DNA of 64,000 nucleotides. It comes from Tsukamurella asaccharolytica. Lineage in GTDB: Bacteria; Actinomycetota; Actinomycetes; Mycobacteriales; Mycobacteriaceae. Numbering within the stretch: the first letter of the stretch is position 1; each line of letters opens with the position of its first letter. This document shows positions 1-64,000 of this stretch, piece by piece. The notes below the pieces were generated by a model. That model was not told where the DNA came from, searched no databases, and saw nothing but the letters and a program-made list of their open reading frames with translations. The translations under genes and the position numbers were made by a program. The stretch covers positions 248,001 through 312,000 of the forward strand of contig NZ_VIGW01000003.1 in the NCBI RefSeq assembly GCF_007858435.1, in the 5' to 3' direction.

Positions 1-41
1 CGGTCCGGATCGGCCGTGAAGCCCTCGGGCAGGGCGGCCAC
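1..41 (-). CDS. start of a gene downstream of hisA (partial)
   Basis: A minus-strand frame opens with GTG at 41-39. It overlaps the TAG stop of hisA by one base and runs out of the window after 13 codons ([13 protein letters not shown]). The one-base overlap is the usual coupling of operon genes, so this is probably the next gene of the distal his operon. In related actinobacteria that position is often an inositol-monophosphatase-like gene or hisF. Thirteen residues are too few to identify the family. Confidence 0.4.
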   Translation of the reverse strand, partial: MAALPEGFTADPD

Positions 42-775
42 TAGCGCGACACCGCGTCGAGCGCCTCGGGGAGGGTGAACCGTCCGGCGTACAGGGCCTT
101 GCCGATGATCGCTGAGTCCACGCCCTGGTCGACGAGAGTGGCGATCGCCGTGAGGTCTTCGAGCGCGGAGATGCCGCCGGACGCGACGACGGGCGCCTCG
201 GTGGCGGCGGCCACGGCGGCGAGCAGGTCGAGGTTGGGGCCGGTGAGGGTGCCGTCCTTGGAGACGTCGGTGACCACGTAACGGCTGCACCCGTCGCGAT
301 CGAGGCGAGCGAGCACCTCCCAGAGGTCGCCGCCGTCGGTGACCCAGCCGCGGCCGCGCAGCCGCCACTGGCCGTCGAGCTGCTTGACGTCGAGGCCGAC
401 CGCGATCCTGTCGCCGTACCGGGCGATGGCGCTCGCGCACCAGTCCGGGTTCTCGATCGCGGCGGTGCCGAGGTTCACCCGGGCGCAGCCGGTGGCGAGG
501 GCGGCGGCCAGGGAGTCGTCGTCGCGGATGCCGCCCGACAGCTCGACTTTGACGTCCAACTCGCCGATCACCCCGGCCAGCAGCTCACGGTTGCTGCCTT
601 TGCCGAAGGCCGCGTCGAGGTCGACGAGGTGGATCCACTCCGCCCCGTCGTTCTGCCAGGCGAGGGCGGCGTCACGTGGCGACCCGTAGGCGGTCTCGCT
701 GCCGGCCTCACCCTGCACCAGGCGCACGGCCCGGCCCTCGGCGACGTCGACTGCGGGAAGTAGTACCAGACTCAC
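41..775 (-). CDS. priA: phosphoribosyl isomerase (HisA/PriA)
   Basis: This cytoplasmic TIM-barrel isomerase converts ProFAR to PRFAR in histidine synthesis. In actinobacteria lacking a separate trpF, the same family (PriA) also isomerises phosphoribosylanthranilate in tryptophan synthesis. The 244-residue length is normal. The N-terminal LLPAVDV strand with its catalytic Asp, the SGGIRDD phosphate loop, the [14 protein letters not shown] loop with the second catalytic Asp, and the ASGGIS and IIGKALY phosphate-binding segments are all present. It starts with ATG nine bases after the preceding small membrane protein gene and is followed by a one-base-overlapping frame, so it sits inside an operon with hisH. 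The bifunctional PriA reading is inferred from lineage; hisA alone is the conservative name. Confidence 0.93.
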
Positions 776-784
776 GCGACCAGC

Positions 785-1039
785 CTAGTGCGTCGTGTCA
801 TCCGGCTTTCCGGCCTCCCGGTCCTCCGCGTCCGCGACGGCCCGGCCGACGATCCGGTTCGAGACGATCCCCATCGCGGCGACCGCGCCGACGAGGCCCA
901 CGGCGACGATGAGCAGCCCGACGGCCGGGCTCGGGCGCAGCAGGTTGAGCAGGAGCACCGCCAGGCCGAGCACCGCGACGGCCGCGCCGAGGGAGAACAG
1001 GGCGAGGCGGCCCAGGGAGAGCCCACGCCTGCCGCTCAC
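785..1039 (-). CDS. small two-helix membrane protein between hisH and hisA
   Basis: An 84-residue protein starts at GTG 1039, overlapping the hisH stop as GTGA. It has a short basic N-terminus ([10 protein letters not shown]), two hydrophobic segments at about residues 10-33 and 37-60, and a polar acidic tail ending [12 protein letters not shown], which suggests two transmembrane helices with both ends in the cytoplasm. The tight spacing on both sides makes it a genuine operon member rather than a chance frame. Function is unknown and no enzymatic motif is visible. Related actinobacteria can carry a small membrane protein in this part of the his operon, but I cannot name a family. Confidence 0.7.
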
Positions 1040-1665
1040 AGCGTGCCCACCCAGTTCTTCAGGAGCCTCGCGCCGGCGTCTCCGCTCTTCTCGGGATGGA
1101 ACTGTGTGGCCCACAGCGGGCCGTTCTCGACGGCCGCAACGAACCGCCCGCCGTGATCGGCCCAGGTGACCTTGGGCGCGCGGATGTGGTCGGCGATGTC
1201 GAGCTCCCACGTCTGCGCGGCGTAGGAGTGCACGAAGTAGAAGCGGGTGCCGGCGTCGGTGCCGGCGAAGAGCGTCGAGCCCTCGGCCGCCTCGACGGTG
1301 TTCCAGCCCATGTGCGGAACGACCTCGGCCTGCAGCCGTTCGACGGTGCCGGGCCACTCCCCGCAGCCGTCGGTCTCGACGCCGAACTCGATGCCCTTCT
1401 CGAACAGGATCTGCATACCCACGCAGATCCCCATCACCGGCCGCCCGCCGGCGAGCCGCTCGCCGATGATCCGGTCGCCCTGCACGGCCTTGAACCCCGC
1501 CATGCAGGCCTCGTAGGCGCCGACACCCGGCACGAGGAGGCCGTCGGCGGCGAGCGCGGTCTTCGGATCCGCGGTCACGGTGACCTCGGCGCCGGCCCGT
1601 TCCATCGCGCGATGCGCGGACCGGATGTTGCCGGAGCCGTAGTCGAGGATCGCCACCTTCTTCAT
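1036..1665 (-). CDS. hisH: imidazole glycerol phosphate synthase, glutaminase subunit HisH
   Basis: HisH hydrolyses glutamine and passes ammonia to HisF, which makes imidazole glycerol phosphate and AICAR from PRFAR. The 209-residue length is typical. Class I amidotransferase features are all visible: DYGSGNIRS at the N-terminus, the oxyanion segment PGVGAY, the nucleophile elbow GICVGMQ with the catalytic Cys, FVHSY, and the His/Glu of TQFHPEKS near the C-terminus. It is the first gene of the distal his segment (hisH, membrane protein, hisA). Its usual upstream neighbour hisB lies about 16.7 kb away at 18377, so this gene now needs its own promoter. About 110 bases separate it from the oxidoreductase gene on the same strand upstream. 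HisF is not in the window. Confidence 0.97.
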
Positions 1666-1775
1666 GCTCCCCAGCCTAATCGGCCCTCCCTCTGGCGCTG
1701 CATCGCAGTATTACGCGGGCGTCGTGGGGTGCCCCCGGTGATCGGCATCGTCGCCGCTGGGGCGCGTTCACAGCA

Positions 1776-2717
1776 CTAGGGGATCAGGATGAACTTTCCG
1801 ATCGGGTGCGCCGACTGGAGTTCGGTGTGCGCCCGCGCGGCGTCGGCGAGCGGGAAGGTCTTGGCGACCTCGTTCACCAGCTTCCCCTCGCCCGCGAGGT
1901 CCAGCAGCGGCCCGCGAGCCTCGTCACGGATGCGAGCGCTCTCGGGGTCGGGGCCGCCGATCGCGAGGAATCCGTCCTGGGCGGCGCGACCGAATCCCGC
2001 GATGGTCACGATCCGCTGCCGGTCCTTCACCAGGTCCAGCGAGACGTCGGCGGCCTCGTCGGTGCCCACCGTGTCGATGGCGGCGGTCACCCCGTCCGGG
2101 GCGACGGCGCGGACCCGTTCGGCGAGGCCGCCGCCGTACTGGACGGGGATCGCACCCAGTCCGCGCAGGTAGTCGTGGTTCGCCTCCCGCGCCGTGCCGA
2201 TCACGGTGGCCCCGCGGAGACGGGCGAGCTGCACGGCGAGCAAGCCGACCCCGCCGGCCGCGCCGTGGATGAGGACTGTGTCGCCCGCTGCGACGCCGAT
2301 GCGCTCGACCGCGTCCCACGCGGTCCCGCCCGTGAGCAAGAGGCCGGCGGCCTCCTCCCAGCCCAGCCCGGCGGGCTTCGGGAGCACCGCGTCGGCCCGC
2401 TGGATCGCCGAGGAGGCGTAGAGGCCGTCACCCCGATAGACGACGACCTCGTCGCCGACCGAGATCGGGCCTCTCGGTCCGACGGCGTCGGAGCCGACCG
2501 CGATGACCACCCCGGCCCCCTCGCTCCCGACGGTCTGGGGCAGCGTCGCCGGATCGTCGCCGAACGCCCCGCTGTAGAGCTTGTAGTCGATGGGGTTGAC
2601 CCCGATTGCCTTGAGCTCGACCACGACCTCGCCGGGCCCGGGGGCCGGCAGCTCCCGGTCCACCACCGCGAGGACCTCTGGCCCTCCGAACGCCTGCGCC
2701 ACCACTGTTTTCGCCAT
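1776..2717 (-). CDS. NADP-dependent medium-chain oxidoreductase (quinone oxidoreductase-like)
   Basis: A 313-residue zinc-independent member of the medium-chain dehydrogenase/reductase superfamily. The GroES-like N-terminal domain (VELKAIGVNPIDYKLYSG, then GSEGAGVV) lacks the zinc-ligand cysteines. The central Rossmann motif HGAAGGVGLLAVQLA binds the nicotinamide cofactor, and AIDTVGTDEA and the C-terminal HPIGKFILIP complete the QOR-type pattern. Substrate unknown; quinone or enone reduction is typical. The ATG at 2717 (MAKTVVAQAF) was chosen over an upstream one because homologous sequence begins there. It lies between the IclR regulator and hisH on the same strand and may be read through from the regulator, but nothing ties it to purine catabolism. 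Confidence 0.85.
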   Translation of the reverse strand: MAKTVVAQAFGGPEVLAVVDRELPAPGPGEVVVELKAIGVNPIDYKLYSGAFGDDPATLPQTVGSEGAGVVIAVGSDAVGPRGPISVGDEVVVYRGDGLYASSAIQRADAVLPKPAGLGWEEAAGLLLTGGTAWDAVERIGVAAGDTVLIHGAAGGVGLLAVQLARLRGATVIGTAREANHDYLRGLGAIPVQYGGGLAERVRAVAPDGVTAAIDTVGTDEAADVSLDLVKDRQRIVTIAGFGRAAQDGFLAIGGPDPESARIRDEARGPLLDLAGEGKLVNEVAKTFPLADAARAHTELQSAHPIGKFILIP

Positions 2718-2795
2718 GACCAGCACAACCGCGAGGCGGCCTCGCACATTCCGTCTCGAATCATCCCGACCGTAACCGTGCCGGTTCGGTTCCGA

Positions 2796-3560
2796 TCAGA
2801 TCTCGCGGGCGCCGATCAGGGCGTCGGAAATGATGCCGGTCGCGCGCTCGAGGGCGGGGATCGCGCGGTCGACGAAGTCGTCGCTCAGGCGGGAGACGGG
2901 GCCGGAGATGCCGACCGCCATCGGGGTCGGCGCACCGGGCACCGCCATCGCGTAGCACCGGACGCCGAGTTCCTGCTCCTCGTCGTCGATCGAGTAGCCC
3001 CGGGCGCGCACCTTCTCCACCTCGGCGAATACCCCCGACAATGTGCTGACACTGTTCGGGGTCGGCGCGGGGATCCCAGCCTGCCCGACGAGTTTGACGA
3101 TCCGGGCGTCGTCGAGTTCGGCGAGCACCGCCTTGCCGACGCCACTGTTGTGCAGGTTCACTCGGCGACCGGCCTCGTTGTTGGTGCGCATGCTGTGCTG
3201 CGACGGAACCTGGCCGGTGTAGATGACCATGTCCCCGTCGAGCACCGCGAGGCTCGCGGTCTCCTCGAGCTCGTCGACGAGAGACTGCAGCACCGGGACC
3301 GCCACGGCGCCGAGCTGCCGATTAGCGACCTCGCCCAGCCTGATCAAGCGGGGCCCGAGCGCATAGCGCCGGTTGGGCAGCTGCCTGACGTAGCCGATGC
3401 CCACGAGCGTGCGCAGTAGCCGGTGGATCGTCGGCGGCGGCAGCGGTGTACCCGCAGACAATTCGCTGAGCGAACATTCGCCGCCCGCTCGCCCCATGAG
3501 TTCGAGCAGCTCGAAGGCGCGCTCCACCGACTGCACGCCCGAGGTGGACTTTCCCGCCAT
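2796..3560 (-). CDS. IclR-family transcriptional regulator of the purine/allantoin cluster
   Basis: A 254-residue IclR regulator. Residues about 9-70 form the winged helix-turn-helix (VQSVERAFELLELM ... PPTIHRLLRTLVGIGYV). The remainder is the GAF-like effector domain with the conserved NSGVGKAVLA and GYSIDDEEQELGVRC segments. ATG 3560 was chosen because a good ribosome site (GAGGAGGC) sits just upstream. It is divergent from xdhA and next to a full purine-to-ureidoglycolate cluster. IclR regulators such as AllR control this pathway in other bacteria, with glyoxylate or allantoate as effector. Six related sites with the half-site TRCGGAA lie in the promoters of this gene, xdhA, the DUF6986 gene, the NCS1 permease and allantoinase, which supports local control and autoregulation. 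The effector is unknown. Confidence 0.9.
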   Translation of the reverse strand: MAGKSTSGVQSVERAFELLELMGRAGGECSLSELSAGTPLPPPTIHRLLRTLVGIGYVRQLPNRRYALGPRLIRLGEVANRQLGAVAVPVLQSLVDELEETASLAVLDGDMVIYTGQVPSQHSMRTNNEAGRRVNLHNSGVGKAVLAELDDARIVKLVGQAGIPAPTPNSVSTLSGVFAEVEKVRARGYSIDDEEQELGVRCYAMAVPGAPTPMAVGISGPVSRLSDDFVDRAIPALERATGIISDALIGAREI

Positions 3561-3630
3561 GTTCGCCTCCTCGGCCGTCTGGTCATTTGCTGCTCCAAGC
3601 CCGACGGTACGCGCACAATTCCATCCTGCG

Positions 3631-3646
3631 TTCCGTATTGCGGATA
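3631..3646. promoter_or_regulatory. putative IclR operator (partial)
   Basis: TTCC-N7-GGA element reading TTCCGTATTGCGGATA, about 70 bases upstream of the IclR start. It matches the left part of the composite operator at 14788 but lacks a clean third half-site. Probably autoregulatory; inferred from sequence similarity only. Confidence 0.4.
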
Positions 3647-3704
3647 TCATTTCGAGCCGCGCCTGGCGCGACACGGCAATCGTGGCCGAACAGCGAAAGT
3701 TTGA

Positions 3705-3729
3705 CACCACGATACGGAACCGCGGTTCC
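3705..3729. promoter_or_regulatory. putative IclR operator (perfect core palindrome)
   Basis: The core GGAACCGCGGTTCC (3716-3729) is a perfect 14-base palindrome preceded by TAC, giving the shared TACGGAA half-site. A degraded CACC stands where the upstream TTCC half-site should be. Located between iclR and xdhA. Confidence 0.5.
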
Positions 3730-3940
3730 AGCTACTGTCACCTCGCTCTGCGCCAACGGCATCGGCGTGGGCTTCATCACCCTCCTCGGCCTCCTCAGCG
3801 GTCGCGGGGAGAAGTCACACTGGCTACTGTGGGCAGTCTCGGTGGGATTCATCCTCGATCTCGTGCGGGACCCATCACCGCCCCGATCAGCGGCTGACCT
3901 GCAACGACGCAGGACGCGGCCGGATCAGTCCGCTCTCATA

Positions 3941-3965
3941 CTCCGTGATGCGGAAAGGAGATTCC
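3941..3965. promoter_or_regulatory. putative composite IclR operator upstream of xdhA
   Basis: Reads (C)TCC-N7-GGAA-N6-TTCC: TCC at 3942-3944, GGAA at 3952-3955 and TTCC at 3962-3965. This has the same half-site order and spacing as the site before the NCS1 permease gene at 14789-14813. The half-site is TGCGGAA. It lies about 140 bases upstream of xdhA. Confidence 0.55.
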
Positions 3966-4106
3966 GAAACCCTCTTTCCGACGTGACGCCAGTCACCTAC
4001 CATGAAATGCACTGGATCGTGTTCGCATGGAAAACCAGCGGTCCAGCTCAGCCTCGCAAACCATGCCTGTAAGAACCGCGTGCGGCGGTTCAGTAGGGAC
4101 CCAGCG

Positions 4107-5593
4107 GTGACCGAAACGCTGACCGGATGTCATGTGACCGTGAACGGTCGATCCCGACCCTTCACCGGCCCGGCGCACACGAGTGCCCTCGACTGGCTTC
4201 GCGACCAGGGCCTCACCGGGGCCAAGGAGGGCTGCGCGGAAGGCGAGTGCGGCGCCTGCTCGATCCTGGTCGCCCGCCCCGGCGACCCCGACTCCCCGGA
4301 CGACCGGACCCGGTGGACCGCCATCAATGCCTGCCTCACCCCCGCAGCAGGCTTGGCGAACCAGGAGGTGATCACCTCCGAGGGACTCGGCGGACCCGAC
4401 GACCTGCACCCCGTGCAGACCGCGATGGCGCTCCGCGGCGGCTCGCAGTGCGGCTACTGCACACCGGGCTTCATCTGCAGCATGGCGGCCGAGTTCTACC
4501 GCCCCGATCGGGCCCCGTCGAACCCGCAGGCCGATGGCGACACCGCGTGCCCCGCTCACGACGAGGAGCACGGCCCCAACGGCTTCGACCTGCACTCCCT
4601 GTCCGGGAACCTGTGCCGCTGCACCGGCTACCGGCCCATCCGCGACGCCGCCTACGGCCTCCCCGCGGCCCCCGCACCCGACGACCCGCTCGCCGCCCGC
4701 CGCGCCGCACCGGCGCCCGCCGCCGCCCCCACCGAGGTCGCCGGCCCGCAGGGCCGCTTCGTCCGGCCCGCCGGACTCGACGAGGTCCTCGATCTCCTCG
4801 CCGACGGGGAATCCCCGGTCCTCGTCGCCGGGTCCACCGACTTCGGCGTCGACGTGAACCTCAAGGGGCGCCGCGAGCCGCTCGTGGTGGCCATCGACCG
4901 CCTGCCCGAGCTCCGCGAGTTGCGCTGGGAAGACGACGAGGTCGAGATCGGAGCGGCGCTCACGCTGTCCGAGATCGAGCGCCGCCTCGACGGCCGCGTC
5001 CCCCTGCTCGCCCAGGTCTTTCCGCAGTTCGCCTCGCGCCTGATCCGCAACGCCGCGACGCTGGGCGGCAACCTCGGGACGGGCTCGCCGATCGGCGACA
5101 CCCCGCCCGCGTTGCTCGCCCTGGACGCGCACTTGGTACTCGCCTCGCGCGACAGCGAGCGCACCGTCCCGCTCGCGGAGTACTTCACCGGCTACCGCGC
5201 GACGGTGCGCCGGCCCGACGAACTCATCAAGGCGATACGGATCCCGCTGCCGCTGAGCCCGCTCACCGCGTTCCACAAGATCGCCAAGCGCCGTTTCGAC
5301 GACATCTCCAGCGTCGCCGTCGCCTTCGCGGTCACCGTCGACGCGGGCACGATCACCCGGGCCTCGATCGGCCTCGGCGGCGTGGCCGCGACCCCGCTCC
5401 GCGCCACCGCCACCGAGCAGGCCCTCGTGGGGCGCCCGTGGTCGGTGGAGACGGTTCGTGCCGCGGCCGACGTGCTGCGGGCCGAGGGCACCCCGATGGA
5501 CGATCACCGTGCGTCCGGCGCCTACCGCGTCGCGATGCTCGGCCGGTCGCTCGAGAAGCTGTTCGCCGAGACCACGGCCCGAGGGGAGCTGTC

Positions 5594-5597
<4 letters not shown>
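4107..5597 (+). CDS. xdhA: xanthine dehydrogenase, fused FeS/FAD subunit XdhA
   Basis: The electron-transfer subunit of xanthine dehydrogenase (hypoxanthine to xanthine to urate, NAD-linked, cytoplasmic). The 496-residue protein starts at GTG 4107. The N-terminal plant-ferredoxin domain has Cys43/48/51 (CAEGECGAC). The second 2Fe-2S domain has Cys115/118 (QCGYC) and Cys170/172 (LCRC). A linker rich in Ala/Pro leads to the FAD-binding domain from about residue 215 (VAGSTDFGVDVN, then RNAATLGGNLGTGSPIGDTPPALLALDA). The fusion of FeS and FAD domains is the bacterial XdhA form. Its stop overlaps the xdhB start (ATGA). The open frame extends upstream to 4002, but homology and the second-residue pattern start at GTG 4107; its ribosome site (AGGGA) is weak. 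Confidence 0.95.
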
Positions 5598-8038
<2,441 letters not shown>

Positions 8039-8045
8039 GCCCGCC

Positions 8046-8855
8046 ATGACCTGGCTGGGCGACGCCGCTCGCCTGCGTCGGCAGCGCGTCCCCGCGGTCC
8101 TGATCACCCAGATCGGGGTCCGGGGACACGCCCCGCGGGAGGCGGGCGCCAAGATGATCGCCACCGCCGACGCCGAGTTCGGCACGATCGGCGGCGGCAA
8201 CCTGGAACTGACGGCGATCGACCGGGCCCGAGAGCTGCTCCGGGACGCGGTCACCACGCCCGAGACGCTGACCCTGCGATTGAACGACAAGGCCCGTAAT
8301 CACCACGGGCGCCAATGCTGCGGAGGCGAGGTGGTCCTCTTGTTCGAGCCGCTGCCGGTGGTCCCGGCCCTCGCGATCTTCGGGGTCGGCCACGTCGGCC
8401 TCGAACTCGCGCGCATCCTCTCGCGCCAGGACGTCGAGTTGTACCTCACCGACTCCCGCCCAGAGCAGCTCGAGGCCGCCCGCGGATTGGAGCCCGGCGA
8501 GGCGACCGTCCACCTGCGCCATTCGATGCTGCCCGAGGAGGTACTGGAGGAACTTCCTCCGGGCTGCCACGTGCTCATCATGACGCACGACCACGCGGAG
8601 GACTTCAGCCTCTGCGACCAGGTACTGCGCACCCCCGGCCTCGGCAGCGTCGGATTGATCGGTTCCGCCGCGAAGTGGACCCGGTTCCGCGCCATGCTCG
8701 CCGACGCCGGTCACGACGCCGCGACCATCCGCACCATCCAATCCCCTATCGGGCTGAGCACCCTGGGCGGCAAGCACCCGGCGACCATCGCCGTGAGTGT
8801 GGCCGCGGACCTGCTCGCCCGCTTCCCCTCGTCCGTGCAAGGAGACCCCTCATGA
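8046..8855 (+). CDS. xdhC: xanthine dehydrogenase accessory protein XdhC
   Basis: XdhC binds the molybdenum cofactor, promotes its sulfuration and inserts it into XdhB. The 269-residue length is typical. The N-terminal XdhC/CoxI domain shows GHAPREAGAKM and GTIGGGNLE, and the conserved HHGRQCCGGEVVLLFEP has the paired cysteines. The C-terminal Rossmann domain has FGVGHVGLELARIL and then GLIGSAAKWTRF and SPIGLSTLGGKHPATIA. It lies seven bases after xdhB, and its stop overlaps the guaD start (ATGA), so cofactor loading is co-expressed with the enzyme. Confidence 0.95.
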   Translation: MTWLGDAARLRRQRVPAVLITQIGVRGHAPREAGAKMIATADAEFGTIGGGNLELTAIDRARELLRDAVTTPETLTLRLNDKARNHHGRQCCGGEVVLLFEPLPVVPALAIFGVGHVGLELARILSRQDVELYLTDSRPEQLEAARGLEPGEATVHLRHSMLPEEVLEELPPGCHVLIMTHDHAEDFSLCDQVLRTPGLGSVGLIGSAAKWTRFRAMLADAGHDAATIRTIQSPIGLSTLGGKHPATIAVSVAADLLARFPSSVQGDPS

Positions 8856-10135
8856 CCATCTACCGCTGCCGCGTCCTGGACACGCCCGACGACCCCTTCA
8901 CCGGTGGTGAGCTGCGCTCGCACGACGACGCCGGCATCGCGGTCGAGGCGGGCGTGATCGTCGATCGCGGCGCCTTCCGCATGGTCGCGGAACGCCACCC
9001 GGACGCCGAGATCGTCGACCTGCGCGACGGCGTGCTCCTTCCCGGCATGGTGGACACCCACGTGCACTACCCGCAGATCCGGGCTATCGGTGGCCTCGGC
9101 ATGCCGCTGCTGGACTGGCTCGATCAGTGCGCCCTGCCCGAGGAGTGCAAGCTCGCGGACGCCGAGTACGCCCGCACCGTCGCGCGCGAGTTCGTGACCG
9201 GTCTCACGACCGCGGGCACCACGACCGCGCTGGTCTTCGGCTCCCACTTCGCCGACGCGGTCGACGCGCTGTTCGCCGAGGCGGACCGGGTCGGAGTGCG
9301 CGTCACCGCGGGCCTGGTCACCAGCGACCGCAACCTTCCGGAGCCCCTGCTCAGTACCCCAGCGCGGACCTACGACGAGGGCCGCAAGTTGGCGGAACGA
9401 TGGCACGGGCATCGCCGGCTCCGGTACGCGGTGACGCCGCGGTTCTCCTATTCGACGTCGCCGGCGATGTTGGAGAGCGGGGCGGCGCTCGCGGCCGACG
9501 TGCCCGGTCTCTGGTTCACCTCGCACATCAACGAGAACCCGGCCGAGATCGCAGCGGTCATCGACCAGTTCCCGGGGTCGGCGAACTACCTCGACACGTA
9601 CCACCGCCACGGGCTGATCCACGAGCGCTCGGTCCTTGCGCACAACCTGCACCCGACCGACACCGAGCTGGCGCTCATGGCCTCCACCGGCGCGGCGGTC
9701 GCCCATTGCCCGACCTCGAACTCGGCGCTGGCCAGTGGCTCCTTCCCCTTACGCCGCCACCTCGACCACGGCGTCGCCGTCGCCCTCGGCACCGATGTGG
9801 GTGCGGGCAGCGGCTTCTCGCTGTTCAAGGAGGGGCTGCAGGCTTATTTCATGCAGCAACTGCTCCAGGGGGACGGCGTGCCGCTCACTGCGGCGCATCT
9901 GCTGCACCTCGCCACCCGGGCCGGCGCGACCGCGCTGGGACTCGACGAGGTGGGGGACCTGTCCGTCGGTCGCCAGTTCGACGCGGTCCTGGTGCGCCCG
10001 ACGGCCGGCCACCCGCTCGACGTGGGCCTGCGGCACACCGATTCGGCCGAGAACGCCCTCGCGAAGATCTTCTCCCTGGCCACTCCCGCCGACGTCGCGC
10101 GCGTCTGGATCGGCGGCGACGAGGTCGCCGGTTGA
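8852..10135 (+). CDS. guaD: guanine deaminase
   Basis: Converts guanine to xanthine and ammonia, feeding XdhAB. The 427-residue amidohydrolase shows the first metal pair in PGMVDTHVHYPQ, the guanine-binding segment LPEECKLAD, the third zinc ligand in FTSHINENPAE, HNLHPTD, the CPTSNSALASG segment and the metal Asp of ALGTDVGAGSG. These match the GuaD family rather than cytosine or chlorohydrolase relatives. The start at ATG 8852 overlaps the xdhC stop. It ends the xdhABC-guaD operon; a 113-base gap with an operator follows. Confidence 0.94.
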   Translation: MTIYRCRVLDTPDDPFTGGELRSHDDAGIAVEAGVIVDRGAFRMVAERHPDAEIVDLRDGVLLPGMVDTHVHYPQIRAIGGLGMPLLDWLDQCALPEECKLADAEYARTVAREFVTGLTTAGTTTALVFGSHFADAVDALFAEADRVGVRVTAGLVTSDRNLPEPLLSTPARTYDEGRKLAERWHGHRRLRYAVTPRFSYSTSPAMLESGAALAADVPGLWFTSHINENPAEIAAVIDQFPGSANYLDTYHRHGLIHERSVLAHNLHPTDTELALMASTGAAVAHCPTSNSALASGSFPLRRHLDHGVAVALGTDVGAGSGFSLFKEGLQAYFMQQLLQGDGVPLTAAHLLHLATRAGATALGLDEVGDLSVGRQFDAVLVRPTAGHPLDVGLRHTDSAENALAKIFSLATPADVARVWIGGDEVAG

Positions 10136-10202
10136 CGCTCGGAGCCCTGGAGCCCGGGCAACGTCGTGAAAATCCTTGTGCGGAGCACAGGACCCGCGTA
10201 GA

Positions 10203-10227
10203 CTCCACCATACGGAATTTGTTTTCC
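10203..10227. promoter_or_regulatory. putative composite IclR operator before the DUF6986/allE operon
   Basis: TCC-N7-GGAA-N6-TTCC with the half-site TACGGAA: TCC at 10204-10206, GGAA at 10214-10217, TTCC at 10224-10227. It has the same geometry as the sites at 3941 and 14789. It ends 21 bases before the start codon at 10249, so a bound regulator would block initiation. Confidence 0.55.
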
Positions 10228-10248
10228 ATTTAGTCAGTCGGAGGTCCC

Positions 10249-11523
10249 ATGCCCAGTCGCTCGCTCACCGACGACGCCCTGGCCGCGATCGACCGTCGGC
10301 TGGCCACCACGGACGACTTCCTGACCCGGAACTACCCGGGCGACGACGGCCGCCGCCAGCCGGTGCACACCGTCTACCTCCCGGCGGATCGGTTCACCCC
10401 GGCCACGGCACGGGAGTGGGGCGAGCAAGGGCTCGCAGCGGCCGACGCCGCCGGCGGCCTCGCGGAGGTCGCGCGCACCGTGGGACTGGAGGATCCGAGC
10501 CTGCCGGACCTGGTGCGGCGCAAGCTGACCGAGGAGCCGATCGAGGACCTGCGGCTCGACTTCGAGGACGGTTACGGCGCCCGCGGCGACGACGCGGAGG
10601 ACGCGGACGTCGCGCGCGCCGTCGAAGCCGTCGCCACCGCAGTCCGCGAGGGGTCGGCGCCCCCCTTCATCGGCATCCGGTTCAAGTGCTTCGAGGCACC
10701 CGTCCGAGCCCGCGGCCTGCGGACCCTGGACCTGTTCGTGAGCGGCCTCGCCGCGGCCGGTCCCCTGCCCGAGGGCCTGACCATCACGCTGCCGAAGGTC
10801 ACCACGGTCGGCCAGGTCGAGGCGATGGTCGAGGCGAGCCGCGCCCTCGAGCGCGCGCTCGGCCTGGATGAGCGGAGCCTCCGCTTCGAGGTGCAGGTCG
10901 AGACGCCGCAGGTCATCCTCGGGGCCGATGGCACCGCGCCCGTCGCGACCCTGCTGCACGCCGCGGAAGGCCGGGTGACCTCGTTGCACTACGGCACCTA
11001 CGACTACTCGGCCTCGCTCGGCATCGCCGCGCAGTACCAGTCGATGGAGCATCCGGCCGCCGACCACGCCAAGAACGTCATGCAGCTCGCCGTCGCGGGG
11101 ACGGGCGTGCACCTCTCGGACGGCTCGACCAACATCCTGCCCATCGGCGATCCCGCCCACGTCGCCGACGCCTGGCGGCTGCACGCCCGGCTCGTGCGCC
11201 GGCATCTGGAGCGCGGCATCTACCAGGGGTGGGACCTGCACCCGGCCCAGCTCGTCACGCGGTTCCTCGCGACCTACGCCTTCTACCGCGACGGCTTCCC
11301 CGCCGCCGCAACGCGGCTGCGGAACTACGTGCACCGCATCGATTCCGCGATCCTCGACGAGCCGGCCACGGCCCGCGCGCTCGCGTCCTTCATCCATCGC
11401 GGCGTGACCTGCGGGGCGGTCACCGCCGCCGAGGTCGCGTCCGCCGCCGAGGTCACCGTCGAGACGGTGCGCGACCTCGCCCTGAACCACCCCACCACCA
11501 TCCAGCCCGAGGAGACCCGATGA
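10249..11523 (+). CDS. DUF6986-type aldolase/citrate-lyase-fold protein
   Basis: A 424-residue protein with the look of the HpcH/HpaI aldolase-citrate lyase (TIM-barrel) fold: a C-C-lyase acid cluster (LRLDFEDGYG), LTITLPKVTTVGQVEAM, RFEVQVETPQVILG with a candidate metal Glu, and LHYGTYDYSASLGI. I recognise it as the DUF6986 type often found beside ureidoglycine and allantoin genes in actinobacteria; its reaction is not established to my knowledge. Its stop overlaps allE (ATGA) and the pair has its own putative IclR operator, so it very probably acts late in allantoin degradation, for example on a ureido- or oxo-acid intermediate. That role is inference. A malate-synthase-like or lyase activity is possible. 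Confidence 0.75.
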   Translation: MPSRSLTDDALAAIDRRLATTDDFLTRNYPGDDGRRQPVHTVYLPADRFTPATAREWGEQGLAAADAAGGLAEVARTVGLEDPSLPDLVRRKLTEEPIEDLRLDFEDGYGARGDDAEDADVARAVEAVATAVREGSAPPFIGIRFKCFEAPVRARGLRTLDLFVSGLAAAGPLPEGLTITLPKVTTVGQVEAMVEASRALERALGLDERSLRFEVQVETPQVILGADGTAPVATLLHAAEGRVTSLHYGTYDYSASLGIAAQYQSMEHPAADHAKNVMQLAVAGTGVHLSDGSTNILPIGDPAHVADAWRLHARLVRRHLERGIYQGWDLHPAQLVTRFLATYAFYRDGFPAAATRLRNYVHRIDSAILDEPATARALASFIHRGVTCGAVTAAEVASAAEVTVETVRDLALNHPTTIQPEETR

Positions 11524-12356
11524 GCACAGCAGCGACGAGCACGGCGCGCCCCTCCTACTATTCGCCGCAGGGCGGCCACCCGCCGCAGACGGACCTCCTC
11601 ACGGACCGTGCCATCGTGACCGAGGCCTACACCGTGATCCCGCGCGGCGTCATGCGCGACATCGTGACCTCCGTCTTCCCCGGCTGGACGAACACTCGCG
11701 CGTGGGTGCTCAACCGCCCCGTCGCGGGCGGCTCGACCACGTTCGCGCAGTCCATCGTCGAGGTCTCCCCCGGCGGCGGCTCCGAGGCCCCGGAGCCCCA
11801 GCCCGAGGTACAGAGCTTCCTCCTCGTCACCCAGGGCGCCCTGCAGGTGACCATCGACGGCGAGGCGCACACGCTCACCGAGGGCGGCTACGCGTACATC
11901 CCCGCGGGCACCACCTGGTCGGTCGCCAACACCGCCGACGGCGCCGCCGTCTTCCAGTGGATCCGCAAGCGGTACGAGCCGCTCGCCGGCCACACGCCGA
12001 AGGTCGCCGTCGGCAACGAGCGGGACATCGAGCCGTCGCCGATGCCTGGCACCGACAACAAGTGGCGCACCACCCGGATCCTGGACCCGCAGGACCTCGC
12101 ATACGACATGCACTGCAACATCGTCACGTTCGAGCCCGGCGCGTCGATCCCGTTCGCGGAGACGCACGTCATGGAGCACGGACTGTTCGTCTTGGAGGGC
12201 AAGGCGGTGTACCGCCTCAACGGCGACTGGGTCGAAGTGCAGGAGGGCGACTACATGTCCCTGCGCGCGTTCTGCCCCCAGGCCTGCTACGCCGGCGGAC
12301 CGTCGAACTTCCGCTACCTGCTCTACAAGGACGTCAACCGCCAGATCGTCCTGTAG
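11520..12356 (+). CDS. allE: (S)-ureidoglycine aminohydrolase (double cupin)
   Basis: Releases ammonia from (S)-ureidoglycine to give (S)-ureidoglycolate, late in allantoin degradation; a Mn-dependent cupin. The 278-residue protein has two cupin repeats. The first is around residues 70-145 (VEVSPGGGSEAPEPQPEVQSFLLVTQG ... YAYIPAGTTW). The second, around 190-270, carries the metal-binding set in GASIPFAETHVMEHGLFVLEGKAVYRL. The N-terminus SYYSPQGGHPPQTDLLTDRA is characteristic of the family. The start at ATG 11520 overlaps the preceding stop. A strong hairpin follows the gene. Allantoate amidohydrolase, which would make its substrate, is not in the window. Confidence 0.92.
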   Translation: MSTAATSTARPSYYSPQGGHPPQTDLLTDRAIVTEAYTVIPRGVMRDIVTSVFPGWTNTRAWVLNRPVAGGSTTFAQSIVEVSPGGGSEAPEPQPEVQSFLLVTQGALQVTIDGEAHTLTEGGYAYIPAGTTWSVANTADGAAVFQWIRKRYEPLAGHTPKVAVGNERDIEPSPMPGTDNKWRTTRILDPQDLAYDMHCNIVTFEPGASIPFAETHVMEHGLFVLEGKAVYRLNGDWVEVQEGDYMSLRAFCPQACYAGGPSNFRYLLYKDVNRQIVL

Positions 12357-12366
12357 CGACTCCGAT

Positions 12367-12406
12367 ACGACGGTGCCCCTCCCGGATCCGGGAGGGGCAC
12401 CGTCGT
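12367..12406. terminator. bidirectional hairpin terminator after allE
   Basis: A perfect 40-base inverted repeat centred on GGATCC, with each arm 20 bases (left arm ACGACGGTGCCCCTCCCGGA). It sits between convergent allE and the racemase gene, which fits a shared terminator. There is no U-tract on either side, as is common in high-GC actinobacteria. Confidence 0.75.
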
Positions 12407-12476
12407 ACTCCGTGGACAGCGACCGGCCGCGGGACGTTCTCCCCGAAGGCCTGTGGCGCGGGCGCGAGCCGGCTGG

Positions 12477-13199
12477 TCACAGGGTGAACGGCCACCCCTT
12501 CACGACCTTGGGCCGCGGCGGGGCGTACGTACGGACCTTGGAGGTGCTCAGCCCCATGCGCACAAGCCCCTCGGCGATCGTCACGGCCGCGCGGACACCG
12601 TCGACGATGGGAACCCCTGTCGCGGCGGAGACCTTCTCCTCGAGTTCTGCCATTCCCCCGCAGCCGAGGCAGATCACCTCGGCGTGGTCGCGCTCGACGG
12701 CCTCCCGCGCCTGGGCCACGATGGCCTCGACGGCCCGCTCGGGCTCGGACTCGAGTTCGAGGACGCCGAGGCCGGAGGCGCGCACCGAGGCGCACCGGGC
12801 GTCGAGGCCGGCCAGCTTCAGCCGGTCCTCGATGAGCGGGACCGTGCGGTCGAGGGTGGTGACCACGGAGTACCTGTGGCCCAGGTACATCGCGGTGGAC
12901 GCGGCTGCCTCGGTGATGTCCACGACGGGCACCTCCAGGAGCTCTTGCAGGCCCTCGCGGCCGTGCTCGCCGTACCCGGCCTGGATCACCGCGTCGTAGG
13001 GGCCCTCGTACCGTGTGATCGCGTCCATGACGGCGATCGCAGCGAGGTACGACTCGAAGTTGCCCTCGCAGGAATCCGCTCCGAACCGCGGTGTGATCCC
13101 CACGATCTCGGTCCCGGGCGAGGCCGCGGAGCGCGCCGAGTCGGCGATCGCGGCGGTCATGGACTCGGTGGTGTTGACGTTGGCGACGAGAATGCGCAT
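12477..13199 (-). CDS. Asp/Glu/hydantoin racemase family protein (allantoin racemase-like)
   Basis: A 240-residue member of the aspartate/glutamate/hydantoin racemase superfamily, possibly the allantoin racemase of this pathway, interconverting R- and S-allantoin. It opens MRILVANVNTTESMT, the usual start of hydantoin/allantoin racemases; ATG 13199 was therefore preferred to an upstream in-frame start. The second catalytic cysteine is present (Cys180 in ICLGCGGMAEL). The first, expected in a motif like ACFGDPG, is replaced: the matching stretch is QAGYGEHG with Gly75. It may be a one-base racemase variant, a maleate-isomerase-like enzyme, or inactive as a racemase. It lies ten bases after the NCS1 permease gene, so they share a transcript. 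Confidence 0.8.
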   Translation of the reverse strand: MRILVANVNTTESMTAAIADSARSAASPGTEIVGITPRFGADSCEGNFESYLAAIAVMDAITRYEGPYDAVIQAGYGEHGREGLQELLEVPVVDITEAAASTAMYLGHRYSVVTTLDRTVPLIEDRLKLAGLDARCASVRASGLGVLELESEPERAVEAIVAQAREAVERDHAEVICLGCGGMAELEEKVSAATGVPIVDGVRAAVTIAEGLVRMGLSTSKVRTYAPPRPKVVKGWPFTL

Positions 13200-13209
13200 C
13201 CGTGGGCTC

Positions 13210-14751
13210 CTAGTGCTTGCTGGGAACGGCGATCGGCTCGCCGGAGACATCGACGAAGGGGCCCTTGCGGTCGGCGACTGCGAGGTACACGAGCGCGCCG
13301 AGGCCCGCACCGATGAACCACGAGTAATTGGAGACGACGTGGAAGGCGGGGACGAAGGCCATGAGGAGCGCCGCGCCGGCGGTGGGCACGAGTGCGATCA
13401 CCGCACGCGGGTTCACGCCGCCGGTGTAGAAGTACGGGGCGTCGGGCAGATCGCAGTACAGGTCGGGCACATTGACCCTGCTCTTGCGGATCAGCCAGTA
13501 GTCCGCCATGACGATGCCGAACAGCGGGCCGAGCAGCGCACCGAGACCGCCCAGGAAGTAGGTGATGACGACGGGCGAGTTGTAGAGATTCCAGGGCAGG
13601 ATGACCAGGCCGATCACGCCCGAGATGAGGCCCGCGCTGCGGAAGTTCAGGTGCTTCGGGAAGAGGTTGTTGAGCGCGTAGATCGGGGCCACGAAGTTGG
13701 CCATCAGGTTCACGGCCACGGTGAGAACCAGCAGGGCGAGACAGGCGAGTACGAGCAGCAGCGTGTTCGGCACCGTCTTGACGATGTCGGCGGGCGACTC
13801 GATGACCTGGCCATTGATCTTGAACTGCGCGCCCGCCAGGGTGATCACGATGGCGCCGAAGAGCAGCATGTTCAGCGGGATGCCGAAGAAGTTCCCGCGC
13901 ACGATGGACTTCTTCGATCTCGCGTTGCGGGTGAAGTCGCAGAAGTTGAGGACGAAGGTGCCGTAGATGGCGACCCAGAGGCTGGCTCCGCCCACGATCT
14001 GGAGCCACATGTCCAGACCGGTCTTGGACTCGGGCGTAGTCCAGGCGATCGACCAGTCCGCCTTGCTGAGCATCCAGACCGCGAGGGCCGCCATCGTGAC
14101 GAGGATGACGGGGCCGGCGAAGGCCTCGTACTTACGGATCATCTCCATGCCGTAGCTGACGATGACGAGTTGGATCACCCACAGGACGAGGAAGGAGATC
14201 CAGCCGAGGGTGGAGAGTCCGAGAAAGCGGTTCTCGTCGAGCGTCGACGCGCCCGGCTCGACCGCGATGATGAGGATGCGCAGCACGACCGAGGCGAGGT
14301 AGGTCTGGATGCCGAACCAGGCGATCGCGACGACGCCGCGGATGAGCGCCGGGATCTGCGCCCCGCGGATACCGAAGGAGATCCGGCTCATCACCGGGAA
14401 GGGCACCCCCGTCTTCTCCCCCATGAACCCGGAGAAGTTCAGCAAGATGAACAAGAACGCACCGCCCAGGCCGAGCGCGAGCAGGATCTGCCATCCGCCG
14501 AGTCCCAGTGCGAACAGGCCGATCGCGAAGGCGTAGTTGCCGAGGCTGTGCACGTCGTTCGCCCACAGGGTGAAGATGTTGTAGCCGCCCCACGTCCGGC
14601 CGGCCCGCTTCGTGGGGGCGAGGTCCTGGTTGTAGAGGCCGGCGCTGAGCCGGTTCAGGGCGTCCACGTCGGGGACCTCCGCGATATCCGCGTCACCGAG
14701 CCGGATCGGATTCGCCTCCGCCGCTACGCGGGGGGTGAGTTCTTCTGTCAT
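13210..14751 (-). CDS. NCS1-family nucleobase/allantoin permease
   Basis: A 513-residue inner-membrane cation symporter of the NCS1 family (allantoin, hydantoin, cytosine, uracil or purines). Family signatures are seen: LYNQDLAPTKRAGRTWGGYNIFTLWANDVHSLGNY at residues about 35-70, and a sodium- and substrate-site region with SRISFGIRGAQIPALIRGVVAIAWFGIQTY. About twelve hydrophobic segments follow, ending in a short hydrophilic tail. The start at ATG 14751 was chosen because the signature N-terminus follows; the frame runs further upstream without homology. Next to the racemase and divergent from allantoinase, with shared operators in between, it is best read as an allantoin or hydantoin importer. 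Confidence 0.9.
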   Translation of the reverse strand: MTEELTPRVAAEANPIRLGDADIAEVPDVDALNRLSAGLYNQDLAPTKRAGRTWGGYNIFTLWANDVHSLGNYAFAIGLFALGLGGWQILLALGLGGAFLFILLNFSGFMGEKTGVPFPVMSRISFGIRGAQIPALIRGVVAIAWFGIQTYLASVVLRILIIAVEPGASTLDENRFLGLSTLGWISFLVLWVIQLVIVSYGMEMIRKYEAFAGPVILVTMAALAVWMLSKADWSIAWTTPESKTGLDMWLQIVGGASLWVAIYGTFVLNFCDFTRNARSKKSIVRGNFFGIPLNMLLFGAIVITLAGAQFKINGQVIESPADIVKTVPNTLLLVLACLALLVLTVAVNLMANFVAPIYALNNLFPKHLNFRSAGLISGVIGLVILPWNLYNSPVVITYFLGGLGALLGPLFGIVMADYWLIRKSRVNVPDLYCDLPDAPYFYTGGVNPRAVIALVPTAGAALLMAFVPAFHVVSNYSWFIGAGLGALVYLAVADRKGPFVDVSGEPIAVPSKH

Positions 14752-14787
14752 GCTGGGCCTTCGTTCGTGCTGGCTGACCTCGAGTGT

Positions 14788-14813
14788 ATTCCGTTGTGCG
14801 GAATTCTTGTTCC
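14788..14813. promoter_or_regulatory. putative composite IclR operator before the permease operon
   Basis: The clearest copy: TTCC (14789-14792), N7, GGAA (14800-14803), N6, TTCC (14810-14813). The left two half-sites sit in ATTCCGTTGTGCGGAAT and the right two in GGAATTCTTGTTCC. It begins 36 bases upstream of the NCS1 permease start. Confidence 0.6.
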
Positions 14814-14953
14814 ACTTGTAGCGATAAGTAAGACCTATCCCGGCCCGGGTGTCAAGACCCATGTCGCATCTCGGAATATGATCGTCACTCGACGGAAACG
14901 ACACCCTTGACGAGTGTCGCAGGTCACACCTACTGTGGCCCCAGGGTTGAGAC

Positions 14954-14976
14954 GAAATTCCATCCAACGGAATTTC
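14954..14976. promoter_or_regulatory. putative IclR operator before allantoinase
   Basis: A perfect inverted repeat with 8-base arms GAAATTCC and GGAATTTC around a 7-base spacer. It contains the TTCC-N7-GGAA pair and the half-site AACGGAA. It ends 18 bases before the allB start and just ahead of the ribosome site GAAGGAG. Confidence 0.6.
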
Positions 14977-14994
14977 TAGCGAAGGAGAACCTGC

Positions 14995-16344
14995 ATGAGC
15001 ACCGACACCGCCGAGTACGACCTCGTGGTCCGCGGCAGCCGCATCGTCACGACCGCCGGCACGGTGGCGCGCGAGGTCGGCATCCGCGATGGACGGGTCG
15101 TCGCCATCGAACCGCTCGGGAACGGCCTCGCCGGGCGCGAGGTCGTCGAGCTGACCGACGAGCAGGTGATGATCCCCGGCCTCGTGGACACCCACGTGCA
15201 CGTCAACGAGCCCGGCCGCACCGAGTGGGAGGGCTTCGAGTCCGCGACGAAGGCCGCGGCCGCCGGCGGCGTCACGACGCTGGTCGACATGCCCCTCAAC
15301 TCGATCCCACCCACCGTCGACCGGGAGGCTCTCCGCATCAAGCGCGAGGTGGCCGGACCCCAGGCCCACATCGACGTGGGCTTCTGGGGCGGTGCGGTGC
15401 CGGGGAACAAGGGCGAGCTGCGGGGCCTGCACGACGACGGCGTCTTCGGCTTCAAGTGCTTCCTACTGCACTCGGGCGTCGACGAGTTCCCCGCGCTCAG
15501 CGTCGACGAGATGCAGGAGGACATGGCGGAGCTCGCCACGTTCGACTCGCTGATGATCGTGCACGCCGAGGACGCCTGCTCCATCGACCACGCGCCCGAG
15601 CCGACCGGCGCCGACTACGCCGGCTTCCTCGCCTCCCGCCCGCGCGGCGCCGAGAACAAGGCCATCGCCGACGTGATCGAGCGGGCGCGGTGGACCGGTG
15701 CCCGGGCCCACGTCCTCCACCTCTCCTCGTCCGACGCGCTGCCGATGATCGCGACGGCGCGACGCGACGGGGTGAAACTGACCGTCGAGACCTGCCCGCA
15801 CTACCTGACACTCCTCGCCGAGGAGATCCCCGCCGGCGGGACCGCCTTCAAGTGCTGCCCGCCGATCCGCGAGGCGTCGAACCGGGAGCTGCTGTGGCAG
15901 GGCCTGCTGGACGGGACGATCGACTGCATCGTCTCCGATCACTCCCCGTCGACGATCGACCTCAAGGACGTCGAGAACGGCGACTTCGGCGTCGCCTGGG
16001 GCGGCGTCGCGTCGCTTCAGCTGGGCCTGCAGCTCATCTGGACCGAGGCGAAGAAGCGCGGGATCCCCCTCGAGCAGGTGCTCGAGTGGATGTCTGCGAA
16101 CCCGGCGAAGCTGGCCGGCATGACCCGCAAGGGCCGCATCGCCCTCGGCTTCGACGCCGACTTCGCGATCTTCGAGCCCGAGGCCGCGCAGGTCGTGGAC
16201 GTGCACCACCTCCACCACAAGAACGCGATCTCGCCGTACGACGGTCGCGCGCTCGCCGGCGTGGTCAGGGGAACCTGGCTCCGGGGCGAGAAGGTCGACT
16301 TCGCCACTCCGCACGGTCGCCTGCTCCGCCGCGGCGAGGCATGA
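14995..16344 (+). CDS. allB: allantoinase
   Basis: Hydrolyses allantoin to allantoate; a binuclear zinc amidohydrolase of 449 residues. His67 and His69 (DTHVHVNEPG) begin the metal site, and FGFKCFLLHSGVDEFP holds the lysine (K154) expected to be carbamylated. HAEDACSI, ARAHVLHLSS with the next His ligands, ETCPHYL, FKCCPPIR and SDHSPST with the metal Asp complete the allantoinase pattern; dihydroorotase and hydantoinase relatives differ in these. A good ribosome site (GAAGGAG) precedes ATG 14995. It is divergent from the NCS1 permease/racemase operon, with a putative IclR operator in front of each. Confidence 0.96.
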   Translation: MSTDTAEYDLVVRGSRIVTTAGTVAREVGIRDGRVVAIEPLGNGLAGREVVELTDEQVMIPGLVDTHVHVNEPGRTEWEGFESATKAAAAGGVTTLVDMPLNSIPPTVDREALRIKREVAGPQAHIDVGFWGGAVPGNKGELRGLHDDGVFGFKCFLLHSGVDEFPALSVDEMQEDMAELATFDSLMIVHAEDACSIDHAPEPTGADYAGFLASRPRGAENKAIADVIERARWTGARAHVLHLSSSDALPMIATARRDGVKLTVETCPHYLTLLAEEIPAGGTAFKCCPPIREASNRELLWQGLLDGTIDCIVSDHSPSTIDLKDVENGDFGVAWGGVASLQLGLQLIWTEAKKRGIPLEQVLEWMSANPAKLAGMTRKGRIALGFDADFAIFEPEAAQVVDVHHLHHKNAISPYDGRALAGVVRGTWLRGEKVDFATPHGRLLRRGEA

Positions 16345-16360
16345 GCCCCGGGCTCTCCGG

Positions 16361-18265
16361 CTACGGACGGCTCGCCAGGATCTGGCTGAGGTAGTCCGGG
16401 GTGCCCTCGATGCGCTGCAGGTGCGGGTAACGCAGGCCGTCGTGGTAGTCGATTTCGATGGTCCGCGTCTGATCGAAGTCCTTCACCTGCAGCCGGATCG
16501 GGGCGGGGTTCGTCTTGGCGCCCTCGATCGCGGCCTCCATCGCTGCCGGCGAGTACGCGGCGTCGTTGACCGCGAGCACCGTCATCCCCGTCCCGACCTT
16601 CGCCGTGAACGCGGGGCCGTCCCATCGGACATCGGTCACCTTGCCCGCGGCGGAGACGTTGAGGCCGATGGAATAGGTGTAGTTGGCGGCCCCGTCCGCC
16701 GCCTTCATCTGCTCGGCGAGGAAGGCGCCCGGATTGTTGTCGTACACCAGCCGCCACCCCGTCTTCTCGACGCTCGAGGCGAACGACTCCTTGCCGTCGA
16801 GGCGATCGCGCAGGTACGAGGCCCAGTCATCGGCGACCACACCGTTCAGTGCCCCGACCACCGCGTCGAAGTCGTAGGTGTTCTGCGTCTTCCACGTTCC
16901 GCCGTCGACTCCGAAGAAGGTGCGGGCGAAGTCGTCGAGCGACTTGGTGTCGTTCGTGAGCTCGCGGATGCGAGCATCGACGCCGAGCCAGACGAGCTGA
17001 CCACCCTGGTAGTAGTCCTCGCTGAGCTGCCAGGACCGGTACGGTTTGGTGCGGCGCTGCGCGATGATCGGGTCGTTCGTGGTGTCCTGCAGGCTCCGCC
17101 AGCTCAGGCCCGGGCGACCGTCCGTGTACGTGGCGACCACGGACGCCAGGGCGTCGCGGGAAACCTCCGCGGGCCGAAGGCCCGCCCGGCCGGTGAGCAC
17201 GTTGCCCCAGTACTGGGTCTGGCCCTCGTACACCCACAGCAGGCTGTCCTGCATCGGGGTGTTGAAGTCCGGCGTCCACAGGTCGGCCGGGCGCCGGAAC
17301 TTGCCGTTCCACGAGTGCGTGTACTCGTGGCCGAGCAGGTCGTCGCTCCCCACCGCTGGATTCCACCCGGTGAAGTAGTCGGTCGGCTCGCCGTTCTCGC
17401 TCGATCGCTGGTGCTCGAGCCCGTTCGAACTGAGTTGATCGGAGAGCGAGAGCAGGAAGTCGTAGTGGTCGTAGTGCTGCGATCCGTACAGCTTGATCGC
17501 CTGCGCGACGAGGGCCCGGTGCTGCTCGATGTGCTCGGGCTTTGCCTCGAGCTGTTCTGGGGCGTCGGCGAAGACCTGCAGCCGCACTGGCACCTCGGCG
17601 CCGGGCGTCAGGTCGATCTGCCTGTGGAAGCGGCCCGCGTAGACGGGCGAATCGACGAGAACGTCGAGCGGGACCGTCCGGTAGTCGACGGTGTCCCCGC
17701 GCCGGCCCGAAACGTCCAGCGCAGTGCCGGCCTCGAATCCCTGGGGGTAGGTCACGCTGGCGGTGAACGGGATGTCGCTCGCGGGCTTCCCCGCGGGGTA
17801 CAGGACCACCGCGTTCCACTGCAGGTTCACCATGTTCGGCGTCATCACCACGCGGCCCTGCGTGCTATCGGTGGGCGTGAGGTACGTGAAGGCCGCGTCC
17901 AGGGTGTCGACGCCGTCGGGCACCGTCACCTTCAGGGCGTAGACGTTGAGCGGGTCACGCTTCCACTCCAGCTTCTTCCCGCCGCCGGAGAAGGTGATGC
18001 CGGCGATCTTGTCGATCGGTCCGGACGGGGAGTGGTTTCCCGGCAGCCACTGCGGATAGAGCAGGGTCACCTCGCCCGCGCTGACAGGGATCGACTGCTT
18101 CACCCCGATGATGCGCTGCGGCAGGTTGGTCACGTCCACCGACACCGTGACGGGCTTCTGCTCGCGCGCGCCCTCCCCCGCGCGGTCCGGCGACCCGCAA
18201 GCCAGCAGGCCCGCCAGGAGAATGATCACGATGCTGACGGCGCTCACGCCTCGAACCCTGGACAT
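16361..18265 (-). CDS. M61-family metallopeptidase, lipoprotein
   Basis: A 634-residue exported zinc peptidase of the M61 (glycyl aminopeptidase) type. The N-terminus is a lipoprotein signal peptide (basic start, hydrophobic core IVIILLAGLL, lipobox LLAC with Cys23). An N-terminal beta domain (residues about 45-230) is followed by the catalytic domain with HEYTH at 313-317 and the third zinc ligand in LLWVYEGQTQYW (Glu347). The C-terminal 150 residues have a PDZ-like pattern (FLAEQMKAADGAANY ... GTGMTVLAVNDAAYSPAAMEAAI). ATG 18265 is supported by GGGAG six bases upstream; a TTG at 18292 is the alternative. It sits where hisH would normally follow hisB and has a palindrome of its own upstream. 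Substrate unknown. Confidence 0.9.
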   Translation of the reverse strand: MSRVRGVSAVSIVIILLAGLLACGSPDRAGEGAREQKPVTVSVDVTNLPQRIIGVKQSIPVSAGEVTLLYPQWLPGNHSPSGPIDKIAGITFSGGGKKLEWKRDPLNVYALKVTVPDGVDTLDAAFTYLTPTDSTQGRVVMTPNMVNLQWNAVVLYPAGKPASDIPFTASVTYPQGFEAGTALDVSGRRGDTVDYRTVPLDVLVDSPVYAGRFHRQIDLTPGAEVPVRLQVFADAPEQLEAKPEHIEQHRALVAQAIKLYGSQHYDHYDFLLSLSDQLSSNGLEHQRSSENGEPTDYFTGWNPAVGSDDLLGHEYTHSWNGKFRRPADLWTPDFNTPMQDSLLWVYEGQTQYWGNVLTGRAGLRPAEVSRDALASVVATYTDGRPGLSWRSLQDTTNDPIIAQRRTKPYRSWQLSEDYYQGGQLVWLGVDARIRELTNDTKSLDDFARTFFGVDGGTWKTQNTYDFDAVVGALNGVVADDWASYLRDRLDGKESFASSVEKTGWRLVYDNNPGAFLAEQMKAADGAANYTYSIGLNVSAAGKVTDVRWDGPAFTAKVGTGMTVLAVNDAAYSPAAMEAAIEGAKTNPAPIRLQVKDFDQTRTIEIDYHDGLRYPHLQRIEGTPDYLSQILASRP

Positions 18266-18288
18266 CGGCAACTCCCGGCCTCCCACAG

Positions 18289-18315
18289 ACAATTTTGTTG
18301 ATAGTACAAAATTGT
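18289..18315. promoter_or_regulatory. AT-rich perfect inverted repeat upstream of the M61 gene
   Basis: 10-base arms ACAATTTTGT and ACAAAATTGT are separated by TGATAGT, in an otherwise very GC-rich stretch, 24 bases before the M61 start. This looks like an operator for an unlinked regulator (TetR or MarR type). It could instead act as a weak hairpin for the his transcript entering from hisB. Confidence 0.5.
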
Positions 18316-18376
18316 TTGCGGGTCCGCCGGTGAAAGGACGATTTCCGCGGCGCTCGGCGCTCGGCGGGCGAGGACG

Positions 18377-19012
18377 CTAGAGCGTGCCCTTGGTCGACGG
18401 GACGCCGGTGACCCGCGGGTCCGGCTCGACGGCGGCGCGCAGGGCGCGGGCGACGGCCTTGAACTCGGCCTCGGTGATGTGGTGCGGGTCGCGGCCGTAC
18501 AGGACGCGCACGTGCAGCGCGATCCGGGCGTTCATCGCCAGGGACTCGAAGACGTGGCGGTTGATCACCGTCGAGTACGGGACACCGGGGTAGCCGCCGA
18601 TGACGGAGTGCACCAGGTACTCCGGTTCGCCCGTGTGCACGGCGTAGGGCCGGCCGGAGACGTCCACGGAGGCGTGCGCCAGCGTCTCGTCCATCGGGAT
18701 GAAGGAGTCGCCGAAGCGGCGGATGCCCTTCTTGTCGCCGAGCGCCTCCGCGATGGCCTGACCGAGCACGATCGCAGTGTCCTCGACGGTGTGATGGGCG
18801 TCGATCTCGACGTCGCCCTGGGCCCGCACGGTCAGGTCGAAGCTGCCGTGCTGACCGAAGGCCGTGAGCATGTGGTCGAAGAAGGGGACGCCGGTGGCGA
18901 TCTCGGTGGTGCCGGTGCCGTCGAGGTTGATCTCCGCCACGATGGAGGACTCCCTCGTGCTGCGCTCGATGCGGGCGATCCGGTCGGTCGTACGGTCAGT
19001 CATCGCGGTCAC
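18377..19012 (-). CDS. hisB: imidazoleglycerol-phosphate dehydratase
   Basis: Dehydrates imidazole glycerol phosphate to imidazole acetol phosphate. The 211-residue protein is the monofunctional bacterial form. Metal-binding signatures are present in both repeats: [24 protein letters not shown] and [15 protein letters not shown] 19012 follows the hisC stop directly; ATG 19003 (MTDRTT) is an equally possible start. It is the last gene of the hisDCB segment: hisH is not next but about 16.7 kb further on, beyond the M61 peptidase and purine genes. Confidence 0.96.
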
Positions 19013-21471
<2,459 letters not shown>

Positions 21472-21487
21472 GTCACCATTCTATGGG

Positions 21488-21522
21488 GCCGGTGCCACCG
21501 GGTTTCCGGTCAGGGCACCGGC
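21488..21522. promoter_or_regulatory. stem-loop in the hisD leader region
   Basis: The outer arms GCCGGTGCC and GGCACCGGC enclose a nested ACCGG-GTTT-CCGGT pair. Together they make a nearly continuous stem about 14 pairs long with a GTTT loop and a small bulge, starting 17 bases upstream of the hisD ATG. It could be an attenuator or a structured 5' leader; high GC makes chance pairing common. Confidence 0.35.
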
Positions 21523-21613
21523 CGGCCGGCCGGGCCATCGGCGGCCGGTGTGGAGAGGGTCACAGGCCGGAACGACACCTGCCGTCGCCCCTCGCCGACG
21601 CCGGGCGGTCCGG

Positions 21614-21619
21614 TAAATT
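21614..21619 (+). promoter_or_regulatory. putative -10 box, leaderless acyltransferase transcript
   Basis: TAAATT sits seven bases before the ATG at 21627, and there is no ribosome site between them. This is the arrangement of leaderless transcripts common in this lineage. Confidence 0.4.
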
Positions 21620-21626
21620 ATCCGCC

Positions 21627-22340
21627 ATGGCTGAGACCAACCACGGTGACCAGGGCCTCCTGTACTGGCTGCTCAAGCATGTGTCGCTGGGCCCGACGAT
21701 TCGGCTGGTGAACCGGCCGACCGTCGAGGGCCTGGAGAACATCCCGGCCGACGGCCCGGCCCTCATCGCGGGCAATCACCTGTCGATCGCCGACTGGCTG
21801 TTCGTGCCGCTGGTCGTGCCGCGCCGGATCTCCTACCTGGCCAAGAGCGACTACTTCACCGCGCCCGGCGTCTCCGGCAAGCTGCAGAAGTTCTTCTACA
21901 CCCAGACGGGGCAGGTGCCGATCGACCGCTCGGGCGGCGACGCCGCGACCGCCGCGCTGAACACCGCCAAGAAGCTGCTCGACGAGGGCCGCCTGGTCGG
22001 CATGTACCCCGAGGGCACCCGCTCCCCCGACGGCCGGCTCTACCGTGGGCGCACCGGCCTGGTCCGGATCGCGTTCGAGGCGAACGTGCCGATCATCCCC
22101 GTCGGCGTCATCGGAACCGACAAGGTCTGCCCGCCCGGTCCGTTGCGGTGGAACGCGGAGCGGGTGCACGTGAAGATCGCCAAGCCGATCGAGCCGATCG
22201 AGTACGACGTCCCGTCGGATCCCGACGAGCGGCACGCGCTCGAACGCTCGGTGACCGACCGGCTGATGCAGGAGATCCAGGCGCTCACCGGCCAGGAGTA
22301 CGTCGATGAGTACGCCAGGAAGTGGCGCCCGGAGTCCTGA
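21627..22340 (+). CDS. 1-acyl-sn-glycerol-3-phosphate acyltransferase family protein
   Basis: A 237-residue PlsC-type acyltransferase, probably acting at the membrane in phospholipid or glycolipid assembly. Acyltransferase motif I is NHLSIAD (His51, Asp56), the phosphate-binding motif is PEGTRS (128-133), and VPIIPVGVIGTD is motif IV. There are no strong membrane helices, only a hydrophobic N-terminal stretch. The actual acceptor is unknown; several PlsC paralogues are usual in mycolic-acid bacteria. The frame extends upstream to 21483, but ATG 21627 is followed by the conserved region and preceded by a leaderless-type -10 box. It converges with the alcohol dehydrogenase gene, one base apart. 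Confidence 0.9.
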   Translation: MAETNHGDQGLLYWLLKHVSLGPTIRLVNRPTVEGLENIPADGPALIAGNHLSIADWLFVPLVVPRRISYLAKSDYFTAPGVSGKLQKFFYTQTGQVPIDRSGGDAATAALNTAKKLLDEGRLVGMYPEGTRSPDGRLYRGRTGLVRIAFEANVPIIPVGVIGTDKVCPPGPLRWNAERVHVKIAKPIEPIEYDVPSDPDERHALERSVTDRLMQEIQALTGQEYVDEYARKWRPES

Positions 22341-22341
22341 T

Positions 22342-23406
22342 TCAGGCCGTGGTCGGCGCCTCGAGCGTCGCGGTGTCGATCACGAAGCGGTACCGCACGT
22401 CCGAGGCGATCACGCGCTCGTACGCCTCGTTGATCTGATCGGCGGAGATGAGCTCGATCTCGGAGCCGATGCCGTGTTCGGCGCAGAAGTCGAGCATCTC
22501 CTGGGTCTGGGCGATGCCGCCGATCATCGAACCGGCGAAGCTGCGACGGTTGCGGGTCAGGTCGAAGACGTTGACCGGCACCGGGTGCTCCGGCAGGCCG
22601 ACCTCCACGAGGGTGCCGTTGACGGCCAACATCCCGAAGTACGGGTGCATGTCGAGATTCGCCGAGACGGTGTTGATGATGACGTCGAACCGGTTGCGCA
22701 GCACCGTGAAGGTGTCGGGGTCGGAGGTCGCGTAGTAGTGCTTCGCGCCCAGCCTCAGGCCGTCCTCCATCTTCTTGAGCGACTGGCTGAGCACGGTGAC
22801 CTCGGCGCCCATCGCCGCGGCCAGCTTGACGCCCATGTGGCCGAGGCCGCCGAGGCCGATGATCGCGACCTTGCTGCCGGGGCCGACATTCCAGTGCCGG
22901 AGCGGGCTGAACAGCGTGATCCCGGCGCACAGGAGCGGCGCGGCGGCCGCGTAGTCGATGCTCTCGGGGACCCGGAGCACGTAGTTCTCGTCGACGACGA
23001 TGCCCGTCGAGTACCCGCCCTGGGTGGGCTGCCCGTCGCGGCCCTTCGCGTTGTAGGTGCCGACCATGCCGCGCTCGCAGTACTGCTCCTCGCCGCGCAG
23101 GCACGCGGCGCACTCGCGGCAGGAATCGACGAAGCAGCCGACGCCGACGCGGTCGCCGACCGAGAACTTGGTCACGTCGGAGCCGATCGCGGTGACCTCG
23201 CCCGCGATCTCGTGGCCGGGTACCACGGGGTACCGGGCAGGCCCCCACTCGCTGCGGACGGTGTGAATGTCACTGTGGCAGATGCCCGCGTAGCGGACTG
23301 CGATCTGCACGTCGTGCGGACCCGGGTCACGTCGCTCGACGGTCATCGGCTCCAGCGGCTCGGTTGCGGACTTTGCCCCATATGCGTTGACGATCATGGT
23401 TCCCAT
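22342..23406 (-). CDS. zinc-dependent NAD(P) alcohol dehydrogenase (CAD/AdhC type)
   Basis: A 354-residue medium-chain zinc alcohol dehydrogenase of the cinnamyl/YahK type, likely reducing aldehydes with NADPH. Catalytic zinc ligands are in GICHSDIH and PGHEIAGEV; structural zinc cysteines are in [29 protein letters not shown] is characteristic, and [15 protein letters not shown] is the Rossmann motif. ATG 23406 ([10 protein letters not shown]) has GGAG eight bases upstream, so it was preferred over the in-frame ATG at 23397. Similar genes are common in mycobacteria (AdhC). Physiological substrate unknown. Confidence 0.9.
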
Positions 23407-23515
23407 TGTGCGCTCTCCGAAGGACCTCGCGCCGCGTGACCCTCGCAACACGGCTGAGCGTCCCGGTGACCTCGCCCGAGGCCGCGCGCTCGCGGCGACG
23501 CTCCGGACGATCCGC

Positions 23516-24379
23516 TCAGAGGTCCAGGCCGAGGTCGAGGGCCCGCACCGAGTGCGTGAGCGCTCCCACGGCCAGGTAGTCCACGCCCGTCCGGGCGTAG
23601 TCCGCGGCCACGTCGAGGGAGAGCCCACCGGACGACTCCAGCTTGGTGCGCGGGGCGAGCTTCTTGCGGCGCTGGACGGCGGACTGCGTCATCCACAGCG
23701 GCATGTTGTCGAGCAGCACCAGGTCGACGCCGAGCGCGAAGGCCTCCTCGAGCTGTTCGAGCGAGTCCACCTCCACCTCCAGGGGGACCCCCGGCGCGCG
23801 CCGTCGCACTGCCTCGATCGCGGCGGTGACGGAGCCGGCGGCGACGACGTGATTGTCCTTGATCAGGGCCTCGTCGCCGAGCCCCATCCGGTGGTTGACG
23901 CCCCCGCCTGCGCGGACGGCGTACTTCTGTAGTGCGCGCATGCCCGGGAGCGTCTTGCGGCTGTCGCGGATCTTCGCGCCGGTCCCCTCGACCTCGGCGA
24001 CCCACGCCGCCGTCGCCGTCGCGATGCCCGAGAGGTGGGTGAGGATGTTGAGCAGGGTGCGCTCGGCGGTGAGCAACGCGAGAGTCGGTCCCTCGATGGC
24101 CAGCGCGACGTCACCCGGGGCGATGACCGTACCGTCGGCGATCTTGGCCGGGACCCGGTAGTTGCCGGGGCCGACCACCTCGTCGAGCACCCACTCCGCC
24201 ACGGGCACGCCGGCCAGCACCCCGTGCTCCCGGCTGATCACCCTGGCGAGGGTGGTCGCGCCCGCGGGAACGGTCGCCTCGCTGGTCACGTCCGGGCCGT
24301 AGCGGAGGTCCTCGTCGAGCGCGGTGCGGATGAGGCGCACCACCTCTGCCCGGTCGGGCTCCAACGTCAGCTCGGTCAC
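23516..24379 (-). CDS. nadC: nicotinate-nucleotide pyrophosphorylase (quinolinate phosphoribosyltransferase)
   Basis: Combines quinolinate with PRPP to give nicotinate mononucleotide in de novo NAD synthesis. The 287-residue length is typical. Recognisable segments are [27 protein letters not shown], the substrate-binding [12 protein letters not shown] and [32 protein letters not shown] and LLDNM. The GTG start at 24379 overlaps the nadB stop as GTGA and follows GGAGGT. It is the last gene of the nadABC operon. Confidence 0.95.
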
Positions 24380-25866
24380 GGGCGAACCTCCTCTACTTCG
24401 GTCACGGATACCTGCCGGGCGAGGGCCTGGTCCGCCATGCGTCGCGCCACCGCGGTGAGCACGGCGTCCTCCCGATCCTGGGAAGATACCGCGGGCGCCT
24501 CGGCGACGAAGCCGGGATCGGCCAGCAGCGCGGTCAGGGCGGACAGACCGTCGACGGTCCGCCGGACGCCGCAGGACCGGGTCATGGCGTCCTGCAGCGG
24601 TTCCCGCTCCGCGCGGGCATGCGAGGGCGCGACCTCCCGGACGGCGCCACCGGAGAGCGCGGAGGCGGCCAGCGGCGGCGCGGACCGCGCGGCCGCCGCC
24701 ACCCGCATGCCCATGACGAGCGCCTCGAGGATGCTGTTGGATGCGAGCCGGTTCGCGCCGTGCAGGCCGGTGCGCGCCACCTCGCCGGCGGCGTGGAGGC
24801 CGGGTACGCCGGTCGCTCCGTGCAGGTCGGTCACGACACCGCCGCACAGGTAGTGCGCGCCGGGGACCACGGGAATGAGGTCGGTCTGCGGGTCGAGGCC
24901 CACGGCGCGCACGGCCTCGGTCACCGTCGGGAAGCGGCCCGCGACGTCGGGGATCATCGTCGCGTCGAGGAACGCGCAGGGCGCGCCCGTCCGCTCCATC
25001 GCGTCCGTGACGGCGCGGGCCACGACGTCCCGCGGCGCGAGGTCGCCCATCGGGTGCACGCCGTCCATGACGGCGTCGCCGTTCGCGTCGACGAGGTGCG
25101 CGCCCTCGCCGCGCACGGCCTCGGAGATGAGCGGCCGCCGCCCGCGCGCCCCCGGGGTGTAGAGCATCGTCGGGTGGAACTGGACGAACTCGAGCTCGCG
25201 CACGTCCGCGCCCGCCGCCTCCGCCAGCGCGATGCCGTCGCCGGTCGCGCCCAGGGGGTTCGTGGTGCTGGAGAACAGGTGCCCGGCGCCGCCGGTCGCG
25301 AGCAGGACGGTGCGGCCGAAGGCGTCGCCCTCGGCCGTGCGGACCCCGACGATGCGGTCACCGTCGGCGAGCAGCGCGTACGCCTGGGCGGGGCGCGCAG
25401 CGAGGGTGGGCCGGGTCTTCGCGGCGGCGGTGAGGGCGCGCTGCACCTCGGCGCCGGTGGCGTCGCCACCCGCGTGGATGATCCGCGAGACGGTGTGCCC
25501 GCCCTCGCGCGTGCGCCGCAGCCGCCCGTCCGCGCGCCGGTCGAACTCCGCTCCCCAGCTGATGAGCCGGTCCACTGCGGCGGGCCCGTCCGCCAGGATC
25601 GACCGCGCCGCGACCACGTCGACGAGCGGCCCGCCGGCGGCGACGGTGTCGGCGACGTGCCGGTCGATCGAATCCTCCGGATCGGACGGATCGACCACCG
25701 CGATCCCGCCCTGCGCGTACGCCGTGGAGGTCGACGGTGAGCCCCCGGTGGACGGCTTGAAGAGCACCGTGACCGTCGAACCCGCGTCCGCGGCGGCGAC
25801 CGCGGCGGTCAGGCCGGCGACGCCCGCACCGACGACGAGCAGGTCGGCGACGGTGGGGACGGTCAT
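24376..25866 (-). CDS. nadB: L-aspartate oxidase
   Basis: FAD enzyme oxidising aspartate to iminoaspartate, the first step of de novo NAD synthesis; 496 residues. The N-terminal dinucleotide motif is [16 protein letters not shown], and [30 protein letters not shown], the [11 protein letters not shown] flavin contact, VQFHPTML and [16 protein letters not shown] match NadB and distinguish it from succinate dehydrogenase. The ATG at 25866 overlaps the nadA stop, and its own stop overlaps nadC. Confidence 0.96.
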
Positions 25867-26918
25867 TCCCCGCCGCCGGGCTGCCCGATCCCGATCATCC
25901 GCGTGACGGCCTGGCGGCCGGCGTCGGCCATCGCGGCGTCGACGAAGACCTCGTCCTTGCCCTCCACGAGGCAACGCAGCAGCGCCGCGGGGGTGATCAT
26001 CTTCATGTACTTGCAGGAGGCGCGGTCGTTGACGGCGCGGAACTCGACGCCGGGCGCCGCCAGGCGCAGCTGGTGCAGCATGCCGACCTCGGTGGCCACG
26101 AGGACCTCCTTGGCCCCGGTCCCGCGGGCGGCGTCGAGCATGCCGCCCGTGGACAGGATCTTCACGCGGTCGTCCGGGACCGCCCCCTCGCCGGCCAGAT
26201 ACAGCGCGGAGGTGGCGCAGCCGCATTCCGGGTGCACGTACAGATCGGCGTCCGGGTGGGCCTTGGCCTGCGCGGCCAGCTCGTCGCCGTTGATGCCGGC
26301 GTGCACGTGGCACTCGCCGGCCCAGATGTGCAGGTTCTGCCGGCCCGTGACGCGCTTGACGTGGGCGCCGAGGAACTGGTCCGGCAGGAACAGGATCTCG
26401 GTGTCCGCGGGGATCGACTGCACCACCTCGACGGCGTTCGACGAGGTGCAGCAGATGTCCGTGAGGGCCTTCACCTCGGCGGTGGTGTTCACGTAGGAGA
26501 CGACGACGGCGCCGGGGTGCTCGTCCTTCCACTCCTGCAGCTCGACGGCGTCGATGGAGTCCGCCAGGGAGCACCCGGCGCGCTGGTCCGGGATCAGCAC
26601 GGTCTTCTCAGGGCTGAGGATCTTCGCCGTCTCGGCCATGAAGTGGACGCCGCAGAAGACGATCGTCGACGTGGAGACGTCGGCGGCGATCCGGGAGAGC
26701 GCGAGGGAGTCACCGACGAAGTCCGCGACGTCCTGGATCGCGGGCAGCTGGTAGTTGTGGGCGAGGATCGTGGCATCGCGCAGCGTGGCGAGGCGCTTGA
26801 CCTCGGCCGCCCACTCCTTATCGCCGTCGACGCCGGCGTACCTGCCGCCGCTCTCGACGATCCGCTCGTAGAGCGGCGAGCTGAAGTCCGTGGTGGTGGC
26901 GGACGTGGCTGTGGTCAT
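25863..26918 (-). CDS. nadA: quinolinate synthase A
   Basis: Condenses iminoaspartate with dihydroxyacetone phosphate to quinolinate using an oxygen-labile 4Fe-4S cluster; 351 residues. The likely cluster cysteines are in [24 protein letters not shown] and [29 protein letters not shown] opens the catalytic domain and CHVHAGIN holds a conserved His. First gene of nadABC, reading away from nrtR; a palindrome of the NrtR-operator kind lies 29 bases upstream of its start. Confidence 0.96.
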
Positions 26919-26946
26919 CTCGCCTCCCTTTCTCGATCCGATGATT

Positions 26947-26965
26947 TATCGACCTATGATCGATA
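26947..26965. promoter_or_regulatory. putative NrtR operator between nadA and nrtR
   Basis: A perfect palindrome of 6-base arms TATCGA and TCGATA with a 7-base spacer. It overlaps the likely -10 box of nrtR (TATGAT, 26955-26960), which stands six bases before the nrtR ATG, and lies 29 bases from the nadA start. The position suits simultaneous control of nadABC and autoregulation. Confidence 0.6.
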
Positions 26966-26966
26966 T

Positions 26967-27668
26967 ATGGCCGATGCTAGCACCGCTTCCCCGCAGCACG
27001 TCGCACACGAAGTCCTTTCCGTCGTCCTCCGGGTGAGCGAGGGCACCGTCGAGGCCCTGCTGTGGCAGCGCGCCATGGCCCCGGACCAGGGCGCATGGTC
27101 GCTCCCCGGCGGCCTGCTCGCCGCCCACGAGGACCTCCCGACCAGCGCACGCCGCCTGCTCGCGGAGAAGGTGGACCTCACGGAGGTCGCGCACCTCGAG
27201 CAGTTCGCCGAGTTCTCCGACCCGCACCGCGTCCCCGCGAGCGAGCTCGCCGGCCGCACGCTCGCCTCGACCTTCCTCGGCCTCGTCCGCTCGGACACGG
27301 ACCCGCGGCTGCCCGACGACACGGCGTGGCATCCCGTCGACGCGCTCCCGACGATGGCCTTCGACCACGCCACGATGGTGCACCGCGCCCGGTCCCGGCT
27401 CGCGGCGCGGCTCTCGTACTCGAACATCGGCTTCGCGCTCGCCCCGCGCGCGTTCCCCGTCTCCCAATTGCGCGACATCTACGTCGCCGTCCTGGGGTAT
27501 CCGGTGGATGCGACCAATCTTCTCCGCATCCTCTCGCGACGGTCGGTGATCACCGCGACCGGCGAGACCGGGCAGTCGTCCCGTGGGCGCCCGCCGGCCC
27601 TGTACCGCTTCACCGACTCCTACCTGCGGATCACCGACGAGTTCGCCACGCTCCGCCCGCCCGGCTGA
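26967..27668 (+). CDS. nrtR: NrtR-type Nudix-related regulator of NAD synthesis
   Basis: A 233-residue protein with an N-terminal Nudix fold (residues about 12-150) and a C-terminal winged-helix domain (about 155-230; NLLRILSRRSVITATGETGQ and RGRPPALYRFTD). The Nudix box (GGLLAAHEDLPTSARRLLAEK) lacks the REXXEE glutamates needed for hydrolysis, as in NrtR repressors, which instead sense ADP-ribose or related NAD metabolites. It is divergent from nadABC, with a palindrome in the shared promoter. The start at ATG 26967 gives a likely leaderless message. The nrtR name rests on family and neighbourhood. Confidence 0.88.
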   Translation: MADASTASPQHVAHEVLSVVLRVSEGTVEALLWQRAMAPDQGAWSLPGGLLAAHEDLPTSARRLLAEKVDLTEVAHLEQFAEFSDPHRVPASELAGRTLASTFLGLVRSDTDPRLPDDTAWHPVDALPTMAFDHATMVHRARSRLAARLSYSNIGFALAPRAFPVSQLRDIYVAVLGYPVDATNLLRILSRRSVITATGETGQSSRGRPPALYRFTDSYLRITDEFATLRPPG

Positions 27669-27675
27669 GACGCCG

Positions 27676-28626
27676 TCAGGCCGAACGGCGGGCCTCGCGA
27701 GCCCGCTCGCGCTCGACGGCGCGCGCCCGGCTCTCCTCGAAGCGCACCACGTCCGCCTCCAGCTTCTCCAGGTAGCGCCCGAGCTCGTCGCGGTACTGCT
27801 CGCCCGCGGCGGAGATGTCGGTCCGGTCGAACAGGCCCCAGATCTTGAAGATCGGCAGGAGCACGTCGTCGAGGTGCTGCCGCAGGTCGTAGATGCCGTG
27901 CTTGACCATCAGCACCCCGTTGCGCCGGAAGTCCGGTTTGCCCTCGCCCGGCATGACGAAGTTCGTGGTGACCTTGACGATCGACTTGAGCACCTGGTCC
28001 GGCGCGAGGTCCAGCGCCGCGGCGGTGAGATTGCGGTAGAAGATCATGTGCAGGTTCTCGTCGGTGGCGATCCGCTTGAGCAACGCGTCGGCGACCGGCT
28101 CGTCGCAGACGCGCGCCGTCTGCCGGTGGCTGATGCGGGTCGCGAGCTCCTGGATGGTCACGTACACGACCTGATCGAGCACGCCGCCGTAGTTCTCCGG
28201 CGCCTCGACGCCGAGCTCCAGGTGCGTCATGCGGTCGCGCTCGAGTTTGACGGGGTCGACCGAACGGGTCACGAGCAGGTAGTCGCGCAGGGCGATGCTG
28301 TGCCGGTTCTCCTCCGCGGTCCAGCGGCCCACCCACGTGCCCCAGGCACCGTCGAGCGAGAAGTTGTCCGCGATGGTGCGGTGGTAGGACGGGAGGTTGT
28401 CCTCGGTGAGGAGGTTCGTGATCATGGCGACGCGCGCCACCTCGGAGAGCGGCGACTGCTCGAGCTCCCAGTCGGCGCCGCCGAGCGCGGCGAAGTTCCT
28501 GCCGTCGTCCCACGGCACGTAGTCGTGCGGACTCCACGCCTTCGCGACGCTCAGGTGGCGGTTGATGTTGTCCTCCACCACGGGCTCGAGCTCGGTCAGC
28601 AGGTGCAGGTCGGTGAGTGTCGACAT
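27676..28626 (-). CDS. acyl-ACP desaturase (diiron, ferritin-like)
   Basis: A 316-residue soluble acyl-[acyl-carrier-protein] desaturase of the DesA type, introducing double bonds into fatty acids or mycolate precursors with a di-iron centre. The two iron-binding motifs are TAEENRHSIALRDYL and ATDENLHMIFYRN, with further ligand glutamates at ELEPVVEDNI and TIQELATRIS. The C-terminal 30 residues are very charged (Arg/Glu helix). ATG 28626 (MSTLTDLHLL) is supported by GGAGG eight bases upstream; an in-frame ATG at 28641 is less likely. It converges with nrtR, seven bases apart. The mycolate link is inference from lineage. Confidence 0.9.
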   Translation of the reverse strand: MSTLTDLHLLTELEPVVEDNINRHLSVAKAWSPHDYVPWDDGRNFAALGGADWELEQSPLSEVARVAMITNLLTEDNLPSYHRTIADNFSLDGAWGTWVGRWTAEENRHSIALRDYLLVTRSVDPVKLERDRMTHLELGVEAPENYGGVLDQVVYVTIQELATRISHRQTARVCDEPVADALLKRIATDENLHMIFYRNLTAAALDLAPDQVLKSIVKVTTNFVMPGEGKPDFRRNGVLMVKHGIYDLRQHLDDVLLPIFKIWGLFDRTDISAAGEQYRDELGRYLEKLEADVVRFEESRARAVERERAREARRSA

Positions 28627-28823
28627 GATCAGCGCCTCCATCGGGAACGATTCCGATGGTAAAGCGCATCCGAGGCTGTCGCAGCGGAAATGCAGTACCG
28701 AAAATCGCGGGCCGGAGTGCGCCGACGCCGGCCCGCCGCGGCGACGTCCGCGGAACATAATCGGACCGCAGTCCGTTACAGTATTCGAAGGGCTTATCAG
28801 AGGCCCGATCGGGAAGGATGGAC

Positions 28824-29957
28824 ATGCAGTTCGGAATCTTCAGCGTCGGCGACGTCACCCCGGATCCGACCACCGGCACCACCGTCAGCGAGCACGAGCG
28901 CATCGAGGCGATGACTGCGATCGCGCTCAAGGCCGAGGAGGTGGGTCTCGACGTCTTCGCCACGGGCGAGCACCACAACCCGCCGTTCGTCCCCAGCTCC
29001 CCCACCACCCTGCTCGGCTGGATCGCCGCCAAGACGCAGCACCTCATCCTCAGCACCGCGACCACGCTCATCACCACGAACGACCCGGTGAAGATCGCCG
29101 AGGACTACGCGATGCTGCAGCACCTCTCCGGAGGCCGGGTGGACCTCACCCTGGGGCGCGGCAACACCGGCCCCGTGTATCCGTGGTTCGGCAAGGACAT
29201 CCGCCAGGGCATCCCGCTGGCCATCGAGAACTACCACCTGCTGCGCCGGCTCTGGCGCGAGCCGGTCGTCGACTGGGAGGGCGAGTTCCGCACGCCGCTG
29301 CAGAGCTACACCTCCACGCCGGCGCCGCTGGACGGGACGCCGCCCTTCGTGTGGCACGGCTCGATCCGTTCGCCCGAGATCGCCGAGCAGGCCGCGTTCT
29401 ACGGCGACGGCTTCTTCCACAACAACATCTTCTGGAACAAGGAGCACACCGAGCAGATGGTGCGCCTGTACCGGCAGCGGTTCGAGCACTACGGCCACGG
29501 CTCCGCGGACCAGGCGATCGTCGGCCTCGGCGGCCAGGTCTTCATGGCCGAGACCGAGGCCGAGGCGAAGCGCCGCTTCCGCCCCTACTTCGACGAGGCA
29601 CCCGTCTACGGCCACGGCCCGTCGCTGGAGGACTTCGAGCAGATGACCCCTCTCACCGTCGGCACGCCCGAGCAGGTGATCGAGAAGACCCTCGGCTTCG
29701 CGGACTACGCCGGCGACTACCAGCGCCAGCTGTTCCTCCTCGATCACGCCGGCCTGCCGCTGGATCAGGTCCTCGAGCAGGTGGAGATCCTCGGCACGCA
29801 GGTGGTGCCGGTGCTGCGCAAGGAGTTCGAGCTGCGCCGCCCCGCCCACGTGCCGTCGGACCCGCCGACCCACGCCTCGCTCGTCGCCGCCGGCCCGGAC
29901 TCGCCGCACACGCTGGTGCTGCCGGCCCGGAACCTCACCGCCGCGCAGGAGGCCTGA
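28824..29957 (+). CDS. LLM flavin-dependent monooxygenase, CE1758-like
   Basis: A 377-residue luciferase-like (TIM-barrel) FMN-dependent oxidoreductase. It opens MQFGIFSVGDVTPDPTTGTTVSE and has ATGEHHNPPFVPSSP, LSTATTLITTNDPVKIAEDYAMLQHLSGGRVDLTLGRGN and VWHGSIRSPEIAEQAAFYGDGF. ATG 28824 has GGGAAGG six bases upstream, whereas the ATG at 28818 abuts it, so the later start was chosen. It is followed two bases after its stop by an FMN reductase, the two-gene arrangement known from Corynebacterium CE1758/CE1759: the reductase supplies FMNH2 to the monooxygenase. Substrate unknown. Confidence 0.88.
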   Translation: MQFGIFSVGDVTPDPTTGTTVSEHERIEAMTAIALKAEEVGLDVFATGEHHNPPFVPSSPTTLLGWIAAKTQHLILSTATTLITTNDPVKIAEDYAMLQHLSGGRVDLTLGRGNTGPVYPWFGKDIRQGIPLAIENYHLLRRLWREPVVDWEGEFRTPLQSYTSTPAPLDGTPPFVWHGSIRSPEIAEQAAFYGDGFFHNNIFWNKEHTEQMVRLYRQRFEHYGHGSADQAIVGLGGQVFMAETEAEAKRRFRPYFDEAPVYGHGPSLEDFEQMTPLTVGTPEQVIEKTLGFADYAGDYQRQLFLLDHAGLPLDQVLEQVEILGTQVVPVLRKEFELRRPAHVPSDPPTHASLVAAGPDSPHTLVLPARNLTAAQEA

Positions 29958-29959
29958 TC

Positions 29960-30616
29960 ATGGCCCGCTCCCTCGTCGTCGTGGCGGCCGGCGTCTCCGA
30001 GCCGTCCTCGACCCGCCTGCTGGCGGACCAGTTGGCCGACGCCACCCGGGCGGCGGTGTCCGCCCGCGGTGAGGCCGTCGACGTGACCGTGATCGAGGTG
30101 CGCGAGCTCGCCCGCGACCTCGCGACCGTCATGACCACCGGCGTCCCGACGCCCGCGCTGAGCGCGGCCAAGGACGCGATCGCCGCCGCGGACGGCCTCA
30201 TAGCGGTCTCGCCCGTGTTCACGGCGAGCTACAGCGGTCTGTTCAAGATGTTCTTCGACGCTCTCGACCCCGACGCCCTCACCGGCGTCCCGGTGCTGGT
30301 CGCGGCGACCGCCGGGACGGCGCGGCACTCGCTGGTCCTCGACCACGCCCTGCGGCCGCTGTTCAGCTACCTGCGCGCGCAGCTCCTCCCGACCGGCGTC
30401 TTCGCCGCGACCGAGGACTTCGGCTCGCCCGAGCTCGCCGGCCGGATCTCACGGGCCGGGGCGGAACTCGCCGGAGCGCTCGTCCGGGCCGACGGTGCCG
30501 TCGCGGGCTTCGGCGGACCGTCGGACCTCGGCGCGCCCCAGCGCTCCGGGCGGTCCCTCGACCTCGGGCCCGTGACCGAATTCGCGGACCTGCTCCGGGG
30601 ACACACCGGGCGCTGA
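29960..30616 (+). CDS. NADPH-dependent FMN reductase, CE1759-like
   Basis: A 218-residue flavodoxin-like reductase, probably supplying reduced FMN to the adjacent luciferase-like enzyme. It begins MARSLVVVAAGVSEPSSTRLLAD, a phosphate-binding loop for FMN, and has SPVFTASYSGLFKMFFDALDP and LVAATAGTARHSLVLDHALRPLFSYL. The start is two bases after the previous stop, so the genes are coupled. Its last 168 bases lie antisense to the 3' end of the DUF2567 gene. Confidence 0.88.
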   Translation: MARSLVVVAAGVSEPSSTRLLADQLADATRAAVSARGEAVDVTVIEVRELARDLATVMTTGVPTPALSAAKDAIAAADGLIAVSPVFTASYSGLFKMFFDALDPDALTGVPVLVAATAGTARHSLVLDHALRPLFSYLRAQLLPTGVFAATEDFGSPELAGRISRAGAELAGALVRADGAVAGFGGPSDLGAPQRSGRSLDLGPVTEFADLLRGHTGR

Positions 30617-31162
30617 CTCGTCCGGGAGCCGCCCGACGAGGGCGGACACCGCGCACCACAGGGCTGCGCACGCCGGCCAGACGAGCACGAGCACCCACGA
30701 CGCGAGGTCGCCCAGCACGCCGCCGGAGTGATCGGCGGGAGCGAAGATATTGGCACCGTCGAGCCGGATCCAGGGCGCCGCGGTGAAATCGAGCCCCGGC
30801 TCCCCCGGGCCCGCGAACCGGGCGTCGACGACGGCCTGGCCGAGCAGGGCGGCGATCAGCACCGCGAGGGCGGCGGCTCCGAGCGTGATCGCGACGCCGC
30901 GGGGCGTGCGCCGCCGGCCGACGAAGACGAGCGCGCCCGTGAGCAGTCCGCCGACCGCGGTGACGGCGACGAACAGAGCCGTGGCGTGGAAGATGTTGTC
31001 GAGCTGGCCCTCGCGCCAGAGCACGCCCGATCGGGTGAGCACGCCGCGGACGCCCGGGACCGTGAGGCCCCAGAGCAGCCCGGCGGCGGCACCGAGCACG
31101 GCGGCGATCACGCCCGGCACCACGACGTCCGACCGGGCGCGGGACGGGGCTGCAGTAGTCAT
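30449..31162 (-). CDS. DUF2567-type membrane protein near biotin genes
   Basis: A 237-residue protein with four hydrophobic segments (about residues 15-35, 60-80, 88-110 and 148-170) and a long polar tail from about 175. It resembles the mycobacterial DUF2567 protein Rv1591, which lies at the same place downstream of bioB and its small partner. Function unknown. The last 56 codons overlap the FMN reductase gene on the other strand. This tail (rich in Gly, Pro, Glu, Arg) is less protein-like, but no earlier stop exists in frame. Start ATG 31162 opens MTTAAPSRARSD. Confidence 0.75.
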   Translation of the reverse strand: MTTAAPSRARSDVVVPGVIAAVLGAAAGLLWGLTVPGVRGVLTRSGVLWREGQLDNIFHATALFVAVTAVGGLLTGALVFVGRRRTPRGVAITLGAAALAVLIAALLGQAVVDARFAGPGEPGLDFTAAPWIRLDGANIFAPADHSGGVLGDLASWVLVLVWPACAALWCAVSALVGRLPDESAPGVSPEQVREFGHGPEVEGPPGALGRAEVRRSAEARDGTVGPDERSGEFRPGP

Positions 31163-31199
31163 CGGGACGCAGCCTAGCGAGTGCGGCCGGCAGAGCGGG

Positions 31200-31418
31200 T
31201 CAGCGTTCGCCGCTCGACGAATCGAACTCGCCGTGCCGGGAGCATCGTGCGGTCCACCCGTGCGGGCTGACCTGGACGATCATCCGGCGCGCGCAGTACG
31301 CGCAGTAGCGCGGCGGCTCGAGCCCGAGGAGCGCCGCCGCGAACACGGGAGCCCCCTCGGCGAGCGGCTTACCGGTGTACACGTCGTACACCGGCTGCGT
31401 GTCCCCCACGACGGTCAC
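31200..31418 (-). CDS. bsaP: BsaP-like biotin synthase auxiliary protein
   Basis: A 72-residue protein starting at GTG 31418 and overlapping the bioB stop (GTGA). It contains [28 protein letters not shown] and a final [15 protein letters not shown]: three cysteines and several aromatic residues, suited to binding metal or an iron-sulfur cluster. The size, the position directly after bioB and the following DUF2567 gene match Rv1590 of Mycobacterium tuberculosis, reported as an accessory to BioB that supports its Fe-S chemistry. The identification rests on this synteny and motif, recalled rather than searched. Confidence 0.75.
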
Positions 31419-32422
31419 AGGGTGTCGTTCAGGGCCTTGATCGGCATTTTGAGCTCGCCGAGCAGGTCCAGATCGGTCTCGGCCGGGCGGCCCAGGGTGG
31501 TGAGGTAGTTGCCCACGATGACAGCGTTGATGCCGCCGAGGATGCCCTTCTCGGCGCCCAGGTCGCCGAGCGTGATCTCCCGACCGCCCGCGAATCGCAG
31601 GATGGTGCGCGGCAGCGCGAGCCGGAACGCGGCGACGGACTTGAGCGCCTCGTTCGGCTCGAGCACGTCGAGGTCGCCGAAGGGCGTGCCCGGCCGCGGG
31701 TTGAGGAAGTTGAGGGGCACCTCGTCGGGCTCGAGCTCGGCGAGGTTCGCGGCGAACTCGGCCCGCTGCTCCAGCGTCTCGCCCATGCCGAGGATGCCGC
31801 CGCAGCAGACCTCCAAGCCGGCCTCGCGGACCATTCGCAGGGTGTCCCGACGCTCCTCCCACGAGTGGGTGGTCACGACGTTCGGGAAGTGCGACTTCGC
31901 GGTCTCGAGGTTGTGGTTGTAGCGGTGCACGCCCATCGCCTTGAGCTCGTCGACCTGCTCCTGGGTGAGCATGCCGAGGCTGCACGCGATCTGGATGTCG
32001 ACCTCGTTGCGGATGGCCTCGATGCCGGCTGCCACCTGGCTCATGAGGCGTTTGTCCGGGCCGCGGACGGCCGCGACGATGCAGAACTCGGTCGCACCGG
32101 TCTTGGCGGTCTGCTTCGCGGCCTCGACCAGCGACGGGATGTCGATCCAGGCGGAGCGCACGGGCGACTCGAACAGGCCCGACTGGCTGCAGAAGTGGCA
32201 GTCCTCGGGGCAGCCGCCGGTCTTGAGGCTGATGATGCCCTCGACCTCGACCTCGGGGCCGCACCACTTCATGCGCACCTCGTGGGCAAGCTGAAGGACC
32301 TCGTCGAGCTTGTCGTCGGGCAGCTGTAGCACGGCCAGCACCTGCTCCTGGCTCAGCCCTTCACCGCGCTCGAGCACCTGCTCGCGCGCGACCTCGATGA
32401 TGTCGGCCAGGACCCCGGTCAT
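31415..32422 (-). CDS. bioB: biotin synthase
   Basis: Radical-SAM enzyme inserting sulfur into dethiobiotin; 335 residues. The SAM-cluster motif is [11 protein letters not shown]. The auxiliary 2Fe-2S ligands fall in IQIACSLG and [11 protein letters not shown] and an Arg in [63 protein letters not shown] and [16 protein letters not shown] also match. ATG 32422 with GGGAG upstream was chosen; the open frame starts earlier, but that part has no homology. It has its own BioQ-type box at 32511 and is coupled to the BsaP-like gene. Confidence 0.96.
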
Positions 32423-32510
32423 GTGATCTCCCTCGTCGGCTGTGGTCGTTCGGCTGTGGTGTGCGACACGTGGCGTCGCGGCTACCGAGCACTGTACAGC
32501 GTTCAATTCA

Positions 32511-32523
32511 TGAACAGTGTTCA
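32511..32523. promoter_or_regulatory. BioQ-type box upstream of bioB
   Basis: TGAACAGTGTTCA, a perfect TGAAC-N3-GTTCA palindrome, the form described for the TetR-type repressor BioQ in corynebacteria and mycobacteria. A GTTCA at 32501-32505 forms a second overlapping half-site pair (GTTCA-N5-TGAAC). It lies 89 bases from the bioB start. Confidence 0.65.
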
Positions 32524-32538
32524 AGGCCGGTCGTCCAC

Positions 32539-33243
32539 TCAGTTGAGGCTCACGAGCCAGCTCGCGTCGAACCAGGCGGGCGCGGCCGCCACGAACCGCT
32601 CCGGCGCGAGCGCGGCGGCCCCGTCGGGGATCCGCCCGACGATCGGCACTCCGGTGATCTCGGGCAGGTCGACGAGGTTGCAGCGTTCCGCCAGGCCCGG
32701 GTCCTCGGGCCAGCGGGAGAGCACGAGGCCGGCGCAGGCGACGCCGCCCGCCTCGAGGGCCCGGACCGTCAGTTCGGTGTGGTTGAGCGTGCCGAGCGCG
32801 GGGTCGGCGACCACCACGGCCGGGGCCGCGAGGTCGGCCGCGAGGTCGACCAGCGTGAACGGCGTTCGATTCCCGTCGACGCCGAGCCGCACGAGGACGC
32901 CGCCGGCGCCCTCGACGAGCACGGTGCCGTCCGCGCGCCGAACGACGGCCGCGGCCTCGTCGCGCCCGAGCGCCGGCAGGCCGGCCCGACGGGCGGCGGT
33001 CAGCGGCGCGAGGGGTTCGGGGTACCTGCGGTGCTCGACGGTGACGGCGCCCGGCGCGAGACGGGCGACCGCGGCGGCGTCCGCGAGCTGCCCCTCCTCA
33101 TCGCGCTCGGCACCGTCGGGGAAGCCCGTCTGGGCTGGTTTGACGACGGTGACCGGCCCGCTCGGCAGCAGCGCCGCGGCCAGGGCGGCCGTCGCGACGG
33201 TCTTGCCGACGCCGGTCGAGGTTCCGGTGACGCAGAGGATCAC
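32539..33243 (-). CDS. bioD: dethiobiotin synthetase
   Basis: ATP-dependent ring closure of diaminopelargonic acid with CO2 to dethiobiotin; 234 residues, homodimer. Walker A is GTSTGVGKT near the N-terminus; [10 protein letters not shown] binds the substrate, and [13 protein letters not shown] and [21 protein letters not shown] follow. GTG 33243 overlaps the bioF stop (GTGA). The C-terminal region is shorter than average, as in actinobacterial BioD. Last gene of bioA-bioF-bioD. Confidence 0.94.
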
Positions 33244-34397
33244 GCGACCGCGGCCCGGATCACGCGGACGGCGGTCGCGACCTCGGCAGCGGTGAGATCG
33301 GCCCGCACGGTGATGCGCAGGCGCGAGGTGCCCTCGGGCACCGACGGCGGCCGGAAGCATCCGACGTGCACCCCCTGCGCCGCGCAGGCGTCGCGGGCCG
33401 CGACGGCCCGCTCGGGCTCGCCGAGCACGAGCGAGACCACCGCCGACGTCGGCTCGGGCGCGCCGATGCCGGCGGCCACGGCGCGGGCGCGGTCCAGGAC
33501 CCGGGCCGCCAGCGCGGGGTCGGCCCGCAGCTCGGACAGGGCTGCGGCCGCGGCCGCGACGGCGGCGGGGGCGAGGCCCGTGTCGAAGATGAACGGACGC
33601 GCGGCGTCGATCAGGTGTGCGCGCACCCGCTCGGGCCCGAGGACGACGCCGCCCTGGGAGCCGAGCGCCTTGGACATGGTCGCGGTGACGACGAGGTCGG
33701 GCGCGCCGGCCAGGCCGAGCTCGTGGACCAGGCCGCGGCCGCCGGCGCCGCGGACGCCGAGGCCGTGGGCCTCGTCGACCACGAGGGCGGCGCCGTGCGC
33801 GCGGGCGGCGGCGTGCAGCTCGGAGACGGGCGCGAGCACCCCGTCGGCGCTGTAGACCGAGTCGCTCAGGACGAGGGCGCGCGGCTCCGCGCGGTCAGCC
33901 AGCGCCTCCTGAACTGCGTTCACGTCGCCGCGTGGGGTGACCACGACGCGGGCACGCGAGAGCCGGCAGGCGTCGACGAGGGAGGCGTGCGAGCCACCGT
34001 CGGAGACGACGAGTGCGCCGCGCCCGGCGAGGGCGGTGACCACGCCGAGGTTGGCGAGGTAGCCGGACGAGAAGCACAGCGCCGCCTCGGCGCCGAGGAA
34101 GTCCGCCAGGTCGCGCTCGAACCGCTCGTGTAGCTCAGTCGTGCCGGTGATCAGGCGCGATCCGGTGGCACCCGCACCCCAGACGCGGAGCGCGTCGACG
34201 GCGGCGTCGAGCACGCGCGGGTGTCGGCTGAGGCCGAGGTAGTCGTTGGAGGCGAGGTCCAAACCCGGCTGGTCCGGCCGGCGCGCCGTCAGCGACCGGC
34301 GCAGGCCGGCTGCGGCCCGGTCGTCGGCGTAGCCGTCGAGCCAGCCCAGCGCGTCGTCTCGGACCTCCCGGTGGGCCGGTAGTTGAACACCGTTCAT
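33240..34397 (-). CDS. bioF: 8-amino-7-oxononanoate synthase
   Basis: PLP-dependent condensation of pimeloyl thioester with alanine; 385 residues of the alpha-oxoamine synthase family. [81 protein letters not shown] and the PLP lysine in [12 protein letters not shown] are present. ATG 34397 is four bases after the bioA stop. The start codon overlaps a perfect BioQ-type box, so a bound repressor would sit on the translation start of bioF. Confidence 0.95.
34384..34396. promoter_or_regulatory. BioQ-type box overlapping the bioF start codon
   Basis: TGAACACCGTTCA on the plus strand is a perfect TGAAC-N3-GTTCA box. It covers all but one base of the bioF ATG (34397-34395) and the next codons. It suggests an internal promoter for bioFD, or a roadblock repressor site inside the bioAFD transcript. 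Confidence 0.55.
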
Positions 34398-34401
34398 GTC
34401 C

Positions 34402-35673
34402 TCACTGTAGCGCCGCGCGCACCGCGGCCGAGACGCCTCCGCAGATCGCGGCGACGTCGTCGGGCGTGCTGATGAACGGCGGCATCGTGTAGACGAGGTC
34501 GCGGAAGGGACGCAGCCAGACGCCCGCGGCGACGGTCGCGGCGGTCGCGGCGGCCAGGTCGACGGGCCGGTCGAGCTGAACGACGCCGATGGCGCCGAGC
34601 ACCCGGACGTCCACGACGCCGGGCGCATCCCGGAGCGGCGTGAGCCCGTCCCGCAATCCCCGTTCGATCTCGGCGACCCGGGCGGCCCAGTCGTGCGCGA
34701 GCAGCAGCTCGGTGCTGGCGACCGCGATAGCGCAGGCCAGGGGATTGCCCATGAAGGTGGGGCCGTGCATGAGCGCGCCCTGCGCCGACTGCGAGATGGT
34801 GAGCGCGACCTCGTCGGTGCACAGCATCGCGGCGAGGGTCAGGTAGCCGCCGGTCAGGGCCTTCCCGAGGCACAGGATGTCGGGGGTGATCCCCGCCGCG
34901 TCGCTGGCGAAGAGGGTGCCGGTGCGGCCGAAGCCCGTGGCGATCTCGTCGCAGATGAGCAGGACGTCGTGCCGGCGGGTGATCTCGCGCAGGGCGGCGA
35001 CGTACGCGGGCGGGTGGAACCGCATCCCGCCCGCACCCTGCACGACGGGCTCGATGATGACGGCGGCCAGCTCGTGGGCGTGCGCGCCGACGAGGCGGTC
35101 GAGTTCGGCGACGTAGGCCTCGTCGTACTCCGCGGGCGGCGCGGGGGCGAAGACCTGCGTGGCGAGCACGTCGGTCCAGAGGGCGTGCATGCCGCCGTCG
35201 GGGTCGCAGACGCTCATCGGGGTGAAGGTGTCGCCGTGGTAGCCGCCGCGCCAGGTGAGCAGGCGGTTGCGGCCGTGGACGCCGCGGGCGCGCCAGTACT
35301 GCAGGGCGGTCTTCACGGCGACCTCGATGGAGACCGAGCCGCTGTCGGCGAGGAAGACGCGATCGAGGCCGTCGGGGGTGATGCGTACCAGCAGGTCGCC
35401 GAGGCGGGCGGCGCTCTCGTGGGTGAGGCCGCCGAACATGACGTGCGACATGGTGTCGATCTGGGCCTTCGCCGCGGCGTCGAGCACGGGGTTGCGGTAG
35501 CCGTGGATCGCGGCCCACCAGGAGCTCATCCCGTCGATGACCTCCGCGCCGTCGCCGAGGGTCAGGCGGACGCCCTCGGCGGAGGTGACGACCCGCGCCC
35601 CGGCGCCGCCGACGGCGCTGTACGGGTGCCACAGCGTCCGGGCATCCAGGTCGAGGATCTCGTCGGGCGTCAT
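34402..35673 (-). CDS. bioA: adenosylmethionine-8-amino-7-oxononanoate aminotransferase
   Basis: Transfers the amino group of S-adenosylmethionine to KAPA, giving DAPA; 423 residues, class III PLP aminotransferase. LWHPYSAVG (substrate binding), [70 protein letters not shown] and the PLP lysine in [12 protein letters not shown] are typical BioA. ATG 35673 ([10 protein letters not shown]) matches the usual N-terminus; an upstream in-frame ATG at 35712 adds 13 residues. No BioQ box is visible upstream of it. Confidence 0.95.
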
Positions 35674-35771
35674 GTCGGGCCACGTTAGCGGTGCGCGGCA
35701 GGGCGTCGCCATCCGCCGGGCGGGCGTGGTGCCTCCCGGCGGGGGCGGTCGCGGATGGCATGATCGGGCCC

Positions 35772-38114
35772 ATGGTTTCCGGCGTTGAGCGACCCGTCGG
35801 CGCGACCTACCGTCTGCAACTGGGGCCGGACTTCACCTTCGACGATGCCGCCCGCCGCGTGCCCTACCTGGCCGATCTCGGCGTGACGCACCTCTACCTC
35901 TCTCCCGTCCTCGAGGCGGTGCGCGGCTCGCTCCACGGCTACGACGTGACGGATCCGACGACGGTGCGCGCGGAGCTCGGCGGGCGGCGGGGCCTGGAAC
36001 GCCTCGCGGATTCGGCCCACGTCGACGGTCTCGGCCTGGTGATCGACATCGTCCCGAACCATCTCGGCGTCGGCCGTCCCGAGCAGAATCCGTGGTGGTG
36101 GGACGTGCTCACGCACGGCCGGAAGTCGCCGTTCGCGCACTACTTCGACATCGAGTGGGACCCGCGCAACGGCGCCGGAGGCAAGCTGGCCCTGCCCGTC
36201 CTCGCCTCCGAGGAGGACGTCGCGGCCATCACCGTCGATCGGAGCGGCCCCGAGCCCCTCCTGCGATACCACGACCGCACGTTTCCTGTGGGACGGGACG
36301 TGGGCGGGCTGGACGCGGAGCGGGTCCACTACGCGCAGCCCTACCGTCTCGTGCCGTGGACCTCGCCCGTCCGTTCCTACCGCAGGTTCTTCACCGTCGA
36401 CGACCTCGCCGCCGTGCGGGTGGAGGATCCCGAGGTCTTCGCCGCGACGCACGCCGAGATCGGGTCGTGGTTCGCGGACGGCATCGCCGACGGCCTGCGC
36501 GTCGACCATCCGGACGGGCTCGCGGATCCGGTCGGCTACCTGCGCATGCTGCGCGAGCTCACCGGGCCGTCCGCGTGGATCGTGATCGAGAAGATCCTCG
36601 AGGCGGACGAACCGCTGGAACCGGAGCTCCCCGTCGCGGGTACCACCGGCTACGACGCCCTGCGCGAGATCGGGCACGCCCTGCTCGACCCCTCGGGCGA
36701 GACGGGGCTGAGCGCGCTGCACGAGCGCTGGACCGGGAACGACGGTGCCATCCGCTGGGACTCCGCGGAGACGCTGCGCCTGCGGGACGAGCTCGCCGCC
36801 GCCGACCTGCGCCCCGAGTTCCTCCGGCTGGCCCGAGCGATCCGGCGCGACACAGCTACGCGGGTGCCCGTCGACGACCTCGCGGACGCCGCGCTGGTGT
36901 GGATGAACGAGATCCCGTACTACCGCGACGATTACCCGGTGCTCGCGGAGCGAGCCGACGCCGCCCGGCAGCGCGCCCTGCGCACGGCGAGCCTCGCCGA
37001 CGCCGATCCGGGCCTGCGGCACGCGCTCGAGGCTGTCGCCGCCGCGCGCGATCTCGGTGGCGAACCCGCCCGGCGGTTCGCCCAGCTCACGGGCGCACTG
37101 ACGGCGAAGTCGCTGGAGGACACGGCCTACTACCGGTCGGCGCGGTTGGTCTCGCTGCAGGAAGTGGGCGGCGCACCGTCGGACTTCGGTCCCACCGACC
37201 CTCACCCGGCCCTCGCCCGACGCGCCGCGGACCGGCCCGCGGCGATGACGACCCTGTCGACGCACGACACCAAACGTGGCGAGGACGTGCGTGCCCGCAT
37301 CGGCGTGCTGAGCCAGTGCCCGTGGGACTGGGCTGTGACCGTCGACCGGTGCCTGCCCCGGCTCCCGTCGCCGCCCGATCCGATGACGGGACTCTTTCTC
37401 CTGCAGAACGCGCTAGGGGTGTGGCCGGAGTCCGGGATCGTTTCCGACGAGCTTCGCGCGCGACTGCACGCCTACGCCGAGAAATCCCTGCGCGAGGGCC
37501 GCGTCGGCACGTCCTGGACCTCACCCGACGGCGCCTTCGAGGCGGCCGGACACGCCTTCCTGGATTCGCTGTTCGACGGTCCGGCCAGCACCGCGATGAC
37601 GGAGCTGGTGGGCGAGCTGGCACCGCACGGGCGGTCGGACGCGCTCGCGCAGAAGCTTCTGCAGCTGGCGGGCCCCGGAGTGCCCGATGTCTACCAGGGC
37701 ACGGAGCGCTGGGAGGACTCCCTGGTCGACCCGGACAATCGTCGGCCGGTGGACTGGTCCGCCGCGGACGGCGGACACCCCAAGCAGCACCTGGTACGCA
37801 CCACGCTGCGGCTGCGACGGGAGCGCCCGGCGAGTTTCATCGGCGGCTCGTACCGCCCGCTTCTCGCCGATGGGCCCGCCGCCGACCACCTTCTCGGATT
37901 CCTCCGCGGTCCCCTCGACCGGACACCCGACGTGGCCGCGCTCGCCACCCGGTGGTCCCTCCGCCTGGAGCGGGCGGGCGGCTGGCGCGACACGTGGCTC
38001 GATCTCAGCAACGGCAGCTGGACCGACCGGCTGACCGGTCACGTCATCACTGGTCGGACGGCACTCCGGGAGCTTTTCCTCGAACATCCTGTCGCCCTGC
38101 TCGTGCGCGAGTAG
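35772..38114 (+). CDS. treY: malto-oligosyltrehalose synthase
   Basis: Isomerises the reducing-end glucose of malto-oligosaccharides to a trehalosyl unit (TreY of the TreYZ pathway); 780 residues, GH13. [27 protein letters not shown] opens the barrel. The conserved regions are [11 protein letters not shown] (I), [14 protein letters not shown] with the nucleophile Asp (II), [14 protein letters not shown] with the acid Glu (III) and [17 protein letters not shown] (IV). [23 protein letters not shown] near the C-terminus is typical. ATG 35772 was chosen; the frame extends further up without homology. It is divergent from bioA, and treZ follows after one unknown gene. Confidence 0.96.
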
Positions 38115-38148
38115 AAAACTTGTCAGGGGGTATGCGCACACTCGGGGC

Positions 38149-38826
38149 ATGAACAGCGAAACCCCGCGGCCGCTCACCACGGCACTCGTCCAGTCCGCCA
38201 CCGCGCGCGCCGGCGTCAGCGGCAACCGGATCCGCGCCTCGTCGCTGGCGCGGGTCGCGGAATCGCTGCGGGAGCACGGCCTCCCGGCCGATCTCCTGCC
38301 CACCGGCCGCCTGGTCATGGTCGCCGGCACGTCGCGGCTCACCGCGCAGACGCTGCCCGGCGGAGCCATCGAGGTACGAGCGCTGCGCGAGGGGCGCAAC
38401 TCCATCCTCGGCCTCCTGGGTGACGCGGAGGAGGTCGCGCACCTCCTGATCCGCTGCGTGGGGATGGCCTCGGCGTGGGAGCTCACCGCGGAGATCCACG
38501 ACCGGCTGATCCTCGCCGGCGACGGCACGGTGCTCAGCGAGGTTCCGATGAGCGACACGCTCTACGTCCGCCTCGGCGACCGCACCTTCGCGGAGGTCTT
38601 CGCCGAGGACGCCAGCGCCTGCCTCGGGCAGCCCGCCGTCGTCACGCTCACTACGCGGGTGTGCACCCACTCGCTGGACGAGGTCTGGCGGTTCCGGTCG
38701 CTGGATCACCACGACTTCCGGCCCATCGGCTGCATCACCGGCGGCCGGCACGAGACGGCGGAGTCGGCGCTCGCCGCGATCGAACTGCACCGGGCCCGCA
38801 CCGCGGAGTGGGAGAGCCTGCATTGA
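38149..38826 (+). CDS. uncharacterised protein between treY and treZ
   Basis: A 225-residue soluble protein with no signal peptide or membrane segment. It starts MNSETPRPLTTALVQSATARAG, has an alternating alpha/beta pattern, RLTAQTLPGGAIEVRALREGRNSILGLLGD, and four cysteines spread out (in IRCVGMAS, DASACLGQP, TTRVCTHS and IGCITGG). I do not recognise the family. It sits 34 bases after treY and 18 before treZ, so it is probably co-transcribed with the trehalose genes. Its location suggests a role in, or control of, glycogen/trehalose turnover, but a passenger gene is possible. Confidence 0.8.
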   Translation: MNSETPRPLTTALVQSATARAGVSGNRIRASSLARVAESLREHGLPADLLPTGRLVMVAGTSRLTAQTLPGGAIEVRALREGRNSILGLLGDAEEVAHLLIRCVGMASAWELTAEIHDRLILAGDGTVLSEVPMSDTLYVRLGDRTFAEVFAEDASACLGQPAVVTLTTRVCTHSLDEVWRFRSLDHHDFRPIGCITGGRHETAESALAAIELHRARTAEWESLH

Positions 38827-38844
38827 CGCTATCGTTGCGAACCG

Positions 38845-40584
38845 ATGTCCACCCCGCCCGTCACCGCTGCCGATCACGCTTTCGAGGTGTGGGCTCCGCG
38901 GCCTCAGCGGGTCCGGCTCTGGCTCGACGGCGCGGTGCACCCGATGCGCCGCGGCACCGACGACTGGTGGCGGATCACCGCGCCGGCGGCGCCCGGCGCG
39001 CGGTACGGCTTCCTTCTCGATGACGACGAAACGGTGCTCCCCGATCCGCGCTCGCCCCGCCAGCCCGACGGGGTGCACGGCCCGTCGGCGCTGATCCCGC
39101 AGGTCGACGGTCCGCGGTGGCCGGGAAGGGAGCTGCGCGGCGCCGTCGTCTACGAGCTGCACCTCGGCACGTTCACCCCGGAGGGCACGTTCGACGCCGC
39201 CATCGAGCGGCTCCCGTACCTGCGCGACGTCGGGATCGGCTTCGTCCAGCTGATGCCGGTGAACGCCTTCAACGGCGAGCACGGCTGGGGCTACGACGGT
39301 GTCGGGTGGTTCGCGGTGCACGAGCCCTACGGCGGACCGTCGGGCCTGGAGAGGTTCGTCGCCGCGGCCCACGACCTCGGCCTCGGCGTCCTCCTCGACG
39401 TGGTGCACAACCACCTGGGGCCGTCGGGGAACTACCTCGGGCGGTTCGGCCCCTACGAGACCGACGGCGCGAACGCATGGGGCAGCACGATCAACCTCTC
39501 CGGCGAGGGTAGCGCGGAGGTGCGACGGTTCATCCTCGACGACATCGCGTGGTGGCTGCGCCGCTACGGCGTCGACGGGCTGCGGTTGGACGCGGTGCAC
39601 GCCCTCGTCGACCACTCCGACCGGCACCTCCTCGAGGACGCCGCTGCGCTGACCGCAGAGTTGTCGGTGGAACTCGGCCGCCCGCTGGCCCTGATCGCGG
39701 AGTCCGACCTCAACGACCCGCGCCTGGTTACCCCCGTCGACCTGGGCGGCTACGGCCTCGCCGCGCAGTGGAACGACGACGTCCACCACGCGATCCACAC
39801 CATCGTCTCGGGCGAGCGCCAGGGCTACTACGCCGATTTCGGCGGCCCCGAGTGCCTCGCGACCGTCCTCACCGAGGGCTTCTTCCACGCCGGCACGTAC
39901 AGCGCGTTCCGCGGCCGCACCCACGGGGAGCGGATCGACCCGGAACGGGTGGCGCCGTCGCAGCTCCTGGCCTACACCTGCACGCACGACCAGGTGGGCA
40001 ACCGCGCCCGCGGCGACCGGCCGTCGGAGTACCTCACGACAGGGCAACTCGCGGTGAAGGCGGCGCTCGTGCTGTTCGGCGCGTTCACGCCGATGCTCTT
40101 AATGGGCGAGGAATGGGGCGCGCGCACGCCCTTCCGCTTCTTCACCAGCCACCCCGAACCCGAGCTGGCGCGCGCCACCGCGGAGGGGCGCAAGGCCGAG
40201 TTCGCCGAGCACGGCTGGCCGCCGGGCGACGTGCCCGACCCGCAGGATCCCGACACCCTCGCGGTCTCGCGCCTGGACTGGTCCGAGACCACGCGGCCGG
40301 AACACGCCCGACTGCTGGAGACGTACCGCGCGCTCATCGAACTCCGCCGCGACCCCGCCCTCGCCCACGACGACCTGCGCGCCGTCACGTGCGATCACCC
40401 GGGCGAGGCCACCTGGTTCGCCGTACACCGCGGTGACCTGACGTTGCTCGTGAACTTCTCGCCATCACCGGTCACGGCGCCGTTCGCCGGCGACCCGGAG
40501 CTGTACTGGGAGGCACCGTCGGTCGTGGACGGAGCGACGACGGTGCCGGGCCACTCCTTCACGGTGCTGCGCCGCAGGGCCTGA
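38845..40584 (+). CDS. treZ: malto-oligosyltrehalose trehalohydrolase
   Basis: Releases trehalose from malto-oligosyltrehalose made by TreY; 579 residues, GH13. An N-terminal CBM48-like domain (FEVWAPRPQRVRLWLDG) precedes the barrel with the four regions: VLLDVVHNHLGPSGNY, DGLRLDAVHAL (nucleophile Asp), ALIAESDLNDPRL (acid Glu) and YTCTHDQVGNRARGDR. LMGEEWGARTPFRFF is the TreZ signature. The debranching enzyme treX often found with this pair is not in the window. Confidence 0.96.
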   Translation: MSTPPVTAADHAFEVWAPRPQRVRLWLDGAVHPMRRGTDDWWRITAPAAPGARYGFLLDDDETVLPDPRSPRQPDGVHGPSALIPQVDGPRWPGRELRGAVVYELHLGTFTPEGTFDAAIERLPYLRDVGIGFVQLMPVNAFNGEHGWGYDGVGWFAVHEPYGGPSGLERFVAAAHDLGLGVLLDVVHNHLGPSGNYLGRFGPYETDGANAWGSTINLSGEGSAEVRRFILDDIAWWLRRYGVDGLRLDAVHALVDHSDRHLLEDAAALTAELSVELGRPLALIAESDLNDPRLVTPVDLGGYGLAAQWNDDVHHAIHTIVSGERQGYYADFGGPECLATVLTEGFFHAGTYSAFRGRTHGERIDPERVAPSQLLAYTCTHDQVGNRARGDRPSEYLTTGQLAVKAALVLFGAFTPMLLMGEEWGARTPFRFFTSHPEPELARATAEGRKAEFAEHGWPPGDVPDPQDPDTLAVSRLDWSETTRPEHARLLETYRALIELRRDPALAHDDLRAVTCDHPGEATWFAVHRGDLTLLVNFSPSPVTAPFAGDPELYWEAPSVVDGATTVPGHSFTVLRRRA

Positions 40585-40640
40585 CCACAATCCGCGGGCA
40601 GCGCGACGCTCAGCGGACGCTTTGTGAGAACCTAACGTTC

Positions 40641-41681
40641 ATGCGTATCGGATTGGGCATCAACTACACGGACGGGTTCAAGGCCACGGCCGACGAGGTC
40701 CTCGACCTGGAGCGGGCGGGGCTGGACATCGTCTTCGTCCCCGAGGCGTACTCGTTCGACGCGGTGAGCGCGCTCGGCTACCTCGCCGCGAAGACGGAGC
40801 GCGTGCAGTTGGCGTCGGGCATCCTGCAGATCTACACCCGTACCCCCACGCTCACGGCGATGACGGCGGCGGGCCTGGACAACGTCTCTGACGGCCGTTT
40901 CATCCTGGGTCTCGGCGCCTCGGGCCCGCAGGTGATCGAGGGCTTCCACGGCGTCAAGTACGACGCCCCGATCGGCCGCACCCGCGAGATCATCGAGGTG
41001 TGCCGCAAGGTCTGGCGGCGTGAGCGGCTCGAGCACCGCGGCACGTTCTACACGATGCCGCTCACCGCCGAGGACGGCGGCACCGGTCTCGGCAAGCCGC
41101 TCAAGCTGATCAACCACCCTGTGCGCGAGCGGATCCCGGTGCTCCTGGCCGCGCTCGGCCAGAAGAACGTCGCGCTGGCCGCCGAGGTCGCCGAGGGCTG
41201 GCAGCCGATCTTCTTCTTCCCGGAGAAGGCGAAGGACGTGTGGGGCGAGGCCGTCGCCGCGGGCACGGCCAAGCGCGATCCCGCGCTCGGCGAGCTGGAG
41301 GTCTACGCCGGGCCGACGCTCGCGATCGGCGAGAACGTCGACCACCTGCTCGAGTTCGTCAAGCCGCACCTCGCGCTGTACATCGGCGGCATGGGCGCCA
41401 AGGGTAAGAACTTCTACCACACGCTGGCCACCAACTACGGCTACGGCGCCGAGGCCGACCGGATCCAGGAGCTGTACCTGGCCGGCGATAAGGCCGCCGC
41501 CGCCGAGGCCGTGCCGGACGAGCTGGCCCGCGGCGTCTCCCTCATCGGACCGAAGGGGTACGTGAAGGAGCGGGTCGCCGCCTTCGCGGAGGCCGGGGCG
41601 ACGGTGCTCAACGTCACGCCGATCGCGGACGACGCTGCCGGCCGGGTGAAGCAGGTCGAGGCGCTGCGCGAGCTCGTGTAG
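40641..41681 (+). CDS. LLM-class F420-dependent oxidoreductase
   Basis: A 346-residue luciferase-like TIM-barrel enzyme of the coenzyme F420 group known from mycobacteria (Rv3520c-like). [77 protein letters not shown] and [23 protein letters not shown] are characteristic. Substrate unknown. A long hairpin follows the stop and probably ends its transcript before the next oxidoreductase gene. Confidence 0.9.
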
Positions 41682-41689
41682 CAGCCGCC

Positions 41690-41739
41690 ACAACGACGAG
41701 GGGGCGGTCCGGGATGATTTCCAGGCCGCCCCCGGTTGT
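41690..41739 (+). terminator. hairpin terminator between two LLM genes
   Basis: GGGGGCGG (41700-41707) pairs with CCGCCCCC (41726-41733), extended by ACAAC/GTTGT, and a T-rich run TCTCTTCT follows. An ATG at 41714 lies in the loop, which argues against it being the start of the next gene. Confidence 0.55.
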
Positions 41740-41746
41740 CTCTTCT

Positions 41747-42772
41747 GTGACCGAAGCACCGTTCCCCCACCCTCGCCTGTCCCTGCTCGAGCTCGCACCC
41801 GTCGTCGACGGCGCGTCCTTCGGCGACGCCCTGCGCGACACGATCGCGACGGCGCAGGAGGCCGAACGGCTTGGCTACGAGCGGGTCTGGGTCGCGGAGC
41901 ATCACTCGATGCCCGGCATCGCGAGCTCCGCGCCTGCGGTGCTCATCGGTCGGATCGCCGCGGCGACCGAGAAGATCCGCGTGGGCTCGGGCGGCGTCAT
42001 GCTGCCGAACCACCAGCCGCTCGTCGTGGCCGAGCAGTTCGGCACGCTCGACGCGCTGTTCCCGGACCGCATCGACCTCGGCATCGGCCGCGCCCCGGGA
42101 ACCGACCAGCTCACCGCGCACGCGCTCCGCGGCGGCAAGGTCAGCGAGTCCGTCGACGACTTCCCTCAGGCGCTCGCTCACCTCCGGGCCTTCCTGCGCG
42201 ACGACTTCCCCGCCGACCACCCGTACGCGGCGATCACCGCGACCCCGGGCGTCGGCTCGAACCCGCAGATGTGGTTGCTCGGCTCGTCGACGTTCAGCGC
42301 CAAGCTCGCCGGCCTGCTGGGGCTGCCCTTCGCCTTCGCCCGGCACTTCGCACCGCAGGCCACGCTGCCCGCGCTCGCCGAGTACCGCGAGACCTTCCGC
42401 CCGGGCGACCTCGACGAACCGAACGCGATGCTGACGGTCACCGTCGTGGCGGCGGACACCGATGAGGAGGCGCAGCGCATCGCCGGCCCCGCGAAGGCGT
42501 CGATGTACCGGGTGCGCACCGGCAATCCGGGCCGGATGCTGACCTACGAGCAGGCCGCGGCGCAGCCGCTCACGCCCGAGCAGGAGCACGCGATCGCCCC
42601 GACCACGTCCGCGTGGATCGTCGGCTCGCAGGCGACGGTCCGCGACGAGCTGCGCGAACTGCTCACCCGCACCCAGCCGCAGGAGCTGATGATCTCCGGC
42701 ATGATCCCCGGCCTCGCTGAGCGCAAGCACAGCCTCGAGCTGATCAGGGGCGCCGTCGATCAGCTCGGGTAG
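41747..42772 (+). CDS. LLM-class flavin-dependent oxidoreductase (group 1)
   Basis: A 341-residue luciferase-like enzyme of the bacterial YhbW-type 'group 1' class, presumably FMN-linked. [53 protein letters not shown] is typical, as are [41 protein letters not shown] and [30 protein letters not shown] 41747 is preferred because the in-frame ATG at 41714 is inside a terminator loop; there is no ribosome site, so the message could be leaderless. Substrate unknown. Confidence 0.88.
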
Positions 42773-42775
42773 GGG

Positions 42776-42997
42776 CTACGCCGTGACGTCGCCGTTGAAG
42801 AGCACGCGAGTGGCCCGCGCGGACGCGTAGGGCGGCTCCTGCAGATCCACCGAGACGGCGACCCGCGGGTCCTTCGCCAGCAGCCGCCCCTTCGGGGTGT
42901 CCCGGCCGGTGGCGAAGACGAGGGCATACGTCTCCACCTGGATCTCCACCCGTCGGTCGATCCGCCGCACGCCGGGCGGCGGGAGAGTGATCGGCAT
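42776..42997 (-). pseudogene. remnant of a PPOX-class F420-dependent oxidoreductase
   Basis: A minus-strand frame of about 75 codons carries a clear piece of a pyridoxamine-oxidase-like (PPOX) enzyme: ALVFATGRDTPKGRLLAKD, followed by PRVAVSVDLQEPPYASA. That is the flavin/F420-binding beta-barrel core found near the middle of PPOX proteins. It has no N-terminal strand, stops after GDVTA where a full protein would continue for 60 or more residues, and its upstream end runs into the start of the divergent membrane protein gene. It is probably a decayed gene. A short genuine protein cannot be excluded. Confidence 0.5.
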
Positions 42998-43496
42998 GAC
43001 CACAGCAGCCACCGCCGCCATCGCCCTCCTCACCCTCGGTTGGATCTTCTACCGCCAGCGCCAGGTCCGTCCGCTGAAGGACAGGACCGCCCGCATCGCC
43101 CTCGTGCTCGCCGCCATCGGACTGGTCCAGGCGGTGCAGTACGTCTCGTCCGGCGGGGCGGTGGGCGCCGGGCAGGTGGTCGCCGTCATCCTGGGCCTCG
43201 TCATCGCCGTCGCCCTCGCCTACCCGCGGGCGCTGACCACGAAGGTCTTCCCCGGACCCGACGGTGCCTACCTGCGCCAGGGCACCGCGGCCACCATCGG
43301 CCTGTGGATCGTGGCGATCGTCCTCCACGTCGCGGTGGACATCGCCGTTCCCGTCGCGATGGGCGACCACACCGGCCGCGGCTTCACCGGCGTCACGACG
43401 ATGCTCTTCCTCGGCATCACCCTCTACGCCCAGAACTGGTTCCTCCAGCAGCGCGCCGCCGCGCACCGCGCGCAGCAGGAGGTCACGGTCGCCTGA
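42996..43496 (+). CDS. small multi-spanning membrane protein
   Basis: A 166-residue integral membrane protein with about five hydrophobic segments (residues about 3-20, 30-50, 57-76, 97-119 and 128-147) separated by basic loops (YRQRQVRPLKDRTAR). It has a short charged C-terminus. GGGAGAG upstream of ATG 42996 supports the start. I do not recognise the family; it has no signature of a known transporter or enzyme. It is the last chromosomal-type gene before the defence island, and its composition is high-GC like the rest. Confidence 0.75.
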   Translation: MTTAATAAIALLTLGWIFYRQRQVRPLKDRTARIALVLAAIGLVQAVQYVSSGGAVGAGQVVAVILGLVIAVALAYPRALTTKVFPGPDGAYLRQGTAATIGLWIVAIVLHVAVDIAVPVAMGDHTGRGFTGVTTMLFLGITLYAQNWFLQQRAAAHRAQQEVTVA

Positions 43497-43591
43497 TCAG
43501 GCACGTCCGCCACGCTCGACGGTCCGCGGCCCCCTCCCCTCGGCCGGGCACCGTGGTTGTGTGCGCGGCCGACCTAACAGAACCAGAAATC

Positions 43592-46500
43592 TCATAGCAC
43601 GGCATCCTCGGACGTCAGAGCATCGACCACCTGCGCGACGCCCACCCGCTGACCGTCGAATACCGAGAATCCAGACGACTCCAGCGCGCAATCCCGGTCC
43701 GGATCCCTCCCGTCTACTATGACTACCCTCGAACTGTGCCACACGGCATCGACGGGCCAACGATCAGTGGTGACCTCCACGCCGAAGTCGGGCTTGTCGA
43801 CGCCAGCCTGTGCGAGTTTCCGCATCAGTGCCCGAAGTGTCGCCGAGACTCCGATCAGTTGGTCGTCCCATTCAGCAGCCTTCACCCCTCCGCCGTTGAC
43901 CAACCGGAGCGACGCAAAGACTGCAAGTGCTGCGCGCCTGGTCAACCGGTCGTGGAAACGAGCGTTCCGGTAACTGCGTAAGCAGCCGTAGCATGACGTC
44001 TCCTCGCCGCACTCGCAGTCTTCAACACGTTGCAGGGACGCCTCCAGAACTGAAGCAAGGTTCTCCGCGATTCGCTTCGAGGCGCCTGCGCCTCCGGGCA
44101 CGGTGTCGAACAGGACGATGCTGCGCTGTCCCTCGGCGCTCCACGACAGAGTTCCGTCGATGTCGTCTCGACTGATTTCGAGACGCTCCGACGCGCCTTC
44201 GAGCAACGCGTACAGAACAGACAGCCAACGCTCCTCCGCATCCCGGTCGTAGGCAAAATCCTGGAAGGTGAATTCAGCGACGTCTGTCTCGTATCGATGC
44301 GCAAGGCTGACGACGCGACAACTTCGGGCGCACGCCGCGCCGGTCACCGGATGATGGTGGCTCCCCGCCCTTCCCGGTCCCGTGATGGGTTCCGCCCATC
44401 CGCACGTGTCGCAGAGACGGTAGCCAGCCCCACCCCCGTCGGAGATGGCGACCAGCCGTGCTCCCGTTCCCGCTCGCGCGGTAACCTGCAATACACCCTC
44501 GGACTTCCACATGAACTCGCGCGTCTCCTCCCCCAGATTCTCGACGTAGCTGCCTCCGTGCCAACGCCTTTCGGGCGGCGCGACACCTACATCGGCTGCC
44601 CGCCGATCGGCGGTGAAACCGAACTCGGGAACGACCATGAACCGCACGTGCTCGAACGTCTCGCCGCATCCGATGCAGATCGTCCCCGGCTCAAGAACGT
44701 GCCCCGATTCGAACCTGCCGCAAGCGCGGCAGACCTGGTACTGGCGGGTTTCCAGTTCCTGCTTCGGAATCTTCCGCAATCCTCTCGACGTCCACACCTT
44801 GCCCCCCGCTACAACCTCGTTGCCCGGGGCGTAATCGTAGATCGCCTGCGTCAGATCTCTCTGCAACTCAAGTCGACCTCCGACCGGATCGGAGCAGTGA
44901 TCGGTGCGCAGCTCGACCGTATCAACGGGAAACCCGTACTTCGGAAGGACGTTGTGATTTGCCAGGTAACCGAGAAGGGGCCGTCGCTCGATGGTGCGCT
45001 GCGTCTTCTGAAGCGCGCTCGCAAGTGGGTACTTCTTCTCCTGGATGGCTTCATCGATGAGGCCGGCGATCGTGCCGAGGTCGTGTTCGATCTCGGCACG
45101 CGCACGATTCAGCCGCTCCGCAAGTTCCGCGACCCAGGCCCCGTCGTCGATACCGACCGCTGAGTGCAGGGCCAACGGCAGAACCGACCGAAGGGCGTCC
45201 TCGATAGTGGCGGGCACGGGGGTGAGGAAGGGGACGACTCCGTCGACCGGCGCCGCTCTACCGTCATCTGCCGTGAAAAAATCGCTGGCATGGCTCCAGT
45301 ACTCACCAGACCGATCGAAGCGAGCCCGGAAGTAGGCTGCGAGGGCAACCGAATGTGCGTGTCGTCGCGCAATTCGCTCGTTCTCGATCGGCACCCACGG
45401 AACGCGCATCTGGCCAGCGATCATCGACACTGGATTCTGGAACTTCGAAATGTCGTGCGAGTTCCTTGTGGCGTAGGTCATCACTAGTGCCGCAGCCGAC
45501 GCACGTCGCCCCGCCCGGCCTGCACGCTGCACGTAGTTCGCCGTTTTTGGAGGCATATTCCGCAAGACCACCGATTGGAGAGCACCGACATCAACACCTA
45601 GCTCAAAGGTCGTTGAACAGGAGAGCACGTTCACTTTGCCATCAATGAACTCGCGCTGAATGAGAGCAGCAGTCTGCGAGTCCCACTGGGCAGTGTGCTC
45701 GCGTGCAGACAGCGGCGCGGGGACCGCAGTCTCGTACAACGTTCGATAGTGGTTGGTATCCGCCACGCCCGAGGGCACCCGATGGGGCGTCAAGGCACCG
45801 CCGCACGTGCCTGCGGGACACACTGCATGTACTGAGAAGGCCCACAGTCGCTGACAAGTCGAGCACCGAAACCACGACGACGATCTACCACTGCGAAGCA
45901 CTAACTTCCTCTGGCACACCTGGTGGACGTCATCGGCGCCCTTCACTGTCGTCTCTACGATGAAACCCGCGCTCCGGAGGTAATCCCAGCATGCTCCAAG
46001 AACCGTGTCAGGATCCACCTTTGCTCCGGTCGCCGCGAGGACTCTTTCAACGAACCGCCGTCGATTGTTGGTCGATCCGCCGCTCGGGCACCAACTGATG
46101 ATCTTCTTCGCTCTATGTGATCCTACCTTCCGGATAGAAATCTTGGCGTTGCGCGGGGCGAACCGCTCTGCACCGACGTCAACATCGTCGAGGAGATCGA
46201 TAGCACCTTGCGTCCGTACCGACTTCAGGAGGACATCGAACAGACTCCACGTCTCGTCCTCGGAGAGGCCAAGCTGTCGGAACCCTGCCGGCAGTGGCGG
46301 AGTATCAGTTCGCCTCACCGCCACACGGAGGAGCCCGAGACCCTCCATCGACTGCTGGTGATCGAGCGTCATCAGCTCACCCATCACCCATTCGTTGGCT
46401 GACCTCGTCCGCACCACGATGCCGTCTGACTCTTCGAAATGCCCCGCAGCTGTGGCCACCTTCTTCGCGAGCATCGCGAGATCCTCTGCCGTCAGGTCGT

Positions 46501-48520
46501 CATCGGCATAAGCCTTGTCCTGTAATGCTCGGGTAAGATAACCCCGCTCCAAGATTCGCTCGTACGTCCGTTTCAGGTACGGCGCTGCGTACGCTGCCGC
46601 CTGACGGGAATCGGAGAACATGAGGAGCTTGCGGCCTTCACCAACGAGTCCGGAGGTGACGTCGTCAGCAGGTGGAAGATTCTGGTACAACGCGGTCGCG
46701 AGCACTGCGGGCGCAGCGTTCGTGTCTGTGCGTAGACGCCGGATCACCTGCCTCGCACGGGTGCCACACTCCGTACAGGTATCCATCACGCGCGAAGTCG
46801 CCTTGTGCTCTCTGGTGTGGATCATGTCGCCTCCGGGACATGCGGAATTTCCGCAGGGAGTTCCTTGAGAGTTCGCGAGAAATCCGCATCCAGAGCACAA
46901 CCCCCGAAGCACCTGATTCCGAGGCACCGGATCCCCCAGGACCTCTTCGTCCTCGTCCTCGGCCGGGTCACGATTGTCGGACCCGGTCAGAACAAGCCAT
47001 TTCACCGGCCCATCCCTCTTAACCGTGGGAACGAAGAACGTTCCCTGCTCGGTCGACTGGGTGTCGCCTGAAAGGTGAACCGCGCCACAGCGAGTGCATG
47101 TTCCGAACTCGAACATCGCGCGGCCGGACTCAGGGTCTCGTTCGTGGCGGGCGAGTAGAACATGCGGCCCGGTGTCACGGAACGCCACGAACGCTCCTTC
47201 CGTCGCCCGAACGAAGAAGTGGTACCGCGCCGAGAGGACAGGGTTCCCAGCGTCATCAGTCACGGCACTGCCCAACGCAACGAGATTCTCCAGCTTGCCC
47301 GCAACATCAGGACCTTCCGGAAAGACCGCCCCCGCGAGATCTTGGACGTCCTTAGGACCGTTCGGCAGCAGAGCCTTGAGTTCAACGATGTGCTTCTCGG
47401 CGGAGAGCGCATCCGCCTCGTTTCCGTCAGGGCTGCGCTCGGCGAGCTGAGCGCGATCTGCGTCAGATTGAGTCCAGGCGTCGAGCTGGCTTCCAGACAT
47501 CTCCCAGGTTGCACGATCGGGTGTACGAGCACGCGTCGCGTAAATGACGTCCTGTCTCGCGGTGTCGCCCTCTGAGAACTCGAAGTCGACCGCGAACAGA
47601 TTTCGAGCGAACGAGGCCGTCTCCTCCGGAGTTCCGTCGAGAGAGGCCGATGTTGCAATGCACTGCAAAGACGCGGTCGGAGCCACGCGCTGCCGGAGTC
47701 GTCGAAGCAGCAGCGCAACCTCACTTCCTTGCGCACCATCGTAAACGTGAGCCTCGTCCAGAGCGAGGATCTTCCACGTCCCACGATGAGGACCATCAAA
47801 CAGATCGATATCCTTAGGACGGAGCAAAAGATACTCCAGCATGGCATAATTGGTCAACAAGATGTGCGGCGGATTCGCTCGCATCTCCGCCCGGCTGATC
47901 ATTTCGTTCGGAAGCCTATCCGCCTCCTTATAACTCGCCCGCCACGACTTAAGTGCGTCAACTTCACTCTCTTTTGTCTCACCCGTGTAACGACCGAAGG
48001 TAATATCGGGCGAGTGCGCAAGAATCGCACGGAGCCTGCCCAGCTGATCGTTGGCGAGGGCGTTCATCGGGTACAGGAGTAGGGCCCGGACGCCCGGGCC
48101 AAGTCTGCCCGAAGCTCGCTCTGCAACGAGATGATTGAGAATCGGGATGATGAAGCTTTCGGTCTTCCCTGAGCCAGTTCCGGTACTGACAACAAGGTTT
48201 CTCCCCGCGACGGCCTTGCGGATAGCTTGCTCCTGGTGAACGAACAGTGGGCGGGATAGCGGCAGTGCATCTCCGCCCACATAACCGAATTCGGAGTGGA
48301 GAACTCCCTCAGTCATGAGGTCACTCAGCGACGAACCGGGCGCGTAGGGTGGCGTTAGCTCTAGGAGCGGACCTCGAGTCAGGTGCCTCGCGCCATCAAC
48401 CGCAGCGTCGAAGGCCGCCGCGATCGCGGGATCACGCGGCGCGAGCATCGTCTTCAAGTATCGCCTGTAGGTGGCCTCAATTTGTCTGGTGGTCTTCAGA
48501 GGGTCCAGTCGATTATTCAT
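43592..48520 (-). CDS. druE: Druantia-type DruE-like DEAH helicase with DUF1998 C-terminus
   Basis: A 1642-residue superfamily 2 helicase of the MrfA/Hrq1/DruE type. Walker A is GTGSGKT (residues 114-120), LLLYPMNALANDQ is motif Ia, and the DEAH box is at 255-258 (LALDEAHVYDGAQGSEVALL). A very long cysteine-rich insertion before motif IV carries several CxxC pairs (CTRCGAVH, CSGCGF, CTECGTR, CSTCQRL). Motifs V-VI are FELGVDVGALQSV and YVQRAGRAGRR. After another CxxC pair (VCRACGR, CIGCGE), the C-terminus has VPGGAGASKRIAENL and a four-Cys DCECGEETSCYGCLRSYRN, the DUF1998 pattern. It overlaps the upstream DruH-like gene (ATGA). Together with that partner it matches Druantia type III. GC is visibly lower than the core genes (30 of 60 bases in 47821-47880), a sign of transfer. 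Confidence 0.75.
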   Translation of the reverse strand: MNNRLDPLKTTRQIEATYRRYLKTMLAPRDPAIAAAFDAAVDGARHLTRGPLLELTPPYAPGSSLSDLMTEGVLHSEFGYVGGDALPLSRPLFVHQEQAIRKAVAGRNLVVSTGTGSGKTESFIIPILNHLVAERASGRLGPGVRALLLYPMNALANDQLGRLRAILAHSPDITFGRYTGETKESEVDALKSWRASYKEADRLPNEMISRAEMRANPPHILLTNYAMLEYLLLRPKDIDLFDGPHRGTWKILALDEAHVYDGAQGSEVALLLRRLRQRVAPTASLQCIATSASLDGTPEETASFARNLFAVDFEFSEGDTARQDVIYATRARTPDRATWEMSGSQLDAWTQSDADRAQLAERSPDGNEADALSAEKHIVELKALLPNGPKDVQDLAGAVFPEGPDVAGKLENLVALGSAVTDDAGNPVLSARYHFFVRATEGAFVAFRDTGPHVLLARHERDPESGRAMFEFGTCTRCGAVHLSGDTQSTEQGTFFVPTVKRDGPVKWLVLTGSDNRDPAEDEDEEVLGDPVPRNQVLRGLCSGCGFLANSQGTPCGNSACPGGDMIHTREHKATSRVMDTCTECGTRARQVIRRLRTDTNAAPAVLATALYQNLPPADDVTSGLVGEGRKLLMFSDSRQAAAYAAPYLKRTYERILERGYLTRALQDKAYADDDLTAEDLAMLAKKVATAAGHFEESDGIVVRTRSANEWVMGELMTLDHQQSMEGLGLLRVAVRRTDTPPLPAGFRQLGLSEDETWSLFDVLLKSVRTQGAIDLLDDVDVGAERFAPRNAKISIRKVGSHRAKKIISWCPSGGSTNNRRRFVERVLAATGAKVDPDTVLGACWDYLRSAGFIVETTVKGADDVHQVCQRKLVLRSGRSSSWFRCSTCQRLWAFSVHAVCPAGTCGGALTPHRVPSGVADTNHYRTLYETAVPAPLSAREHTAQWDSQTAALIQREFIDGKVNVLSCSTTFELGVDVGALQSVVLRNMPPKTANYVQRAGRAGRRASAAALVMTYATRNSHDISKFQNPVSMIAGQMRVPWVPIENERIARRHAHSVALAAYFRARFDRSGEYWSHASDFFTADDGRAAPVDGVVPFLTPVPATIEDALRSVLPLALHSAVGIDDGAWVAELAERLNRARAEIEHDLGTIAGLIDEAIQEKKYPLASALQKTQRTIERRPLLGYLANHNVLPKYGFPVDTVELRTDHCSDPVGGRLELQRDLTQAIYDYAPGNEVVAGGKVWTSRGLRKIPKQELETRQYQVCRACGRFESGHVLEPGTICIGCGETFEHVRFMVVPEFGFTADRRAADVGVAPPERRWHGGSYVENLGEETREFMWKSEGVLQVTARAGTGARLVAISDGGGAGYRLCDTCGWAEPITGPGRAGSHHHPVTGAACARSCRVVSLAHRYETDVAEFTFQDFAYDRDAEERWLSVLYALLEGASERLEISRDDIDGTLSWSAEGQRSIVLFDTVPGGAGASKRIAENLASVLEASLQRVEDCECGEETSCYGCLRSYRNARFHDRLTRRAALAVFASLRLVNGGGVKAAEWDDQLIGVSATLRALMRKLAQAGVDKPDFGVEVTTDRWPVDAVWHSSRVVIVDGRDPDRDCALESSGFSVFDGQRVGVAQVVDALTSEDAVL

Positions 48521-51500
48521 TCCGCAACTCCGATCAGGTCACCGTGGCGATGATTGAGGACTAGCGCCTCGGCGATCAACAGATCGTTGAGGACCAGTCG
48601 AGGGGCGAGTTCTGCCATGCGCGACCAACAGGCGACAGTCGGCCCCTTCCAGGTGAAGCGCGTCTCTACGTCGTGCGCGGAGAGTCGCGCCAGCAGCGCG
48701 AGTACGAGCGATTGCGACGGCAACGTGAGCCATGGCTGTTTTTCGAGATCAAGGCCGTCAAGTTTGGCCATACGTTCTGAGGACACTGCTGCGAGCTTGG
48801 GGGCTGCCCTTCTGAGTCTGACCGACCCGAGCATCACCTGTTTGGCGAACTCCTCCACCTCAGATGCAGCCCTCCCCCACGCGTACCGCGACGCGAACGC
48901 CTCCTGGAGAGCGACCGATCTGCCCGTCGAGCTCAAAAGAGCGCCGGGAACCAACCCGAGCCCCTCGACGATCTCCTCAATCTGGGCCTTCGGCATCGTG
49001 TCGAGCTTGACGTACACCTGGTCGAACGTCGCGTCCATGATCTCGCTCGTCGGGCCGCCACGTAAGGTGCGACAGAGTTCCCGGCCGCCTTTGTCCTGGA
49101 GATATCGAATTGATTCCGCACGCTGGCGCCCCGAGGCGTCGTCACCGTTCACGAGCAGCGGAAGGCGAGCCGACTCGATCATGCAGCCGACCCAAGGGTT
49201 GTTGTGTACAGGACCGCCCGCCGGGCCCGGATCGAAGCTGCGCCGAACCACGCCAGTGCGGATCGCGAGCGCTGCCAGAATGCCCCGAGGAAGCCCCGAG
49301 TTACCCAGCGCCTCAAGCGCTTGGAGCGGCTCTCGACTCAACCGTGCGGTCAACTCTCGATCGACCCTCAGCGCACTCTGCCCGTGCAAGTCCATTAGAT
49401 GCGCCAAAGACGCCCACACGTCCTGAAACCCGAGGTTCTCAGGGAACGCACCTGGTTCTCCTGCAAGGAGTCGCGCCAGTTCGTTTCGCGTGGGATCCGA
49501 GTCAGTGATCCAACCGGGCTGGTTCACGCGAGTGACAGCCGACTTGGGCCGCGCGGGCGGCGCGACCGACGCCCATGGATCGTCGAGGTACACCGTGACG
49601 AGAAGGGGTCCCCCCTTGATCAGCGCCGGAGGCAGCGTCGCGGCGGCGCCCCGAATGGACAACTTTTCTGCTGGTCTCCACGGGGCCGTCTCAGCCCAAA
49701 CGAACGCTGCCAGGTCCTCGCCCTCCGCAACACCATCCAGGACAAGACTTTCACCCACCAGGTCAATCCTATCGAACAGGCGTGCGGCCCGGAATCTCGC
49801 GATAGTGACTCGGATTTCGCGACTCTGGTGCACAATCTGTGCCACGAGGGAGCAATCGCCCGCGTTCTTCACTACATCGTGAATCTCGCGAGTACTGATC
49901 GAGTGTACGAAACCCGAAACCGTGGGGTCTACGGTCTTAATCACAACGCCGCGTGAACTCAGGACCACAATACGAACTTCCGCATGACCCGGCACTCTGA
50001 CAGCAAACACTCGGTTCTCGGCGAGTTCCTTGGGGTCGACGTGTTCGACTGAGGTCCGCCAGGGAGCGTGGCCGGCCGCCATGCTGTAGCGGACTTCGAC
50101 CCGAGGCGGGCGCACTACCAGTCGACAACCGAGATCCGCGCTGTGAATCGAAATAGCTCGTTCCACGTCGCGTGCGGCGAACTGGATCTCACGTGTGTCC
50201 ACACGGAGTTCCTCCCCCGGTTCAATGACCGCGGTCACCGGAGCAACCCCGTCCGCCACCGGAAACCTAATCGGCCGGCTAAGAGTGACACTCAACCCCT
50301 CGGCGAGGAAAACCAATAGGCGGGCATTCGATCCGAGTGGACCTGTCACTGAAATCTCGAACATGCCCAAGAGACCGGCTTTTAGCCCTTCGAACGGATC
50401 GACAGTGATCTCCGCGCCGCCAGTGTCCCAGGCGCGTTCCACCAGGTAGCCCACCTCGCCCGCACGCCGGGTGCGGATGTGCCAGACGGCTGGGCCCTCG
50501 CCCGCCGGGAGAATCACTGCGGGTCGTTGCGAATACACCGGATACTCCTGCACCGTCGTCGTTCCTTCGATCTGTGCAGGAAGCGAGAAGGCTGCACTTG
50601 CGGCGCTCTTGAATTCCCGCAACGGCCCACGAGCAGCGTCCGATCGGACATAGAACCCACTGACCCCAGTCGGATCGACATCGACCGCCCGCCAGCCGGG
50701 CCATCCGGCGACCGCGCCGATGAGGCCAACTGGTAGCTCTTTGCCTTCCCGATCAAAGAGTTTCGCGGACTGAGCCAAGAGAGCGATCAGCGGTCGCTGC
50801 GGCAAGGTGGTCCCCGCGGGAATGTGGCGGCCGTCCTGACCAAACAGCAGCATCGGATCGAGCGCGTCCACCAGGGGGATAGAGGTGTGGATGCTGCTTG
50901 GACGGTGCTGCACCACCACCTCGCGGACTGCGCTCGCTACGGGGAACACCGTCGCAGGATGATCCGTTCCGTCAATACCCCATCCTCTGTCCGCGATCAC
51001 CTCTTTGACCGCTCCATCCAAGGACACCGTCCAAGGCACTTCCGGCCCAGCAGGCGGATAGGGAAGCCTTACCTGCACTTGCGCATCGGACGCCGAGTAG
51101 GCAACCGTTGGACGGCTGCGAATCGCCCCGCGACGCTCGCGTGTGACGGAGAACTCGCCCGTGAGAACATCGATCAGGCTGTGAAGCAGGACCGTAGGCA
51201 ATCCAGTGGTGGCGGTGTCGAGCTGAAGCGATTGCCAATCTTCACGGATGCGCGCAAGCTCGACGAATTCTACGATCCGATTCAAGACATCTATTGCCAG
51301 TTCGCGCCCGTACCGAAGGAAGTTCTGTACAGGAACGTCGAGGGCACTCATCCGATGCGTCTTGCCGGGGGTATTCAGCCATCCGATGACGGACGGACCA
51401 TTCGCGTCACGCCCTGCATCGAGATGCCCGTTAATCACGTCGACTAGATCCACCAGGCAGTAGCGGGGAATTCCGCCGTGCATAGCTACGACCTGCACGT

Positions 51501-51888
51501 ATTGCCCAGCAAGCTCCGGAAACTGACGCAGGCCGAACTTCTTCGTCAGCGGTACGATCTTATGCCTCAGAAACGCCTCCGCGCTCTGGTCGCGTTCCAC
51601 GGCGAGAGCCGCCCAGAATGAGTCCCAGTATCCCCCCTGCTCGTACTCCAACGACGCGTGCCCGACCAGCGTAACGAGCACCGAGGCCGGATACCGCTCG
51701 ACCACCGCAGCCATCGTGGAGCGGGAAAGCAGAGCTCGTTCGATTCTGGCACCGAGCTCTTGCTGGAGCCGGCGTACTGCCCCTTCATCGAGATTTGCCT
51801 CCAGCACAAGCAAACTGCGATCAAGCAGTCGCGCGATCCGATACTCCTCGTCGATCAACCAGCGCTCGTCGGCAGCCGAACCGCCCAT
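48517..51888 (-). CDS. druH: Druantia type III DruH-like protein
   Basis: An 1123-residue soluble protein of no domain I can name. ATG 51888 follows an AGAGGTGG ribosome site; a GTG twelve bases upstream is the alternative. The N-terminal third is helical, with SLEYEQGGYWDSFWAALAVE, and VVAMHGGIPRYCLVDLVDVINGHLD. The middle (about 270-760) is rich in beta strands, like repeated immunoglobulin-like domains (WTVSLDGAVKEVIAD, GMFEISVTGPLGSNARLLVFLAEGL). The C-terminal 350 residues are helical again. It has no helicase, nuclease or membrane motif. Its length, its position directly before a DruE-like helicase and the four-base overlap fit DruH of Druantia type III. This is an assignment by context, not by sequence search. 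Confidence 0.6.
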   Translation of the reverse strand: MGGSAADERWLIDEEYRIARLLDRSLLVLEANLDEGAVRRLQQELGARIERALLSRSTMAAVVERYPASVLVTLVGHASLEYEQGGYWDSFWAALAVERDQSAEAFLRHKIVPLTKKFGLRQFPELAGQYVQVVAMHGGIPRYCLVDLVDVINGHLDAGRDANGPSVIGWLNTPGKTHRMSALDVPVQNFLRYGRELAIDVLNRIVEFVELARIREDWQSLQLDTATTGLPTVLLHSLIDVLTGEFSVTRERRGAIRSRPTVAYSASDAQVQVRLPYPPAGPEVPWTVSLDGAVKEVIADRGWGIDGTDHPATVFPVASAVREVVVQHRPSSIHTSIPLVDALDPMLLFGQDGRHIPAGTTLPQRPLIALLAQSAKLFDREGKELPVGLIGAVAGWPGWRAVDVDPTGVSGFYVRSDAARGPLREFKSAASAAFSLPAQIEGTTTVQEYPVYSQRPAVILPAGEGPAVWHIRTRRAGEVGYLVERAWDTGGAEITVDPFEGLKAGLLGMFEISVTGPLGSNARLLVFLAEGLSVTLSRPIRFPVADGVAPVTAVIEPGEELRVDTREIQFAARDVERAISIHSADLGCRLVVRPPRVEVRYSMAAGHAPWRTSVEHVDPKELAENRVFAVRVPGHAEVRIVVLSSRGVVIKTVDPTVSGFVHSISTREIHDVVKNAGDCSLVAQIVHQSREIRVTIARFRAARLFDRIDLVGESLVLDGVAEGEDLAAFVWAETAPWRPAEKLSIRGAAATLPPALIKGGPLLVTVYLDDPWASVAPPARPKSAVTRVNQPGWITDSDPTRNELARLLAGEPGAFPENLGFQDVWASLAHLMDLHGQSALRVDRELTARLSREPLQALEALGNSGLPRGILAALAIRTGVVRRSFDPGPAGGPVHNNPWVGCMIESARLPLLVNGDDASGRQRAESIRYLQDKGGRELCRTLRGGPTSEIMDATFDQVYVKLDTMPKAQIEEIVEGLGLVPGALLSSTGRSVALQEAFASRYAWGRAASEVEEFAKQVMLGSVRLRRAAPKLAAVSSERMAKLDGLDLEKQPWLTLPSQSLVLALLARLSAHDVETRFTWKGPTVACWSRMAELAPRLVLNDLLIAEALVLNHRHGDLIGVAE

Positions 51889-52418
51889 GATTCCACCCAC
51901 CTCTTATGAATCCAGCTCATGCTGCACGACACTTTAAATCGGACGTCTGACACGATTTCGGGCACCCGCGGGTTCACCCCACGGGGCGCACCGAGCCGAA
52001 GTTCGCGACGACGGTCGCCTGGTTCGTGATAGCAAGGATAGGGCTGCATTGCGCCGCCGGGGCATGTATCACGCCATATCGCCCCTCGGCGATGGAGACC
52101 AGCGGCGTGAGATATCCGCTTCAGATCGAGCGGGCTCCCCTTCCTGTGGTCGCACGCGCCGCCCTCGTAGCCACTGTTCGGCTCCGGGGCAATCCGGTCG
52201 CGGCAGCGGTCACTTCCTGCGTGAGTCTGCAGCCTTACCGCAAACGACCTCAGCCGCAGGACCCGGGCGTCCCGGGAGGTCTTTCCTAAGCGGCAAGGCG
52301 GGCACCCCGCTCGACCGTTCCGGTCCCACACGTCCACTCCAACCGGGGCAACCCGGGGATACCCGACATAGCGCCCATGGTTGACTTGTAAAGTCGGGCT
52401 CAGAGCGGGGTTCACCCG
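51889..52418. promoter_or_regulatory. divergent control region between the two defence operons
   Basis: 530 bases with no convincing gene. The only long open frames are antisense extensions of the helicase start. It carries GACTTGTAAAGTC, a 13-base palindrome at 52383-52395 overlapping a -35-like TTGACT, 23 bases before the drmD start. CCGGGGCAACCCGGGG and CCCGGGCGTCCCGGGAGG give local hairpins. The region lies between two systems and may include both promoters and an old junction. Confidence 0.45.
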
Positions 52419-55397
52419 GTGGACTCGGGGGTGCGAGTGGGTATGACTGTGATCAACGACGGGCACATCGGTACCAGCGAGGCGTCGGCCGACAGCGGGT
52501 TCAAGGGCGCTCCGGGATCCATCGCCGTCGTGCGCGATCAGGAGTGGCTCGTCACCGCGGTGGAGCCGACCGCGGACGGCTTCTTCGTCCACGTCACAGG
52601 CCTGTCCGAGCTCGTCCGCGACACCTCAGCCGTGTTCTCGACAGCGCTCGACCGGATCGACGAGGTGGACCCGACCGCGGTCACCGTCGTCGCGGACCCG
52701 TCGGAGCGGTTCCGTCGCAGCCGCCTGTGGCTGGAGGCGATGTTCCGCAAGACTCCGATCGCCGTGACCGACCCCGGATTCGGCACGGCGCAGCGCGGCC
52801 TCGCGAAGCCGCTCGACTACCAGGTGAAGGCCGTCGCGAAGGCCCTGGATCCGGACAAGCTCCGCCCGCGCATCCTGCTGGCCGACGCCGTCGGGCTGGG
52901 CAAGACGATCGAGATCGGGATGATCCTCTCGGAACTGGTCAGACGGGGCCGGGGCGACCGCATCCTCATCGTGACCCCGAAGCACGTGCTCGAGCAGATG
53001 CAGATGGAGCTGTGGACGCGCTTCGCGCTCCCTTTCGTCCGCCTTGATTCCGCCGGGATCCAACGCATCCGGCAGGTACTGCCCGCCAGTCGCAACCCGT
53101 TCACCTACTTCAAGCGCGTCATCATCTCGATCGACACGCTCAAGAGCGACCGGTACATCGCGAACCTGCAGAAGCAACGGTGGGACGCGGTGGTGATCGA
53201 CGAGTCGCACAACGTCACGAACACCGCCTCACAGAACAACCGGCTCGCACGGCTGCTGTCGAAGCAAACCGACGCGCTGATCCTCGCATCGGCGACGCCG
53301 CACAATGGCCGCGCCGATTCCTTCGCCGAGCTGGTCCGCATGCTCGACCCCACCGCCGTCTCCCCCGAAGGCGAGCCCGACTACGCGGAGGTGGCCAAGC
53401 TCGTCATCCGCCGCCACCGCCACCATCCCGACGTTGCCGGCGAGGTCGGCTCGGACTGGGCCGAGCGGCAGCCGCCCCACAACGTGGTCGTGCCCGCCAC
53501 CGCGGCGGAGGACGCGATCGCCCGCGAGCTCGAGGACGTGTGGCTCTGGCCGGAGAGCGGGTCGTCGCCGTACTCGGGGCAGAACTCGTCGCTTTTCCCG
53601 TGGACCCTCGCGAAGGCGTACCTCTCCTCCCCCGCCGCGCTGCTGCAGTCGGTGCGGGAGCGCCGGCGCCGCATCGATGCGGCGGTGCCCAAGCAGGCGA
53701 CGGAGCTGGCGGCGCTGGATCGCCTCGCCGATCTCACCGAGGCCGTCCCGATGGCGTCGTCCGCCAAGTACGTCGAGCTGCGAACGCAGTTGGACGAGAT
53801 GGGCGTCAGCAGGTCCGGCAGTGCGCGGGTGGTGATCTTCGCCGAGCGGGTGGCCACTCTCACCGCGCTCGCCGAGCAGCTCGCCGCGGATCTCACGATG
53901 ACCTCGACCAGGGGCGCCGACCTCGGCCAGGTCGCCGTGCTCCACGGCGGGCTCAGCGATTCCGAGCAGACCGAGATCGTCGAATCGTTCAAGCTCGAGT
54001 CGTCGCCGATCCGGATCCTCGTCACGGGTGACGTGGCCTCCGAGGGCGTGAACCTGCATTCACAGTGCCACCAGCTGATCCACTACGACATCCCGTGGAG
54101 CCTCATCCGGATCGAGCAGCGCAATGGACGCATCGACCGGTACGGGCAGAAGCACCGGCCCCGGATCACCACACTGCTCCTCACGCCCAGCACCGCCCAC
54201 TTCGCCGGCGACCTCCGCGTCCTCGCCCGGCTCGTGGACCGCGAGCACGAGGCGCACCAGGCGCTCGGCGACACCGCGTCCCTGATGGGCACCTACGACG
54301 TCAAGGCCGAGGAGGAATCGATCCGGCAGGTGCTGGCCGGCCAGAAGGAGCTCGAGGCCGTGGTCAAGACCGTCGACGAGGTCGCGGCCGGAACCGGCCT
54401 GGACTCCTTCTTCGCGCAGCTCGCCCTCGGCGGGATCGCGCAGGATCCGCCCGCCGAGCAGCCCGCGAGCGAGGGCTTCCACGGTGCGGGCGTCTACGAC
54501 TCGGAGTTCGAGTTCCTCTCCGACGCCCTGCACGAGTCGTACGTGCACCCGCAGAACGCGCCGAAGGACGGCGTGGATTGGGCGGTGCACAAGCAGTATT
54601 CGATCGCCAGCCTCACGCCACCGAAGGACCTGCGCCAACGTCTGGATGTCCTTCCACAGGACTACCTCAAGGCCCGTTCGATCCGGGAGACCTACAAGCT
54701 GGCCTACACGCCCGCGCGCGGCGAGCAGGAGCTGGTCCAGGCCCGGTCGGGTGCGTCGACGTCCACCTGGCCCGAGGCGCACTACCTCGCTCCGCTGCAC
54801 CCGATCCTGGACTGGGCCGCCGATCGCGCCCTCTCGGAGCTGGGACGGTCGCAGATCTACGCGGTCCGTGGCGCGGTCCCCTTCCCGACGATTCTGGTCC
54901 AGGTCACGCAGACCAACCTGCGCGGCCAAGTGGTGGCGGCCGGCTATTACACGGTCGCCTTCCCAGTGCCGGGCGATCCCGGCGCGTCCCTCGTCGAGCC
55001 CCACACTGGCGCACACGAGGCGGTCGCGGAATTGGCCATCGCGCAGGTCAACACAGGCGACATCGATGGTGCGTCGAACCTGCAGCCCCTCGTGGCCGCC
55101 GCGGTGCACGCCGCCGACGCCAACGCCAAGAACCAGGCGGAATCCGTCCGCGCCGAGTCGGCCGACCGAATCCGGGCGTGGGTCGCGCGGTCGGAGGCCT
55201 GGCAGCACGAGGCGGGCGCGCTCATCCAGCGCGCCGACCTCCGTGACCAGAGCAAGCGGATCGCGGAGGAGAAGGAACTCGCAGAGGCGATGAATCCAGC
55301 ACGGCGCCTTGCCCGCCCGCTGATGGTCGTGGTCCCGGAGGATTTCGATCCCGCGGCCCTCGGCTCCCCGGCCTCGACCACCGGATCGGAGGACTGA
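52419..55397 (+). CDS. drmD: DISARM-like SNF2-family helicase (DrmD-like)
   Basis: A 992-residue SNF2/Rad54-type helicase. The ATPase lobe 1 has LADAVGLGKTIEIGMIL (Lys about 162), TPKHVLEQMQMELWTRF and the DESHN Walker B (residue about 261), with LILASATPHNGRADSFAEL as motif III. Lobe 2 has VVIFAERVATLTALAEQL, VLHGGLSDSEQTEI, ILVTGDVASEGVNLHSQCHQLIHYDIPW and IEQRNGRIDRYGQKH (about 565). The last 300 residues are helical and charged. It ends two bases before the methyltransferase gene. SNF2 helicase plus large N6-adenine methyltransferase is the drmD-drmMI start of class 1 DISARM. GTG 52419 was taken; ATG 52443 is an alternative. Base composition is high (44 of 60 in 54241-54300). Confidence 0.75.
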   Translation: MDSGVRVGMTVINDGHIGTSEASADSGFKGAPGSIAVVRDQEWLVTAVEPTADGFFVHVTGLSELVRDTSAVFSTALDRIDEVDPTAVTVVADPSERFRRSRLWLEAMFRKTPIAVTDPGFGTAQRGLAKPLDYQVKAVAKALDPDKLRPRILLADAVGLGKTIEIGMILSELVRRGRGDRILIVTPKHVLEQMQMELWTRFALPFVRLDSAGIQRIRQVLPASRNPFTYFKRVIISIDTLKSDRYIANLQKQRWDAVVIDESHNVTNTASQNNRLARLLSKQTDALILASATPHNGRADSFAELVRMLDPTAVSPEGEPDYAEVAKLVIRRHRHHPDVAGEVGSDWAERQPPHNVVVPATAAEDAIARELEDVWLWPESGSSPYSGQNSSLFPWTLAKAYLSSPAALLQSVRERRRRIDAAVPKQATELAALDRLADLTEAVPMASSAKYVELRTQLDEMGVSRSGSARVVIFAERVATLTALAEQLAADLTMTSTRGADLGQVAVLHGGLSDSEQTEIVESFKLESSPIRILVTGDVASEGVNLHSQCHQLIHYDIPWSLIRIEQRNGRIDRYGQKHRPRITTLLLTPSTAHFAGDLRVLARLVDREHEAHQALGDTASLMGTYDVKAEEESIRQVLAGQKELEAVVKTVDEVAAGTGLDSFFAQLALGGIAQDPPAEQPASEGFHGAGVYDSEFEFLSDALHESYVHPQNAPKDGVDWAVHKQYSIASLTPPKDLRQRLDVLPQDYLKARSIRETYKLAYTPARGEQELVQARSGASTSTWPEAHYLAPLHPILDWAADRALSELGRSQIYAVRGAVPFPTILVQVTQTNLRGQVVAAGYYTVAFPVPGDPGASLVEPHTGAHEAVAELAIAQVNTGDIDGASNLQPLVAAAVHAADANAKNQAESVRAESADRIRAWVARSEAWQHEAGALIQRADLRDQSKRIAEEKELAEAMNPARRLARPLMVVVPEDFDPAALGSPASTTGSED

Positions 55398-55399
55398 CC

Positions 55400-58300
55400 G
55401 TGTCCGCGCCCTCAGACGCCCTGATCGTCGGCGACGAATTCCTCAGCGAGCACTACTTCACCACAGATGCGAAGTCGCAGTCGTTCCAGGCGAAGGCACT
55501 CGAGCGCCGGAAAGCCTGGGACGGAGCCAAGTCCGACGGTGCCGCCACCACCCGCAGCCGATACACAACGTCGCGAAGCACACTGGCACGCTCCCTCAGC
55601 GGCCTCGAAGAAGCAGCCGACGCGCAGACGCTCGACACCCTGTACAACGATCTCCGTTCGATCCTCGGTTACGACAACAGCATCCGCTGGGAGACGGCAC
55701 GCCTCGGCGGCTTCGACCACGAGCCAGGACCCGCGATCGAGTACCGCACCCGCGGCCTCACCGGCCCGGCTCCGTTCGTGATCATCGAGGCGGCGGGCGG
55801 GCTCACCGTCGAGGATCTGCTCGCGAAGAACGAGAAGACGCTGCTGCGCGATTTCCACACCGAGGACGACACCATCACCTCCGTAGCGGGCTTGCTGTCG
55901 CGACTTTTCGTCGAGGACGACGGTCCGCGGTTCGCGCTCGTGCTCGCCGGGAGCATCGCGCTGATCACCGAGAAGGAGCGCTGGCTCGAGGGCCGCTATC
56001 TCGCCGTCGACCTACAGCTGGTGGGTGAGCGCAACGACGACAAGCGAGGTGGCGAAACCGACCGGGCACTGACCTGCCTCGACGCCGATTCCCTCGCACC
56101 GGATTCCGACGGCGACATCTGGTGGTCGACGGTGCTCGGTGAGTCCGTGAAGCACACCGTGGGCGTCTCGAAGGACCTGCGTGAGGGCGTGCGGCTGTCG
56201 ATCGAGATCATCGCCAACGAGGTGGTGGAGCGCCGCGCGGCGCAGGGCCTCGAGCCGCTCCCGAACGATCAGGCGCAGGTGCTCGCCGGCCAGTCGCTGC
56301 GTTTCCTGTACCGGGTGCTGTTCCTGCTGTACGCAGAGGCCACGCCCGAGCTGGCCGTCCTCCCCACGGGCGATCAGACCTACGAGCGCGGCTACAGCCT
56401 CGACCGGCTCCGCGAGCTCCTGCCGGTGGAGATCGTCACCCCGCGGGCACAGGCCGGGACGCACTTCTACGACTCGCTGGCCGTGCTGTTCGACCTCGTC
56501 GACCGCGGCCACGACGGCGGCTCGGCGGGCAACGACGGTGCCTACGCCGAGGGCCTTACGTTCGGTGCCCTGCGCGCCGAGCTGTTCCGTCCCGAGGCCA
56601 TCGCGCACATCGCGACGGTGAAGCTCGGCGACGAAGCGCTGCAGCGCGTCCTGCGGCACCTACTGCTCAGCAAGGAGGCGAAAGGCCGCGATCGCGGCTT
56701 CATCTCCTACGCCGAACTTGGGATCAACCAGCTCGGGGCCGTCTACGAGGGCCTCATGTCGTACACAGGCTTCTTCGCGCAGGAGGACCTGTACGAGGTG
56801 GCCAAGCACGGCAATCCCGAAGACGGATCGTGGGTGGTCCCGGAGGACCGCATCGCCTCGATCTCGCCGTCGGACTTCGTCAAGGCACCCGACGAGAACG
56901 GCGAACTCAAGCCGGTGATCCACCGGCGCGGCACGTTCGTCTTCCGCCTCGCCGGCCGGGAACGTCAGCAATCCGCGTCGTACTACACCCCGGAGGTCCT
57001 GACCCGGTTCACCGTCGGGCAGGCCCTGGAGGAACTGCTCGACCAGGACGACTCCACGACCACCGCCGACGAGATCCTCGACCTCACGGTCTGTGAGCCG
57101 GCGATGGGGTCCGGCGCGTTCGCCATCGAGGCGGTGCGACAGCTCGCGGAGCAGTACCTCAAGCGCAAGCAGGACGAGACCGGCGAGCGCATCGACCCCG
57201 ACCAGTACGCCATCGAGCTGCAGCGCGTGAAGTCCTACCTCGCGCTGCACCAGGTGTACGGCGTGGACCTCAACGCCACCGCCGTCGAGTTCGCCGAGAT
57301 CACGCTGTGGCTCGACACCATGGGCCCCGGCCTCGCCGCCCCGTGGTTCGGCCTGCACCTGCGCCGCGGCAATTCGCTGATCGGCGCCCGGCACACCGTG
57401 ATCCCGGCCGACCAGGTGACCGATCGCGGCTACATCGAGGCGACACCGGTCGACGTGCCACTCACCGATGGGCTGACGAACCACCACAACGCCGTCCACC
57501 ACTTCCTCCTGCCGACAACCGGCTGGGGTTCGACGGTCGACGCCAAGGAGGCGAAGAACCTCGCCCCCGAGACAACGGCGAAGCTGAAGGACTGGCGCAA
57601 GACCTTCCGCAGGAAGCCGACGGCAGCCCAGGTCCGCGGCCTGCGGAACCTCGCACTCCGCACCGAGGTGCTGTGGGGCTTCGCTCTGCGGCGCCTGGAG
57701 ATCGCCGAGTCCGAGATCCGGCGCGACATCCCGCTGTGGGGCCGAGACTTCACCCCCACCGGCGGAGCCGTCTCCCGCGAACAGATCGAGGCATCGCTCG
57801 CCGACGAGAACGGCGCCTACCGACGGCTGCGCCGCGTCATGGACGCCTGGTGCGCCCTTTGGTTCTGGCCGCTGACCGACGGTGACCGCACCGTCGACGG
57901 CGCGATCGTCGTGCCTCCCAGCCTCGACGAGTGGATCGACACCCTCACCGACCTGCTGGGTAACCCAGTCAAGGAGACCCGCGGGGAGAAGGCCGGCCAG
58001 GGCAACCTCTACGACGTCTCCACCTGGGAGGAGCTGACCGACGCCGAGGAGTCGGATCTGCTGTTCGCGCAGGCCAAGCCGGTCGACGGAGCCCTCTCCA
58101 CCCACCCCTGGCTCGTTGTCGCGGAGCGCGTCGCGCAGCGCCAGGGCTTCTTCCACTGGGAACTCGACTTCGCCCCGGTGTTCAAGCGCGGCGGCTTCGA
58201 CCTCCAGGTCGGCAACCCGCCCTGGGTCCGACCTCGTTCGGATGTCGATGCTCTTCTTGCCGAGGGCGATCCGTGGTTCCAGCTCACCGTGAAGCCGACC

Positions 58301-60088
58301 CAGGCTCAGGTGAAGGAGAAGCGCGAGGCGGCACTCGCATTGCCCGGCATCTCGGATCTCGTCCTCGACGGAACCGCCGATATCGCAGCGACAGCGGGGT
58401 TTATAGGTGATGCCCGAATGTATCCCCAACTCGCCGGCCTGCAACCCGATCTATACCGCTGCTTCATGGAACTGACGTGGCGACATATTTCCCAGCACGG
58501 GAAGGTAAGCCTCGTCCATCCGGAGAGCCATTTCACCGACGAGAAGGCCGGCGCCTTAAGGGAATCTTCATACACCCATCTACGTCGTCACTGGCAGTTT
58601 GTCAATGAGCTCAGCCTCTATGAGGTGGACCACCACGTTGCCTATGGAATTCACGTGTACGGTCAGCCCATAAGCCCTAACTTTCTTAATGCGTGCTCCC
58701 TCTTCCACCCTGATACGGTCACCCGGTCATTCGAATACGACGCTGCGGGACCCGAGCCCGGCATCAAGTCACTCGACGGAGAATGGGACTTGAGCCCCCA
58801 CTCGGGACGAGTCGTGGTGGTCGATGACAGCATCCTCAAAACGTGGCGCGATACGCTCGAATCATCATCCACACCGATTCGTAGAACTCGCATGGTATAC
58901 GCGGTGAATAAATCTATCGCACAGGTCGTCGCCAAGCTTTCCCAAAGGCCTCGAATCGAAACCGTTCCTCTCCAATTCTCAAATGGATGGCATGAGAAGA
59001 ACGATCGATCAAAAGGTAGATTCGACATAGGTTGGGGAGCGCCGAACACTTGGAGCGAAGTGATCCTACAGGGGCCGCACATCTCTGTCGCCACTCCAAT
59101 CGTGAAGCACCCCAACCCCACGATGCTCCACCAGACGGACTGGTCAGAAACCGATCTCGAGACATTGACCCCGGATGCGATCCCGATAACGTCATATAAG
59201 CCTGCCGGTCGTCCGGACGCATTCGACGCGAGCTATCGGCGATGGAACGTGCCTGATGAAGTCGGGGCCATTCATACCGTGAATCCGCGCGAGCATTACA
59301 GGGTCGCGTGGCGCAACATGACGAAGTCCACAAACGAACGCGCCTTCTTTCCGGCGATCATACCTCCTGGCCCCACTCACATACACGGCGTCACTTCGGC
59401 AGGCGACCCGACAGGGGCATCGGACCGAATCGTGGCCATTGCCGCCACACTGGGGTCCCTGCTGGCGGATTTCTGCACTCGAGTCGCGCCGAAATCAACA
59501 ATCTCCGCGGCGACCGTAAATCGTATGCCCTGGAACGAAACCGATATCTTGCAACACCAACTAACGATACGTTCACTGCGACTCAACTGTGTTACACGAG
59601 AATACACACGACTATGGTCGGCATGCTTCAACGATGCCCTGCAGTTGGATACGTGGGCGGGAGGATTCGAGCACCGTCGAAGGAAGCCAATCGGCGATAT
59701 CGGTCCCGAGTGGACCCCGGACACACCACTTCGGATTGCGGCGGACCGTCGGCAGGCACTGGTGGAGATCGACGCACTGGTGGCACTCGGCCTCGGCATC
59801 ACCGCGGACGAGTTGTGCACCGTGTACCGAACCCAGTTCCCCGTGCTCTACGGGTACGACCGGAACAAGTACCTCTACGACATGAACGGCCGCCTCGTCC
59901 CGCAAGAGGTACTGGTCCGCTGGCGCAAGAAGGGCGACGACCTCACCGAGGAGGAGCGGACGGCGACGAACACGTCGGGTAACACGTATACGTACGAGCT
60001 GCCGTTCCAGTTCCTCGACCGCGAGAAGGACATGCGGGAGGCGTACGCCGAGTTCGAACGCCGGCTGGCGGAGAAGGGCGAGGTCTGA
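55400..60088 (+). CDS. drmMI: DISARM-like N6-adenine DNA methyltransferase (DrmMI-like)
   Basis: A 1562-residue Eco57I/PglX-type methyltransferase that likely marks host DNA as self. Start GTG 55400, two bases after drmD. Residues 1-500 are a helical N-terminal region with no visible nuclease PD-(D/E)XK motif. Motif X is RQQSASYYTPEVLTRF (about 522), motif I is CEPAMGSGAF (about 565) and motif IV is NPPW (about 939) in QVGNPPWVRPR. This gamma-class order puts some 370 residues between I and IV. Residues about 1000-1430 are a target-recognition-like region encoded by DNA with clearly lower GC (29 of 60 in 59521-59580 against 40 of 60 in 57181-57240), so it may have been exchanged. The C-terminus resumes high GC. 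The stop is two bases before the next gene. Confidence 0.8.
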   Translation: MSAPSDALIVGDEFLSEHYFTTDAKSQSFQAKALERRKAWDGAKSDGAATTRSRYTTSRSTLARSLSGLEEAADAQTLDTLYNDLRSILGYDNSIRWETARLGGFDHEPGPAIEYRTRGLTGPAPFVIIEAAGGLTVEDLLAKNEKTLLRDFHTEDDTITSVAGLLSRLFVEDDGPRFALVLAGSIALITEKERWLEGRYLAVDLQLVGERNDDKRGGETDRALTCLDADSLAPDSDGDIWWSTVLGESVKHTVGVSKDLREGVRLSIEIIANEVVERRAAQGLEPLPNDQAQVLAGQSLRFLYRVLFLLYAEATPELAVLPTGDQTYERGYSLDRLRELLPVEIVTPRAQAGTHFYDSLAVLFDLVDRGHDGGSAGNDGAYAEGLTFGALRAELFRPEAIAHIATVKLGDEALQRVLRHLLLSKEAKGRDRGFISYAELGINQLGAVYEGLMSYTGFFAQEDLYEVAKHGNPEDGSWVVPEDRIASISPSDFVKAPDENGELKPVIHRRGTFVFRLAGRERQQSASYYTPEVLTRFTVGQALEELLDQDDSTTTADEILDLTVCEPAMGSGAFAIEAVRQLAEQYLKRKQDETGERIDPDQYAIELQRVKSYLALHQVYGVDLNATAVEFAEITLWLDTMGPGLAAPWFGLHLRRGNSLIGARHTVIPADQVTDRGYIEATPVDVPLTDGLTNHHNAVHHFLLPTTGWGSTVDAKEAKNLAPETTAKLKDWRKTFRRKPTAAQVRGLRNLALRTEVLWGFALRRLEIAESEIRRDIPLWGRDFTPTGGAVSREQIEASLADENGAYRRLRRVMDAWCALWFWPLTDGDRTVDGAIVVPPSLDEWIDTLTDLLGNPVKETRGEKAGQGNLYDVSTWEELTDAEESDLLFAQAKPVDGALSTHPWLVVAERVAQRQGFFHWELDFAPVFKRGGFDLQVGNPPWVRPRSDVDALLAEGDPWFQLTVKPTQAQVKEKREAALALPGISDLVLDGTADIAATAGFIGDARMYPQLAGLQPDLYRCFMELTWRHISQHGKVSLVHPESHFTDEKAGALRESSYTHLRRHWQFVNELSLYEVDHHVAYGIHVYGQPISPNFLNACSLFHPDTVTRSFEYDAAGPEPGIKSLDGEWDLSPHSGRVVVVDDSILKTWRDTLESSSTPIRRTRMVYAVNKSIAQVVAKLSQRPRIETVPLQFSNGWHEKNDRSKGRFDIGWGAPNTWSEVILQGPHISVATPIVKHPNPTMLHQTDWSETDLETLTPDAIPITSYKPAGRPDAFDASYRRWNVPDEVGAIHTVNPREHYRVAWRNMTKSTNERAFFPAIIPPGPTHIHGVTSAGDPTGASDRIVAIAATLGSLLADFCTRVAPKSTISAATVNRMPWNETDILQHQLTIRSLRLNCVTREYTRLWSACFNDALQLDTWAGGFEHRRRKPIGDIGPEWTPDTPLRIAADRRQALVEIDALVALGLGITADELCTVYRTQFPVLYGYDRNKYLYDMNGRLVPQEVLVRWRKKGDDLTEEERTATNTSGNTYTYELPFQFLDREKDMREAYAEFERRLAEKGEV

Positions 60089-60090
60089 GA

Positions 60091-63000
60091 ATGGCCGAGC
60101 TGCTTCCCCTCTCACAGGCCGAGACGATCAAGGCGAGCCTGCTGGATTACCTCGGCACCACTTTCGCGTTGGCAGACCCGGACGCGAAGCAGGTGCTCGA
60201 CGAGTTCCTGCAGGACCCGAAGACCGGGATGTTCCGCGGCCCGTACGTGCGGCTACGCCTGCCGTTCCGGCCCGCGGCGGACGGGTGGCGCGAATCGCTG
60301 GAGTGGTACGAGGGATTCACGCCGTACGGCCACCAGGCGGCGGCGTTCGAGCGACTTTCCAGCTACAACCTGACCCCCGAGAAGCCGCGCCCGCAGCCCA
60401 CTCTCGTGACCACCGGCACAGGATCGGGCAAGACCGAGACCTTCCTCTACCCGATCCTCGACCACGTCCAGCGCGCCAAGCGCAACGGTCAGACCGGCAC
60501 GAAGGCGCTCGTCCTCTACCCGATGAACGCCCTGGCCAACGACCAGGCGTCCCGTCTCACCGAACTGCTCACGAGCAATCCCGCGCTCGGCGGCATCACC
60601 GCCGCCCTGTACACCGGTGAGTCCGGCCCGAAACGCGGCCGCGTCACCGCAGAGGGCCTGATCACCGAGCGCGAGATCATCCGCGACACCGCCCCGGACA
60701 TCCTGCTCACCAACTACAAGATGCTCGATCAGCTGCTCCTCCGTCCGGCGGACGCGGAGCTCTGGAAGCAGAGCGCCACCAGCCTCCAGTACCTGGTACT
60801 CGACGAATTCCACACCTACGACGGCGCCCAGGGCACCGACGTCTCCATGCTGCTGCGCCGCCTCGGCCAGACGCTCAAAAGCTACTGGCACGACGACGAA
60901 CCCGGCATCACGACCGAGGACCGCGAACGCCCGCTCGGCCGCATCACCCCGGTCGCCACCTCCGCCACCCTCGGCGACGGCAACGACCCCACCACCATGC
61001 TCGAATTCGCCCACACCGTGTTCGGCGACGCGTTCACCGCCGAGTCCGTGGTCACCGAATCGCGCCGCTCCGTGGCGGACTGGTCCGACGGAGCCGAGGC
61101 TCGCGTGACCGCGGCAGGCCTGCCGCCGAAGGAGACCGACACATCCACGATCGCGGCGATCACTGCCGACCCGGACGACCCGTTCGCTGCATCCTGCACC
61201 GTACTCGGCACGCTGTACCAGAAGTCGCCCGCTGCGATCGCCCGCGCGATCGGCCAAGACGAATCGCTCCTCCTCGATCTGGTGCGCGCCCATCCGATGA
61301 TCCACGAACTCATGCGGCGCACCCGGGCCGCCGTCACCGTCGACGAACTGGGCGGGCCGCACGTCGTCGGGCCCCTCCTGACTCTGCTCAGCCACGTCCG
61401 CGCCTCCCCCGCCGGCGGACGCGCCGCGGCCTCGGTCGAGGTGCACCTGTGGATCCGAGAGCTCACCCGCATCGACCGTGCCCTCTCCGGCGCACCGCGC
61501 TTCATCTGGGCCGACGACGGCGTGGTGATCGACCAGATGGAGGACCACCACGAGGTGACGTACCTACCGTCGACGTACTGCCGCCACTGCAACCGTTCCG
61601 GCTGGGGCGCAGTCCTCGCCCCCACGGGCACCGACTTGGATGCCGACGACACCACCATTCGTCGCCGCTCACTCAACAAGGACGACCGCTTCCGCGCCCT
61701 GATCCACGCCCCGAAGGAGGCTCTCGATGCAGAGGCCGGGCCGGCCGCCTCCCCCGACGACCCGACCGGGCTCGCGTGGCTGATGGTTCAGGAACGCCGC
61801 ATCTCGCTGCAACGGCCCGACGAGCTGTACCTTGCCGAAGGCCTGGCGCTGCCCGTCCTGATGAACCTCGGCGATGATGCGGGGGCGGACTCCGTGAAAC
61901 AGACGTGCCCGTCCTGCAAACAACCCGACGGAATCCGGTTCCTGGGCTCCGCGATCGCCACGATGCTGTCCGTCTCGATGTCCACTCTCTTCGGCACACC
62001 CGAACTGGACAGCCGCGAGAAGCGCGCGCTGGTGTTCACCGACAGCGTGCAGGACGCCGCCCACCGCGCGGGCTTCGTCCAGGCGCGCTCGCACGCGCTC
62101 ACGCTGCGCACCCTGATCCGGCAGGCGCTCAACGACGGTCCCTCCGACCTCGACTCACTCACCCACCGCGTGCTCGCGCTGGCGGGCGACGATCAAGCGG
62201 CACGATTCCGGCTCCTCCCACCCGAACTCGCCGAGCGGAGCGACTTCGCGAAGTTCTGGACCGCGAAGACCGCCGCAGGTGTTCCGCTCAAACTGCGCAA
62301 TGCCATGGCGCGCCGGCTGGCCCTGGACACCGCACTCGAGTTCGGCCTGCGGTCCGGGGTCGGCCGCACGATGGAGCGCACCGGTACGGCTCTCGCCTAC
62401 CTGGACGTGCCCACCTCGAAGCTGCTCGCCATCGGGCACGAGGTGGTTCGTTCCCCGGACGTGCAGACGTCTCTCGATGATCCCGAGGACGCGATCCTGC
62501 TCCGTTGGATCCAAGGTGTCCTCCTGCACCTACGACAGCGGGGCGCGATCGCGCACCCGTGGTTCGAGCGATATCGCCAGGAGGACGGCAACCGGTGGTG
62601 GATCACCGGCGGCCGCAAGCGGGGTGAGGGGATGCCCGGGTTCGGCCGCGGCTCCTCGGCGCCCGCCTACCCGATCACGGGCAAGAGCGGCGAGACAGAT
62701 CTGGAGCCGATCGCCTCTCCGCGCGGTTGGTATGCGAAGTGGACCGCCAAGTCGTTGGGAATGACGGCGATCGAGGGTGGCACGCTGGCCCGCATCCTGT
62801 TCGATCGCCTGCACCACCGGGACGTGGTGGAGCGCACCACCACCCAGTCCGGGGCCCAGACGTACGGCCTGCCTCCCACATCGGTGATCGCACGCACCGT
62901 CACGGCACGGGAACTCGCCGACGATGCAGTGTCACTGATCTGCTCGACGTGCCGCGCGCCGCTGTACTCCGCTCCGGAGGTCGTACAGCAGATGCTGGGC

Positions 63001-64000
63001 GCCCCCTGCCTCGTCCAGCGCTGCGAGGGGACGTTGCAGCGCCATCACATCGACGACAACTTCTACCGGCACATGTACGCCTCCACGGACATTCGCCGTG
63101 TGGTGGCGCGCGAACACACCAGTCTGCTGCCCGACGAGAAGCGCCTCGAGTACGAGAACCGTTTCAAGATGACCGATCCCCCGCCGAACGCGCCGAACGT
63201 CCTCGTCGCCACACCCACCCTCGAGATGGGCATCGACATCGGCGATCTCTCGGCGGTCATGCTTTCGTCCCTGCCCCGCACCGTCGCGTCGTACCTGCAG
63301 CGCGTAGGCCGCGCCGGCCGACTCACCGGCAACGCCCTGGCCCTGGCGTACGTCACGGGACGCGGCGATCAGCTCCCGCGCTTCACCCGACCGGACGAGA
63401 CGATCAACGGCACTGTACGTCCGCCGGCTACGTATCTCGACGCCGAGGAGATCCTGCGGCGCCAGTTCACCGCGTCCGTCGCCGATATCCTGGCCCGCCG
63501 CCCCGACACACCCCACCCGCACACCACCCCGGATGCACTGAAATCGACGGGACCGCAGTCCTACCTGGGAGCGTTGATCGCCGAGGCTGAATCCCGGGCG
63601 GCGGACCTGGTCGACCAGTTCCTCGGGGCGTTTCCGCCCCTGGGCGACGATGTGACCGCACACCTGCGGCAGTTCCCGGATCCGGCGGACGGCCCCGGGA
63701 CGAGCCTCCTCGCGCAACGCTGCCAACGCGCCTCGTTCGAGTGGAACCGCCGCATCGAGACGTTGCAGCACCGACTGAAGGCGGTGCGCGCACTCATCCC
63801 CGAGCTGCGGACCAGAGCGACGTCCCCTGCCGCCACCTCCGATGACAAGGACGAGCTGCGCACCGCGGAGGCCACCGCGCGTCTCATCGACAGGCAACTG
63901 ACTAACCTCAACTCAACGTACTGGATCAGCGCGCTGGAGACCTTCGGGTTGTTCCCCAACTACACGCTGCTCGACGATTCTGTGACGCTCGCCGTCTCGG
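60091..64000 (+). CDS. very large helicase, DISARM DrmA/DruE-like (cut by window end)
   Basis: An open frame from ATG 60091 runs to the end of the window (more than 1303 codons, no stop). Helicase motifs: GTGSGKT at 109-115 with TLVTTGTGSGKTETFLYP, LVLYPMNALANDQ, DEFH at 238-241 (in place of DEAH) in LVLDEFHTYDGAQGTDVSMLL, SAT at about 290, motif V TPTLEMGID at about 1041 and motif VI QRVGRAGR at about 1070. Between them lies an insert of about 750 residues with cysteine pairs (YCRHCNRSGW, CPSCKQ, ICSTCRAP). This is the MrfA/Hrq1/DruE family build, like the 43592-48520 gene, so the missing C-terminus may be a DUF1998 domain. It follows the methyltransferase by two bases. In class 1 DISARM this place is held by drmA, followed by drmB and drmC, which would lie beyond the window. 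Confidence 0.7.
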   Translation, partial: MAELLPLSQAETIKASLLDYLGTTFALADPDAKQVLDEFLQDPKTGMFRGPYVRLRLPFRPAADGWRESLEWYEGFTPYGHQAAAFERLSSYNLTPEKPRPQPTLVTTGTGSGKTETFLYPILDHVQRAKRNGQTGTKALVLYPMNALANDQASRLTELLTSNPALGGITAALYTGESGPKRGRVTAEGLITEREIIRDTAPDILLTNYKMLDQLLLRPADAELWKQSATSLQYLVLDEFHTYDGAQGTDVSMLLRRLGQTLKSYWHDDEPGITTEDRERPLGRITPVATSATLGDGNDPTTMLEFAHTVFGDAFTAESVVTESRRSVADWSDGAEARVTAAGLPPKETDTSTIAAITADPDDPFAASCTVLGTLYQKSPAAIARAIGQDESLLLDLVRAHPMIHELMRRTRAAVTVDELGGPHVVGPLLTLLSHVRASPAGGRAAASVEVHLWIRELTRIDRALSGAPRFIWADDGVVIDQMEDHHEVTYLPSTYCRHCNRSGWGAVLAPTGTDLDADDTTIRRRSLNKDDRFRALIHAPKEALDAEAGPAASPDDPTGLAWLMVQERRISLQRPDELYLAEGLALPVLMNLGDDAGADSVKQTCPSCKQPDGIRFLGSAIATMLSVSMSTLFGTPELDSREKRALVFTDSVQDAAHRAGFVQARSHALTLRTLIRQALNDGPSDLDSLTHRVLALAGDDQAARFRLLPPELAERSDFAKFWTAKTAAGVPLKLRNAMARRLALDTALEFGLRSGVGRTMERTGTALAYLDVPTSKLLAIGHEVVRSPDVQTSLDDPEDAILLRWIQGVLLHLRQRGAIAHPWFERYRQEDGNRWWITGGRKRGEGMPGFGRGSSAPAYPITGKSGETDLEPIASPRGWYAKWTAKSLGMTAIEGGTLARILFDRLHHRDVVERTTTQSGAQTYGLPPTSVIARTVTARELADDAVSLICSTCRAPLYSAPEVVQQMLGAPCLVQRCEGTLQRHHIDDNFYRHMYASTDIRRVVAREHTSLLPDEKRLEYENRFKMTDPPPNAPNVLVATPTLEMGIDIGDLSAVMLSSLPRTVASYLQRVGRAGRLTGNALALAYVTGRGDQLPRFTRPDETINGTVRPPATYLDAEEILRRQFTASVADILARRPDTPHPHTTPDALKSTGPQSYLGALIAEAESRAADLVDQFLGAFPPLGDDVTAHLRQFPDPADGPGTSLLAQRCQRASFEWNRRIETLQHRLKAVRALIPELRTRATSPAATSDDKDELRTAEATARLIDRQLTNLNSTYWISALETFGLFPNYTLLDDSVTLAVS

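Follow-up and report, generated by a model that had tools for sequence, protein, structure and literature searches.

A Tsukamurella defence hotspot carrying a predicted Druantia type III-like pair and a divergent ARMADA type II operon

Two compact operons with large helicase genes point away from each other in Tsukamurella asaccharolytica. Which defence systems do they encode, and does their closeness reflect more than a shared address? We analyzed a 64-kb stretch of DNA (the window) and the genes that continue past its end. Our reading, to which we give a probability of about 0.82, is that a chromosomal hotspot carries two predicted YprA-helicase anti-phage systems that are transcribed apart: a pair resembling Druantia type III, and an ARMADA type II operon that is complete and is followed by an EcsC gene (Table 1). 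In the ORF list of the window, the ORFs were found at the positions given in the initial annotation. This is not a chance ORF pattern, because the gene order recurs in relatives.

Table 1. Features of the island (window coordinates)
Feature	Position	Strand	Size and remarks
DruE-like YprA-family helicase	43592..48520	-	1642 aa
DruE partner, in DruH's place	48517..51900	-	1127 aa (GTG start); 4-bp overlap with DruE gene
Divergent spacer	51901..52418	.	518 bp (GTG start) / 530 bp (ATG start)
ArmA-like SNF2/RapA helicase	52419..55397	+	992 aa
ArmB-like N6-adenine methyltransferase	55400..60088	+	1562 aa
ArmC-like YprA-family helicase	60091..64000, on to 66387	+	2098 aa
ArmD, RelE-like N-terminus + UvrD	66387-68609, beyond window end		740 aa; after ArmC
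EcsC/PDC-S29 protein	68613-69302, beyond window end		229 aa; after ArmD
Whole island	43497..64000 in window, ending ~69830	.	~26 kb

The island occupies the space separating two host genes that converge. On the left it is bounded by the stop codon of a 199-aa ORF (42897-43496, + strand) and on the right by that of ilvA (- strand). This second boundary is approximate, as the final segment next to ilvA (69381-69643) gives short matches in genomes G006 and G012. The shared region of 530 bases originally described is counted from an ATG four codons after the GTG of the partner gene, which gives a protein of 1123 aa. Within this spacer, ~52118-52370 is the decayed remnant of an XRE-type HTH gene (with stops and frame changes). 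In G005 a nearly intact copy of this gene, with a frame break, precedes armA. Neither sigma-70 promoters nor terminators were found in scans of 51700-52600. The left unit has the lower GC content noted before (61-62%), compared with 68-69% for ArmA, ArmC and ArmD and 73% for the host flank; the second half of ArmB is at 60%. A mobile element inserted at a tRNA was considered and rejected. No tRNA is present in the 64-kb window, and a Pfam scan of island proteins identified no transposase or integrase, in line with the absence of mobile elements proposed for both operons.

The site is a chromosomal hotspot in Tsukamurella. Comparison of gene content among relatives, which the initial annotation had called for, revealed presence/absence variation: the island is absent in 10 of the 14 Tsukamurella genomes that have both flanks, and some carry other cargo. 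The flanks directly abut in G003 and G014, and less than 1 kb separates them in 8 more. At the same site we identified a type I restriction-modification (R-M) system in G001, metabolic-type ORFs in G012, and ARMADA II without the Druantia pair in G005.

Given such a site, the two units could have settled in a defence hotspot independently, lying close together because defence genes cluster in general and without any joint mechanism. The cargo of G001 and G005 fits this explanation, as do DruE-partner pairs with no ARMADA in view, and its chance falls somewhat short of even. Against it, ARMADA core genes occur within ~25 kb of the DruE-partner pair at 24 of 29 inspected loci of the family, in four gene orders; none were nearby in G045, G262, G187, G344 and G388. 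In the named set, core genes lie within the 10-kb flanks at only 8 of 29 loci. Beyond the family the association is uneven (ARMADA core genes at 2 of 16 fetched loci). Tight arrays in which ARMADA, partner and DruE genes are co-directional also speak against independence. They were found within the family (G373, G135, G048, G086 and G099) and in other families (G433 and G696).

The trees of DruE and ArmC disagree (AU p 5e-78 and 9e-8), and therefore the pairing was re-made; in the DruE tree the placement of G000 beside G206, one of two single-pair tests, was not rejected (p 0.07). These trees, together with ARMADA alone at the same site in G005, support the earlier suggestion that the defence island was assembled in separate steps. 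Repeated assembly in several arrangements suggests that the two systems may work better when paired. However, co-location might mirror a shared hotspot habit, not joint action. We consider the recurrent actinobacterial pairing of Druantia III-like and ARMADA II systems, including one-operon composites, to be new. A pair re-made with other lineages and gene orders in a second phylum is an independent hint of selection for keeping both. The loci also provide natural variants for studying coupling: divergent, single array, ArmD only, and ARMADA only at the same site.

In the left unit, the helicase is confidently identified. The PADLOC DruE models match at 593 and 565 bits, and a DEAD domain (95-299), Helicase_C (947-1006) and MZB/DUF1998 (1437-1514) are present, the last as expected for the DruE helicase of Druantia type III. 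A profile search led to PDB 9tu7 (E 2e-116), a chain that E. coli DruE also matches over its length. The HKD (PLD) motif is absent from the 1642-aa protein, so the two C-terminal PLD domains of the E. coli form were not found. Instead, ~130 aa with a degenerate Vsr-like tail follow MZB. A residue fingerprint of positions mutated in Mycolicibacterium smegmatis DruE is matched at no more than 5 of 8, a weak result; 7 ORFs reach 5, including DruE from G215 and from G349 at the natural start.

The 1127-aa partner is harder to place. It has no Pfam, NCBIfam or PADLOC match, and the PADLOC DruH models find nothing in it even at E 5, although the same models recover E. coli DruH at 1830 bits. Alignment with DruH over the whole length (hhalign; single-sequence and profile, with DruH-against-DruH controls) gave a probability of ~1%, which is not significant. 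On a fingerprint of positions mutated in M. smegmatis DruH, decoys score as high or higher. A PDB profile search with the partner returned nothing useful, and tblastn against plasmids returned no matches. A scan of contigs with the partner alignment gave 31 loci, where an earlier scan of contigs had given none.

These results raise the possibility that the left pair constitutes a new system of two genes, the partner being unrelated to DruH and recruited from an actinobacterial family with solo members. The lack of a DruH model match fits this, as do relatives without DruE that adjoin smc (L162) or sugar transporters (L163, L164 and L167). We nonetheless judge it unlikely. The N-terminal 270 residues of the partner align in register with DruH at a score of 28.3, where the best of 100 column shuffles reached 24.0 (a reversed profile was also run), and a Mycolicibacterium pair of nearly equal sizes appears as DruH-DruE in the accessible part of a recent paper (PMC13316683). 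The size and place of the partner fit DruH, but its sequence is not demonstrably DruH. Thus, of the original description of a DUF1998 helicase with an overlapping Druantia III-like partner of 1123 residues, the DruE assignment holds and a DruH match for the partner is lacking. "Druantia III-like" is the right strength of wording because DruE is clear but the partner has no PADLOC match. The pair belongs to a DruE clade whose partner family escapes current PADLOC DruH models. Failure of both units to match their profiles, with an unvarying locus, had been named as grounds for giving up the defence-island interpretation. DruH is indeed unmatched, but a DruE match exists and relatives differ at this site.

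For the right unit, Pfam and PADLOC support the SNF2 helicase, N6-adenine methyltransferase and giant helicase already recognised. Past the window end, the operon reads armA-B-C-D followed by the EcsC gene. ARMADA II is defined by the order A-B-C-D and an ArmD with a RelE-like N-terminus, according to the portion of the description available (Bell et al., 2025; PMC12458937). As E. coli references we used the proteins whose genes follow Zorya II and Druantia III on plasmid NZ_CP026578.2. ArmA has a Pfam SNF2-rel_dom, with GLGKT at 159 and DESH at 261, and shares 35% identity with its E. coli counterpart across 812 columns, as expected of a BrxHII/RapA-like helicase. ArmB has NPPW at 939 and a SAM-type motif, consistent with a PglX-like methyltransferase. 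Its residues ~1000-1450 look exchanged relative to G005, and this putative recognition region appears invertible in one relative. We consider these features of ArmB, and a DruE without the PLD motif, to be new.

The N-terminal half of ArmC is 30% identical to the E. coli protein and an MZB domain is present. The C-terminal part carries a Vsr/DUF559-like nuclease signature and then a degenerate Vsr-like tail. The signature (PD..DG..H..DDAxKR) is invariant in 12 of 12 rows (the window protein and 11 relatives), and is a by-eye motif reading with no Pfam nuclease match; by this motif, ArmC is the YprA helicase with Vsr-type nuclease of ARMADA II. ArmD, fourth in order as in ARMADA II, matches UvrD (Pfam) and GajB (PADLOC). 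Its N-terminal domain of ~120 aa is conserved in 13 rows and is RelE-like by resemblance only; a PDB profile search with it gave no useful match and no solved relative. Residues 1-216 of the 229-aa EcsC protein match positions 1-216 of 220 in PDC-S29 (PADLOC, 245 bits).

It is very improbable that the operon is a type IIG restriction-modification gene standing alone, its helicase neighbours being there by chance: the top PADLOC match of ArmB is a full-length type IIG model (1402 bits), but the order of the four genes is repeated from genus to genus and the alignment of ArmB with its E. coli counterpart spans 1425 columns (33% identity). The DISARM-like label first given to the operon was dropped, and a DISARM variant has next to no chance of being correct: PADLOC reports DrmD at 302 bits, with the DrmA model PDLC02572 matching that protein too at 216 bits, and DrmMI at 179 bits, but the NCBIfam DrmD match of 324.5 bits is below its cut-off of 610, the proteins matched by DrmA models are the SNF2 and YprA helicases, no island gene is a separate DUF1998 (DrmB) or PLD (DrmC) gene, and the third gene (a single YprA helicase with fused MZB and Vsr-like signature) and the fourth (RelE-like and UvrD) are as in ARMADA II. 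By gene content and order, the right operon is a complete predicted ARMADA type II and not DISARM.

How might two such systems act? By analogy with published work on relatives, ARMADA would act directly on phage without abortive infection, with ArmA as the SNF2 motor, ArmB as the methyltransferase, ArmC as the YprA helicase with Vsr-type nuclease, and ArmD as the RelE-UvrD protein. We suggest that the exchangeable C-terminal region of ArmB sets target or self recognition. The Druantia-like pair may be a second line of defence, in which the 1127-aa protein would sense late phage proteins and pass this on to DruE, a 3'-5' helicase that would work on single-stranded phage DNA. Because DruE here has no PLD nuclease like that of its E. 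coli counterpart, cutting would have to fall to the partner or to neighbouring proteins, for instance ArmC, a conjecture. A bolder proposal, which we hold to be doubtful, is that ARMADA II and the DruE-partner pair, with its nuclease-less DruE, act in Mycobacteriales as a single composite machine, reassembled repeatedly in various gene orders and sometimes laid out as one six-gene array. DruE would have given up its own nuclease since the ArmC Vsr nuclease or ArmD cuts, and the exchangeable region of ArmB (invertible in one relative) would set the self mark for the whole.

Several known systems resemble parts of this island. DISARM class 1 has in common the ancestry of SNF2 (DrmD-like), methyltransferase and DUF1998 helicase; it differs from the Tsukamurella operon, in which helicase and DUF1998 are in one protein and DrmB and DrmC genes are absent. 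The EcsC protein differs from PDC-S29 in being the last gene of an ARMADA operon. ARMADA II (PMC12458937) resembles the right operon in gene order, Vsr-like YprA helicase, PglX-like methyltransferase, and ArmD with RelE-like and UvrD parts. The same paper places ARMADA II beside Druantia III in E. coli, as here, with measured synergy and both on putative mobile elements. Unlike the ARMADA II described there, the Tsukamurella operon is actinobacterial, diverges from the Druantia unit and has an EcsC gene behind armD; no Zorya was seen beside it, and neither a tRNA nor an integrase at its insertion site. In the E. coli array of Zorya II, Druantia III and ARMADA II (NZ_CP026578.2), the latter two are likewise adjacent; their genes run in one direction, whereas those of Tsukamurella are divergent. 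DruE has 2104 aa in that array (2114 aa in another E. coli record) versus 1642 aa here, and E. coli DruE has two PLD domains, according to the extract of PMC13192584, versus no HKD motif here. The E. coli partner is DruH, whereas the Tsukamurella partner is not recognised as such. Closest in size is the validated type III Druantia of Mycolicibacterium, M. smegmatis MSMEG_1253/1254 (Li & He, 2026; PMC13316683). As far as the accessible text goes, its authors describe it as without a canonical nuclease domain and do not mention ARMADA next to it. Its two overlapping genes encode 1132 and 1667 aa, against 1127 and 1642 aa here, a likeness of size.

All open reading frames that the initial annotation had named for the two operons are present in the window sequence. 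The DruE partner has 1127 aa if translation starts at a GTG and 1123 aa if it starts at the following ATG, and the divergent spacer is therefore 518 or, as first described, 530 bases. When the next 38 kb past the window are included, the third right-hand gene encodes 2098 aa and is followed by genes for a 740-aa UvrD-type and a 229-aa EcsC-type protein (the latter with 245 bits to PADLOC PDC-S29). The order of SNF2 helicase, NPPW methyltransferase, MZB-containing YprA helicase and UvrD helicase, the last bearing a conserved N-terminal domain, is that of ARMADA II as defined by Bell et al. (PMC12458937). Thus, by gene content and order, the right operon is a predicted ARMADA II system. Identities of 30-35% were found to E. 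coli ArmA, ArmB and the N-terminal half of ArmC, the parts covered by a Zorya-Druantia-ARMADA plasmid stretch that ends inside armC. The signature PD...DG..H...DDAxKR in the C-terminal region of ArmC is kept in 12 of 12 aligned sequences. The Druantia-type assignment of the left helicase was borne out by PADLOC DruE models (593 and 565 bits to the 1642-aa protein), and DEAD, Helicase_C and MZB domains were identified. The identity of both units is well supported.

Features, coordinates and gene orders (bare coordinates, window; G, genome; C, contig; L, locus)
Feature	Coordinates	Genomes or loci
Island, approximate limits	43497-69830	G000 (window's genome)
Short matches near right edge	69381-69643	G006, G012
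Decayed XRE-type HTH gene in divergent spacer	52118-52370	G000
Drop in GC and in identity to G005, ArmB C-terminal half	58400-59750	G000
Locus with inverted 85% copy of armB 3' part	G041:C1:29495-37128	L068/L069
Extra ORFs between armB and armC, including nucleotide-cyclase domain	G379:C1:3565951-3568182	G379
Extra ORFs between armB and armC, including AAA ATPase	G109:C12:90615-92576	G109
Divergent order as in window (n=14)		G000, G041, G188, G109, G379, G073, G314, G210, G255, G092, G063, G138, G170, G206 (extra ArmD-like gene in between)
ARMADA, partner, DruE, co-directional (n=5)		G373, G135, G048, G086, G099
Partner-DruE, then ARMADA (n=2)		G349, G215 (ArmA and ArmD only seen)
Convergent order (n=3)		G250, G130, G360
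ArmD-like gene convergent to and directly behind DruE, Nocardia; no ARMADA core genes within 10-kb flanks		L246, L248-L250, L253, L256-L258, L266, L268, L269

The partner has no match in Pfam, NCBIfam or PADLOC. Controls were an E. coli DruH recognised by PADLOC (1830 bits) and six relatives; profiles of four versus three of these match each other (E 2e-48), as do two single distant sequences (E 9e-11). The partner profile reaches only E about 0.05 against all seven. Its N-terminal 270 residues align in register with DruH (score 28.3 versus at most 24.0 in 100 column shuffles; pairwise E 0.003, probability 11%), which hints at remote homology, short of proof. Partner relatives also occur without DruE, adjoining another large ORF in small-genome family members (L162, where it encodes an SMC protein, L169, L170 and L173) or sugar transporters (L163, L164, L167). 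A stop codon interrupts the partner gene in a Nocardia seriolae locus (L088 of G360, L251).

Both genes flanking the island were identified in 14 of 16 genus genomes, with one in G010 and none in G011. To place the island limits, the window region was compared by blastn with the corresponding site of 14 other genus genomes (all of the 15 except G011); the right edge is approximate because of short matches in two of them. The flanks abut in G003 and G014, and less than 0.7 kb replaces the island in G002, G004, G006, G007, G008, G009, G013 and G015, as does ~0.6 kb in G010, where the left flank is rearranged. T. tyrosinosolvens has one small annotated gene between ilvA and the next flank gene. 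The host flank at 18000-42800 of the window has a match of 89.7% over 99% to a record of this species, which makes a Tsukamurella host very probable. Another species of the genus (G001; L135, G001:C300) carries a type I R-M system at this site, and G012 has metabolic-type ORFs, judged by inspection only. G005 encodes a PIN-domain protein and an ARMADA II system with 74-78% identity to that of the window; no Druantia pair and no EcsC match were identified at its site. Because contents vary across the genus, the site is a hotspot between two convergent genes, within which the Druantia pair and ARMADA were gained or lost separately. This comparison of presence and absence agrees with the assembly in separate steps proposed in the initial annotation. 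The XRE-type HTH gene that is decayed in the window is almost complete in G005, where it lies upstream of armA and has a frame break.

Searches of 401 family genomes identified the partner in 78 (E 1e-3) and ArmD in 94 (E 1e-60). A DruE search in 59 of these genomes, chosen because they matched ArmD or matched the partner strongly, gave 26 with the gene; four further loci (G135, G048, G086, G099) came from neighbourhoods of distant partner matches. Selection was therefore not blind in this 30-locus family set, although the partner search by itself also recovers every one of the loci. Of the 29 inspected (all except G310), 24 have armA, armB or armC within ~25 kb of the DruE-partner pair, counting G170 (inferred across a contig break) and G063 and G138 (armA adjoins the partner at a contig end). 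Only ArmD-like genes lie near the pair in G262, G187 and G344, ARMADA is 1.6 Mb away in G045, and G388 has no ARMADA core or ArmD-like gene within 28 kb. In a second, named set of 31 loci, which overlaps with the first, DruE follows the partner in 29; the 10-kb flanks of these contain ARMADA core genes in eight, an ArmD-like gene only in 16 and neither in five. In G130 (L246) and G250 (L248), armC lies slightly beyond the flank.

Across the class, DruE was identified in 20 of 394 genomes. The partner profile matches in 12 of 16 newly fetched class loci, several being partial ORFs. ARMADA core genes are co-directional with partner and DruE in one array in G433 and G696, and G467 has weak ArmA/ArmC-type and ArmD-type matches only; no ARMADA genes were seen in the remaining 13 of 16 loci, from an ORF selection that missed DruE itself in G452 and G467. 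Within the family the pair is strongly linked to ARMADA; beyond it, linkage is patchy.

Quick trees (LG+G4, SH-aLRT only) of DruE and ArmC have 18 genomes in common. For clades named after the trees were inspected, DruE data reject grouping G000, G206, G092 and G045, one ArmC lineage (AU p 5e-78), and ArmC data reject the DruE grouping of G000, G041 and G045 (p 9e-8, in a test spanning deeply separated ArmC lineages). The DruE pair G000-G206 alone is not rejected (p 0.07). The trees conflict, so the two systems were combined more than once, or one was replaced in place. Stepwise assembly of the island is well supported.

Identity between window and G005 ArmB, in 50-residue steps, is 62-94% up to residue 1000, 38-72% at 1001-1450 (GC 49-63%) and 98-100% at 1451-1550, a pattern that probably reflects an exchanged recognition region. 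The inverted armB copy in G041, near genes for a phage-integrase-family recombinase and an AbiEii-like protein, suggests switchable, phase-variable ArmB specificity. Outside its reference list, the available text of Bell et al. (PMC12458937) has no mention of inversion, phase, recognition domain or specificity, and no work joining inversion or specificity with Druantia was apparent in a narrow search of titles and abstracts.

Two blocks of window DruE are 26-27% identical to E. coli DruE, for which the record used gives 2114 aa. The E. coli protein ends in two PLD domains according to PMC13192584, whereas no HKD motif was identified in the 1642-aa window protein. In hhalign, the tail of the window protein matches the final ArmC domain (probability 98.4%, E 5e-15), which in the terminology of Bell et al. 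(PMC12458937) is a degenerate Vsr-like domain. By gene sizes alone, the window pair resembles type III Druantia of M. smegmatis (1132-aa DruH, 1667-aa DruE). According to its authors (PMC13316683, 2026), a minor tail protein of a phage activates that system, which has no canonical nuclease domain. The combination itself is not new, as Druantia III with ARMADA II is already known from E. coli.
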